Source of the DNA: Cucumis sativus
Taxonomy: Eukaryota; Streptophyta; Magnoliopsida; Cucurbitales; Cucurbitaceae
Assembly: GCF_000004075.3 (NCBI RefSeq)
Contig: NC_026659.2
Location: 4,526,001 to 4,590,000, forward strand
Reading direction: 5' to 3'
Length of the DNA: 64,000 bases
Part shown: positions 1 through 64,000 of the stretch, one piece after another
Layout: the number at the start of each line of letters is the position of its first letter
Position numbering within the stretch: position 1 is the first letter of the stretch
Translations under genes and position numbers: made by a program
Notes under the pieces: model-generated
What the model saw: only the letters and a program-made list of their open reading frames with translations
What the model was told of the DNA's origin: nothing
The model's database searches: none

Positions 1-3000
1 ACGTGTATCATTGTCTAATTTTAATTTTTATTCCATTACATATTTTATTTTATTTTTAAATTATTACAAAGTATATCATAACTATGTTTCTTATACACAT
101 CGTGTAATATATACACAAATTAGTATATATCATAGCTAGCACATATTAGGGATGTATATGCGGAATATGTAAAACTTCATTCCAAAATCATATTTACTCA
201 TGATTTTTAGATGAATAATATTGTAGGAGACAAATTAAATGAGAATACCATGTAAGTATCAATCAACGCAATGAGAAAGCCACATAATGAACAAAATCCT
301 CAAATAAGTTGATTTTAGTAGAAACTAAAACCAAAACTAGTAGTGTGTTTCAATTGGAGGGCAGTCAATTATATATGCTAAAAGCTAGCCCCCTCATCAA
401 ACTAGGTGGTGAATTGGGAGGGAGATCAACTCAAAATGCAACATCATTTTCGCTTGTGACCTCCTATACAAAGGTATTTATGTAGTAGACATAAGAAAAG
501 AGACTTTCAGAAAGAAACTTTTATTAAGAAGGAACAAGGATGGACTCACTTTGGAGAGAGCACTTTCTTTTACTCTCAAAATACTCACTTTTTACTCAAA
601 GTTTCTCTTCTAATTCTCTTGCTTTCTTTCTTCACTCTTTTCTTGCTTACTTATTTGCTTAGTTCACAAATGAGGATCACACATTCTATTCATAAGCATT
701 AAATTCTTGGAGTTTTAAGATCACCTTATTTAAATAAGTTACTTACTAGGTTAGAAAACCCCTTTTTTCTTGCTCCTCCAAAACATCAAACATCAATGGA
801 CTATTTGAGCTCAAGTTGTTGTTTGAAAATTGAGTCTAAAAGTTATTAACTTTTACTTTGATTTGAAAATTGTTTTACAAAAAGAGCAATATTTGAGACA
901 AAAACCATGGTGTTGAAAATAAATCATATTAAAATAAACACATCCAAACAAATCCAAGGTTTTGATTAGTATTAAATTAGTTTAATTTATAAGTAAAAAA
1001 TTTCAATGTGCTTGACAACTTTTGCAGAAAAGAAATTTCATGCTCATTGTTAGATAGTTAGATAGTTAGATATATATATAAAAGGTAATACATTATACTA
1101 TAGAAGTGAAAATTCAAGAGGTTAAAAAGGTGTTCTTACAGTTAAATATAATGCTTAGATGACAAAAAGAGAAAAGAAAAGAATAAAATGAAAGTTATAT
1201 TATCTTTTTTTTCTTTCCTTTTTTGTGAGTGAGAAAATTGAATTTTTGGTTAATATTATTATAAATTTTATGTCTTATTTACTAATAACTTAATTAATCA
1301 CCAACTCATTTAACATGAAATAACTCATTTATGAATTTTTATTGAAATGAAAAAGAAAACCATTTTGATTAATTTTTTTTACGATGCTGTGTTTTGATGC
1401 TCATAACTATAAGAGATTTCAAATCATTAAATTGTTTGTTATCATGTGATTTCAAATCGTGCTTTTTATAGGAACAAAATCTATAATTGAATTTGGTATA
1501 CTTTCATAAGATTTGAAGATCAATGATTTGTTTAATTTATGCATTTATGAGTGATATTGAAGAGACATAGATTTAGCAAAGCTAATTAGTAGAGTTATTT
1601 AATTCCTCCCAAGTACTTGACTCCCCTCTTACATTTCCATTCCTTCTTAATAATTACTTTCATTGGTTTGGCGGTGTATTTGGATTACATTTTTAAGTAC
1701 TTAATTTTAAAAATAAACTACTTTTAAAAAAATTGTGTTTGGAAGTCACCATAGTTTTTAAAATGTATTTTAAACAATTCTTACAAAAATAAATTTTTTG
1801 AAAATCATTTTTTTTTCTTAAGTCAATCCAAACGGACTCTAAATTTGGTGTAATTTCTTGATTAAATGCTTCTATTTTTTTATAAAATAAACTAGAATTG
1901 AAAGTAGATTTTAACTTTGTTTTTTAGCTACCATTCAAATCTTGAAGTCTCGACTCTCAAACTTATAATAATTGTAGAAATTCGACCCCCAATGACGTAA
2001 AAAAATTTGAAGATATAATTGTAACTACCACTTTGTGGGTGATTTTTGAATTTAAATTATTTTATAAAAAGTAGGTAGAACTACTATTATAAAAGAAATT
2101 AATTCAATCCGATTTTTATAACCATATGAATAAAAAATAAATCCGTTAAAAAGGAAGACAACGTAAGCGTTGTTCAATTGACATAGTTTTTTGTATTATT
2201 AAACTCAAAGCTAGACGTTTGATTTGCATTCTCGACCGTACAATTATAATTTAGAATGATAGTGAATTTTATTAAAAAAAAATTCTAAAATTACAAATTA
2301 GACGTGGAAGGATTAAAACTACGAACCTCTTTATCATCATGATTGTGACGGTAAAAAAATTAATAAATAATTAATCTTACCAAACATATATGGTCGTGAT
2401 TTTATTTGTGTTTTATTGCTTTTGAGTCGGATCAAAATAATTGACATAGAAGATCTGGTTTATATTGAACGTGTGAACGTGAATATTTTTTCTTTTGAAA
2501 GTAGAAGATAACAAATTAATTAAGTGAATGATTATTCCTCCCATCCTTATATAACATATCCACTTTTTAAATATTAGGTTTATTCATATATGAGTTTTTA
2601 TTTCAACATAGTACATAAAATAATATATGAATTTCCCTAAAGTACAAGTTTTCTCTTTACACTTAAAAATAATAATTAAGTACAAATTAATGTGCATAAT
2701 AACTATAATTAATTAAGTAGTTTTTTCTTGAGGACATTATGATTGGTTTTTTCCCTTTTCCATTTCTTGTGTGCATGTGGATGTGCATGCATTGAACAAT
2801 GTGGATTTAGGGGAGGAAAACTTTTTGACAAATTGGTTTAACCCTAGGTGAATAAAGAGGGTAAGTTTTTTAGTGAATGATAATCAAAGTAGACTTCAAA
2901 AACAACTTTTATTCACACACATATATATATTATGATGTGGCTTTTTCAAATTAGTGTAGAATAAACTTTCGTATGATTTGTTTCTATTTTAATACATAAA

Positions 3001-4560
3001 TTATATAAATTTTGAATTGATTTTTGTTAATGAATTTATTAATACAAGCTATTATATATTTTATTAAAGGGAGTGTGTTATTATTATAAATAAACTAACT
3101 ACAATTCAACAGACTTTCATACTATTTATTTAGAAAAAAAAATATGGGTATTAAAAACACATGCAAACGTGAAAATATCGATGAAAGTTTAATACTATGA
3201 GCGAGGGAATCACTTTCGAGCAAAGTTTATCAAGGTAACTAAGTGATAATATACTCTTGATTGAGAAGAGATCTTTGTTGTCTTTGCTCCATATAACTTA
3301 CTTCATCATTGGACGCTGAGTTACCGTGAAAAGTATTGAGAATATAATTTTAGTGTGTCAATCACAGTAAATATGATTTTATAAAAGAGATTGTTGGATC
3401 AAGTACTGGAAGATACAGTGAAGCAGATAATAGACAATTAAGGCATCCAAAAGTTTAGATGCTAGTCTGGACACACCTAGACTAGAGAATGTCTCACCCA
3501 AAGTTTTAGAGGCGCCTGCAGGGAATTTTTTTGGGTGTTTTTCTTTAATAAAGTTAAATTATTTTAGAATTTTCAAATGTTTGAATATTAATTTTGATTT
3601 AGTGAAAAAAACCTTTCTACATTCTTTGATCAAAGCACAAAAAAGAAAAATTGGTATGGATAACCCGAAATAGAAAGTCAAATTGACCTAGGGTTCGAAA
3701 ACAAACGTTTATTGAGCCTTTTCATTATTCAATCCTTGTGAAATTACCAAAATCATCTTGTTTCTATCTCCCTCCCTCCCTCCTCATTTCTTCTCCCTTA
3801 TTTGCTCTTGATGTGCAATTTTCTTCTTTCCTTTGGTGTCTAGATGGACTTTTTCCCTACATTTTTTGCTCCTCCCATTCTTCTTCTTTCAGTTTTCTAT
3901 ATTTCGATTTTGGTTGTTTCTTGAATTGTTGATAAAAATTTTGGATTTCTTTTTACGTTTTCTCCTTTTTCTAAAACCAAGGGGCAAAGTGAGAGACCAA
4001 TGAACAAAATTGAGAAGCAAAAGGAAAGAACGGGGAACGAGAAGATGAAAGAAGACTCGTAAGAATGTGTTAGGCCCTCACGAGACTTTTGTGGTCAAAT
4101 AGCACTTTCACACATATGGCTAAGCAACATTAAACTTTTCATTCGTTTTTTTTTTAATTTTGGACCAAATTTTACTTGAACCCCAAGTATAGAGTGATTC
4201 ATATAAACTTTTCAACAAGAAAAAAAAAACTTTCAATTCTATTAGAGGTCTTTTCCTTTCACATAATTTTCCAAAATCTTTAAAAATAATTATTTTTTGA
4301 GTACACAAAATCTTTTTCATCTTTCTATAGCTTAAAAAATCAGTGCACATCAAACATACTTTTGTTTTTCCATTACAAAATTGAGAACGCAAGATAGAAA
4401 CTACAAAATTGAAAAACAAGGCTTGAATTGGATGAATTATTGGTGATAACAAATATCTCAATAAACACCAACGTTTAAGACATGGAGTAGAGTGAAGTGG
4501 AATGAGCTATAATAGTCTACGAAGTTAGGTATAATTTTACTTAGGGATTAGGATTTGGAT
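1..4560. other. Intergenic AT-rich DNA, no gene seen
   Basis: Long AT-rich stretch with no reading frame that resembles a known protein on either strand. The short open frames here (for example near 3738-3932 on + and 4120-4461 on -) have low-complexity composition and no recognisable domain. A pyrimidine-rich patch lies at 3760-3910. I see no structural RNA gene. Confidence 0.6.
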
Positions 4561-4566
4561 TATGAG

Positions 4567-4823
4567 TTGCAAATTTAGCAATTAAATTCATAATAATTAA
4601 GTATATAGCAACATTTTAAAAACATTGCAAATATAATAAAATTTGTCAAATTCTATCAATGATAGAGTCTATCACTGATAGATCATGTTGTAAAAATTGG
4701 TCTATCACCGATAGATCATATGAGTCTATCCGTGATACAAGTCTACCAGTGATAGTTTTGCTATATTTGCAAATTTTTTTAAATGTTGTTATATCCTTAA
4801 TTATTATTTCTCAAATGGCCATC
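4567..4823 (+). repeat. MITE-like dispersed repeat, copy 1
   Basis: An element of about 250 bp with partly inverted ends (GTTGCAAATTTAGCAA at the left; TTGCTATATTTGCAAA and an AT-rich tail at the right). Its core is made of short dyads of the type TCTATCACTGATAGA, repeated with variation. A second copy lies reversed at about 38565-38822 and aligns along nearly the whole length, including the right flank TTCAAATG. A related end fragment lies at about 13670-13765. No coding capacity; non-autonomous DNA transposon is an inference from size and inverted structure. Confidence 0.65.
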
Positions 4824-6480
4824 CATTACAATTACAATTACCTTTCAAATAACCTTTGTTACTACTTTTCAACCGTAAGTGAGTATTTGTTTCTTGAGTT
4901 GGAAAGTTCATTGGCCAACTTTCGTACATCACTCTCAGTGACCATCATTGTTGAGTAATCTCCGACCACCACTTATGGTAACCAACTCCGACGATCCTTA
5001 TCAACCAAACTTCAGTCGGCATCAATCAACCATGATTCTTTCAAAATAAAAATACTTTTAGAAAAGAGTTTGTCAACACATTTGTGTTTTTATTTTAGAA
5101 AGATTTTATCAAAAGTGTTTAAATTAAAGTTAAATTTTTCAAAACCTATTTTCTAATCATTCCAATTACTCTCGTACTTTAATTGTAACAATAATTTTAA
5201 AATACACTCTCATTCTTAGACTTTTTTTCTTCTTTTAGATTGTTTTTTTTTTAATTTGTTATTATTGTAAGATTATTTGTTTAAAATTAACGTTTTGAAG
5301 GACGAAGAAGGGAAAGTTGAAAAAGTAAATTAGGCGAGTTTTTTTTAAAAAAAACTCATGGTTTATTTTAAGTTATATTGGTAGAAATCTCTAATTTATA
5401 GTCGGATTGAATTAAGAAAAAAATATTTTTCAAGAAACTCATTTTTGTTTAAAATCTTTTTCCTAAAAATTGTTTAAGATAGACTTAAAAACCTATTTTA
5501 AGTGACTTTCAAACACTTTAGTTTTTTTTTAATAACTTATTCTCTAAATTAAACACTTGAAAATGTAATTCAAACATACTATTAGTTTAATAATATTTTC
5601 ATTCTAGCTTGACGACTAAATATTATCTTTTAGGACTGTTTGAGGTAAGGAGTGAGTTATTGTAGTTGAGTTATGAAAGTTTGTGTTAGAGATGTAGATT
5701 ATTTTAGTATGAATTATAAAACTATGTTTGTGGTATATATTATTTTTAAATATTATTTAATGTAGAAATGATTATTAAAGTTTTGCATAATTTTCGTCCC
5801 AGACGACTCTTTAAACTTAAAGATTATATCGTTGAAAAAAATATAGATACCAAATAAAATTAAAAATTCGACCTTTATAATTTTTTATTTCTTAAATATA
5901 TTTTGTGATCCAAAAATCATAATTAAAGATTAAATTCCTAATTTATTTTGATTAAAAAGTAAGGTATGATTTTTTTTCTTTCTAAAACTAGTTAAAGTGT
6001 AAAGAATTTCAAATCCTTCACTTAAAAAATAATCAAAAAATGAGAATATTTAACAAATTACAAATTAATCACAGAAATGTAAGGTAAAATTGATTATTTT
6101 TAGAATCATAGTAATGATAAATAAAACGGTCTAAAAAAAGGAAAAAAAAAGTTTGTAATAATTTTGTGTATGTTATGCAATAATGAGTTATATATTTATT
6201 TTATAACCAATTTTGTACCTTAAAAAAAAGAGAGTTTTATAAATGAAAGACATGAATTGCATTACATTTTGAAGAATTCTCTAATTTATTTAAGAGTAAA
6301 GAAGAGGAATAGAAAATGAAGAAAGTGAGAAGATATTAGTTGGAATGTAAGAAGTAATATGAAAAAATTGAAAGAAATTTGATACTAATTTAGGAAGAAA
6401 AAAAGTCTACCAATTTCACTCACATTATCCTACAACTCAAAGGGCCAACGCAATTGAATTTTGGTTTCATACTTTACTCT
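4824..6480. other. Intergenic AT-rich DNA, no gene seen
   Basis: No gene or RNA recognised. Homopolymer A/T runs are frequent. The right part becomes CT-rich as it enters the promoter and leader of the phosphatase gene. Confidence 0.6.
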
Positions 6481-6691
6481 CTCCCTCTTCCCTCTCTCTC
6501 TCTAAAATAGAGACAAACAAACAGTCCCTTCTTTCCTCTCCACAACTACTCTCTCTCTCTCTCTCTCTCTCCCCCTCTCCTTCTCTTCCTCTCTCTAAAA
6601 ACTCCTCTGCTCTCACTGCTCTCTCTTTTTCACTCACTCACTCCACTCCACTCCACTTCACTCCACTGCTTCTCCTCTTTCATTTCATTCT
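6480..6691 (+). promoter_or_regulatory. CT-rich leader of the MKP1-type gene
   Basis: Strongly pyrimidine-rich sequence with a CT microsatellite at about 6549-6570 and repeated CACTCCACT motifs. Such pyrimidine patches are common around plant transcription starts. It runs directly into a GT donor at 6692, so it most likely contains the transcription start and the first, non-coding exon of the phosphatase gene. Confidence 0.55.
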
Positions 6692-7110
6692 GTAAGTTTC
6701 AAATCTCTTCTCTTCATCCCCGTTTCTCTCTCCCCCCCTTTTTTTTTTTAATTTCAATTGCAAACCCTAGAAATCAACTACTTTAATTTCTTCCCTTTTT
6801 TCAAAGTCGTCGCTTTGATTTTTCTTTTTCTTTTTCTACATTTTCCTGGAGTTTGTTCTATACACTTAGGTTTAATGATTTGCTATTTGTTTGCTGTTAT
6901 TCAATCCATGTTTGCAATTTCCTATCTGGCTTCTTTCTTATTTCATCTGGGGGTACTGGGTGCTTATGAAATGAATCGTGGGCATTCTTTAGTTTTGTTC
7001 CTTTAACTCTTTTTACTTTGCTTCTGTTTCTTACTTGATGTTTTTGACGTTGATCTGATATGGGTCTGACTGTTTGATTTTTTTTTTTTTTTTTTTTTAA
7101 TGATTTTCAG
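6692..7110 (+). other. Probable 5'UTR intron of the MKP1-type gene
   Basis: Donor TG|GTAAGTTT at 6692 and acceptor GATTTTCAG ending at 7110 after a long T tract. Removing this intron deletes the upstream ATG at 7100 that is in frame with the coding exon, which supports the start at 7217. Inferred from splice-site quality only. Confidence 0.6.
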
Positions 7111-7216
7111 CCCAATATGTTCATTCTTCTCTTCGGGTGAAATTAAAAAAGTTAAATTAGGGTTTCTATACCTCTTGGGCTTCTTTGAGTTTGTTGTCTG
7201 TGGAATTTGGGCGGGC

Positions 7217-10200
7217 ATGGTGGGGTCTGAGGAGGATTCGGGTACTTCTGGGAGTGCAGCGGTGCAGCTCTCTGGCAGTCGGAAAATGTTCTGGCGCTCG
7301 GCTTCATGGTCTGCATCACGTTCCTCACTTCACCATCCTGAAGTGAACAGAGAAGGTGGAGACCCCAATGGGAATCTTGGCGATGGTAATGGACCAAGCC
7401 GAATTTTTCCTGCTCCATTAACTCCAAGATCACAGCAGCATTGCAAAGCAAGGTCGTGTTTGCCTCCTTTACAGCCTTTGTCGATTGCTCGGCGAAGCTT
7501 GGATGAATGGCCAAAGGCGGGGTCCGATGATATTGGTGAATGGCCGCAACCTCCTACTCCAAGTGGCAGAGGAAACAGCGAGAGGTTGAAACTTGATTTG
7601 TCAACAATTCAGAGAAACCCGGATAAGAATTGTGGGTTGGTGAAGAGGGATAAGATTGCTTTCTTTGACAAAGAGTGTTCGAAAGTGGCAGAACATGTAT
7701 ATCTTGGTGGTGATGCGGTTGCTCGAGATAGGGATATACTTAAACAGAATGGAATAACTCATGTATTGAATTGTGTAGGATTTGTTTGCCCGGAGTATTT
7801 CAAAGATGATTTTGTGTACAGAACTTTGTGGTTGCAGGATAGCCCATCTGAGGATATTACTAGTATTCTTTATGATGTTTTTGACTATTTCGAAGATGTT
7901 AGGGAACAAAATGGAAGGGTTTTTGTTCATTGTTGCCAGGGAGTATCCCGGTCGACATCCTTGGTGATTGCCTATCTGATGTGGAGAGAAGGGCAGAGTT
8001 TTGATGACGCATTTCAATATGTGAAGGCAGCAAGAGGTATTGCCGACCCAAATATGGGTTTTGCTTGTCAGTTATTACAATGTCAAAAGAGGGTCCATGC
8101 TTTCCCTCTTAGTCCAAGTTCACTGTTGAGGATGTACAGAATTGCTCCACACTCACCATATGATCCCTTGCATTTGGTCCCCAAAATGTTAAATGATCCT
8201 TCACCGTCTGCTCTTGACTCTAGAGGTGCATTTATCATTCATATACCTTCTGCCATATTTGTTTGGCTTGGTAAAAACTGTGAAGCAATCATGGAAAGAG
8301 ATGCAAGGGGAGCCGTTGTGCAGATTGTTCGGTATGAAAGAGTGCAAGGGCCTATATATGTAATTAAGGAAGGGGAAGAACCAACAAACTTTTGGGATTC
8401 TTTTGCAAACCTGTTACCTTTAATGGATAAATCTAACAGTAAAATTAATCTTGGGGAATTAAAAGCTAAGCCTTATCCAGGGGAGAGGAAAGTTGATTCC
8501 TATGATGTGGATTTTGAAATTTTTCAGAAGGCTATCACTGGTGGTTTTGTTCCTCCATTTCCTTCATCTGAGAACGAGCATGAAACCCATCTTCCTGTTA
8601 GAGAAAGCAGTTGGAGTGTGCTTAGGCGTAAGTTTGCCTCTGGAAATATGAAAGAATCTGTATCAGCTCCTCGAGTATCCCTTTCTAGGGTTTATTCAGA
8701 CTCGTTGATGATGGTGCATTTTTCTGCCAAATCTTCATCACCTTCAGCGTTTTCTCTGTCGTCGTCATCTTCTTCTCCTATCTATCTTTCACCGGACTCC
8801 ATCTCTTCTGATTCAAGTTCAAGTTCAAGTTCTAGTTCCAAGTATTTTTCAGAATCCTCTTTAGATTCTCCATCTGCTTCTTCACCTTCAGTTCCAGTTT
8901 CTTCCTCACTGTCCAGTTTCTCTAATATGTCTCTTGTCTCATCCAATAGTTCCTCAGAACCTATGCCCAATGTTCCAGAAACTCGTGATACAGTCCCTTT
9001 GGAATCAAGTTCTCGCTCATTTTCATTCCCGTCGAAAAAGTTCTCACCTTCTCTTGCAGAACGACGAGGTACTGCAAAATCTCTGACATTGCCTACAATG
9101 CCTAGTAAAATCAAAGCAACAAATAGTGCCTCAAGGTTTCTCGCCACTCAAGAAGAAGTTAAGAGGAAAAACAAGACTTCTTACCCTCTTAATGTATCAA
9201 TTAATATGAAAAATGGCTTAGAGCCTATAGATAGGATTGAAAACGAGCAAACAAGTTCCACCCAGAATTTCAAGAATATTGAAAATAGAATGGAAATAAG
9301 GGTAGGTAGTGTGACCTCGTGCCAGCAGGAAACTAAAGCTGCTGGACAATCTACTGGTTCATGGAAAAGCTATCCCAAACTTTTTGAAAAAGGCATGGTG
9401 TCCACTGTGTCTAATGGGAAGCAAGATGGTGAGTTTGTCCAACCTATGGTATACTGTTGGCCAGAGTTAGAAAAGATTGCAGCTTTTGACTCAAGTTACC
9501 TCAATTCGAAAGCTGCTGTAGTGATTTTCTCTCCAAGTAGGTATTTAGGCAAGAAGGATGACACGATGCTGTATATTTGGGTAGGAAGTTCTTTTGACCA
9601 TGATTTATCTCAGGTTCATGTAAAGAGGGATAAAGACTTGGTTGATATAGAAAAGATAGACTGGGTTAAAGTTGGTCAATATGTACTTACGGAAATAGAT
9701 CTGCCAGAAAATACAGAAATTAAGGTACTTTGGACCTTATTCTCTTGTTTTACTGCTTGGATTACTGATTCTTTTTTGAACTTCTGCCGTTGATCTAGGA
9801 AGGAGGGAAAGCAATATTGTTTTATTGTTCATTCTATCAATAAAAAAAGTTGTTTTATTGGTCTAAATCTTCAACTACCAAAAATTTATGAGTATGGTGC
9901 ATGTGTTGATTCCTGCTCAATTACAGTTTTCCCAACTTAAGGTTTTTAAATTTTTCTTCCTGGAAACATCCTATTGAATGCGATTATAATAATAAAAATA
10001 AAGATTGGAATGAGTCATAATGGAAATACCTTTAAGAATTGCCTACTGCTATAATTCTATTCATTGACTGGTTTTCTCCCCAGTTCACCCATAGGATTTT
10101 TGTGTCTAATTTTTTAAACTATATACTTCATGAAATTAGAAATGCTCTGGAGTTGTCCAAAGCACCCTTTAAATATAATAGTGACAATGGGCTGTTCTTA

Positions 10201-10376
10201 ATAGCTTAATTTTTTTCATGTTATAGATTTAGCCTTTGTACTTTGTGATTTTTCTCCATTATATGATGTATGTTCTGATCTTCCCTATAAACTTCTTCTG
10301 AAAGCAGATTGTTAAAGAAGGTGAAGAAACAGAGGAATTTCTTGCACGATTGAGTCTGTTGAAGTCTCGCTGCTAA
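7217..10376 (+). CDS. MKP1: MAP kinase phosphatase, MKP1 type (dual-specificity phosphatase with gelsolin-like region)
   Basis: Coding exons 7217-9724 and 10308-10376 (intron phase 0), 858 residues. The protein should dephosphorylate phospho-Thr/phospho-Tyr of MAP kinases; the Arabidopsis relative MKP1 restrains MPK3/MPK6 in stress, UV-B and immune signalling. Seen: N-terminal block KMFWRSASWSASR shared with MKP1; dual-specificity phosphatase domain at about 158-295 with the HCX5R signature HCCQGVSR (nucleophile Cys239); gelsolin-like region at about 317-420; Ser-rich linker at about 505-600; C-terminal block ending in exon 2 (IVKEGEETEEFLARL), which matches the C-terminus of the Arabidopsis protein. 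The start at 7217 is preferred because the upstream in-frame ATG at 7100 lies in the 5'UTR intron and because MVGSEED resembles the family's MVG start. It is somewhat longer than the Arabidopsis protein (about 784), mainly in the linker. Reading past the donor at 9725 gives an unrelated tail of about 22 residues. Confidence 0.95.
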
Positions 10377-10483
10377 TAGACATTTCCTTGATTTGGTAAC
10401 AAAGGTTATTCGATTGTTGAGCTGGCTTAGCAAGCCATGCAACTTAGTCATCAAAGATGAACTCCCCTTACGAATTTAGTGAG

Positions 10484-11522
10484 GTAAGCATGCTGTACAT
10501 TGTTTGACTAATATTGATTCTCTGCTGCTGCAATCCTAGCTTTGTTTTCACTTTTTCTTCTTTTACTGGTTTTTAAGGACACAAGTTTAATAATAAAGAA
10601 CTTAGAGGGAATGAGTTCTATATGTAGTGGGCACCTAACGAAGATCTAATATTTTTTAGTTTTTTTGACATCCCATTGTCGAAGGATTAGGTGGGTTGTC
10701 TATGACATTAGTCAAAAGTGTGTAAGTTAGCCTAGACACTCACAGGTCAAATAGAAAGATAGGCTTGCTATTAGGTTGGGCCATTCATTGATCGGACTGT
10801 CCCTGGTCGATGAATTAATCAAGTCATCTGTTGTAAAGGTCACATGTGGATCTATCTGATGATTAATGGTTTTCTTGAGCAGTGAAGCGTGTTATTCCTT
10901 GTTTCCAATTGGTTTTGTGTGTGGAAGTTGGAAACTTGAAAAATCTAAACTCGAGTCTTTAACATATTTTTTCCAACTTGAACCAAGCTGTGACGTGTGA
11001 CCAAGCAAATTTCCAAGGCTTCGTTACTTTCAAGTTTTTGAAAATTAAGCTTATGAAGCTAATTATGAAGCACAGCTTCATAGGCAGCTTCTACTTATGA
11101 GTTCTTTGTTTTGTTATCTACTTTTCAGGGATGTTTTCAAACTCCTTGGTATAAATTTTGTAAGCTAAAATTAGTTTCTAGAAAATTATTTTATGTTTAG
11201 AATTTGACCAATAATTTAAATATTTTCATACAAAGATGAAATTGACTGGTGAGAAAAACAAAAACAAAGTATTATTTTCAAAAATCAAATGGGTTTCTTT
11301 GGTCGTTCAATTGGGACACAATCTGTCTGGGCTCTTTATTGTCATCTTTGTCTATGGACATTACAAAAGTGAGCATAAAACAACAACAAACCAACAAAGG
11401 GGCCTCCACAAAACACTTGCAATAGTTGATATTGAATTACATTATCCTATTCTGTTAGCATTCTGACTCCATGAAAAGCTGAGTTCTGATTGATTTTTGG
11501 ACATTGGTTGCTGTGTTTGCAG
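10484..11522 (+). other. Possible 3'UTR intron downstream of the MKP1-type gene
   Basis: About 107 bases after the phosphatase stop there is a strong donor GAG|GTAAGC at 10484; a good acceptor TGTTTGCAG ends at 11522. The stretch could be a 3'UTR intron, which would hold the SINE-like copy at 10608-10758. Only splice-site resemblance supports this. Confidence 0.25.
10608..10758 (+). mobile_element. SINE-like element (resembles plant Au SINE), 5'-truncated
   Basis: The stretch contains GTGGGCACCTA, GACATCCCATTGTCGAAGGA, TAGGTGGGTTGT and GTAAGTTAGCC..ACACTCAC in the order I remember for the Au SINE family, which is widespread in flowering plants. The 5' tRNA-like part is mostly absent or diverged. 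No coding capacity. The family name is from memory. Confidence 0.55.
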
Positions 11523-11529
11523 GAGACGC

Positions 11530-12859
11530 TTGAAAATCCAAGTCGTTTTATAGCAAGTCTTAACAAAGTTGTACAGAGCTGTAACACCCCCACCACGTAA
11601 TTCAAATTTGATATTGTAAACAATTTGCTGAAAAGGCCCTTGCCTAGCATATGTTATTGACTTTTTGCTTCTTAATAGGATCAATCAAATCTTTCTTTAA
11701 CTCCTCTTGGAACCCATTTCTTTGTTCTCAATCTGAACATAGTTGAAAAAGAAAATAATGTCGGTGAAACCAAAACCCAACATTCAGGTACCGATGATCA
11801 CATCTACTATCGAAAGCAGAACATAATATAAGTTGTGCATCACTCATGGTTCTGTTTTGTGGCGTTTGATGTGAAATGAAGTTGAGGATTTCTCCAGTAA
11901 ATGAGAGTGATGGAAAAATCTTGTGCCATTCTCGAAAACTTTACTATGCACTATATTCGTTTCCAATTATAGTCAAACCAGAATAATTTCTAGCCTATAA
12001 TAATTCCAAAGTATGCTAAACATTGAGTTCTAAAACATAGACAAATCACTTTGATATAAATGTAGTAATAAACAAGGTCTTGGTTGTGGTTGGCTTTTGG
12101 ATGTTTGTGGTCAGCATTGCTTTGTTGGTGCATTTATTCTTACTATTCTATTTTTGAACTTTTCTAACAAAATCATTTACCTTGAATATGAGAACCAAAG
12201 TGGGACTGAGTTTATTGTGAACCCTTCAAACGTTTTCTGTTTTTCTTTTCTTGTTTCTTATCTTTTTCTTGTTCGTTTTTTATTTTTTAAGAACTAGAAA
12301 TAAAAATAGGTATCTCTTTTCTTGAAAAGAAGAAATAGAACAGAAACAAAAACTTCTTTTATAATATATAATATATATTTGAAAAAGATCCAATACATTA
12401 AACATAAAAAAGAAATGATCAAAAGTTCATATAAATAAGTCTTGGTGCTCAAACTAAATGCAAAAACAATATTGTATCTATCATTCAAATGTGTTGTCCA
12501 AAATATCATCTCTCATTTGAGGCATTGTCTTAAATGATTTCAACTATATTAGTTTGCAAATTTAAATTTAAAATTTTAGAAATTTAAAAAGTACTTAATT
12601 TTTCATATATTACAAATTTTTAATTTGTAAGTTAACGTTGATAAATTATTAATACAGTAATACTAGACTTAAATTTTAATTTATAATGAATGGATTGATA
12701 TGCCATTGATATACTAATGTTATATATGATATAGATTTAAATTAGGGGCACTTGCAAAAAGGTAAAACAAGTTATAATATTTAACTTCATAGCACAAAAA
12801 ATTATTATTTGCAAAAATAACAAAAACAAAGCTCAATCTACATATACAAAATGTAAAAT
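11530..12859. other. Intergenic, no gene seen
   Basis: AT-rich DNA; the small open frame at 12097-12297 has a hydrophobic low-complexity product (FLFF.. type) and no known domain. Nothing else recognised. Confidence 0.55.
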
Positions 12860-13440
12860 ATCACAAATTTTCTCGTTACTGATGTACACTTAATACATTT
12901 AATACACGTATGATACATTTAACATCTCTTTATACACTTGATACTCCTTGATACACTTAATATACATTTGACATTTCTTGATAACCTTTAGATCTTGATA
13001 CACTTGATGTACCACAATACTATTTGATACACTAAATACCATTGGATACATTTGAAACATCTTGATACACCTAAAACTTCTTGTTACACTTGATACCCTT
13101 TAGCCATTGATACACTTAAAAGCTTCACTGATGAGTTTGATACACTTGATGCACTGCTAATAAACTTGTGCTTCATTGGTACACTCAACAAATTATTTGA
13201 TACGCTTGATGCACGTGAAATGTTTGATACACCTGAAGTACTGCAAATACATTCAGTATTCTTCATTGATACACTTGATTGATTAAATACACTTGATATG
13301 CTTGAAATCCTACTTATACAGTTGATACACTATTAATATACACTTGTAAACTTTATTGATATACTTGATAATGATTCACTTTTCTGATATGTTGATATAC
13401 TTTATTTAATAATATATCGTTGATATACTTGATAATAAAT
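12860..13440. repeat. TTGATACAC-rich degenerate tandem array
   Basis: More than a dozen variants of TTGATACAC / CTTGATACAC are spaced by roughly 10-30 bases, mixed with AATACACTT and TTGATGCAC. Spacing is irregular and units are imperfect, so it is a decayed minisatellite-like array. Short stretches with the same words occur at 30820-31000 and 60750-60800, each next to another shared repeat. Confidence 0.75.
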
Positions 13441-13669
13441 CGTAACAAAAGAACTAAACTTGTGTACTGAATCATAACAGCGTAGAATATTAATACCCAA
13501 GCAACAATAGAGATAAAAATAGAAAAGTGATTGACAGTTTTGTAGAATGCCAAACTATAATTTAAAGCTTCGTTACCTCTTATATCCAAAGTATCCTCAC
13601 CTTTGGCTTTCTAGTTTCTTCTACTATATGGTATTGAAAAAATGATGAGTCACCATGCAAGTTTGACAT

Positions 13670-13765
13670 ACTAGTATAATATTTGCAATTTTTAAAAAAC
13701 GATGTTATGTATATACTTGATTATTATTCTTAAAATTGTAACCCATTGTAATTATCCTATTTGAT
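13670..13765 (+). repeat. End fragment of the MITE-like repeat
   Basis: ATATTTGCAATTTTT, then a T-to-A-rich part with TTGATTATTATTCTT and ACCCATTGTAATTATC, follows the same order as the right end and flank of the copy at 4567-4823. The rest of the element is not visible here. Confidence 0.4.
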
Positions 13766-14504
13766 AGCATAATGTTAAATCTTAAAATCAATTGAAAATT
13801 TAAAGAGTAACCAAAAAATGTGAATCATTCATTTGAAGTTTTTGTCTAATATAAAGTATCACATTGAGTAAAGAAAATTGTCATTTCCTTCCAATGTTAT
13901 TGTCTCCAAATGCTTCTGTTCTAATCACATCCATGTTTGGGGACCTTTTGCAATGGTCACTCATGGTGGTTACTCTTACTTTCTACTATTATGTATGATG
14001 CCACCTAATATACTTAGATGTTCATGCTTAGACACAAATATATGATGTTCTTTCCATTATACCTTGGCTTTTTAAACTGTTGAAACTCAATATTGCAAAG
14101 TAATCAAACAAATCAGAGGTCGTATAACGCCCTCCCTTGAACTAAGGTTTCACTAATTCAGTTTTCGTGTGTGTGGTAGTTGTCTTCAACAAAACTTTGT
14201 GGTAGAAAAGCATATATTAAATACTGCCATGGAGCACTCTACTTTATCAGTCCAAAGTTCCACTAATTTGCAATGTTTGTTATCCAGTATTGGTTGGACC
14301 ATGCATGCAAAATATAGTACCATATAAAATTTAGGGTTTTGATTGGCTTTATATATACCATGCATGCAAAGTAGGAGATTTTGTTGGATGAACATTTTTC
14401 TGGTGTTACTTCTACTTCTCTTATTAGTTTTGTTTGTTTGTTACTAAAAAAAAGTCACAAACTATTATTATATTATCAACTTACCCATTAACTATGAACA
14501 AGTG

Positions 14505-14578
14505 GGTGTCGTGGTGTAGTTGGTTATCACGTCAGTCTAACACACTGAAGGTCTCCGGTTCAAGTCCGGGCGACGCCA
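14505..14578 (+). tRNA. tRNA-Val (anticodon AAC)
   Basis: A 74-nt cloverleaf: acceptor GGTGTCG pairs with CGACGCC, discriminator A at 14578; D arm with AGTTGGTTA loop; anticodon stem TCAGT/ACTGA with loop CTAACAC and anticodon AAC at 14539-14541; T arm CCGG-TTCAAGT-CCGG. No intron and no encoded CCA. A T4 run follows at 14582-14585, suitable as Pol III terminator. The sequence is very close to the usual plant tRNA-Val(AAC). Confidence 0.95.
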
Positions 14579-14616
14579 TCATTTTGATTTAAATGGAATA
14601 TTTTTCTGTTTCTATC

Positions 14617-14715
14617 TCTCGTTTTGATTTACAGCCGCTGATGATCAGATTTTGCTCTCTGTTTTCTCGTTTTGATTTACAGCCGCTGATGATCAGATTT
14701 TGCTCTCTGTTTTCT
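14617..14715 (+). repeat. Tandem duplication, 48-bp unit x 2
   Basis: Two essentially identical 48-base units (start TCTCGTTTTGATTTACAGCC) at 14617-14664 and 14665-14712, immediately downstream of the tRNA-Val gene. 48 is a multiple of three, so an open frame of 71 codons crosses both units, but its product has no known domain; I do not call it a gene. Confidence 0.85.
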
Positions 14716-15519
14716 AGATTAACATTTGTAGTTGGTGATCATCAGTTCTCAAGGACTATAATCAAACCTCGTAAAATCACAAGTGATTTTAATTTTGATT
14801 GGAAATGATCAATACCAATAGCAGAGCATTGGAAACTTGAGCTTGCCAATTAACCGAAGCGTCATAGAATCAAACCAAAATAATATTTAAAGTTGAAAGA
14901 AGGGGAGAAATGGAGAGTAGAAAGAAAAAACATGAATTCCCAACCCCAAGTAATTGAAAATTTAAGCACTGTAATTGAATACGCTCGAAAAAACATGATG
15001 ATTATCGTTTGAGAACATTAATAAGTTCATGTTGTATACATCCAAACAATATCTAAATGTTACATATAAAAAATAAATTATTGTTTGAGAACATTAATAA
15101 GTTCTAGAATCACTTGATATTGTTGACTAAGGTAGTGGTCGCATAGGAAGTACTAATCTTCCATACGATTCTTCAATTTAGGGGTGGGTTAACACGTGAC
15201 TATTTAGGATCACTGGACATTTTGAAATGACGATGGTTATACCTCCTAAACTCCTTCCAAGTGGTGAGTATCTAATGCTCAATGAATCGATTAGTGTTGG
15301 ATTTGTAAAATCTAGCTTAAAAAATTGCTAAAAATTTCAAAACTATAGGACCCATAATTAAATTATTTTTTATTCATTGATTACAATCAATTAAATCCAA
15401 ACCCAAAAGTACTAGAAAAGCTAAAGAAAAAGGTCTTTTTAAGTGGAAGCAATGTTTTCAATTACTTCAATTTTTATAAAACACTAAAAAAAACATCATA
15501 TATATATATATATAGTGGC

Positions 15520-15920
15520 ATTTGTGACAAGTAGTGAGTTATAATAGTTTGAAGATTATAATAGAATGAGAGTTATAATGTTTAGCATTTTGGTGCAAAG
15601 TATTATTGTGTCTATGTAATTATTATAGTCTTTGTCTAGGTGTAGACTATTATAATATGTGTTATTATAATTTATGTTTTGGATGCATATTATTATAATA
15701 TGTGTTATTATAATATGTGTTTGAGGTGTCGATTATTATAGTTTATGTTGTTATAATTTGTGTTTGGGGTGTAAACTATAATAATATGAAATTTTCACTT
15801 TTGTTTTTTAGCCTACATGTATACAATACATAAATACACATTTTTCTTCAATTGATTTATTAAATCTTGTTAATTATGATATTCAAACATTTCAATACAT
15901 TAATACCTTCACTCAATGGT
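15520..15920 (+). repeat. TTATAATA-rich dispersed repeat, long copy 1
   Basis: Internal tandem units of about 50 bases containing GTGTTATTATAATATGTG, preceded by GTAGTGAGTTATAATAG and followed by CAATTGATTTATTAAATC and GATTATGATATT-like sequence. The same order occurs at about 46300-46570, and the first part also at 60960-61060 and (reversed) 31080-31190. No coding capacity; family not identified. Confidence 0.6.
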
Positions 15921-16957
15921 CAAATACCTCCCCTTATACAATAATGCTCCGTCTTCTTATTACTAACCTCAAAATTTATACTCGGGTTCTGTCGGCTGTC
16001 GAAAGTCTTATTTTTCACTGTCGAAATCTCTAAAATTTTGATCACTGCGATTTTCGTAGAAGAAAGTATAAAACGTCTTTCACTTCTTTCCAAAACCGTA
16101 ATCCACAAAAAAAATTATTTATATTTTTGTTTAAAATCATATACCTCTTTCCAAAATTATAACCCACGAATATATATACATATAAGACAACACGATTCGG
16201 ATTAAAAGAAAAAAAATTAAAACAAACCACAGTGCACGAGATGTTCACCAGAGTAAAGCGGAAAGTTGACAAACTTTTGAGAGAGAAGAAGAACTGCAAA
16301 TGGGTTTTTCTTTTCTTTTTTTAGGTATTCTACGATGAAGAGAGGTTGAAAGAGAAGAGACAAGTGTGAAGTAAAATTAAATAAGAGTATTTTGGACATT
16401 TCACCCCAAATTTATCTTAAATCTCAACTTTTTAAAAATCAATCCTATAGCTCATTTTCTACTCCACTTTTGACCTATTTTTTACAATTTCTCAAAAAAA
16501 AAATATTTATATTTTTATTATAAATAAATTAAATAATAGAAATGAGTACTAAACTAATTTAAACTAATAATATATAGTCTTATTTAAGACATGTGAAATT
16601 TATTAAAAATTTGAGACGGGCATGTAATATCATATAACAATTTTATTCATCTTACTTAAATACCCAATTTTTACAAACATTATTCAAAAAATGAAGCCTT
16701 TTTGGTTGGATTTATAAAACCAAAGTATTAAATTAGGTCAGGTCATGCTTCTTAATTTGTCTACTTATGCAATGTAGCTACTTGTGCTTACCAAACAATT
16801 TTATCCCACAAAAGGAACCCTTTCATACCCTTTCATAAGCGATTTGTTCATCTTTTAAGGTGCAAACTACAAAATGTTGAATTTGGCCTTTTCCAAGTCT
16901 CTCATCCTCAAAACTGGTGAAGTACTTCACAAAGTATACACTCAAAAGACACCTTAC
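15921..16957. other. Intergenic, no gene seen
   Basis: AT-rich DNA with minus-strand frames at 15920-16399 of low-complexity composition. The product FSTFRFTLVNISCTVVC and its neighbours match nothing I know. It probably holds the 3'UTR of the SUMO-like gene near 16800-16957. Confidence 0.5.
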
Positions 16958-18884
16958 TCAACTCGACTTGATATGAACTTCAATCATATCATCGTCTTCC
17001 ATGCCAAGGCCACCTGGGGTATCATCTGGGCCAATTTTATCCCCGTCAAAAACAAAGACCAGACTCTTGAGATCGACTTTAAGTTTGATTGCGTACATTT
17101 GAAAAAGTTGCTCAAACTTGTAATCCTATACAAACAACAAAATTCCAAAATCATGCATTGAACAAGTGTCACACTCACATCATGAAGTTAGATACAGAAC
17201 ATATGCAGTAGGGTTTATGTAAAGATAGACAATGCGGAGATAAGAAAAGAGTCATACCTAACAACAAAACCAAGGTACAAGATGAGGGAGTTACTCATAA
17301 ATTATTCAATCAAATAACATCTCCCAGTATGGAGACCTATAGTACTTGCACTATAGCCACAGCGTGGATGATTCATAGAAAAGACTCGTTGTTCTAAGAC
17401 AACCCACATTCATAATTGCAAAAACTGTACGAGAACAGTAATGTAACAAAAGTAAAGATCTAAGTTCAACTTCAAATCTAGTGATCACCGCATAAAAATA
17501 GAAAATTTAAGGCAATCATAACGTGGAACGGCAGAACAAGAAAATCAAATTAAAGGGTATATGTAGCAAATCACTATTAACAACTAGAAAGTAACCCAAG
17601 AAACCAAACGCTTTTCATGATAATAAAGTGACTACTTCGGATATTGAAGGAATTACAGCTCTCCACAACCCCCATTTCAATTAATCAATGTTTTCAAGAT
17701 TTGCTACGAATATTGTAGTCTATCCTTATTTCCTTTCCTCACCATTCAACTTCATCATATTCATTTGTTTCCCTAGATCTAACATGCTTACCAAGAGTAC
17801 AGAAAACAGTGATCGCAAACATATGACATATGATATATTCACACAACAAGATGGTTGCAATTAAAGAATGCCAATTGCGAGTCGTGAACAACACGCAGAG
17901 ATGGACGAGAATATACCACAAGCATGCGACACTTTCTGAGCTCTTCCTTGTCACTGTTGCGTACAGAAACAACAATTCTTACAACTTTTGCTCTTTCTTT
18001 AGAATAAAGAGAAGTTTGGACGTCCAAATCAGGTTTCAGAGAGTCCTTGGACGTGTTTCCTACATCCACTTTTGCAGATTCCTTTGCTTCTCGCGGGAAG
18101 TTTTTAGTTGATAAAGCAACAAAGGCCGACTCTTGCTTCTTTAACCTACAAGTACATATTACAATATGATATGCAAAGGAAAAATGGCATGAGACAAAGG
18201 CCATGGCAGCTTATGCACATAACAAATCAAAGTTCCATTTGATATTAATTGATTTAATCAAGGAATAGATGCATAACACTAAGTTGGAATACCTTAACTT
18301 CTTCAATGTGGAATCTTTCCCACGCCTATTCTTTGCATCAACTAACACTTTCGGTGGAGGAGAAAGCCGTTCTTCCTCTTTATGTTCAATTTCCACTTGT
18401 TTTTCTTTTGGGTTACCATTCACCGAACTCGTAGCCTAAATATTGATTAAAAGGAAATGGTCACAAAAAAAAAACAAGCTTTACTGACTGTTTCAACGAA
18501 CAGTAATCTTAGATTAACAGAAACTCCACTATTTCACTACATGAAGGAAATAATATACCGCCAGATTCACAATCTTTGCTCGCTTTGCAAAAGGCGCCGG
18601 AGATTTGTCTGCGTCTGAATCCTCGTCTAATGTTGTTACTCCAAATAAAAGGAAAAAGAATCACAGAATAACCATCAGTTTGAAAGACTGCAAGCACAAG
18701 GAAACCCAATTTCGAAATTTTTTGCTAAAAGAGAATTGTAATCACATCAAACACTGAAATAGAAAGTTTTAACTTTCTTCAAACTCAAATATCACGGAGA
18801 ACTTCTATCATCGAGATAAACAACGGAGGGAGGCTTAACGCGGCTGTAATCGAACAAGGGTTCAAATTCTTCAGCGAAATCCGC
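16958..18884 (-). CDS. SUMO-like domain protein, Rad60-SLD / NFATC2IP type; 5' end uncertain
   Basis: Minus-strand exons: about 18803-18884 (ADFAEEFEPLFDYSR..), about 18559-18626 or 18638 (DEDSDADKSPAPFAKR), 18293-18435 (ends TLKKLR), 17917-18145 (LKKQESAF.. to ..RIVVSVRNSDKEEL) and 16958-17125 (DYKFEQLFQMYAIK.. to stop). The last three junctions are clean GT-AG and keep the frame. The final two exons form a ubiquitin-fold domain of the Rad60/SUMO-like class, with VFVFDGDKIGPDDTP and GLGMEDDDMIEVH. There is no C-terminal di-Gly (it ends IKSS), so it is not a processed modifier. Upstream, a PPPK patch and EPLFDYSR match a plant family typified by Arabidopsis At1g68185 (from memory). Such proteins are linked to SUMO-pathway and genome maintenance roles in yeast and animals; the plant role is unclear. 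No ATG lies next to GCGGAT at 18884, and the exon 1 donor is weak, so start and first junction remain open. Confidence 0.75.
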
Positions 18885-19260
18885 CTAAAAATGAAAACTC
18901 AAAGTAAGAATTGACAAGTGAGAGAGGAAGGAAAAGCGGGAGCAGAAATGAACAGAAAAGAGTCTCGTGCCCGTGGAATTAAAGAAAGAAACAAGGTTCC
19001 AAAAATCGAACATTCAACGAAACCAAGGAAAGTTTGAAGGAGGGAATCCAAGACCCATTCGGGACGTACGTATGACGGATTCGGATAAGGGAATGAGAGA
19101 ACGGATTCGGAGAAGAGTAGGGAAAGAGGGAAAAAGGGATGGGAAAGACGGAGTAGGATTGGAGAAGGGTTATCGAAAGAGTAAGAAACAGTGATGGAAG
19201 AGAGGGATAAACATTATCGAAGGAGTGAGTAACAAAGAGTAAAGGGAGAAGGATTATCGG
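18885..19260 (-). promoter_or_regulatory. Pyrimidine-rich leader/promoter region of the SUMO-like gene
   Basis: On the minus strand this stretch is CT-rich (CCCTCTTTCCC, CTCTCTCAC). It precedes the first recognisable exon of the SUMO-like gene and likely holds its 5'UTR and transcription start. A plus-strand open frame at 18967-19194 is the purine-rich reverse of this leader and gives a Lys/Arg/Gly-rich product with no domain. Confidence 0.4.
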
Positions 19261-19677
19261 CCTACTGACAGGAAGAGAAAGGATTAGGAATCTTGATTAG
19301 GAACCTGATCCTAAGGTTATCCAAATTTGGGCTCTGAGTGTGCATAAATAGCTCAATCCATTCCTCTCAAATCTAAAAGACAAACGGGCTCACAGAGTTC
19401 AGTCTGTTACAAAAATGGAGTTCTTAATTCTTTTAAATTCAGTCTTTCAAAGATGGTGAAAGTAATAGAGACAAAAAAGTTAACAGTATTTTTACAAATA
19501 GTTTGAGACAGCATCACATCTGCAAATATTTTTTAAAATGACCTTATTTTAATAGTTAATCCTTAGAATAGCAATTAAGAATGATATTGTGGAGACAATT
19601 GAGTAAAAAGAGTTGATGCATATTCAACAATTTTACTTCAAAAAAAGTTTGAAGAATGACACTTTCTAAATAAAATA

Positions 19678-21048
19678 TCAAAACATACCTGCTATACCAG
19701 GCTTTGTTGAGAGGTCCAGCTTGTAATAAAACATGTCCGTGAGCACCTTGTTCGAATCAAGAGAAGCCCTCAGCAACTCCACGCCCTTTGAGACCAAAAC
19801 CCCAGAAAGTAACTCAAACAAACAGTATATCATAACTCACAACAGATATAACCTTTCCAAATCTATCAATAAATGCCCAAATCTTCTAAAAATTATTTGA
19901 TGTCTTATATTACAATACCATGTATGTTAAATATCTTCTTGTATTTAGAAAACTGCCCAAAATGTGGCATGGAAGTTTAAGGTTTACGTGTGATTGGTCT
20001 CGCAAATTTCAATACCAAAATTTTAGTCCTGAGTTTGAGAAATTGGTCTAAATGTCTATTTAACCTTTTCTTCGTATTTTACTCTTTTTCGTTAGATAAA
20101 GTTAAAATGGAGAAGATGGAGTTCGTACAATGACCAGAGGCAGGAGAAGAACAAAAAAAAAAGGGCAAGATCAGTAGCAAGAACGTTAGTCAGGTTAAAA
20201 TATGTTGTTTCTCAAAAGAAAAGAATCAAACCATTTCTAGTGTAGTGAATCAATAAAAGAAAGATAATAACCTCATTACTGAGATGGAAAGGAATAACTT
20301 TCTCCTCAATATGGCGAATATCCTCCACATTCAACTGAGTCAACATCGAAATAGTAGACATAGAAGATGTAATGGGCTTAACAGTTAGATCATCCATAAC
20401 CATATACGTAACCATTCCCCCAGCCCCAACCACATAACCATCTCCAAGATCATAGTGAACATACAATGCTTCAGTAGTCATAATTTCGGAACATTTGGTG
20501 CATCGCGCAAAATATCCATTACTAAAACTATCAGGACACGAAGAACACGTGAAGTACTTCGGTTCTGAAGCCGAAGAAGAAGAACCCAATAGATATTTTA
20601 ATTTAGATGGAAGATGGGGGTTTAGGAGACTCTCCTTTTTCCGATTTGATTCGAAATAGTTGGTTTTCATAGAGTTGGCGCTACGGTAGAGACTTGAGAG
20701 GGAACCAATCATGGGAGTAACAATGGTGGGTGAGGAAGGAGCGGTGGAGAGTAGTTTTAGGACGGTTCCGATAGGGAGTGAAAGTATAGAGAAGAGGAAG
20801 TCTACGAATTTGTTGTCGGCTTCAGCGTATAGAATTCTTTTTTGTTTGTTGTCTATCATTAACTTTAAATTGATTACCTCAGTTTGGGTTAGGATTTTTT
20901 GTGGGGTATTAGTGTCAGAGCTGGTTTGAGGAGATTTGTTTTGAATTTTGGGTTGGGAATGGATAGACATATTTGTTGTTTCCTCTCTTCTTCCACTAGG
21001 TTCCTCCCATGGTCCTCCTCCCTCAACTGATTGTTTTTGACTCATCAT
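19678..21048 (-). CDS. DUF674 family protein (locus 1, intact)
   Basis: Minus-strand exon 1 20272-21048 and exon 2 19678-19785 (phase 0, GAG|GT..AG|GGC), 294 residues. Function unknown: DUF674 (PF05056) is a plant-specific family without a known activity. Seen: an N-terminal extension of about 57 residues rich in Ser/Thr/Gln not found in the other copies; the core starts near 58 (NLKLMIDNK, ILYAEAD, DFLFSILSLPIGTV); a zinc-ribbon-like set CSSC..CTKC at about 167-186; the block YMVMDDLTVKP; then IEEKVIPFHLSNE at the exon end. Exon 2 gives GVELLRASLDSNKVLTDM followed by a private tail. A TATA-like TTTATAAA (reverse of 21141-21148) lies about 95 bases upstream of the ATG. It belongs to the YAEAD/..NYFE subfamily together with the loci at 24755, 25961 and 35862. 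Confidence 0.88.
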
Positions 21049-21988
21049 AGAAAATTTTCTGATTAGACAGGAGCGTGTGTGTGAATAAATCGAAGAGTCA
21101 GAGCTCGACTCTTGATTTGTATTTAAAACTTTTACTAGGGTTTATAAAACCATGAATTTACGGCCGTCTAATCATGTAATCATGTTAAACCCTAAACCCT
21201 ATTACATATAAAGTATTGGCTCCACGGCAGAATTTACAATATTGCACCAGTGAAGTACAAAATTGAAACAACGTCAATGGTGAAATAGAAATCCATAATC
21301 AACACTAACTACACGATAAACTAATGAATGTACAAACCAAATACTCTTAAAAAATTTAATTTGCACCACATTATTATAAAAAATAAATGATTATAGTCTT
21401 ATTTCTCAATCAAGTAAAAATCTATTGTTACCTTCATGCCATCATAAAATGTTTGAGGTAGATAATTGGTATATAATATTTTTATCAAAAAGTTGATAGG
21501 ATTGCAATGCATCGATTCAAGGAGTAGTATGCAAGAAAAACTATACACTTTATTAGTTTAGGTCTATTTGATGGGTAAAAACTCATTGAGCCTTGTGTTC
21601 TCTTCTTATTCTCATTGTTTTGTTAGAAGCCCTAATACAACATCTCTAATATTTTGCAGCTCTCTACTTATTTCTCTCTAAAAGTTCTTACTTTGGGTCC
21701 ACTATATTACTAACTCGAATCTCAATTGGTTTTTTATACCATATATTAAAAGGTGGAACTTCGAAGATAAACCATTCGATGGATAACAAAAGATATCTAC
21801 ATATGATATATATATAATTGTTGATAATAGAACTGATGATCAAAAAGGACATCAATGACAGATTACACTACCATGGTTGAAATTTTAATCAATTTCCCAA
21901 CAAAAAATTAAAACATAATATCTAAAACGACCTAAACAAAAGACATCCATTAAAACTATCAAAACTAACATATTAATTAATTCTAAGA
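21049..21988. other. Intergenic between DUF674 loci 1 and 2
   Basis: Holds the probable promoter of locus 1 at its left edge and AT-rich DNA after that. AAACCCTAAACCCTA-like words at about 21183-21200 are interstitial telomere-type repeats of a few units. Nothing else recognised. Confidence 0.45.
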
Positions 21989-23847
21989 TTATGAGAGATT
22001 CGTCTCTACAAGGAAGACATCTGTGAGAATAGTCTTGGATTGCAGCGATGCCCCCAACAGCCTCACTCCCTGCGAAAATCAATAGAGAGAAAAGACATGA
22101 GGGATCAAAAGGTTGACACCTCTCTACCACCTTCATCACTTCCTAATATCAAAAAGATATTCGAGATGCAATTATATTAAAACATGAGCCACTGATTCTA
22201 AAAATAATTCATACAGAAAGGTTAATTACTAGATATACAACGTCAATTAAGATAACTTATATGTATAAATTTGAACCAGATACACGAGGCTGAGAGACAT
22301 AGATATACATAGATACATCAAGACATCTCAACAAAGTATACTGTTACTCTAATCTCTGGAAATCCAACATTTCTAAAAAGATTAAATTCTTCATGTGGTC
22401 TCTATGAACACCATGAAGATCCTTCAAAGGAAGCTTCGACAACACCATTCTTAATCCGAATTGGTGTCGGTTATGCAAATGCAAAAGCGAATTAAACCAT
22501 TGATCATTTTGTTCATCCAGTGTGATTTTGACAAGGTTATTTTGGAAAAAGACAACAAGCACAACAGAGTGGAAAAACGACAGTGATCACAACATTCTTT
22601 GATCTCTGCTCCAGCATTTGTCACAACCGCTATTCCAACACCAACGATATCATCCAATTCGAATTAATTGGTCACTGCTGCCTAATGGACCCATATATAA
22701 TGAACATAACAAATGTAATTTCAAGGACACCGAAAATAGCCTTCTAAACACATTGGAGGAAATCTGTTGGTTGGAGGTTTGGTCTCACAAAAACAAACTC
22801 TTTCAAGATTACAATGCTGCTCACATAACTATCAAAACTCATGCTTTCTGCAATCTATAGGACATTTGTAATGAGCTTATCCCTAGTCCTGAACTTTTTT
22901 TGTATTTCTATGTGTTTAATGAATACCTTCTAATGAAGATGTTTAAGTATACTCCTGACCGTTCGTATATATTCTTTTCTAAAAAGAAAGATAAATTTCA
23001 TGTTTATGCCAGTAGTGTTTACCAAATTTAAGTTTTTAAAAATAAAAATCTATACCAAATACTTATCAAAGGAGTAAAAACTTCAAATACAACTTTTATG
23101 TCAATTAAGAAATGTGTATTATGATTTCCCAATCCAACGTCTCATCAAATAAAAAAAGGTAATAAATAATATATACATTTTACCTCATTGACATCCAAAG
23201 TGATGAGCTTCTCCTCCAAAACACCCACATCTCCGATATTAAACTCCTTCAAGAGAGTAATGCTTGAAATGGAGGACATTGGTTTGACACTCAAATCACA
23301 TCACCATGTACGTCACCACATCCTTTACAAACCCTAATCCATTGTCTTCTCCACTATTACTTGTCTGTTGTGTAGTTGCATTCCAATCACTTGGGGGCTG
23401 CACATACGTACCCACTTGGTCCATATAGTTAGAACAAGAGGGACAAATCGCATCAACACCATCAGATACCGAGTGCCCACAAGTAGCATACTTCTTTGTA
23501 TTGCATAAATAAAATGATTTTGCAGTAGTTGAGGAATCAATAACAATATCAGGCAAAAGTTTGGTCGTTGTTGAACAATAAATGGAGGCTTTAGGCTTCA
23601 AAAGTATGTCTTTATTTTGACCTGGCTTCATATATGTATCGCTCAACGTTTGAACGCTCTCGTACACATTTTCTAAGCTTCCTAGCACGGTTTGGTTTTT
23701 GAGAAGAGTGACGACAGTCCCAAGTGGGAGAGAAAGTAGATTGAAGATAAAGTCTATGAACATCTTGTCAGCTTCACCAAAAAGAACTCTTTGTTTTTTT
23801 GTGTCGATTAGTAGCTTCAATTTCACATCAGATGATTGTGTCGCCAT
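21989..23847 (-). pseudogene. DUF674 family gene (locus 2), frameshifted, LINE fragment in intron
   Basis: Minus-strand exon 1 23184-23847 and exon 2 21989-22069. The start ATG at 23847 (MATQSSDVKLKLLID) is preferred over upstream non-ATG extension. The core reads well to VVTYMVM; there two bases are missing near 23297-23300 compared with the sister copies (VMDDLSVKP), so the frame is lost, while the following bases still spell the usual SVKPM..ITLLKEFNI..EEKLITLDVNE in another frame up to a good donor. Exon 2 encodes GVRLLGASLQSKTILTDVFL plus a short tail. Splice sites are intact, so the break is recent or an assembly error. Cysteines of the ribbon-like region are kept (CGHS..CPSC). The intron (about 1.1 kb) contains a LINE remnant. 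Best match inside the window is the broken copy at 39171 (shared KPKASI and LLPDIV). Confidence 0.8.
22372..22960 (+). mobile_element. LINE remnant: 3' part of reverse-transcriptase ORF (zf-RVT region)
   Basis: On the plus strand the stretch reads, with interruptions, KKIKFFMWSL, then NPNWCRLCKCKSELNH, then a frame of 80 codons at 22618-22860 ending ..LEEICWLEVWSHKNKLFQD. This order is that of the zinc-binding zf-RVT region found after the reverse transcriptase in plant L1-type LINEs (K(I/V)KFF.W..., PNWC.LC...E...H). The first half contains several in-frame stops. No RT core is left. It lies opposite in strand to, and inside the intron of, the frameshifted DUF674 locus 2. Confidence 0.65.
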
Positions 23848-24308
23848 TGATGTGCCTATGCCCACTCTCAAAATGGTGCAATGAAAAACTTCTTTTTTGT
23901 TTTCTTAAATTCATAGAATTATATTGGGTAAATATTTGATTATTTGATTTTATGATTTTGCATTTTTGTTTCATAAATAGGACATTGGAGTTTGACGTGT
24001 TAATATGTAAATTTTTAAACTTTCAAGTCTGGCATATTTTGGAATGAAAACTTAAATTATTAAATTTGAGGTTAGGTTTTGACTAATTAGACAGTAGGTA
24101 GACTTTGTTTGATTATAATATTATTAAATTAAATTATGGTTTTTGATATTTTTCGAACTTTTAGGCAAATCACTACACCAAAATTGATTTAAGCGGTAAA
24201 CATACGATCAAGATTGGTGTAAGATTCAACAATTACAAAAACACATGTATAAAATAAAATCTACCTAATTACAAATAAAAATTCTCACATTGTATCACAA
24301 AGCCAACA

Positions 24309-24421
24309 AACAAAAAAGAAGAAGAAAAAAATGAATTAGAAGAAAGAGAAAAAAAAACACAAACCAAAAAACAAAAAAAGAGGAAGAAAAAAGAAAGAAT
24401 TAGGAGAAAGAGAAAAAAAAC
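24309..24421 (+). repeat. Purine-rich imperfect tandem duplication
   Basis: Two copies of a purine-rich unit (GAATTAGAAGAAAGAG / GAATTAGGAGAAAGAG followed by A-run and CACAA/CACTT) with a period of about 64 bases. Located upstream of the truncated DUF674 locus 3. No coding potential. Confidence 0.55.
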
Positions 24422-24754
24422 ACTTCAATCAATAGTTTATGGCACTAAAAAATTTGTAGGAAAAAAAATCTACACTATCCTCCAAATAGTTTCAAAACTA
24501 CCATGTTCTCCAATTTTATTTTAAAATCATCCATTTTTCCTAATCGCCATCAAACTAAAGGCAATATGAATATAGATCGTCTCCCCTACATCTCTTACTT
24601 CTCTCTTACTTCGTCCCAACTGTACTCTTTGGTTTCCCCATGGTATCGTAATCGAAGCGTCAAACAAAACAGCATATGTACAACACAACAGTAGTGCATT
24701 TCTTAGTTACAAGAAATCAATCTTATTTCTGTAAAAAACAAAGAAGAAGAGGAG

Positions 24755-25090
24755 ATGTCTTCTACTTCTAATTCTAAAGAAGAAATGAGTTTGAAGCTTT
24801 TTATAGACAAATCTAAGCGAAAGATTCTATTCGCTGAGGCGGACAAGAGCTTCATCGACTTCCTTTTCGCCATCCTCACTCTTCCCATCTCCTCAATCCT
24901 CGGCCTTGTACCTGTTGGAGCCAAAGCTGGCCCATTTACAAATCTTTACAATAGCGTCGAAAACTTGGATGCAGTCAACTATTTTCAAGAAAACCATTTA
25001 AAAAACAATTTGCTAAAGCCTAAGCTTCATATCCCGAAATCTCGCATACCCCTTTTCCCAATCAACGACTTTCTTTTAAATAAATGGTAA
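24755..25090 (+). pseudogene. DUF674 family gene fragment (locus 3), N-terminal third only
   Basis: 111 codons: MSSTSNSKEEMSLKLFIDK, ILFAEADKSFIDFLFAIL, NLYNSVENLDAVNYF, LLKPKLH, then IPLFPINDFLLNKW and stop. It covers the first half of exon 1 of a YAEAD/NYFE-subfamily copy and keeps an open frame, but the cysteine region, the MVMDDL block and exon 2 are absent. Downstream a short sequence ATCAACGACTTTCTTT occurs twice (about 25062 and 25133), marking the point where the homology ends; a deletion or insertion there is likely. It could still be transcribed as a short protein, but by comparison with its sisters I call it a truncated copy. Confidence 0.75.
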
Positions 25091-25960
25091 AAGAACCGAC
25101 CCAATAAATTAACTCTTAATAAGTTGTACTATATCAACGACTTTCTTTCAAAAATAACTAAAAATTATCCAGCTTTCCTAAATTGTGTTTGAATTAATCT
25201 ACTAATAAGATAAATCCAAGTTTTCTGAATTAGATGACCCATAATCTAATATTTCAATCTGTTTATATCTCTCTTATCATATATACAATAGAACCAATCA
25301 ATGAAGATATCAGGAATAAACCGGACGAACAGAGGACTTCTTCTTTTAGTGCTGAGAAGACTTTTTATTTAGAGAAAACGGAGGAGCTCTAATTAAGATA
25401 AAAGATAATTACTAAAATGAGAAAAATCTTTTATCTTTATCTTTTCTTTAAGTATTTAAAGAAATCTTTTATCTTTTCTTTACACCAAAAGATATTTTAT
25501 CTACTTTAAATAAAAAGAAACTATTTAAAGTCTTGACAAAAAAAATGCAACAGGTTGTTTATCAATTAATATTTTAAAAATTTATATAGTTTTTAGGATT
25601 AATTTTGTAAATGAAATACAACAAGAATTTATTTTCGTATACATTTCTATACACAACCAAACATAGGTGTTCTTAATTTTCATTTTCAGCAGTTTTATTT
25701 TCATCCAAAACCTCTCAATCCAAGCGACTCCTAAATTACAAAAATCAGTAAAAATGGTAATTTAAGCATGTACGTACAGCCCTCGTTATTGGAATGAAGC
25801 TCGACCGGCAATGGCATTAAATGATATTACGCGTATTCAACATGAAGAGTCACAAACGTGTGTGCGTGTATATACATTTGTGCGCGCGCATGTGTTTGCC
25901 TTTTCTTATTCTAAGTAATCAAAGCGTAAAAGAAACAAACAGTATTCTGTAGTCCAGAAA

Positions 25961-27918
25961 ATGGCGGAAGTATACAAGGTGAGTTTGAAACTTGTTATAG
26001 ACAAGAAAAGGAAGAGGGTTCTATATGGTGAAGCAGACAAGGAATTCATCGACTTTCTTTTTACTATACTTGCTCTTCCTGTTGGAACTGTGATTAAGCT
26101 TCAATCCACAGAACCCATGCTGCCTGGCCCCCTCTCAAATCTCTACTGTAGTATGGACTCCTTGAACACGATCAACTATTTTGAACCAAAGCGGCGTCTA
26201 CAAAATCTACTAAACCCAAAGACCTATTATTTATGTAATAACAATTATAGAAAGCAGTCCTCTTGTCACAGTGTTAGTAGTACACATGGCACAAAATGTC
26301 CCAACTGCGGAGGATACATGACTATCAATTTAGCTTATGTTTATGTGGATGAGGAAGAAAAGCTTATTGAAGGAGGTTATGTGACAGGGATGGGTAAGTA
26401 TATGGTGATGGATGATCTTACTGTGAAACCCATGGCCTACTCTTCCATGTCCACCATTTCTGTTTTGAATGAGTTGAATGTAGATGATATTTCCCAGATT
26501 GAGGACAAGCTTATTCGTTTGGACATCAAAGAGGTTTTCCTTTCTTGCTTTTGCTTTTTAGTTCTTTAATGCTTAATATTCATACTTTTTAGTTCTTTAA
26601 TGCTTAATATTTATACTTTTTAACCACTTACATGTTTCAATGTTTTGGTTTTGCTTACTTTATCCCTTTTTTGTTAACCTCAAAACACTTATTTTTCCTC
26701 ATGGATTATTGCGATGAGAAAATTCACGATAATGATCAATTGTTATCACTTTAGGAGTGCAAATCAGGAATAGTGTATTTAAAAAGTTGAGTTGTGTATT
26801 TATTCTGTTGTATTTTAAAAATACTTTTGATAACAAAGTGCATCTCGACTAGGTTGAGTTTCTTGTGTATAAATAGAATAACTATGAACTCTTTTCTATT
26901 TGCTGAACAGGAAGACTTTTTTTTCTAGCCTCTTCGCCTTGATATGAACCTTCAGATTTTTTCAGCTCTCTCTTTTGTATAACTTAATTTCCTGATTAAT
27001 GCATCCCTTTTAGATCGGAGGTGATAAAGGTTCTAAAGCCGTATCAATATCAATGTAGTTGAGATGTTTTGATACATCTCCTAATTCCTCAACTTGTTGA
27101 ATTTTGTTCAAAAGTATTTTATATAAAACACTATCTTTACTCATAATACCAAAGAACACTTTCTTATAAAACACTTTCTTATAATGCATCCCTTGCAAGT
27201 ATATGTTCTTTTATTGAATTTTTTTAGAAAACTTTAACATAATATATTTAGAGAAAAAATAGTTAATGGTTACAAAGAAAACAGGCCCTTAGATTGTGAT
27301 ATGCTTTTTTTTCTCCTGCCTTAGATTGTGATATACTTTTTTTTCTCCTTTTTTAATTAACGAAACTAAAGTGATTTATGGATTTTGAAAAAAACTGTGG
27401 TTGAGTAGCATATTTAAGAGGGTAATACTTGATTCCCGATTGCACTATCTTTCTACATCCCCTCCTCATTATTACTCACATCAAACAAAAAAATTAAAAT
27501 ATTTCATAAAATAAATAAAAAGAATTTGTTGATAGGATAATTTGATGAGATACACGAAGATAGGTAGGTAACGTTGAGGGTGTATTATTCCAAAGTATTT
27601 TTTTATTTAGAAATAGTCAATGAAAGGCAATTTAGAGAATCAGGGTTTGGTCGTTGATTATCAATGAAATAGTTGTAATTGTGTAAAATTAAGATTTAAT
27701 AATACAATTTTTAATTTTAATTATTTAATCCCTTTTAGGGTTCGAATTTGCTGAAAGCTTCCTTCCACACGTCCACTGTGCTCACTGAAGTGTTTCTTCT
27801 CCAAACTCGTGATAGTATTCCAACAAACAAACAATTAGAGGAGGAGGAGGAGGAGGAGGAGGAGGAGGGAGGAGGAGGAGGAGTAGTTTATGGGTTTTCC
27901 AATAAAACATCAATTTAA
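25961..27918 (+). CDS. DUF674 family protein (locus 4, intact, Glu/Gly-repeat tail)
   Basis: Exon 1 25961-26533 and exon 2 27739-27918 (phase 0; GAG|GTTTTC .. TTTTAG|GGT), 250 residues, function unknown. Exon 1: SLKLVIDKKRKRVLYGEAD, DFLFTILALPVGTV, NYFEPK, a cysteine set CNNN..C..KCPNC, YMVMDDLTVKPM, DDISQIEDKLIRLDIKE. Exon 2: GSNLLKASFHTSTVLTEVF, then QTRDSIPTNKQL, ten Glu, five Gly and VVYGFSNKTSI. The Glu/Gly run is encoded by a GAG/GGA microsatellite at 27838-27882, so repeat-length change alters the protein tail. If the intron were missed, the frame would stop at 26569 after 11 unrelated codons. A TATA-like TATATACA lies at 25868. The 1.2-kb intron holds two small tandem duplications. 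Confidence 0.85.
26556..26625 (+). repeat. Tandem duplication in intron of DUF674 locus 4
   Basis: A unit TTTTTAGTTCTTTAATGCTT AATATT(C/T)ATAC occurs twice with a period of about 31 bases, just inside the donor side of the intron. A second tandem pair (CTTAGATTGTGATAT.CTTT, period about 33) lies at 27290-27352. Confidence 0.7.
27838..27882 (+). repeat. GAG/GGA trinucleotide microsatellite inside a coding exon
   Basis: A run of GAG triplets followed, after one extra G, by GGA triplets. It lies in frame within exon 2 of DUF674 locus 4 and encodes Glu10-Gly5. The change from Glu to Gly codons comes from the phase shift in the repeat. Confidence 0.85.
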
Positions 27919-28631
27919 AATATGTTTGTTTTTTTTTTAATTTCATGGAATTATTAAACCTACTTTTCTACTATATGCAGGAATAATGAGATGGATATAG
28001 GATACACCTAATAATTTCTATTTGGAGGTTGCATCAATATAAACTCAAAATTAATGTGTATCAATTTAAACTCTAACTTCTAACTTTCGTCTTGTATATC
28101 ATTTAAACCTCAAATTAATAATTGTATCAAGATTTATATTGATACTGTAAGAGTTTAAATTGAGATAATTTTTATTAATTTAAAGTTTAAATTGATTAAA
28201 TTGATAGTTTAACTCCCAAATTTTAAAATTGAAACCATTATTAAAGTTGATGAGTATAGGTATACGTTCAATGTTTCCCATAATTGACCACGTTTGAATC
28301 TGCACTCCAATAATTAATAACATTTAACAAGGAGTTGGAAACTTGATATATTTTTCAAATAAGGATAATGATGTCTCTATCAATTACTTGTTTCTGTGTG
28401 CATGATTTTTGACGATTAATAACACCCCACGAGGAAATTCGAATGGCCGAACCAAAATAACCTTTAAACAAATTAATATCCTAATTTGCAATTAACTTAC
28501 CCTAATTTGGAAGTTTTCAATTCATTAATATAATAATGTTAATTAATTAATTAAAAAACATTAATTAAAAAACATTATTATATATATCATGATGGAGATC
28601 TTAAACTTCTTATAGACATCAAATAAAAACA

Positions 28632-29775
28632 ATGGAACAAAATCATGTGATCAGATTGAAACTTCTAATAGACACAAAAGGCCAAAGAGTTTTATTTGGA
28701 GAAGCAGATAAAACCATAGTGGATTTCCTTTTCCATTTACTTTCTTTTCCACTTGGAAGTGTGTGTGAGCTGCTGAAAGGCCAAAATATGGTTGGTTGTT
28801 TGGGGAATTTGTATCGAAGTGTTGAAACTTTGAACCAAAATTATTTGCAACCAAACAGTAACATACAAACCTTCTTGGAACCCAAAGTCATTTCTTGTGG
28901 TAATACTTCAGTGGGGTTGCCCTATACTTCTGATCCCTCACCTTTGCCAAAGTTTTATGTTTGCAATTCTGATTATAGCTATAGTTGCCGTTTTTATGTG
29001 TCTAATGATCCTAAAGCACTTTGTTCTAATTGTGGGCTGCACATGAGTCGAGAGATTACTTGTGTAAAGCCAATATCTTACTGTGAGGATTTAGGCTATG
29101 TGAAGGATTTGGTGACTTACATCGTGATGGATGATTTAAGTATTATGCCCATGTCTAGTATCCCCACCATTACTCTCTTGAAAAAGTTCAATATCAAAGA
29201 GATGGCTGCTTTGGAGGAGAAGCTCATCACTTTCAATTTCAATGAGGTAATATATATTATTTGAACAATTCTTAATTATAATATAGGCTGTAGCGTGCAG
29301 TTTATGTTCTTCTGTATGCATAAAAAATAATTTTTAAGAACTTTTTTTTAAAAGAAATAAACAAAGTACAACGTTATAGCTTTTAAAGCATGTGTTGAAT
29401 TTTTGGTATAAAAAATACTTTGGTGCATTTTTGGTATCACATATCGGGCCAAATTGTCCATAAATTATTATGTGACAAGTTCCTTTATAATATGAATTTC
29501 CACTAGTATTTACTAAAATAAATTCATTAGGTGAACAAATGAAATGTGGACTAGAAAATTAAATATCCAATGAGGTATATTTTTAATTTGTTATTAAGGT
29601 CACAGTTTGTGGTTATCTTTTTATGAAGGGAGTGAAATTGTTAAAGGCTTCTCTCGAGTCCAAGACAGCGCTCACCGATGTCTTTCTTGGAAAAGTTTTA
29701 AGTCCTCCAAAAACTGTTTCGAATGGAAAGAAACCCACTCCAAAAGTTACAGTAAAAAGGAAGAGAAGGAAATAA
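28632..29775 (+). CDS. DUF674 family protein (locus 5, intact, basic tail)
   Basis: Exon 1 28632-29246 and exon 2 29629-29775 (phase 0; GAG|GTAATA .. TATGAAG|GGA), 253 residues, function unknown. Exon 1: RLKLLIDTKGQRVLFGEAD, VDFLFHLLSFPLGSV, GCLGNLYRSVETLNQNYLQ, cysteine set VCNS..CRFY..CSNC, YIVMDDLSIMPM, ALEEKLITFNFNE. Exon 2: GVKLLKASLESKTALTDVF then a Lys/Arg-rich tail (TPKVTVKRKRRK) that could act as a nuclear localisation signal (inference). Belongs to the FGEAD/LLSLPLG subfamily; closest in the window to locus 9 at 43205 (shared NYLQPN/TYLQPN, SLPYSDP-type segment). The leader contains a partial copy of the gene's own first codons (28601-28630). The acceptor is not pyrimidine-rich, a slight oddity. 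Confidence 0.88.
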
Positions 29776-30809
29776 TCTGTATCTTTTTCTTTTTTTGGTT
29801 TAGTTTGGTTTGGGTTTCAGTTGCATCTTAGACAAATATTTAGTTTTGTGCTTGTGATTATTGTTTGTCATTTTGACAAAATCTTCTTACTTTTTTGTTT
29901 TGGAAAAAGTACTTTTGGTTTTCTCTGTATGTGATTAAAGTGAGAAACATATGCAAATGAGTAAGCATTGCTCCTTTCTTAATTATCCAACGACTATCAA
30001 CTGTTCATTTTGAGATTATTGCCTCTATTAAAGTGTTTATCGAATTAAATTTACCAAAACTTGAATTCTCTTTTGGCCTTTATGAACTTTGATGTCCATC
30101 TTGATTGTTCCAACAATGTCGATATGACTTCTCAATATTATGTCACTTTGAGTTGCAAGTTTTGTATGGCATTCTAATCTCTCTTTTTTCTTTTTCTTTT
30201 TTTATTGAAACCAAGCATCTATTTAATTTTTATCAAGTAGAATCTTCAACATTGATGTAATTAAAATTAACAATAATTCATGAGTATTGTACAGAATGTT
30301 TGAGAGTGAATTTAAGATAGCTTTTGTGTCAAGATTACTTGAATATATTTTTAATAATTCGATATTAGTATTATTATTATAAAAGTGTATCTAAGATAGT
30401 AAGATTAAATATCAAATTAATTTTAGTTTATTAATTAAACCGTGTTTTGAAGTTATTTTACATAAAATAGAAGTGTAAAATAAAATAAACTATGAAGTCA
30501 GTTTATTTTAAAAATAAAATAAACCTTCAAATAGTTTCACCGTCTAGTTCGCATATTTTTATTTTAAAAATAAAAAAATAAAAACTACTTCTAAAATATC
30601 ACCAAATATGGTGATGTTTACAATTATGCATATATATATACATATATATATATATATAAGAGTTGGAAAGAGCAATTAAGTTGTGTCAAAATTGTCAAAG
30701 AAAAACTTGGATTTTGTTTTTCATTTTTTTGGAATTCTTGCATGTCTAGTAAAATAAGTTTAATAAATTAGATGTATAGTACAAACTTATTTACTTTTAA
30801 AAAAATGGA
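29776..30809. other. Intergenic, no gene seen
   Basis: Probable 3'UTR of locus 5 at the left, then AT-rich DNA. Contains an AT dinucleotide run at about 30630-30658. Nothing else recognised. Confidence 0.5.
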
Positions 30810-31340
30810 AAGAAAAAAAAATCACATGATACACCTAATACATCTAGTACACATGGATACACCTTGATATATCACTAGTCACATGATACATGATTAATAA
30901 TATACATTTGATACACGTGATAGTAATATATAATGTATATTTAATGAACACTTGATTTACGGTTGGTACACATTTAATACACACTTGAAATATTAAATAT
31001 TTGGATTTTTAATAAAATGTTTTGAATTTTTGTTAAAGGATTGAGAAAAGAAAAATATAAAACCACAAATACATACTATTATACCGGAAATTAAAATAAT
31101 CTACACACTAAAATCAAATTATTATAACTCAATTATAATAACCTATGACTATAATAATTCACTAATTACCTCAAAGGTCTACTAAAAAACACTTTACTCT
31201 AAAGTTGATTAAGATCAACTTGTTTACAAAAATACAGATTGTTTTATTTTACCCAAATACCATTAGGCATATTTACTCAACTGCCAATAAATTAAAATCC
31301 TTTAATATTTTTTCAATTTAACATTTATGTATATAAATAT
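30810..31340 (-). repeat. Composite dispersed repeat, copy A (TTATAATA block plus TACAC block)
   Basis: TTGATACAC/CTAATACA words (30820-31000) are followed by TAATA/TTATAA words (31080-31190) and by AAATACCATTAGGCATATTT and AATAAATTAAAATCCTTTAATATTTT (31200-31330). Read on the minus strand, the last two parts match 60820-61060 in the same order, so this is one element present twice in opposite orientation. No coding capacity. Confidence 0.65.
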
Positions 31341-31439
31341 TGGAAATTATTAAGAAATTTAACAAAACACCAAAATATTTATAGTTCGTGTAACAAAATA
31401 TATAAATCAATGAAGCCGACCATTTTTTTAATATTATAG

Positions 31440-32000
31440 GTTTGCCTTTCTTTTCATCTTATTTCTTCTCTTTCTTCTACGACAATTTTTCTTTTATTTT
31501 GCTTTCAATCGTTTTTTTCTCTTCTTTTTCTGCAATTTTCTTTTATTTTTTTAATTGTTATTTGATTAGGTATTGTACCAAATATAAAATATCTATTTTT
31601 TTTTCAAATGGTTATTTGGGTGTTCTAGATGGTGTACCAAATATAAAAGATCTTAGTACACGATCTTAAACAAAAATCGTTGGATATTGATACACGTTTG
31701 AATTTGTCTACAACCAAATATAACAAATATAAAAGGATCTACAATCAAATCTAACAAATATAAAAGATTTTGAAAAAAAAAAATGTTTAGATTTGGATAC
31801 GATCAAATCTAAACTATCGTGTCGCAAATAATAGTCAAATTTAAACGATCTTGTAGCAAATAATCTTAACCCAAATCTAAACGATGAACAAAAGAATCTT
31901 TAAAAAAATCGTTTCGATTTGAAAGAGCCAAATCTAAACAATTTTGGTACAAGATTGTGTACCAAATATATTTATCTCGTGAGTAGCCAATTAATCGCGT
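31440..32000 (+). repeat. Dispersed repeat with AAATCTAAACGAT words, copy A
   Basis: Starts with TTGCCTTTCTTTTCATCTTA and TTTCTTCT runs and continues with repeated AAATCTAAACGATC / TACACGATC / TACCAAATATAAA words. The reverse complement of 53040-53300 shows the same order. The open frame at 31442-31669 (Phe/Ser-rich) is part of the repeat and not a gene. Family not identified. Confidence 0.6.
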
Positions 32001-33679
32001 GTTGACTAGCACATTTTTTGTTTTTTCATGGTGAGTTTGTGAATTTTTTTTTTTTCAAAATTGTTTTATACAGTGTAAATATTTTGTCGATTTGTTATAC
32101 TTTTTTTTTATATTTAGTTTATTTAAGTGTAAATCGTGTGTATTAGGTGCATTGGGTACGGTGTATCACTTAGGCTGTCATTACTTTCTTTTGGCCGCCA
32201 TGTTTTAAAAATAAGAAAATTGTGTGACAATGTTGCAAGTTCTTGAACTCAAATTGACATCCACTATCTTTCTTCATTGCATAATAGGAGTAAAATTTGA
32301 CTTGTGAGAGAAACATTAAGAATATCTCACATTCGAAAAAAAGAATTCAAACGGTTTGGAGTTGCTCTACTCCTCCTAATGTCGTTTGGTTTTGAGATGA
32401 AATTTCATTTGATTAGAGTCCATAAACCTTAAATGGATATTATGTCCAATCAAAAAAGAATATGAGTACAATTTTGAAATACATGTTGAGAATTTCACAT
32501 TAAAAAATCAAGAGGTTTAGGTGCTAGTCGATTGGATCAGTTGGTTGTGCGATCAAATTCAACATTAATGTTGGGATGTCTGTCTTAATGGTTGTTACTT
32601 TGTAAGAGTTTTTGTTACAATTAAATTTACCATAACTTATGCAATGTGATAATATATTTATTTTTTCTTTGGAATATTCAACATGGCTTCTCATGGTGAT
32701 TTTTTAATATAAAATACGAGAAATCGGGATTAGGTGCACCAAGATAATCAACTAAGTTTGAAGTATTATTTTCCCTTTTCAGATCATGCCTCTTTAACCG
32801 TTCAGAGATCGTATTCTAATATTTGGTTTTTGGACAAATACTCGTTTAAAACCATAGACTATAATACCATGTTAGTAAAAAAGAATTTCAATCTCAAAAC
32901 TAACTGACATGAAAAAAACTATGCATGTGTATCAGTATAAACGTTCTGAGGTCCCTTTTTTATTTATTTAAAATTAAACTTACAATTAACTAATCAAACT
33001 TATTAAGTTATAAGATCAAGGTTGATTCAACAATCTCTTATATGCTTGTTTCCTTTGTGAATACTTCTTTTTATTGTTCTTTATACATAAAACAACAATC
33101 GAACTCAATAACATAAAATGAATAGTATATAAGCTACAGTTCTTCTGTTTTTATTTTTCGGGTTCAACATGTAGGTGTGATGGATAAAATTTTTAGGCTA
33201 TACTCTCTCGATCAATTAAATTGTGCACTTGAGTTCAAACATCGTTCATAAACATATTAGTTTATTAGTTTAAATATTTATTTAGAATTTGTCGTTTTTA
33301 CAGTTTTTCTAAAAAGTTCATTAACACTATTGATGTTTCCATAAAATTGAGAAACCTTTTTAAATGTCATCCTTCATCAACATCGACATTTAAAGCCATC
33401 AAACATAAGAAATTACTGGGAGACTAAAGAGCAACTATTAGTTTCGCATCGATTAAAAGAAAATAAAGAATTAATTAAGCATTTAATTTTTCCTATAGGA
33501 AATTGATACATTTTCTGTTGGACATATCAATCAGGGCGCTGAATGTGAAGCCATGCAAAATTCCAATCGTCAACACTACATAGTACATATATACACTAGC
33601 ACACAAATGAACCCAAATATGTTCCAAACAAAACAAAATTCCATATAATTTCAAAACTTCGTCCTCAATAAACTAAAAT
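32001..33679. other. Intergenic, no gene seen
   Basis: AT-rich; no open frame of interest. The last 100 bases are the probable promoter and leader of the DUF674 locus at 33680 (CCATATAATT at about 33641). Confidence 0.5.
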
Positions 33680-34857
33680 ATGGCAGGGTCAAGTGGTGAA
33701 GTGAAATTAAAGCTTCTTATAGATTCAAAAGAAAAAAGAGTTCTTTTTGGTGAAGCAGACAAGAACATGATTGATTTTCTTTTCAATCTCCTTTCCCTTC
33801 CGCTTGGGACTGTGATTAGGCTTTTGAAAAAAGACATGGCTGGAAGCTTGGCTAATTTGTATGGGAGTGTTGAAGCTTTGAATGACACGTATTTGCAGCC
33901 AAATCAGAGCAAAGACAGCCTCTTAAAGCCTAAAGTTTCATTCTCTGCCTCTACCTTGCTTTTGCCAAACATTGAATCGTTTGCTGACCAAAAGAAGCTG
34001 TACTTATGTGGTAATAAATGTGGCTATAACGTTGCTAGTAACCCTACGGCGGTTTGTCCGAATTGTAGGAGTGCAATGAGTCGAGAATGTGGATTTGTAA
34101 ATCCACCAAGTGCAAATGCACAGGCAACACAAGATGTGGGAGAATTTGGAGGATTTGTGAAAGGTGTGGTAACTTATATGGTGATGGATGATTTGAGTGT
34201 CAAACCAATGTCCACCATTTCTAGTATTACTCTCTTGAACAAGTTTAATATTAAAGAAGTTGGTGCTTTGGAGGAAAAAGTCGTTACTTTGGATGTTAGT
34301 CAGGTACATTTTTAATTAGTATTATTTGGTCAAATTATTACATTTTTCATTTTTAACAGTAACAACTTCTAGGTTGATGGTCATTTTATAAAAAAAAAGG
34401 TTATTACAGTAGGATTTAAAATAATTTATGTTTAAAGTTTAAATCATTCTAGTTTGACATGTGTTTATAGTGTAAAATGTTTTACTTGATACAGAAATAG
34501 TAAAAATGCTTACAAATAATAAAAAATGACGAAAGTAAAATAGTTTAAATTGTATTAGGATGAATTAAATCTACTTTATTTTATTTGTAAATATATTAAT
34601 TTATTTGGTTACATTTGATAACAACATTTATATATTTTTATTATATAGTAACTTATTTTCGGGAATCAATTTTTATAAATGGTGGCTCATATTTTAGCTT
34701 CATAGCATTTTGAATATGTTCTCTGTTGGTATGATAGGGATTGAAGCTGCTGAAGGCCTCCCTGCAATCCAAGACTGTTCTTACGGATGTCTTCCTTGGA
34801 AGAAATTTAAAATTATCGAGTTTACCACGTTTCAGAAATCAATCAATTTTTGATTGA
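33680..34857 (+). CDS. DUF674 family protein (locus 6, intact)
   Basis: Exon 1 33680-34303 and exon 2 34738-34857 (phase 0; CAG|GTACAT .. GATAG|GGA), 247 residues, function unknown. Exon 1: MAGSSGEVKLKLLIDSK, RVLFGEADKNMIDFLFNLL, SLPLGTVIRLLKK, ANLYGSVEALNDTYLQ, LKPKVS, cysteine set CGNKCGYN..CPNC, YMVMDDLSVKPM, ALEEKVVTLDVSQ. Exon 2: GLKLLKASLQSKTVLTDVF then LGRNLKLSSLPRFRNQ and stop. The tail and its 3' flank (TACCACGTTTCAGAAATCAA) recur near 36248, next to the broken locus at 35862, so a piece of 3' flank was also copied. FGEAD subfamily. Confidence 0.9.
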
Positions 34858-35045
34858 AATGTTTAGAATTCAAATTTCAACCTGTTGGAGTATTGCAATT
34901 AATCTATTTTGAGAAAAAATTATTATTACGATCTGTTTTGTTTTGTTGGACTGTATCAACTCCCTATCGGCTACTATCAACAAGTTATTTTGATTGAAAT
35001 GTTTAGAATTCAAATTTCAACCTGTTGGAGTATTGCAATTAATCT
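34851..35045 (+). repeat. Direct repeat of 55 bp, spaced by 85 bp
   Basis: TGATTGAAATGTTTAGAATT and the next 35 bases (to ..GCAATTAATCT) occur at 34851-34905 and again at 34991-35045 without visible mismatch. The first copy overlaps the stop codon and 3'UTR start of DUF674 locus 6. The stretch between contains CGATCTGTTTTGTTTTGTTG. Confidence 0.85.
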
Positions 35046-35861
35046 TTCAAAATATATTTAAATTATAATCCATTCATGTAATTAATGAAAGAAAAGTGAT
35101 CTGATAGAAAAACAAAAACAATATTAAAAACAAGGAATTCAAAAGGGGGAAAGAAGAAAAGTCTTGTATAGCAGCAACCTTTCGGTTCGGTAATGATCAG
35201 CAAATTAAATCATTTCTTTTGTTCAACTTTGTCCTCCATCCACTTATCCTTCATAATGGTTTCTGAAAAAATATATATACGAGACATAATCAGGCCCTAA
35301 AAAAACACACCAAAATATATATATATATAGCTTATGGGGTCAGGGAACAACCCTGCCATTGAAATATCACATGCAACAACCCTAAACGACCCTTTTAGAT
35401 TCTACCATAGACGGATCTATTAAGGGATTAGGGGCACGTGTCCTCACATTTCTGATTATTATATTTTAATATTTGTTTTGAAGTGTTAAATTACAATATA
35501 TTTTTAAAAATGTATTTTTTTACTATATTATGTTGTTGGTATAGTAGTTGTGCTCTCCAAGGTCTACAAATTTTTTTATGTTAATCGTGTCTCCTTACAT
35601 ATGATTTCTAGATACGCCACACGTTCTCCTCAATTTTAAAATTTGATAGGATTTGGGAGAAGATAATTTCAACTTTTATCTTTTTTAGTGCCTAGCCATG
35701 TAAAAATATACACCAACCTCGGGAAACTTAATAAATAGCAAGATCAAAGTAACATATTTTCCTATGAATAAAATAGACCTTATAAAAAGTTTCCAAACCA
35801 AATAAAATAAGATTGAAAGTTTAATAGAAACCAAAATAGAATTTAAAGATTAACCTGGAAT

Positions 35862-37312
35862 TTAGAAGGAGAAATATGAGAAAACTATTGAGGAAGGAGA
35901 AATATCAGAAAAATATTGAGAGAAGTCAATGCTGGAAAGAAAGAGGTCAGTTAGAACAGTCGATGAGTGAAGAGAAGCCCTTAGCAACTTCGCAGCCTAC
36001 ATAAACCCAACATAACCAGACCAAATCAATATAAATTTATTAATTAAAATCTCAAACAAAAAATTACAAATCTCTTCGATTAGCTTTCAGATCTGCCTGA
36101 TTTGATCCTAGTGTGTGTGTATATATTTATATATATATATAGACACAAGTGCTTAATATATATTTATATTTATGTAGCATTGAATATGGTGTGCTACTTG
36201 TTATGAGTCTTTGACAAATCTAAAATCTAAACAATGTTTAAATTATTGAGTATACCACGTTTCAGAAATCAATCAAGTCTTCTATTGCAAATTGATTTTG
36301 AGTTGAAATCCAATACTTTCAACTATGAAATCAGCCCACAAAGCTTCATCCATATTACTCGGTCCAAAGAAAATTGAGATCCAATCATCAAAAATAGTGA
36401 AACCAAAAGAATCACATTGGGGGCATATCTGAAATCCAAAAGAGTCACCCTAGACCTATATGGCCAAATAAAAATCTAAAAACCTAAGTAGATATCAAAT
36501 TGAAAGTTTTAAGAATCAAATACAATAATCAAATGAAGCGTTTATGAGCATATGGAGCACAAAATTTAGAATTCAATAATCACATACATGTTGGACGTTG
36601 AAATGAATAAGCTTGTGATACATGGTCAACATTCTCCACATTCAACTCCTTCAAGACCGAAATGATGGACATAGTGGAACACGACATGGGTTTAACACTG
36701 AGATCATCCATCACCATGTACGTTACCGCGTTCCCTCCTTTCACATAACCTCCCACAACAGGCTTTGCTTCACCCATTCCATGTACATAACTTGCAATAG
36801 TCGTCATGGATTTGCCGCATCTTAGACATTTCGTGCCACTTGTCACAGTAAAAGTAAGACAGTTTTCGGTAATAACAAGATTAGAACGATCATAATGAAT
36901 TGGACATGTGTAATAGGCCTTTTAGTTGTGAAGACGAAGGAGATTGGATTTGTAAAAGGCTTTGAATATGGGATTCAGCAGTGGGTGTTGGGAGCTGAGG
37001 ATTCAGGAGGCTCTCTTTGTTGTGGTGTGCATCAAAATTGTTAAACTTAAGCTCCCCACGCTGCGGTAGAGGCTTTCCAGAGAACCAGCTGCAGCCATGG
37101 GTTTGTTGTCTGGGTTGCTGCTACTGGATACCAACTTAACCATGGTTCCAACAGGAAGAGCAAGTATCGTGAAGAGGAAGTCTACAAATTTCTTGTCAGC
37201 TTCAGCATATAGAATCTTCTTCCTTTTTTTGTCTATCGCTATCGATTCGCTTTCGATCTGAGTTTGAGTTTGAATGTGGATGCCACTCCCTCTCCCTGCC
37301 CCTCAATCCCAT
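35862..37312 (-). pseudogene. DUF674 family gene (locus 7), several frameshifts
   Basis: Minus-strand exon 1 about 36588-37312 and exon 2 35862-35996. Recognisable blocks lie in different frames: IDKKRKKILYAEADKKF, LYRSVGSLS, then NNFDAHHNKESLLNPQLP, then YYTCPIHYDRSN, then CLRCGKSMTT, YMVMDDLSVKPMS, and LIHFNVQH before a donor CAT|GTATGT. At least four frame changes separate them (near the start, about 37040, about 36920 and about 36615). Exon 2 is open: AAKLLRASLHSSTVLTDLF with a hydrophobic, Ser-rich tail. Subfamily YAEAD/NYFE. The open frame left at 36580-36846 is only a remnant of exon 1. Confidence 0.82.
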
Positions 37313-38564
37313 GATAATTTGTGTTTCAAATCTAAATTATTTTAGTTTGGATTATAACCATACCTGCGTTTGTGATTTGTGAATTATTTTAATTTGAAAA
37401 ATAAATTAAATAGTAAACATCATACCAAATAACAAAAAGAAAGTAATGAATGTTTACTATAATTAATTTAGGTTTTTAAATAATATTTTATGTAGCTGTG
37501 GTTATTATAGTCTTGCATAACTTTCGTCTGGAAAGGAAAGATTTAAAAATTCCCAGTTTATGAATTACTACCTACGATAGTCTTGTCAATGAAATTAGGA
37601 CTTTGTTTATGAATTTAAACCGAGGCTCAAGCGCATGAATGTACAAAACAAATAAACAAAGAGAAATTGATTTATTTTCATTGGATTATGATCCAAGTCA
37701 AATTGATTTATAGACCGTTTAGAACAATTAAATTTGGGAATTAGAAAAGGTTCATCTTAAAATCTCAATACCTAAACAGAAACATGGCTGAAAGGATTAT
37801 TAAAAGTATAATTTGGTTACAAATAAAAATAACAACACTGTTTGATTTGATTTGATTTATCAGCTTTTTAATGTCTCGTAACTTTCCAGCATATGAACAG
37901 TAAATATTATATTTTGTGCAGATTCTCCTTCCTTCCTTTACTAATTTCCAATATATGATCGGCCAAAAGAAGTGTTTTATAAATTATAATATCTATTAGC
38001 ACTGGGTTGAGTGCTCATCCTCGATCTCTCAATACGAGCAGAAAGGCAATTATGCGGTGCCAAATACAGTCCAATTGAAACTTTCATTATAGCAGGAAGT
38101 TCAATGCCTTAAGTTAGTAAGATGTGACCTGCAAGAGTTTAAGAATGACAATTGATTATTTTATTCTGAAGCCACAGTTAAGTACTACTTAATAAATTGA
38201 TCTAGGACATCCATTATACAATTTTCATGTAAGATAATTAGAGTAATCCTTGAGCCAAATGTGTAAATGAGTTTCAAAGGGAAGGTTAACCTCAGCCTCG
38301 TCTCCCCTCAGGTCAAGGGTGAAGAACTCATTTGGGCTCTCAGCCCATACTAATTTTTTTAGAGGCTCAAATAAATCACAATATGTCTCATTCATCAAAT
38401 GTGAAAAATCAGTCTGTCCCCATCCTAAGAAGGTCAATATGGATTTGCAACAAAAACTCTCCTCTTCTCATGCTTAATCGAGCCCTAAGGAGTGATTTTT
38501 TGGTTTGAGTTTCACACTTTTGTTAGTTCGAATAAAATTTGAACACCATACAATTTATTGAGTA
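37313..38564. other. Intergenic, no gene seen
   Basis: AT-rich DNA. The minus-strand frame at 38225-38437 (MTFLGWGQTDFSHLMNE..) has ordinary amino-acid composition but no domain I know and no supporting splice sites. Confidence 0.45.
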
Positions 38565-38822
38565 GATGTAATTGATGATCATTTGAAGAATAATAACTAA
38601 AAATATAGTAACATTCTAAAAAAATTACAAATATAGCAAAATTATCGTTGATAAACTTGTATCGACAATAGACTCGTATTATCACTTGTAGACCAATATG
38701 GTGTATCGGTGATAGACTTCTATTATTGATTGAATTTGACAAATTTTTCTATATTTATAATTTTTAAAATTTTAATATATATTTAATTGTTTTAAATTTA
38801 ATTGCTAAATTTGCAACTATCA
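38565..38822 (-). repeat. MITE-like dispersed repeat, copy 2 (reversed)
   Basis: On the minus strand it starts GTTGCAAATTTAGCAATTAA, continues with the TCTATCACCGATA-type dyads and ends TTAGTTATTATTCTTCAAAT, in the same order as the copy at 4567-4823. The dyads are more diverged than in copy 1. Confidence 0.65.
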
Positions 38823-39170
38823 AACCCATCAATTCTTTTGACTTAGAAAAAGAAGTAAGTAATTTAGTTATAAAAAATTAGTAAATAAACAAAAACTTTG
38901 TTGTTTCCATGCTAATATTGCAACATTCAAGTATGTAATAAATAATTTATGGAAAAACTACCCACTGGAGCTGCCTCGAAAACAAAAAGGTAATCAATGA
39001 TGATTATGGAATAAATATTTTTTTTTCTTGGCGACTGAAAAGAACAAAATGCATTAAAAATTTCACGAACAAGGTGGCCATTCAAATCGTCATCCCCAAA
39101 ACACTACTTATATATCCAATTCCCTCGTAACCTTTTTGAAAGTCGCTGCTGGCATATACATACATCAACT

Positions 39171-39884
39171 ATGGCCCAACCATCCACTATGAGATTGAAG
39201 CTTTTGATTGACAGAAAAGAACGAAGAGTTCTTTTTGGTGAAGCAGACAAGAACTTCGTAGACTTTCTTTTCAATCTACTCTCTCTTCTCCTGCTTGGGA
39301 CTGTCATAAGGGTTCTCAAAAACCAAACCATGGTAGGAAGCTTAGGAAATGTGTAGGAGAGGGTACAAACCTTGAGTGATGAATATATGCTGGCAGGCCA
39401 AAATAAAGATGTACTTTTGAAGCCTAAAGCCTCCATTTGATGTTCGATGTCCATCCTTTTGCCTGACATTGTTTCTAATTCCTCAACTACTGCAAAAACA
39501 TTATTTGTATGCACAAATACGTATGCTAAATGTCTGTACTCGGTTTCGCATGGTGTTAATGCGATTTGTCCCTCTTGTAATTGCTACATGAACAAAGTGG
39601 GTACGTATGTGAAGCCAGACAGTCACAGTGACGAAAGTGAAAGTGAAAGAAAAAGAGAAGGTACTAAAAGCGAAAGTGAAAGCGAGAGTGAAAGTAAAAG
39701 TGCAACAATACGACAGCCAAGTAGTGGGAAAGATGTTTCGGGGTTCGTCAAACACAAAAGTGTGGTGAGCTACATGGTTATGGATGATTCGAGTGTGAGG
39801 TCCATGTCCACCATTTCAGGCATTACTCTCTTGAACAAGTTTGATATCAAAGATTTGGGTGCTTTGTCGAACCTCCCTTGGTAA
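39171..39884 (+). pseudogene. DUF674 family gene (locus 8), two stops, 3' end lost
   Basis: Exon 1 reads MAQPSTMRLKLLIDRK, RVLFGEADKNFVDFLFNLL, then meets TAG at 39354-39356 (where sisters have a Tyr codon, NVYE) and TGA at 39438-39440 (sister: Tyr, KASIYC); the frame is otherwise kept to 39884. After the cysteine part (CLYS..CPSC) there is an acidic/Ser repeat (DESESERKREG, SESESESESKS) not present in the sisters, then YMVMDDSSVRSMS and ITLLNKFDIKDLGAL. The homology stops abruptly before the EEK block and is followed by SNLPW and a stop that come from a dispersed repeat. No exon 2 is found downstream to 43.2 kb. Closest relative: locus 2 at 21989. Confidence 0.82.
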
Positions 39885-40080
39885 AACAATAAATCTTTCA
39901 AAATATCTTCCTAATAATATGATATTGTTCATCATGAAAACACATCTTTTATGGCTTCACTTTTATACCACCTAAAAGACCTCATACCAACAATGAAGTT
40001 AGTTGTTTTGCCCTTCACTTGTACACCTAGAATCGTTTCATTTATCTAATTAACGTGAAATTTCGGTCACATTCCAACCT
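39868..40080 (+). repeat. Dispersed repeat (ATATGATATTGTTCA family), copy 1
   Basis: Contains AATATGATATTGTTCA, ATGGCTTCACTTTTATACCA, AAAAGACCTCATACCAA and AACGTGAAATTTCGGTC in this order. The copy at about 40775-40925 has the same words in the same order. It resembles a repeat common in dicot intergenic DNA (from memory: GATATTGTCC..GGCTTTGCTTT..AAAAGGCCTCATACCA..ACGTGGGA). Its left edge coincides with the point where DUF674 locus 8 breaks off. Confidence 0.6.
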
Positions 40081-40649
40081 TATTACTAAGCCAAATCTAG
40101 ACCATATTTTTTTCATTTAAATATTAATTTTACAAAAGTCTTGATCATTGAATATTTGTAATAGTTCAACAACTTTAAATTACATTTAAAAAGAAAAGAG
40201 AAAAACCACAATGTAAACTATATACATTTTCTAAGCAAAATTTACAAAATCCTGATTCATTTAATATTAAATGAAGGGTAGTCCTTTTATATATGAAACG
40301 TGAGAAATAACCTAAGTTTCAAGAGATAGAACTCAGGTTAACACCACTAAACCAAATTCATTTTAGTAAAGAAAAAATCGTTATCAACTTCTAACATCCA
40401 TTTATGTATAGCTAATTGTTCCAATCTTTTATTAAAAAATTGCAAGAATTACTGTTGAAATGTAGTGGTATCTGTAATTAAGTTCCTCCTAGAATAAGAA
40501 ATTTTTTAAAAAAATAGTTGGATTAAATTAGTGAATAGAAATATAATTAAATTTACCTTAATCTATTCAGTTTAAAAACACAGTGTTAACCAAAGCTATA
40601 TAAAGTAAATAGCACAACAAAGACAGAAAAAATCTGTTGGTAATGGTAG

Positions 40650-40935
40650 CATATATACTATGCAATTTGGGTTTACACCCTCATGATTTTGCTTTTGGTA
40701 TCATTCCAAAAGACCTTGTACCAATAGAGAGGTAGTTATCCTGATTGAGGCACCTCTTTGATACCACTTGTTAGAACAACAAACCTTACAAATATCTTCA
40801 TAATGGTATGATATTGTTCACTTTTAGTATTCACTCTCATGGTTTTGCTTTTGGTACCATTCCAAAAGACCTCAAACCAAGATCATCCATTTTTCTAACC
40901 TACGTGGGACTTTGGTCGAATTCACATGTTGTGTG
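40650..40935 (+). repeat. Dispersed repeat (ATATGATATTGTTCA family), copy 2, internally doubled
   Basis: CATGATTTTGCTTTTGGTA and CATTCCAAAAGACCT occur at about 40682-40720 and again at about 40839-40875, with GGTATGATATTGTTCACTTT between and CTACGTGGGACTTTGGTCGA at the right end. Same family as 39868-40080, here with about 160 bp doubled. Confidence 0.6.
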
Positions 40936-41739
40936 GTGCATACACATTAAGGTCAAATCTTAAATCTGTTTTGAGTGTTATCCCAACTTGCTTTTGTTTG
41001 CATTTGAGAAGGATAAGTGGGAGTACATCTTTAACCCTTTTTTTCTCTTTTCCGTTCTTAAAACTTGGCTTATTATTGATGTTTAATTCGATGATGAAGT
41101 TTTCTCCTCTAATATATCCTTCGCATGCTCACTTGGTTAGCAGAAGGCAGGGAAATGTATAACGTTACATTGACTGTATTGAAGTCTCTGGTTTCTTTAT
41201 CTATGTATGTGTGGGGGTGTCTATTCCTTTACTAAATTAGGTGTATCTGTACTCTTGCTCCATCCCATTGTCATGTAGACGTGTGGGATACATTTTTTCC
41301 TAACAAAGTAAAACTTGTTTTGGTCCCATTATAATTTTTGTTTACAAATTTCCAGATATGTATTTTTCTAAATCCTATGGGTATGCAGAATGTAAATGCA
41401 GTTTCTGAGAATGGAATTAAGTGTTGGACTTTGTACTCTTCATGAAACGTTTGTTGCATTAGTTCGGTAGATTGAGATTTTAATAAACATATATTGGAGA
41501 TCATTAAAACTTTCAAATAATCAATTTTTCATCTTAACAATTCTAGAAAATTGAACTTCCAAAATTTGTAGGTTCTTTCCTCAAATTTTTTATAAAAATA
41601 ATAAGTTAGAATAAAAATAATTACAAAAGATATAATTTAAAGAACTCTTAAATTCTTGAATTAATGGAAGATATTAGGTAAACAATCCATATCATTTAAA
41701 GAACTAAATGGATTAATGAGCATAAACAAATACATTAAC

Positions 41740-42326
41740 ATTAATGATCATAGCATATATCTGTCACTTAATACTTGTTGGAAATTATTCAATGCAGCAG
41801 CAGGGGCTTATATATTAGGCAAAAGTTTCGGTTTTTTTGTGATTATATCTGATATACTTTGATTTGGTTGGTTGCATATATGATTCGTTTAAGGTAACTA
41901 CACTACACTCTTGTACAGATTTCCTAATTAAGCTTCCCACCATGTGTTGTGCTTTGGTTATGAACGGCACAGTTTAAATATGATCATCCCATGAACTGAT
42001 TGATTCTTGAGAAGTGTGAGTTTTCATTTTCCAAAAAAACTTTAGTTTATTTTCTCTTTTCCCACTACTGATCCTTTGGTTATGAACCGTACAGTTTGAA
42101 TATGATCATCTCATGAACTGATTGATTCTTGAGATGTGTGAGTTTTCATTTTCCAAAAAAAAAAAAAGTGTAATTTATTTTCTCTTTTCCCATTACTGAT
42201 CCTTTGGTTATGAACCGTACAGTTTGAATATGATCATCTCATGAACTGATTGATTCTTGAGAAGTTTGAGTTTTCATTTTCTAAGAAAAAAGTTCAATTT
42301 ATTTTCTCTTTTCCTATTACTCTTTC
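41740..42326 (+). repeat. Segmental duplicate with a 122-128-bp unit in three tandem copies
   Basis: Begins AATGATCATAGCATATATCT and GCAGCAGCAGG, then has three tandem copies of a unit that starts CTTTGGTTATGAAC and contains TGATCATC(T/C)CATGAACTG and TTTATTTTCTCTTTTCC; units start at about 41951, 42073 and 42201. The same flank plus a single unit lies at 45136-45420, so the block was duplicated around DUF674 locus 9 and the unit amplified on one side only. Confidence 0.85.
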
Positions 42327-43149
42327 CTTCCCTCAACCCAACTTAAATTTTGTAATTTGTTCTATTTTAATTTAGTTTTTCAACTTTTAAACAACAATTT
42401 GTTTTTGGAAAACTTAGATCTATATCAAAATATCTATAAAAATATCATAATTTAAAGAGTATATATCAAAATATTTGTAATTTTATAGTTTGATTTGAAT
42501 AACCAATTTGTTTTTCTATTCTTCCATGGTAACACTCCACCTTTGATAAAATATTGTAATTTTATTTTTCTGTTTTTTCGATGATAAGATTTGATAAAAT
42601 CTATATTTCTTCAAATAATTTTATTAACCTTTCATAAGAAGTAGAATTTTTTCTTTTGAAAATTTTCAAAAGATCTTTTAATGTATATATATATTTTTCA
42701 AAGATTTTTCTTAAACATTCCATAAATGTATATTTTTTTCGAATATCATTTTTTATAGCATGAAATAAAAGATGGTCAATATAGCTCAATTGTCTGTGTA
42801 GTAAATAAGAGTACGTACGTGCAAAAGAATTTTTTTTATCTATATAATAGATTTTAAAATTAGTTATCTTCAAACCTAAAAAAATTTCAAACAAATCGTT
42901 CACTACATTAACGATAGGAGCTATTTTTTAACTTTTTTTTAAATCATTTGTAACGAGAAATTAAGAGTTTTATTTAATAACATGGATGGAGATATTTTTG
43001 AAGTCTTTTGTAAGTGTAGTACTTACGTTCAAAATTATTTTTTAAACAAAGTAACGTCATTTTGCACAAAAAAAATATATTAGACAATTTGATAATTTAA
43101 CCAAAATATTATATTTGTTTGAGAACATGCATGGGCAAGGTCAAGATCA

Positions 43150-43157
43150 CTATAAAA
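43150..43157 (+). promoter_or_regulatory. TATA box of DUF674 locus 9
   Basis: CTATAAAA 48 bases upstream of the ATG at 43205. Transcription would begin near 43180, leaving a leader of about 25 bases. Position and sequence fit a plant TATA box; not shown experimentally here. Confidence 0.45.
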
Positions 43158-43204
43158 TCAAATGTCCAATGACAAAGTAGCTGAGCATTTAAAAGTTGAA
43201 AAGA

Positions 43205-44215
43205 ATGGCTCGAAGGGTTGTGAGTATGAAGCTTCTAATAGACAAGAAAGGGCAAAGAGTTGTATATGGCGAAGCAGATAAAACATTTGTGGACTTCCTT
43301 TTCCATCAACTTTCCCTTCCACTTGTAACTGTTTGTAAGCTCCTCAAACAACAAGGCATGATAGGCAGTTTGGGAAATCTGCGTCAAAGTGTTGAAAGTT
43401 TGAACCAAACTTATTTGCAACCAAACAATAACGCAAAAACTCTTTTGAATCCCAAAGTTGTGTCAGTTTGTGATTCAACTTTGTCCCTGCCTTATTCTGA
43501 TCCCCCAGATTTACCTAAAGTTTACATGTGTAGTCGTAATAATGGGAGTAGTAGTCCTGACTGTTATGGCTGTCGTACCTCTTGTGAGTACTACATTTCG
43601 ACTAACCCTTACGCAATTTGTCCAAATTGTAATAAGTACATGAACCTAGAGGCAACTTATGTTAAGCCTCCGCCAGGTGGAAGCTGTAAGTCAGTTAGTA
43701 CATTTGGTACTGATAATAAAGAAGAGGGAGGGTATGTGAAGGACGTGGTTACTTATATGGTTAAGGATGATTTGAGTGTTAAACCAATGTCCACTATCTC
43801 TACCATTACTCTCTTGAACAACTTCAATATAAAAAATGTGAATGCTTTGGAAGAGAAACTCGTCACTTTGACCGCCAATCAGGTACTTCTGTCTAGATTT
43901 ACATTTTTTTTTTCTTTTTTGAACCATGTACTAGAGAAAAGGAGAACCCGACCCCTAAGTGAAGGAAAATTGTTCATTGCCATATGAAGAAAGTATAACT
44001 TTGATGATTTTCATTTTGTATATTTTTGTCCAAACCTACGAAACATAGAATCAAATTTCATCAATTTTTATAGAGAACTTGAATTTATTATGAAATGTTT
44101 ATGACTAGGCTTGTAATTTATTTATTTGTGTTTTGTTGGTTTAATTTGGTAGGGAGTGAAGCTGCTGAAGGCTTCTCTACAATCCAACACTGTCCTCACT
44201 GATGTCTTCCTTTGA
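43205..44215 (+). CDS. DUF674 family protein (locus 9, intact)
   Basis: Exon 1 43205-43882 and exon 2 44153-44215 (phase 0; CAG|GTACTT .. TTTGGTAG|GGA), 246 residues, function unknown. Exon 1: MARRVVSMKLLIDKK, RVVYGEADKTFVDFLFHQL, SLPLVTVCKLLK, GNLRQSVESLNQTYLQ, a cysteine-rich insert (CSRNNG..CYGCRTSCEYY..CPNC), YMVKDDLSVKPM (Lys where sisters have Met-Asp-Asp spacing MVMDD), ALEEKLVTLTANQ. Exon 2 is only the conserved block GVKLLKASLQSNTVLTDVFL with the stop immediately after it; it has no private tail, unlike the other copies. FGEAD/LLSLPLG subfamily, nearest to locus 5. The ATG at 43205 is chosen; an upstream in-frame extension has no ATG. Confidence 0.88.
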
Positions 44216-45135
44216 TAAACAAGATGCTCCCTCTAATTATTTTAGAACCAACGTTAAAAGTTCTTTATTATATGTTTTGTTTGTAAGTTTGATGAATGTA
44301 TCAGACAATGGATAGTATCTAGTATAAACATTCCTTTTGATTACTAACTATGTAAATCTGTTTTTGTTATATATATATATATATGGATTGGAATGTTTTA
44401 ACTTCTAAGTTCAAACAAATTCAGTTTGGGTGATGTAGTTAATCTTCAAATATAATTATATTTAACTTTCTTTGTTATTTACTAATCCTCCCCCCAGCTT
44501 TACCAAAAGATTACATATATAGTCTTCTTTTAATATATATATATAATTCAACTTATGATATTGGTTATTTATAATTAAAGTATATTGATGATTATAAATA
44601 GCTAACTATAACTAAAAAGAAATGATAATCCTTAGGTGCACTTCTCTCGAAACACCAATCTTTCAGATATTTTTGCTTATCACTCACTTGAACAAGCATT
44701 TAAAAATTTTAATATTAATTGACTACTTCTATTAGCAATAAGAGAAATTCTACCCACTTTAAAAATCAACATGATTCGTTTTAAGAAAACAAATTGACTA
44801 CTGATATAATGGAAGTTTGACTCAACTGGAAGCAGGCCAAAATAACACTTTTGAATCAATCTATGTACGCACTAAATTTAAAGCAAGTTCAATCCATAGC
44901 CACCAAAATAGAGATATAAAGAAAGTCATTTTCCAATTAGTCACCATTACATTTTCCGATTTAATTTTCTTGAGATGTTTTGTAAAAGTTATTTTGGTTT
45001 CTAAACCACACCTTTAAAGCCTAAGAACACCAAAATTAAAAAATTGAACCCTCACAGACGGACCAGACATTTGAATACTCATCCCACCAAAAGCATTTGA
45101 AAATTTTACTTTAGTAGAACTACTACTAGAAACAT
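44216..45135. other. Intergenic; a weak DUF674-like scrap near 44820
   Basis: Mostly AT-rich DNA with TA runs at about 44370-44385 and 44534-44546. At 44828-44856 GGAAGCAGGCCAAAATAA..TTTTGAA recalls the GGCCAAAATAAAGATGTACTTTTGAAG part of locus 8, and CTTTAAAGCCTAAGAAC follows at about 45010; this may be a tiny remnant but is too short to call. Confidence 0.3.
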
Positions 45136-45420
45136 AATGATCATAGCATATATCTGTCACTTAATAGTTGTACGAAATTATTTAATGCAGCAGCAGGACT
45201 GATATAGGGCATACGTTTGATTGAAGAATTGATAAGGTTTCTATACTACACTTTTGTAGAGATTTCCTAAGCTTCCCACCATGTGTTGTCCTTTGGTTAT
45301 TTTGAACCGTACAGTTTGAATATGATCATCTCATGAACTGAATGATTCTTGAGAAGTGTGAGATTTCATTTTTTTAAAAAAAAAGTTTAATTTATTTTCT
45401 CTTTTCCCATTACTCTTCTT
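45136..45420 (+). repeat. Segmental duplicate, single-unit copy
   Basis: Same order as 41740-42326: AATGATCATAGCATATATCT, GCAGCAGCAGGA, CTTCCCACCATGTGTTGT, then one copy of the unit (TGATCATCTCATGAACTG .. TTTATTTTCTCTTTTCCCA). It lies on the other side of DUF674 locus 9. Confidence 0.8.
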
Positions 45421-46299
45421 CAAAGTTATAGATCCCCTAAATCTTGTGTCTGAATCTTGGAACCAGTCTATGTATCAACTCTTCAACAACACATTTTCTC
45501 TATTTTTTCTCATTCTCATCATTCCGTACAGTTACAAGTTATTGATAATGTTACTCTTCTTAATCTCTTTCTATCATTTTTTATTACAGTTTTTTTCTTA
45601 TTCATTTCTCTCACTAAGAAGTAATAAAAACAAAGACATTTCTTTTTATATCTAAAATGAAATGCAACATCACCAATCTGTTAATCAATTAACCCAAAAT
45701 TAACAACGGATAAATTATATTACACTGTTCTTTAGAAAACTATTTATAGACAAAATGTTCATGTAAACATAAAACAAAAAATAGTAAAAGAAAAAGAAAC
45801 TCAAATACACTTTTTCGAAATCAATGTTTTTAATATTTTCCACCTTCATTATTCTGTTCTCGTCCTTCGTTTTCCTCTTCATCTCCTCTCCTCTCTTCTC
45901 TCCAACATCAAATTAAGAAAGTGTTTTCTCAATACAAGGTTGTTGTGTGGAGCGTATGAATGAACATGAGCCTCAAACTAAACTAAGTACGTCCTATCGA
46001 ATGCAAAGTTTTATTATAAAATCACACACAGAAAAAGACCATTGACTATCATCTTCCTCTCAAGAAATCCAACATTTTTGAAAGCTTAAGAGCAAAACAA
46101 ATCCCTTTGCTGTGTCTTCCTTCGTTACTTCGTGTGTTTGTTTAGCATAAACCTTCTTAGATTATATGGAGATGGAAGAGAGAGTAGAGAGAGGAGATGA
46201 AGATAGGAAGAAAGGGCAGACAAAGGACAACCATTTTTTTATTAAAAGAAGTCTCTTGAGTTCATAATATATTTTGATTTAAAACTAATCTAAATCATA

Positions 46300-46570
46300 C
46301 TAGGAAAAGTCTTATATTAGTTTGTGTTTAGATTGAAGAGTGTTATAGTTTTAATTATGATAGTCTGCCTTTAAAAACAAAAAGTATTATAATATATGTT
46401 ATGATAGTCTGCATTTGGAGTACAAACTATCATAATATGTGATGTGATAAACATTGTTTGAGGAGTAGACGATTACAAACTAGTTTTTCACTCAGTTTTT
46501 TAACTAGATGTAATAAACAATTTTCATAAATTGATTTTATTAAATAATTTTGATTATGATATTTATTTAA
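46300..46570 (+). repeat. TTATAATA-rich dispersed repeat, long copy 2
   Basis: AGTGTTATAGTTTTAATTAT, TATAATATATGTTATGATAG, GGAGTACAAACTATCATAAT and then AATTGATTTTATTAAATAAT and GATTATGATATTTA follow the order seen at 15520-15920. Confidence 0.5.
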
Positions 46571-47596
46571 TAAATTTAACATTAATCATGATGTTTCATC
46601 ATTTTTTTTTGCATTTATATTTTGTACATCAAATTAAACAAGCTTCAAATTACAACATTTCCATTTCCACTAATCTTTTTGTCCATGCATATATATTTGA
46701 CATGAAATGCAACATTTTTCTTAAAAGCATTTTCACCTATCTTAATTACAACATTCATTTCATAAATTAAAACTACTATTATTAAAACGTTATTTTCACT
46801 ACATTTTTTTTCATGCATATATATATGATACATCAAATGAAAAAATCTTTTTAATTACTATACTCATATGATAAATAAGGTTTTGGACTTCTTTTTGCAC
46901 TAATTATTTTTTTCATACATGCATATATATTTTTCATTAAAATACAAAATTTTGCTTCAAATTAAATTTTTTAATCTTCTTAATTACAACACTCATTTCG
47001 TTAGTTTTCACTAATTTATTTTATTTTTGGAGTACGCATGTAAGGGAAAACATATAATTACAGACTAATATTATTAAAATTATTATACTATAACAAATAA
47101 ATAAAAAAAGGGAATCTAAAGAGAAAAGTTAATGAACAATGTTTAAAATCAATGAACATATAATTACATTTATATAAAAAAGTGTCTTTTACAGTAACGT
47201 ATAGTTAATCCAAACAAACAGTTCCCCAAGTTAGGTAAAATTTGAGAAAACCCTAATTTTAGTTTTATATATAGAAGATTTAAACTCTGACCTAATTGTT
47301 TCAATCCCACCCCTTTACCTCAATTTTTTTACAAAAAACAACCCAGTTATCCAAAAAAAAAAAGAAAAACCCAGACGCCCATTAGATATTGAAACATAGT
47401 TCAAAGTAGAAACAACTAAATCCTAAACCTAGGAAGTAACAAGTATTTTACCCAAAAACATGAATAAAGGGATAAAGAAAAGCTTGTTAAAAGAGAAAAC
47501 ATCTCTGTTAGATGGATTGATAAAATTGCTAGTGTATATATGTGTGTGTGTTTGTTAATTCAACCCATCATCATAACACACAAAATAAAAAAAATA
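46571..47596. other. Intergenic, no gene seen
   Basis: AT-rich DNA with repeated CATGCATATATAT words (46685, 46813, 46918) spaced by about 110-130 bases, which suggests old tandem units. A TGTGTG/TATATA stretch lies at about 47533-47552. No gene recognised. Confidence 0.4.
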
Positions 47597-48283
47597 CTAA
47601 ACGACTTGGGACATTATTTTTGAAGAAACATAAACAAAAAACAACATAATGAAGAAGCACTTAAGCGGATAAGGCAAATTAGCCTTAAAAGTGGGCGGCA
47701 GAGACTTCTTCTTAAGAAAGACATCGGTAAGAACTGTGGTTGAGTTAACAGATCTCTTCAACAACTCCACAGCCTACAAACCAAATAATTTAAATTAATG
47801 GGTTAGAGTGAGTTTCATATTTAAAATGAAATTTGATATCTCGGTGCACAAATTAAGGTGTTGAATCACTATCAGGAACCAAAAATCGCGTTATCAAAAA
47901 TACCAGATCAACCATATTTTAAATAACTATTAGCAGACCAAAACCTTAATTAATCATATAGCCCAGATGATTTCATAATAAGTTTTTGGAAGTATATCGG
48001 GTCTTCAAACAAGGCAGTAGCTTTACGAAGAAAAAAAAAGGCATGAACAATATTACCTTATTGATATCTCCAAAGTAGAGATAGGAGACATGGGCTTGAC
48101 CGACATGTCGTCCATGATCACCATGGAAGTCAACAAACCCTTTTCAACAAGAGGAAGGTTAAGTATATGGAAAAGAAAAAGGGTGGAGTTCTTGTCAACA
48201 GCTTCACCAAAAAGAACTCTCTTTGACTTGGAGTCAACCAAAAGCTTTAATTTCACATCGGCAATTGCCAGTGATGAAGCCAT
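47597..48283 (-). pseudogene. DUF674 family gene (locus 10), large internal deletion
   Basis: Minus-strand exon 1 48057-48283 and exon 2 47597-47773. Exon 1 starts MASSLAIADVKLKLLVDSK and RVLFGEAVDK, then jumps from LNLPLVEKG directly to MVIMDDMSVKPMSPIS: the linker, the cysteine region and the LLNKFNI block are missing (about 130 codons). The last bases before the donor (AATAAG|GTAATA) correspond to the sisters' VNE end but are out of frame with the preceding part. Exon 2 is open: AVELLKRSVNSTTVLTDVF, KKKSLPPTFK and a hydrophobic tail, 58 codons. Leader CCCATTTTGAAAG just before the ATG is shared with loci 2 and 11. Confidence 0.78.
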
Positions 48284-50448
48284 ATCTTTCAAAATGGGGC
48301 TAACCAAAGAACTATTGTTAGGCCTTTGTTGAAGGGAAATTAGTAAAGTGATTGGCATTGGCTGTAAAATATACTATGATTTTGTTGATGCATGCAAGAT
48401 CGATATAGAGAGAACTATTAATTAATTTGCATGGGAAGTGTGAAGGTCGTCGCTTTGTCCAAGAAATTAAAAATGTTTAGGGTTCCTAAAAAGGCATTAA
48501 ATTGTTGTTCTCAAGAATAATGGTGGGACAATGTAAAGAGATCATATATTGATCAGGATCCACAATCTTTCAAAATGGATTGAAAGTCAGATAATACGTC
48601 GTTGCAATCATAATTTACGAGGTGTTCTTTTAGAGACACTTGATCATATGGCAACTTCTAGAGATGATTTGTAAGAATGTCAAAACAAAAGATTAACAAG
48701 ATTTACGGCAAAATTCCTTGTGAATAAACTTGTTATATCTTCTACCTTATAACCAAATTTCTATTCATTTTATTAGATTTAAAATTTAAACTTCAAACGA
48801 TTTCAAAAGCCAGTGGAATCAATAAACTTTTTTATGGGCAATGCCAAGTTGTGTTTGCAAATGATCCTAGACAATCGGGATAAAGACGTTGCGAATATAA
48901 TCTCAACAATTGAAGGGGACATCTGACACAAATAGACGAAACATAGATGAAAATTAATAGGGATTATGGCTATGGGCAAAAGTGTGAGTTTTGTAAATTT
49001 GTTGGCTAAAAATTGAAAAGCTTAGATTGAGGTAAGATATGAGTTTATCTTCATACGGGGAGGAGTCAAATTGTTGTATAAAGTTTAATAAATGTGCAGC
49101 CTCAATTATATGAGTGTACTGAGAAAGAAAGGAAGATGAGGATCAAGAGATGTAAATTAGGATTTATCATTCATTTATGATGGGTTGAATGAGAATATTT
49201 TAAAAATAATTTCTATTACACAATATCTATCACTAATAAATTCTTTTATATCAAACATCAAATAAAATAAGATTTGTTCTTTTAGATTTACGTAAAATCA
49301 GATTTTATAATTTATAAACTTTAAATTTTATTCTTTGAAAATTAAGATTAATATTTATATTATATATATATAATTTTTCTCAATCAGTATTTATAGCAAC
49401 TATTGTAATTATATGGATTATTTATTTTCTTTATTCCACTTATGCTCTTATTTGGAATTAAATCTTCACCAATTTTTCTCTCCTGTCTCAACGATTATAT
49501 AGTAATTGGGATAATTATTTGATTTACCCATGCCCTCTTTTAAGTAGTCGATGGTTACAAGTTCTAGGATTAATTTTACATTTAAATCATTAAGAAAAAA
49601 TCATATTAATAAGAAGTTCTTTAACAAATAGAAAAAAAATTACCCAACACTTGATTTATTGTCAAATGTTCTATTTTTTAATATCTAATCCGATCCAAAA
49701 CCTATTATAAATATATCATTCACATAAATTTCTTTCATACAAAAAAAATATATTTATCATTCTAATGGATTTAATTTATTTTAGTTTTGATTATTACTAA
49801 TGTTTGATTCTAGAAAAAATATTTATGAATATAGAGCATTATGACAGAGACATTTTATTGCTATATTTAAAAACAACCATTAACATTTACTAATCTGACT
49901 CTAAAATTTTGGAAGTAAGATATAATTGAAAGAAATGAACGTGTGAATAACTCAAGAGAAAAAAACTAAGAATAGTACAAAATTTTGGGTTTAATTATAA
50001 ATTTAAAATATATGGTTGGTTCCTAAATAGTCAATCCCTAGGGTTTGATAAACCCTCTGAATAGTCCATAAAATCTCTACTTTTAAACGATGAGACTGAA
50101 TTTTAACCTACAAAGTTTGTAACTAAATCAAAATTTAAGACAATTTTGAAACATTAGGGTGGAAAACTTCCCAAGTTAAAATAATGAAAATATCGATTTT
50201 CGAAAGTCAGTATTTGTCCATAACTATACAGTAATCCGTGAGGATAGGGCTACAACTCAAAATTCTTTGAAGAAATTGATTGTAGACTAAAGCTTTTAAA
50301 TGAAATGATATGGTTATCATCTTGTGGAATACATTACTAATGTCTAATCTAATTGATCTGATCAGCTTTCAAAACAATCAACAAAATGAAGTATTTACCA
50401 AACAGAAAAGTTGATTTGATTGATTCACATAACCCTACAAGCCCTCAA
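48284..50448. other. Intergenic, no gene seen
   Basis: AT-rich DNA, long A/T runs, no open frame of interest on either strand and no RNA gene recognised. Confidence 0.5.
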
Positions 50449-51875
50449 TTAAACAGAAGGGCTCAGAGATCCAGAAAGCTTAACATCATTGTCAATGTGT
50501 GATCTTCGTCTTTTCAGAAACGCATTTGTTAGAACTGTCTTCGACTGCAAAGAAGCCTCTAGCAATTCCACACCCTGTAACAAAAACTAACCTTGTTCAT
50601 CAAAATTTCCAACATGGACTCATAATGACATAAAATAACCCAGTTGAACTATAGATTTGGTCCATCATTTGAAAAAAGTTTCAATTTCATCTCTATAATT
50701 TAGAGTTTTCGATTTAAGTAATTAGTCACCATGATTTGGACTTCAACTTTAGTAGTCTCTGGTCCTTGTAGGCTTAAATGTTTTTTATTTGGTCTTTGTA
50801 GTTTTATTAAATTGTTCCTGCACATTGACATTGCATAACCTGATTCATTTAATTTTTTCCGGTTACCTCAACTATTATAACTTATAATTAACTACTTTAC
50901 TCTTTCAAATCCATACATATTAATGATCTCCTTTCCGCACTCTCTTTTTTTCTTGTTATAATGTTTATTACCATATCCAGACTTAAAATGCACCTCGAAC
51001 ACAATTATAATAACTCACAAACTATAAATACAAATTCATTAGGATTTAATAAATGATAGTGATGATTTTGGAACTTGGAAGTTTGACTAAACTGAAAGAG
51101 ACAAAAATTGAAACTTTTGAATATGAACTCCAGAGGAAAAAAATAGCAACGAAATATAGAACCTCTGCCCAAAACCACATAGATGAAATTCGTCAACATT
51201 TTACCCTAAAATAACCAACCGAATGAAAAGGAGTGGATATATATAAATTACCTCATTAACATCCAAAGTGATGACTTTCTCCTCCAAAGAATCCACATCT
51301 TTGATATTGAACTTCTTCAAAAGAGTTGTAATGGAGAAATCAGAAATGTGCTTGACAGTGAGGTCATCCGTGACTATGTAAGTGGCCAAATCCTTAACAA
51401 AGCCCCGATCAGGAGCTGGCTGATTTCCTGCTTTTGGAGGCGTCACATATCGACAAGCTTGACTCAAGTTTTTGCTACAACTCGGACAAAATGCACTACA
51501 AGAATAAGAAACATAACCACGGCAATATGATCCAGTGACGCAATAAAATATAGCAGGCGGTGTTGCTGCAGCAGGGACGACATCAACATTAGGCATAAGT
51601 TTGGTGAAAGAATTGAATACGATTTTTGGTTTTAGGACTATATCTCTGCTTTGATTTGGCTGCAAATAGGAATTGTTCAACGTTTCTACACTTTCGTACA
51701 GATTTCCCAAACACCCCACCATGCCATCCTTTTTCAACAGCCTAATTACACCCCCAAGTGGGAGGGAAAGTACATTGACAAGAAAGTCTATGAACTTCTT
51801 GTCTGCTTCACCGTAAAGAACTCTTTCTGTTTTCTTGTCAATCAGAAGCTTCAATGTCACATCCGTTTGTTCCAT
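50449..51875 (-). CDS. DUF674 family protein (locus 11, intact)
   Basis: Minus-strand exon 1 51252-51875 and exon 2 50449-50574 (phase 0; GAG|GTAATT .. GTTACAG|GGT), 249 residues, function unknown. Exon 1: MEQTDVTLKLLIDKK, RVLYGEADKKFIDFLVNVL, SLPLGGVIRLLKK, GCLGNLYESVETLNNSYLQ, LKPKIVF, cysteine set CVTGSYCRGY..CPSC, YIVTDDLTVKH, LEEKVITLDVNE. Exon 2: GVELLEASLQSKTVLTNAF then a basic stretch LKRRRSHID and a Ser-rich end. Leader GCCCATTTTGAAGG precedes the ATG. The coding region lies in the LLKK/GCLGNLY subfamily with loci 5, 6 and 9. The intron is about 680 bp. Confidence 0.9.
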
Positions 51876-52399
51876 TGTTGTCGACCTTCAAAATGGGCAA
51901 CCCAATTTTTAATTCCTTTAATAAATATCAACCATACCAATAAACATACTAAAATGCAATGCAAAATAAAAGGTAAAGTACAAGTAGGTCATCTTAGTCT
52001 AGATCTAGAACTGTATCCTCAATGGTTTGGGTAGCCATAAGTAATCCTATGTTGTTTTTTGTTCAGTGAGATCAATGAACTTTTTATACCATTTTGCTGT
52101 AAATCCATTGTGGTCTTGAAATTATATTATAATGGAAACAACAACCCTAATTGTCATCTCCAAGTCTTGTTTTCTGTAAGTTTCATTGGGTATATATGCC
52201 ATATGTCTTTACCTTAATATACACTGCTTATTGGCAACCCCTCTCAACAAAAAAATCCACTCTTCAAATTTTCAGTTTGATTCCTATAAACTGAATAACT
52301 ACTTGTTCATCACAAATCAAATAATTCATACTTGTCCCTAAAATATTATGGATTGCAGAGCTAGCTTCTTTTTCAATGATAGTAAAGTAGAGGATTTCA

Positions 52400-52570
52400 C
52401 CTAAAGTTACCGATAGAAGAATAACGGGGACGGCGGCCAAGGGCACCGGGAGAATGAGAGAGTGTAATGCAGCGATAAAGAAATGGGGAAGGAGAGTTGT
52501 AAAGGGAGGCGGTTATACATTAGGGTCTTCTAACGCTATAATTAAAACAAATCTCGCATGCAATTAATTA
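52400..52570 (-). other. GC-richer patch upstream of DUF674 locus 11, possible leader exon
   Basis: On the minus strand CCGCCTCCCTTTACAACTC and a CCGGTGCCCTTGGCCGCCGT stretch run into a donor-like TATCG|GTAACTTT (about 52405). The base composition is unlike the AT-rich surroundings. It could be a first non-coding exon of locus 11 or of an unrelated transcript, but no open frame with a known product is present. Confidence 0.2.
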
Positions 52571-53039
52571 ATTAATTAACTTTTTTTAAATGGAAAAATG
52601 GAGTTCAAAATAATTTTCAAATTTTGGTGTTTGCAATTTGACAGTGAGTTGAGTTGGGCGGATTAAGGACATAGTTTGAGAGTCTTAATGGTAATTTGAT
52701 TGCAACCGAGTGATAATTGGAAATAAAAAAAAGATTTAGTTCGTGTTGATTTCTAAGAATCAAATTTAATTTGTTTAGTTCGAGTAATTTAAAAATTATT
52801 TTTAAATATTTTAAATTGAATTTTAGTCTTTGTTTTTAAAAAAAGTTTTTATTCAAAAGTTGGGCACCAACTGATGTCTAAAATGGTGGATTGTGGTGGT
52901 CACTGAAAATGGTGATTAGAAGTTGATCAAATGGTTTGGCAACAAAGGTGTGGTAGAGCGAGGGAAAACCCGCATCCTCATCTCATATTCACATGAAAAT
53001 GGTGGGTTGTGGTGGTCACCAGCGGTTGTAAAAGATGGT
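52571..53039. other. Intergenic, no gene seen
   Basis: AT-rich. AAAATGGTG(G/A)..GTGGTGGTCAC occurs twice (about 52880-52915 and 52996-53040), a short local duplication. Confidence 0.45.
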
Positions 53040-53300
53040 GGGTTGTTTAGATTTGGTCGATTTTTTAAAAGATTATTTGGTATAATTTGACTAATTTTTT
53101 TTATACGATCATTTAGATTTGATACACGATCGTTTAAATTTAGACAGTTAAATCTAAACAATTTTTTAAGATGTTTTGGTACATGTTTTGATTTATTTTA
53201 CGTTTAGATTTCGCTATCCAATATCTCAACGATTTTTTTTTCACGATTTTTTTTATTTGTCGCAAAAAGAATAGAAGAAATAAGATATGAAAAGAAAGAG
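53040..53300 (-). repeat. Dispersed repeat with AAATCTAAACGAT words, copy B
   Basis: On the minus strand: GCTCTTTCTTTTCATATCTT, TTTCTTCTATTC, TTTGCGACAAATAAA, AAATCGTTGAGATATTGGAT, TACCAAAACATC, AAATCTAAATGATCGT. Same order as 31440-32000. Confidence 0.6.
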
Positions 53301-53564
53301 CAAACTTGGAATACTTCACAAAATTCGTAACTTAATCAACTTTTTTATTCGGGTACATTTATAAAAATTAAGGTTAAGTTTTAGTACAAAAAATAAATGT
53401 AAAATAAATTATTTATCACAATAGATCATATATATTTTTGAAAATATATAATATTTAAAAATCAATGTAATAGACAAATCGGTCAAAATAAAGGAGATTT
53501 TAAGAAATTTGTGTAATATCAAATTAGACGTGTTCTCGAGTTAATTCGGGTTCAAACACGTACA

Positions 53565-53694
53565 TGGGCCAGCTGATTTGACAATTAATTACATAAAGGG
53601 GCCAGGCCCATACTTGAAGAAAATAATGGTCAGGCCCAATACCCAAGCTCACTATTGAAGGCCATATCTAATAGCTCCATTTTAGAAACCCTAA
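53565..53694 (+). promoter_or_regulatory. Ribosomal-protein promoter: three site II elements and a telo-box
   Basis: Site II words TGGGCC at 53565-53570, GGCCCA at 53605-53610 and GGCCCA at 53633-53638, and a telo-box AAACCCTAA at 53686-53694, all within 310 bases of the RPL23A start codon. This pair is the known signature of plant ribosomal-protein gene promoters (TCP-type factors on site II, AtPurα-like factors on telo-boxes) and links expression to growing tissue. Confidence 0.75.
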
Positions 53695-53735
53695 TTCGGC
53701 CGCAGCCTTCCATCTCGCCATTCCTCTCTTCGCAG

Positions 53736-53838
53736 GTATGAATCTGCCTTCTTCCTTCCACTGCTCTAAATTTTTGCATATTTCTTCCTTTATTTTGTTT
53801 TGCCTTCCCCTTTTGATTGTTTCTTTTGCTGCTATCAG
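53736..53838 (+). other. Probable 5'UTR intron of RPL23A
   Basis: Donor CGCAG|GTATGA at 53736 and acceptor GCTATCAG ending at 53838, with pyrimidine-rich sequence between. Splicing would leave a leader of about 30 bases between the junction and the ATG. A further GTAAGT follows the acceptor directly, so a shifted donor is also possible. Confidence 0.4.
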
Positions 53839-53868
53839 GTAAGTTTTTCTGGTCAAGGATCTTCAGCA

Positions 53869-54960
53869 ATGGCACCTAAAGGTATGCATGCTCTCATTCT
53901 GATATTGTGTTTGTTTGAGCACTCGATGTTCGTTTATTTCAATTTCTGCTTCCATTCGTTTCAATCGAAGCTGGATGTCGTAAATACGTTCTCGATATAC
54001 GGAATCTAGTTTCTTAAATCTACTTTTGTTCTGAACTAAAAGAACTAGTGATTGTTGAATGACATTTTAGTATTGTATAGCAAAGGAGAACTGGAGGAGA
54101 GAAACTAGTTGAAGTGAGCAAACCCCATCTAGATTTTGCAGTTTGCTTTGTATGCAAATCTTTTATTTTATTTTGTTTTATTTAATTCACCTCTTTTCAA
54201 GCGTTTTAGATGGAAGAACAACATTTTGAGAAGGTTTACTTGAGTTTTTATATGTGTGAATTGTATTCAATTGAATCTGAGCTATCTAGACTACGATGGG
54301 TAGTTTTGAGCTTTTGATTCTCTTTCTGTTGTTAATGTAAGGCTTTTTGTTTCTTCTTTTGCAGCTGATAGTAGCAAAAAGGCTGATCCCAAGGCTCAAG
54401 CCTTGAAGACTGCTAAGGCAGTCAAGTCTGGCCCAACTTTCAAGAAGAAGGCTAAGAAGATTAGAACTTCAGTCACATTCCATAGGCCAAAGACATTGAA
54501 GAAGGATAGGAATCCCAAGTATCCTAGAATCAGTGTTACTCCAAGGAACAAGTTGGATCAGTATCAAATTCTGAAATATCCATTGACCACAGAGTCTGCA
54601 ATGAAGAAGATTGAGGACAATAACACCCTCGTCTTTATTGTTGACATTCGTGCCAACAAGAAAAATATTAAAGATGCTGTGAAGAAGATGTATGATATTC
54701 AGACCAAGAAAGTTAACACTTTAATCAGGTACCTACGAATCATTTGTTGTTTGAGCCTGATTTTGTTTATTATCTTGCTTAACACCTTTAAATGTACAAA
54801 TACTCTATTGATTGATCCATTGTGATGATGATTGATTTATGACTTAATGTATGCTTCAACATTCCTGGTATGCAGACCCGACGGAACGAAGAAGGCATAT
54901 GTTAGGTTAACTCCAGATTATGATGCTCTTGATGTGGCGAACAAGATTGGTATCATCTAA
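53869..54960 (+). CDS. RPL23A: 60S ribosomal protein L23a (uL23)
   Basis: Exons 53869-53881, 54365-54728 and 54876-54960 give 153 residues, close to the 154 of Arabidopsis RPL23aA. uL23 sits at the polypeptide exit tunnel of the large subunit, binds 25S/5.8S rRNA and is a docking point for SRP and nascent-chain factors. Seen: basic eukaryote-specific N-terminal extension ([14 protein letters not shown]), [25 protein letters not shown], then the conserved uL23 fold ([57 protein letters not shown]) and the ending NKIGII. The first coding exon is only 13 bases (MAPK plus one base). Junctions GT-AG with phase 1 and phase 2 are consistent with the protein. Upstream site II and telo-box elements fit co-regulation with other ribosomal-protein genes. 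Confidence 0.97.
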
Positions 54961-56301
54961 ACTTCAGAGCTTGGAGCCAGCATTTTAATTGCAATTTGTT
55001 ACATGTTTAAATTTTGGAGAGGATTTTGTAGTAGGAGGACCCTAGTTTTGTTTTAGCTTCCTTTTTAATATGTATTGGTATTTGTTTGCTCAGATAGACT
55101 GGGTTCACAATACTTGGAACGTTGGAACATGCATTCCAACCATTTTCATTATAGTTTGCTTCAGACTCCATTACATCATTACTGAATTTTTGGTCTTTAC
55201 ATCTTCTCTTTGGTTCTTCAATATATAGTATCCATCCAATTGTTTGGTCACCAAGCACTTTATCCTAATGTTTGGGGATTGTTCTGTGCTGTATGAATGT
55301 ACTATAGAGTATAATGTTATTAGTGATTAACATAACAATATGCTAATTGAATTATGTAGTGGGTCTTTCCCTTGAAGTGCTGTATTAGGATTTTTATAGT
55401 TAGGCTTCAGTGTCAGAGAACTAATGTTTTCAACTCCACCCTCGAAATTTGTTTTTTCGATTTTATTTATACGTAAAGAACATGAAGTATGCAAAGATAG
55501 AAATTGTCTAGTGTTCTGCAATCATATATATTACTATTGAGTCGTAATTAATATTAGCTTGGGCTTTGCATTTGGTTTTAGTTCAATTTGGTTCATTTGT
55601 TTCGAAATGTTTGTATTCTTACGTTGTTCATATTAGTAGATTTTCAAAGTGTTTGTGTTTTTGTTAACCTTATATTTTAAGTTGCAATCTTTCTCCAATA
55701 ATAGGTTTTTGTTGGAGAGGTAGCTAGAAACGGCATAAGTTCAATGTTAACTTGAAAGCAAGAAACAGTATTATATTATTCAAATGTGAAATGAAATAAA
55801 TAAATAGAGTCAGAGAAATGGGCGTATGTCAAAACTTAGACAACAATTATAAGTTTAAGTATGAACTATACTAATATTGATCCATTCTAAATCATATATA
55901 AATACAATATAGCCTAAGCCTAAAAATCTATATTTTATTAAACAAGAAAGAGAACAAAATTCAACTCAAGAAAATGAAGTAAACTGGAAGTGTAGAAAAA
56001 GAATTTTCTAAGAACCCAAAAAAACCTATAATTATGCTTTCTAGTACTTTTGTGGATTGCTCGACTCTTGCTGTAATAGTCTACTGTTCTTGACGAGAAC
56101 CTTGGTTGAAGTTAGTTTTTTGTTTCAAACATTGTATTGAAGAGTTCTATATAAAAGGAAAGAAAAAGAAAGAAAAACTTATTTGTTAGATATAATATTG
56201 AATAAAAGCTTAAACTTCATTCTGTGTCAAATAAATTCGTAGGGGATGATTTACAAAGATGTAAGAAATATATAAATACAAGGTTAATTTACAAACAAGA
56301 A
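54961..56301. other. Intergenic, no gene seen
   Basis: Contains the 3'UTR of RPL23A on the left. Minus-strand frames at 55007-55521 have no known domain. Otherwise AT-rich. Confidence 0.5.
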
Positions 56302-56372
56302 GCACCAGTGGTCTAGTGGTAGAATAGTACCCTGCCACGGTACAGACCCGGGTTCAATTCCCGGCTGGTGCA
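56302..56372 (+). tRNA. tRNA-Gly (anticodon GCC)
   Basis: A 71-nt cloverleaf: acceptor GCACCAG pairs with CTGGTGC, discriminator A; D loop with TAGTGGTAG; anticodon stem GTACC/GGTAC with loop CTGCCAC and anticodon GCC at 56334-56336; T arm CCGGG-TTCAATT-CCCGG. No intron. CAA words just upstream (about 56291-56298) are usual for plant tRNA starts. The T loop has TTCAATT where TTCGATT is usual. There is no T4 run directly after the gene (only T3). Confidence 0.93.
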
Positions 56373-58434
56373 TTTGGTTGGTCTTGCTATGATGAGATTT
56401 GCCCCAATAGTGATCTGGGTCGATCACAACCGTCCGATTCATATCCGACGAAAATCCTGGGTGCATCTGAGCTGGACTTTTTTTTTTATTGACGCCTTCA
56501 AATGGCTTGACTTTCTCCATCGCTTAATACAATTAAACAAATATTGAATGTGACAGTTTGTGACATTAAAACAAATCCCTCCAAATATTTTATTTTTAAT
56601 CCCATAATCTGACATTTGATTTTTCATTCACCAAATAAAAAAGGAAAAAAAAAGACCTATGTGACAATGATTTAGAATAGAAATTACTAACTTCTTTTTT
56701 ATCCCATTAATTTAACTTCCACCCTTCAATAATGCAATAATGCAGATTATTTCAAAAATAGTCTTCACTTTACTTTAAAATTTAACCACCCACATGTTTA
56801 ATTATATTTTTTTATAAATATTTATACACATAAATTTGTTTTAAAATCTATTTTCTCAAAATTTTGTTAGATTATTTTTTCATCTCATTTTGAAAAATTA
56901 CGAGACATCTCAAACTTTTTTTAAATGATTTTTTTCTTTCAAATTCATACTATTTAAAAGGTAATAATGAAAATTTTAAGTTTTGTAGTATGTTGTCCAT
57001 TGATCATAGATACGTTGTACTAAAAAACATTTAGGTTTGAAACGAATAGGAGAGATGTAAACTCTTGAAATCCACGATGTAAAAAATTAAGAAAATATAT
57101 AGTTAATAAATTTTAATCGTCAAACCCAAGGAACTCTTGGAGAAGTAAAGCTCACAACTAGACTATTTTCAATTTCCACTCTTCCAACTCTTTAACCCAA
57201 CACTTCCTTCTTTATGGTATTTTGGATAGCATGATGAATTGATAATGCAACTTGGGCAAGTTTGAATATGAAAAAAAATTAGTAAATTTATGTTATATAA
57301 TAATAATTTTTTAAAAATAATTAAAAGATACAAACTATTTACATTTTTCGATAAATAAAACTACTAAAAAACAAAAACTCATAACACTTAAATTTATTAT
57401 ATGATTTATTAACGATAAAATATAGTTTGATACTAATATATATAAAATTTTGTCACGCAATCGGTAAGATTCACAAGAGTGACACTATGTTATATTTTAA
57501 TAACTTTTATTAAACTCAATTATATCACCAACAAACATACTTAGTGACTAAGTTCTAAAATAATGTTCAATTTCTATTTTAGTTTCCTTTTGATAGTAAA
57601 GTTTTAAATATTAAAATGTTACAATTTGATATATAGAAACCAAATTAAAATCAATCTTAAAATCTTTATATTTTAAAAGTTCAGGTAGAAATTAAATTTA
57701 AAATTTATCAGTAAAACATTAAATATTATGTTGAAAGACTTTGGGTTATTAAATTTTTATTCTTTTTCTCCTTTCAAATTTTCTAATATTTGTGTGATTT
57801 GATCATAAATTTATTATCTAGACAATCATATGATTAGCATAAAATAAGTACAGGTCAAATATGTCATTGAAGTTTAAAATATGTTAATGATATAGTTGAA
57901 ATTTTTTAGTTGAAAAATACTTGGTTTGGAACTCGGCGAATAACGAGTTGGTAAAATTAACGGTAAACGTATTTGAAGAAACACAAAGTTTGATTCAAGT
58001 CATATTGTCTTAGAATATATTATTTCATGAGTAGATGAAAATAAATAGATTTACCATTAACTTAAATGCAATAGGTTATAAGTGTCGATTACAAAGACTA
58101 AAAGGAAAAAAATTAGTTTAAGAACTAAATAGTTGGAAACCAAAAATCCGAAGATCAATTTGTAATTTTTACGGACCAAACCGAGGTTTTAAAACCCAAA
58201 TGACAATTATCCATGTTTTTACAAAATCTCTATTCTAAAAAAAATGAAAAAGCTAATTTTTGAATCATCGAGAGTATCAACATTTATAGTTCAAATGTTT
58301 AACAACAATAGAAGAGTCTTCTTATCTTAAGGTTGGAGGCAAATGCCCAACAATATAGTTCCTATTAAGAGTTAAACTAGTATGCATCAAGACATTATTG
58401 CAGGTCCTAAAGAAACATAAACTCTTCAAACACG
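56373..58434. other. Intergenic, no gene seen
   Basis: The first 100 bases after the tRNA are GC-richer (GGGTCGATCACAACCGTCCG); a minus-strand open frame crosses the tRNA gene and is an artefact. The rest is AT-rich without recognisable genes. Confidence 0.5.
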
Positions 58435-60120
58435 TCAATCTAAAACTTTAGTATCTCCCCATATGTTTAAATGAGAATGTTTAGGAAATGACTCAATCCT
58501 TTCCGACCATATTTGACCTACTTTCAAGTTACTCACGTCTTTCAACTTTAGTTGCAATGGAGAAACTTCAGTAAAATTCATAAAGAAATTTCCAATTTTT
58601 AGTTTCTCTTCTGATGAGGAACCATCCTCTTGGCCTGTAAACCCTTTCAAGATTACAACTTTGAGTTGCTCGAGTCGAACTTCTTTGTCTGTGCTTGAAA
58701 TGCGGTAACTTTCAGGATCAAACTACACAGTAAAAAAAAATTACATACAATATTAGTTAACTATAGGTTGTATTCAACTTGAAAAGTCGTTTTCACACTT
58801 GCTCTTTCAAATATATAAAAACTTTTAAAAACGCCTAACGTAGTACCGTAACAAATAGACGTTCCAAAGTAGGACATAATTTGATGATAGCAATCAATGG
58901 TTTGACATTGAAGTTTTCTTTTAAGTCATCAATCCACCACAACTCTTTCAACTTATAGAACTGGAAGTTCCAAGAAAGAGAAGGAAATATCAAAGCCTGC
59001 AACAACAACAACTAGAAGTGAACATGATAAACTAAAAACTTGGTTTGATAGAGGAAAAAATCCAAACGGACAAGTTTAAACATACTTAATAAAGAGTAAA
59101 ACCGACCAACTAAAATTGATTAACTATTAGTCATTGACGGTCTAACTCGGTTTAAACATTTACTAGACTGACTATAGTCAGTTTAGTGATTGCTTGGTCT
59201 AAAAATCTACTCGGACCAAAGGCTACACATCCCCAAGAATATCTTTCACAACTCAAACAAACCCAGCAGATGAAAAGAAAGAAAAGACAAACACTAGTTG
59301 AGGTGCAAAATAAAGTAAGAAATACCTCAAAAGTCCATTTACATATGGTGAGTGTTTCGGCATTCTTCACTGTCAACAAAATTGGATCAAACTCATTACT
59401 CTTATACAGGTATCCAGGACCTTGTCTGCAGTCAAGCATAACATCTTCCATGTTAAAATGATAATCAAGTTGAATGCGAGGAAACGACCCTCTATATCGA
59501 AACGACCGGAGTTTCGAGGATCCAATGTGAAGAAACTCCAACTGCAAACAATCTAAGATGGTCAAGCTTCGCAGCTTTGAACTAGAACTGACTGAAAATG
59601 ATTGCAATCCATTGCATTCAATAAGTTTCAAGCTTTCAAGGGAATAAATACTTGAAACCAAGGAGGAAACCGCCTCGGTCGTGAGACGGCTTACCGATTT
59701 AAGACAGAGAGTTTTGACAAAGAAAGTCGAATGAGAAAGCTGGTGGTGATCATAATTCAGATTCAATTTCCAATCGAACTCACTTGGAACTTCATGTTTA
59801 TGAGAAGAGAAATGTAAGTGAAGTTTTTGATTTGACAAAACAGACAGAAAGAGAGCTTTGCCATTGTCAAACTGATATTGGAGCTTTCTGAAATAATTCA
59901 ATGGATTGAAGTGATTGAAGTAATGAATAAGGAAGTTTATAGCTGCATTTGGAAGATCTTCAAGAGCTCCATTTTGGACAGAGATCTTATTCCAAAGATT
60001 TCTCCACCTTTTTGAAAGGAAAGTGGTTTGAAGAACTGATTCAAAGGGTAAAAAAGATGAAATTTTGTAAAGAACTTCATCAGGTAAATTGCTTATCAAA
60101 TCATTCTCATTTGGATCCAT
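58435..60120 (-). CDS. F-box/LRR-repeat protein
   Basis: Minus-strand exons 59326-60120, 58847-58996 and 58435-58722 (both introns phase 0; GAG|GTATTT, GCAG|GCT, ACG|GTACTA, GTAG|TTT) give 410 residues. The N-terminal F-box at about 7-45 (LISNLPDEVLYKISSFLP, TFLSKRWRNLW) would bind ASK/SKP1 in an SCF ubiquitin ligase; the following leucine-rich part (VKTLCLKSV, LESLKLIECN, LRSLTILDCLQLEFL) would bind the substrate, which is unknown. Exon 2 gives FYKLKELWWIDDLKENF and CPTLERLFV, exon 3 FDPESYRIS, LEQLKVVILKGF and KLKDVSNL. The C-terminal third is like the FBD-related end of plant F-box/FBD/LRR proteins but no clear FBD is seen. ATG at 60120 chosen; the codon before it is not ATG. Large fast-evolving plant family, so orthology cannot be assigned. 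Confidence 0.9.
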
Positions 60121-60739
60121 CAAAAACCTTGTTTCTGAGTTTGGAGAATCTTAAGGATTGTTGGTGAAGTTGGGATTGAGAATACAGCTTTTAAAGAGGT
60201 TCACAAAAAGAAGAGAAGTCTTATCCAATCCTCTACCAACCGTCTTTGTTTTGGAGTTAAAAATCCGTCGGTGAGGATTTTTTTTAATAACAAACTTGAA
60301 GAAGATGGTTGACCCTTGGACTTTCAAATAAGATAATAGATGAAGACTTATGAACATCTTTTCTTGCGGAAATGATTCAAAGATTTGCTTTATAAATATT
60401 GGAAACACAACCATCTAACTCTAGTCAATTCACTTTTATCTTATTATAAAACAAAAATTATTTTGTGAAACAAACTTTAACTTTAATGAAATTTTGATAG
60501 GAGAAAATAACACAAATATCCGTGAACTAATTTACGGTCATATTCGAATAGTCGTGAATTGTCTATAAATTGATTATTAGTTTTTTAAAAAATGAAAAGC
60601 CTTGTGATTAATTTTATTATTAAAGGCCATTATCAGAAGGAAAAAAGTTTTTTTTGTTAGCTTCCACAGTTTGGCAAACAAAGAGAACCTTTAATATAAA
60701 AAAAATCACGTTGGGTAATAATTTGAGTTTAAAAATTTA
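60121..60739. other. Promoter side of the F-box gene, no other gene seen
   Basis: Contains the leader and promoter of the minus-strand F-box gene at 60121-60420 and AT-rich DNA beyond. The minus-strand frame at 60151-60414 has no known domain and lies in the leader. Confidence 0.45.
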
Positions 60740-61060
60740 TAACTTTGTCACGTAATGCATTCAATATACGTTTGATACACCCAATATATACTTGACACAC
60801 ATGTTATAATGTTGAAAATAGCAAAATATTAAAGGATTTTAAGTTAATGGTAGCTAAGTAACTATGCTTAATGACATTTGGAAAAAGTAAAACAAGGTTA
60901 TGTTTTCGTAAATAAGTTGTATTTATCAACTTCAATGGCTAAAAGCGTGAAACACCTTTTTAGGGCACAATTGAAACAAATAGTGAGTTATTATAGTCCT
61001 AGGTTATAATAGTTATAATAATTTTTAGACTTTCAATTTTTTTTTATTCACGACTATGCA
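60740..61060 (+). repeat. Composite dispersed repeat, copy B
   Basis: TTGATACACCCAATATATAC, then TATTAAAGGATTTTAAGTTA, CTTAATGACATTTGGAAAAA, then AGTGAGTTATTATAGTCCTA: the same order as the reverse complement of 30810-31340, sharing its first and last parts with the arrays at 12860 and 15520. Confidence 0.65.
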
Positions 61061-63143
61061 ATTACAATTGTTGGCGTTACTAGTTTTTGTTAGCAAAAAT
61101 TTGAAATCAAACATTTTATATACATGATTACTACTTTAAAAAAATTATATATATGTTTACGTTTTTGACTCCTTCAATTGCCTTGACCTTTACAACTTAT
61201 TTTTTTAACTTTATATCACCGCTTAATAGAATGAAAGCAAGGTTGAGTGTGATATATTGTAAATAAAAACAAATCCATTTACATCAATATTACATTATGT
61301 ATTTTTAAACTGTGTGATCCAACAATATTCCAATTTCAAGAATAATTTGTTTTACTATTTGTTTTAAAACTTGTATACTATAATAAAATCTAACGTTTCT
61401 TGGTGTATCGAGACCATTTGAATAATATTATTGTTTTTGTCTATCGTTGATAAAATTACAGTTCAATATTTGATTAGAAGCTCGTAGAGGTCGATTCTTA
61501 AAGTCAATCCTAAAAAAGATAATGTTTAAGTATGGAGACTGACCTACAGAGTCAATCATCAGGCCATAGTGTTTGAGTATGGAAGTTAACACATGAAAAC
61601 TATCATAGACTACTCACTTGATTGTTGAATTGTTAGTGACCAAACATCACATCCTTAGCTTGTTAGTTTTTCGTCTATTATGTAAATATATTTTGTTGGT
61701 ACCAATTTTCAACATCAACACTATCATTTAAGTTCGAATAATATATAAATTGTCACGTGATTGCCACGAGGGACGAGTCATAGCTTGCTTGGACTTGTTT
61801 ATGTAAATTTATATTTATACAACTTTAATTAGACTTAATTATTTCATTCACATACTTACGTAAAAAAGCATTTTCAATCATGTAATACGTAATTAAAATA
61901 TATGTAGATTACGATGGTTGCAGTTTTAGCGTTGAATTAAGAATATTAGGGATTAGAAATTCCAAACTTTTTAACCTTTCAAGTTTGAAAACAATGGCAG
62001 ACGTATCTAATTACACAAATCATATTTAGTATTACAAGCATCATCTACTTTTGAGCATAAGATATATATTTTATTAATATAAAGTAAACAATTATAATGT
62101 TGTACTCATTTATTGAACAACTTCTACACTGAAAGATAACTTAAAAATCTCTCTCCAAGTGTGAGATTTGCTCGTCACTATATCGTTAGAGGACTATCTT
62201 AACTATATTGTCCTTAGTCTACTCCTCAACGTGAGATGCTCTCATTATAAACATAGCTCCATAATGAACTAATTATTTGAAAGAACTTCTCAACCAAAGT
62301 GTAAATGATGTTTTTCTAAACTCAAACAAATCTATGAATTGTGAATATAATGGCTTAGTTCAAATAGCTGTGGCAAAACTCTCATACGATCATGTTCACA
62401 CACAACTTCTACAAATACGTTTAACAAGTTTGATTGGACACTTTTGTTTTTTCTTACAATGTGAACATTTCTTTTGTAATTTTCAAGAAAATGGTTTATG
62501 TTAATACATAACTATTTTATTAAACTTTGGGCAATTAGTTTAATTATTTGCACCCATGCATATGTGAATAAAAGTATATATAAAAAAAAGACCAAGTTAA
62601 TGTCTTTATGTCATTGTTTCCTAGTGAAGTATAATATTTCAAAATGAGAAAGGCTTTGTAATTAATTATTGTCAAATTCATTTATTTAATTAAGATTTGC
62701 CAAGTTGTTTTAATTTAATATCATATTTTATGTTGAAAAAGAGGAAAATAGATTGAGTGAAAGGAAAGATATTTGAATAATTCATATGTAAACTCCATTT
62801 GTTCGTATCGATGAAAAAAAAACTTCTACTATTTTGCACTAAGTACAATTTAACTATGTGTGATAAAATAAGAGGTTCGAACTCTCATTTTTACTGTTAA
62901 AATATTATAATATTAAAGTTTTTAATTTACTACAAATAATTTTTTTTTTCAAATACGAGATAGAAGAATCAAATCATGTTCTGAATATTGATAGTGTAAT
63001 TATTGTTACGGAGTAAATATGTTTGTTTAGTACAAAGTTAAAGATGGTTTTCTATCATTTAGTCAAATAAGTTCACCTACTAAAATTCACAAATTTCAAT
63101 ACAAGAATAGCTCTCACTTTATTAATTTCAAATTGCATTTACG

Positions 63144-63144
<1 letters not shown>
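61061..63144. other. Intergenic, no gene seen
   Basis: AT-rich DNA without recognisable coding or RNA genes on either strand. CTCTCTCCAAGTGTGAGATT-type words near 62150-62240 look like part of an unidentified repeat. Confidence 0.5.

Positions 63145-63215
<71 letters not shown>
63145..63215. repeat. (TA)n microsatellite, about 35 units
   Basis: About 70 bases of uninterrupted TA repeats followed by a poly-T run. A minus-strand frame running through it (Ile-Tyr repeat) is an artefact of the repeat. Confidence 0.97.
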
Positions 63216-63229
<14 letters not shown>

Positions 63230-63786
63230 CTTTTACATAAGCAACAACAAAGCCTACATATAAATCAACATGTATAAACTGATATAGAAAGAAGAGAAAA
63301 AATATGCCAATACATAGTTGCAACACAACCTATGAAAAAATATCATAAGAAAAATTTTAATGAGTAGGCTAACTAACGACCTATAGACAATCAAATTCAA
63401 ACATGATGTATTGAAAATAACAATATAACCCATAATTGCTTCGATAATCTGACATAAAATTAAAAAAAAAAAATTAACGAAATTTGAAGTTAGAAGTGTT
63501 AGGGTTAAAATTGGAATACTTCATTTATTTTAGTTAATTAGATGGTGGAATTGGATGAAATTTAAAATTTGTATTTTTGGTTTTATGACTAAAATTGTTT
63601 TTCTTTTCTTTTATTTTTCCTCCCCAAAACTAATTTTTTTTTTTTTTTAAAAAAAAATGCTAAACCATATGGAATTAAAAGAAACTAAAAGGGATAAACC
63701 CCGGCCGCTGCCAATAGGTTTTAGTAGGAAACTTAGGAACCCTCCAAGTTCGAATTTCAGGCGTTTATGAATCCACCATTGTGAAG

Positions 63787-64000
63787 ATGGTTTTATCAAA
63801 CAAAAAGTTGAAGCAGAAATTGAGAGAGAAGCTAGCCGAGTCGTTGATTTCATCAGTCGCCGGAAGGGATACCAACTTTGGTGTTTCCGGTGAACGGGAT
63901 ACAGAATCTCCGCGAAAATCCCTCAAAGAGCTATTAGGCACCGCTAGTGGCAATGGGCCCAGATTGTCCAAGCGAGAGAAACGAAGAGAATCGCTCGTTT
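63787..64000 (+). CDS. Conserved protein of unknown function, N-terminal part only (runs off the window)
   Basis: ATG at 63787 opens a frame that stays open for 71 codons to the end of the window: MVLSNKKLKQKLREKLAES, then DTESPRKSLKELLGTAS, then RLSKREKRRESLV. The Lys/Arg-rich start and the SKREKRR motif resemble the first residues of an uncharacterised plant (possibly nuclear or nucleolar) protein family, but I cannot name it. It is GC-richer than its surroundings (TCAGTCGCCGGAAGGGA) and the upstream sequence is typical leader, which supports a real gene. No intron boundary is visible before the window ends. Confidence 0.6.
   Translation, partial: MVLSNKKLKQKLREKLAESLISSVAGRDTNFGVSGERDTESPRKSLKELLGTASGNGPRLSKREKRRESLV

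Follow-up and report, generated by a model that had tools for sequence, protein, structure and literature searches.

An array of intact and decayed DUF674 genes between an MKP1-like phosphatase gene and a ribosomal protein L23A gene in Cucumis sativus

DUF674 among clustered plant gene families

Gene clusters that evolve by birth and death in plants include those of NLR, F-box and receptor-like kinase genes. The locus described here resembles them in being a tandem array on both strands, in which intact and decayed paralogues stand side by side and whose copy number probably varies between species, but it differs in that its copies are old, their dN/dS is low and a recognition role is only putative. 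The cluster is an ordinary case of birth and death within a known plant family, DUF674 (PF05056, IPR007750). Nine of nine reading frames from the array score above the curated threshold of that family, whereas the genes themselves seem to consist of a single unit of about half the length of the Pfam model. Pattern-based scans for relatives outside plants returned 594 stretches from GTDB genome contigs (prokaryotes) and 56 from IMG/VR (viruses), none of which was confirmed.

DUF674 is reported from pine to rice, in the available excerpts without an assigned function (PMC7667757, PMC3723872), and none of the open-licence papers returned by full-text searches carries its name in the title. The excerpts describe a rice egg-cell protein as DUF674 (PMC3723872), mention the family in ovaries of apomictic Hieracium (PMC5054587) and in Eucalyptus cambium (PMC4923158), list DUF674 genes in nematode-infected alfalfa (PMC4339843) and in a wheat rust experiment (PMC5179980), and place a differentially expressed one in a barley mosaic-disease resistance interval (PMC11726411). 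DUF674 is also among the domains listed for clover NLR proteins (PMC11734081), comes up in connection with a tomato carotene marker (PMC9846345), and is mentioned in a wheat salt GWAS (PMC9289626) and in pine under aluminium stress (PMC7667757). DUF674 genes are likewise mentioned in a leaf-metal GWAS. Two rice 'TDC' genes are cited as a DUF674 subfamily, a label given second-hand (PMC12162789), and in mango the family is reported to have contracted by 9, the authors noting contrasting family results from another mango genome (PMC7898432). Given that these contexts are scattered, no one role is indicated, and neither defence nor reproduction is singled out.

Gene content and decay of the array

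The window, that is, the whole stretch of 64,000 nucleotides that was analysed, contains eleven recognisable DUF674 copies between positions 19678 and 51875 (Table 1), six of them apparently intact (A, D, E, F, I and L) and five broken (B, C, G, H and K), with strands running - - + + + + - + + - - from left to right. Nine exon-1 reading frames, those of A-F, I and L and an open piece of H, were compared with Pfam, and all nine matched PF05056 with E values from 1e-5 to 6.3e-39 and 25.1-134.5 bits, against a curated cut-off of 24.4 bits. A tblastn search of the same nine frames against the window recovered all eleven copies, and so also G and K, which were outside the Pfam set, while on the reversed window the nine exon-1 queries gave no match at E<=0.01. 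The copies, their states and their strands thus agree with what an earlier note had read from the DNA; its inventory was nevertheless incomplete, as it lacked two relics (at 41.8 and 45.2 kb) as well as a piece that is probably a scrap of exon 2, and these bring the array to eleven recognisable copies plus two or three scraps.

Table 1. DUF674 copies, relics and flanking genes in the window
Feature	Position	Strand	State and details
Left neighbour, MKP1-like dual-specificity phosphatase	7070..9793	+	large open frame; PF00782 1.3e-26, PF25466 (MPK1_gelsolin_C) 1.6e-29
Copy A	19678..20970	-	apparently intact; exon 1 20970-20272, exon 2 19785-19678 including stop; GT..AG intron 486 nt; CDS open; PF05056 E 3.8e-35; possible alternative in-frame ATG upstream at 21048
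Copy B	21989..23847	-	broken; one two-base frameshift near exon 1 end; donor and exon 2 (22069-21989) sound-looking
Copy C	24755..25090	+	broken; 5' remnant, ~100 codons; PF05056 E 1.9e-20, best at profile 243-331
Copy D	25961..27918	+	apparently intact; exon 1 25961-26533, exon 2 27739-27918
Copy E	28632..29775	+	apparently intact; exon 1 28632-29246, exon 2 29629-29775; basic run at end
Copy F	33680..34857	+	apparently intact; exon 1 33680-34303, exon 2 34738-34857; PF05056 E 3.2e-37
Copy G	35910..37290	-	broken; no in-frame ATG before domain; frameshifts; exon 1 end lost; exon-2 relic at 35996-35910
Probable F-type exon-2 scrap	36240..36275	+	12 residues; E 0.007; 92.5% over 40 nt
Copy H	39171..39884	+	broken; two in-frame stops; shortened
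Relic, middle of exon 1	~41818..41973	-	seen by eye in translation and by match to 45.2 kb segment
Copy I	43205..44215	+	apparently intact; exon 1 43205-43882, exon 2 44153-44215 (20 codons and stop); PF05056 E 5e-31
Relic, middle of exon 1	45211..45303	-	tblastn E 0.0003
Copy K	47597..48283	-	broken; most of exon 1 gone by internal deletion; exon-2 relic from 47773
Copy L	50449..51875	-	apparently intact; exon 1 51875-51252, exon 2 50574-50449; PF05056 E 6.3e-39
Right neighbour, ribosomal protein L23A	54310..54825	+	main open frame; PF03939 1.8e-19, PF00276 4e-13

All six intact copies share one gene plan, in which an ATG opens an exon 1 of 191-233 codons, followed by a GT..AG phase-0 intron of 270-1205 nt and an exon 2 of 20-59 codons to the stop. 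Exon 2 carries a conserved peptide, which in F reads LLKASLQSKTVLTDVFL. Two local repeats touch the ends of these genes: a GAG triplet repeat at 27838-27883 codes for consecutive glutamates in the tail of D, and an identical 58-nt direct repeat (34848-34905 and 34988-35045) begins in the final codons of exon 2 of F and is a recent local duplication.

The five broken copies each carry different lesions, and the graded decay that the earlier note had proposed is seen in the lone frameshift of B, the internal deletion of K and the 5' remnant that is C. The only lesion of B lies in a gene that is otherwise sound, and it may reflect an allele still segregating or an error of sequencing. Exon 2 of H was not found in the window. 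The 41.8 and 45.2 kb relic segments are 73% alike over 339 alignment columns, and the scrap compares with a best E of 0.14 in the exon-2 search of the reversed window. Beside both relics lies a 128-nt non-coding unit, present three times head-to-tail at 41952-42321 and a fourth time at 45289-45417. With the exception of the relic segments (41.7 and 45.1 kb), no non-coding match at E<=1e-4 links the flanks of one recognisable copy to those of another, and the remaining non-coding matches at that threshold are local or dispersed repeats. The latter include three pairs, possibly small transposons: 4565-4830 with 38567-38818 (78%) and 31116-31325 with 60808-61024 (74%), both inverted, and 15691-15883 with 46385-46563 (69%, direct).

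Eight frames around and between the copies were also given to Pfam. The array lies between the phosphatase and L23A genes of Table 1, both of which are probably orthologous to Arabidopsis genes; the phosphatase peptide VHAFPLSPSSLLRMY in the window corresponds to VHAFPLSPTSLLRMY in Arabidopsis (PMC10950278, excerpt; phosphosite mark removed). In the excerpts available, AtMKP1 is AT3G55270 (PMC10950278) and RPL23aB, one of two Arabidopsis RPL23a genes, is AT3G55280 (PMC7545930). The two locus codes being consecutive, Arabidopsis seems to have no DUF674 array between these genes; the numbering suggests this, and it would also accommodate a gene numbered later. The DUF674 copy number in the MKP1-RPL23A interval therefore probably differs between species. 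Beyond L23A, Pfam identifies an F-box/LRR open frame of the At1g61320/AtMIF1 type at 59155-60150 (-), and the frame beside it at 58438-58722 has no Pfam match. The window also holds a tRNA-Val(AAC) at 14505-14578 (+) and a tRNA-Gly(GCC) at 56302-56372 (+), the latter followed after 11 nt by the C/D-box snoRNA snoR114 at 56384-56474, a layout that we take to be a plant tRNA-snoRNA dicistronic gene of a known kind.

Selection on the copies and a putative zinc ribbon

The intact copies are old and under purifying selection. Their amino-acid identities are 40-60%, and the NG86 method gave dS of 0.87-2.05 and dN/dS of 0.23-0.43 over all 15 intact pairs (the CDS of F taken without its final three residues); dS is close to saturation, so the omega values are rough. 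The NG86 figures are quoted because YN00 gave no result in 10 of the 15 pairs and maximum likelihood placed dS at 8.8-17.7 in four. A one-ratio codon model yielded an omega of 0.28 (lnL -4732.9), and fixing omega at 1, with kappa held at 1.5 (fitted value 1.36), lowered the lnL to -4832.4, worse by about 99 units. Old divergence together with low dN/dS points to turnover inside an old array and not to a recent burst.

Birth and decay, as the earlier note had it, is borne out by the graded lesions and by B and H, both broken, which among ten pairs compared (gapped codons and stop codons, 0-2 per pair, removed) are closest in dS (0.33) and stand highest in dN/dS (0.61 by NG86, against 0.23-0.43 among the 15 intact pairs). 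Changes that could be polarised number 31 nonsynonymous to 12 synonymous in B and 38 to 17 plus two stops in H, with 14 unpolarised, and both branch ratios approach the neutral expectation of 3.3:1.

Each intact gene would give rise to a small protein of 246-268 residues, without a secretion leader visible by eye. Basic tails in E (KRKRRK) and L (KRRR) resemble nuclear localisation signals, also by eye. Four cysteines are invariant in the alignment of all six intact copies, are kept in B, G and H wherever an open piece extends to them, and are spaced C-x(2-17)-C-x(10-11)-C-x2-C by hand count. Zinc-ribbon domains (Zn_ribbon_15, Zn_ribbon_recom and the double zinc ribbon) likewise have two pairs of cysteines separated by 10-11 residues, the second pair being C-x2-C; the array proteins differ in matching these families only weakly. 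In a loose Pfam search Zn_ribbon_15 matched two of the six intact copies (best E 0.015; 16.5 bits, cut-off 28.9), Zn_ribbon_recom one (E 0.014) and DZR one (E 0.19), and unrelated families were about equally weak (DUF7953, 0.045; PliI, 0.11). Zinc binding by the four cysteines is thus putative, resting on the residues and on sub-threshold matches.

Two AlphaFold models of the window's own copies, built from exon 1 alone (the exon-2 peptide being absent), reached mean pLDDT values of 46.5 and 57.7; in both, the N-terminus forms a hairpin with helices after it, and exon 1 closes on a helix and a strand, the middle lying largely below 50. Foldseek returned no match at E<=0.001, the best PDB match having an E of 0.95, and a profile search of PDB sequences gave nothing up to E 10. 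As the models are poor and Foldseek is without a match at E<=0.001, neither the fold nor partner binding has structural backing. Two ideas formed by eye were dropped, namely a BTB/Skp1-like fold (85 Foldseek matches at E<=10, of which the best 50 are all weak) and, from predicted secondary structure, an internal repeat of the N part and the C part, for which a profile-profile comparison was empty.

Leaving the cysteines aside, column identity is 25% in the ribbon region, against 57% in the N part and 55% in the C part (flanks 56%), and 68% in the exon-2 peptide. The ribbon-flank difference was matched by none of 20000 permutations (p 5e-5), in columns with at least five of the six residues and with region limits chosen after the alignment had been inspected. 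The ribbon region thus appears to evolve fast around a fixed frame; such low conservation can also mean little importance. Regional dN/dS was calculated for four of the 15 pairs in four regions, with 14 of 16 values measurable and the highest at 0.79; dS was not computable for the A-D ribbon and for F-L exon 2. The ribbon gave 0.33 in E-I, 0.79 in F-L and 0.33 in F-I, and exon 2 of A-D gave 0.71, from only 20 codons. No measurable value, gene-wide or regional, exceeds 1 in these pairwise comparisons, which are a weak test. As to positive selection in exon 1, which the earlier note named as a sign that would support an arms race, exon 1 does have one fast part, the ribbon region, with dN/dS of 0.33-0.79 (three of the four pairs), a range that fits loose constraint as well as diversification.

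These figures bear on the view, suggested by the earlier note, that the array reflects changing selection in defence or reproduction. In its stronger form, copies would come and go in response to shifting pathogens or to competitors in reproduction, and the ribbon loops would be under diversifying selection. The fast ribbon on its putative fixed metal frame and the F-L ratio of 0.79 would agree with this, as would the reports, given here from excerpts, from nematode-infected alfalfa, the barley mosaic-disease interval, rust-infected wheat and the rice egg cell (PMC4339843, PMC11726411, PMC5179980, PMC3723872). Excerpts also place DUF674, however, in cambium and in salt and aluminium stress (PMC4923158, PMC9289626, PMC7667757), and the duplicates are old and under purifying selection, with no recent burst and no measurable dN/dS above 1. 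We consider this explanation unlikely, and changing selection in defence or reproduction is hypothetical for the array.

Duplication history and a model of the array

Phylogenetic analysis separates two groups, A and D with C and G, and E, F, I and L with B, H and K, the split having a support of 100 in the codon tree, which covers the six intact copies, and of 95 in the nucleotide tree, which covers every copy. Within the nucleotide tree B-H (100%) and E-I (97%) are well supported, while F-L reaches 73% in the codon tree and is absent from the nucleotide tree. The pairings B-H, E-I and F-L, together with the grouping of G with A, C and D (95%), would allow a single block duplication in which A-B-E-F and G-H-I-L are two halves in the same order. 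The halves, however, share no non-coding similarity other than that of the relic segments and the exon-2 scrap of F, dS is unequal among the pairs (B-H 0.33, E-I 0.85, F-L 1.47), and F-L itself is missing from the tree of all copies; one block duplication is accordingly improbable.

The extent of the Pfam matches raises a different question, whether some adjacent units belong together as exons in a smaller number of longer genes with two units each. In A, E, F, I and L the match to PF05056 extends from profile positions 2-4 to 211-219 of 445 (some of the tested frames, L among them, ran a few codons into the intron, and the exon of F alone ends at 209), D has two matching stretches, of which 4-88 is the better, and the H piece matches at 378-431, in the other half from most copies, as does C (Table 1). 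The whole model is not covered by any gene, as intact exon 1s end at 209-219 and exon 2 adds 20-59 codons. The Pfam model would appear to be two units in tandem, and C, D, E and F do share the plus strand. The intact copies are, however, each complete in themselves, from the ATG through intron and exon 2 to the stop, the strand switches elsewhere, and E and F are separated by 3.9 kb, which makes two-unit genes quite unlikely; the simplest reading of the sequences is that the model holds two units and each array gene one. That every copy is drifting to death, the six open frames being leftovers, would suit the five broken copies of eleven and the relaxed constraint in B-H, but is very unlikely given an omega of 0.28, the loss of about 99 lnL units at omega 1, dS near or above 1, and open frames and splice sites whose retention at such divergence would be unexpected without selection.

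The explanation that we favour, and regard as probable on balance, is that the locus is a tandem array of long standing, made up of single-unit DUF674 genes under birth and death, and that its copies under purifying selection would have a zinc-ribbon frame and copy-specific binding partners. The array would have been inserted or retained between MKP1 and RPL23A, six copies being kept by purifying selection while others died singly. A hairpin-helix frame common to all copies would carry the zinc ribbon, the ribbon loops, as the most variable part, may provide each copy with a separate binding partner, and the loss of a copy would be tolerated because relatives remain. It can be speculated, as a rather unlikely extension of this single-unit array, that DUF674 units are small intracellular recognition proteins whose zinc-ribbon surface, displayed on an unchanging hairpin-helix frame with the four cysteines, differs from copy to copy, forming a set of receptors or adaptors that changes with its partners.

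We contend that six diverged and selected copies in one array are useful for the family in that they show constrained parts, the frame and the cysteines, against free parts, the ribbon loops. For a domain labelled as being of unknown function, this turns the matter into a question of zinc binding and partner choice, for which the invariant cysteines and the fast ribbon offer a testable lead.
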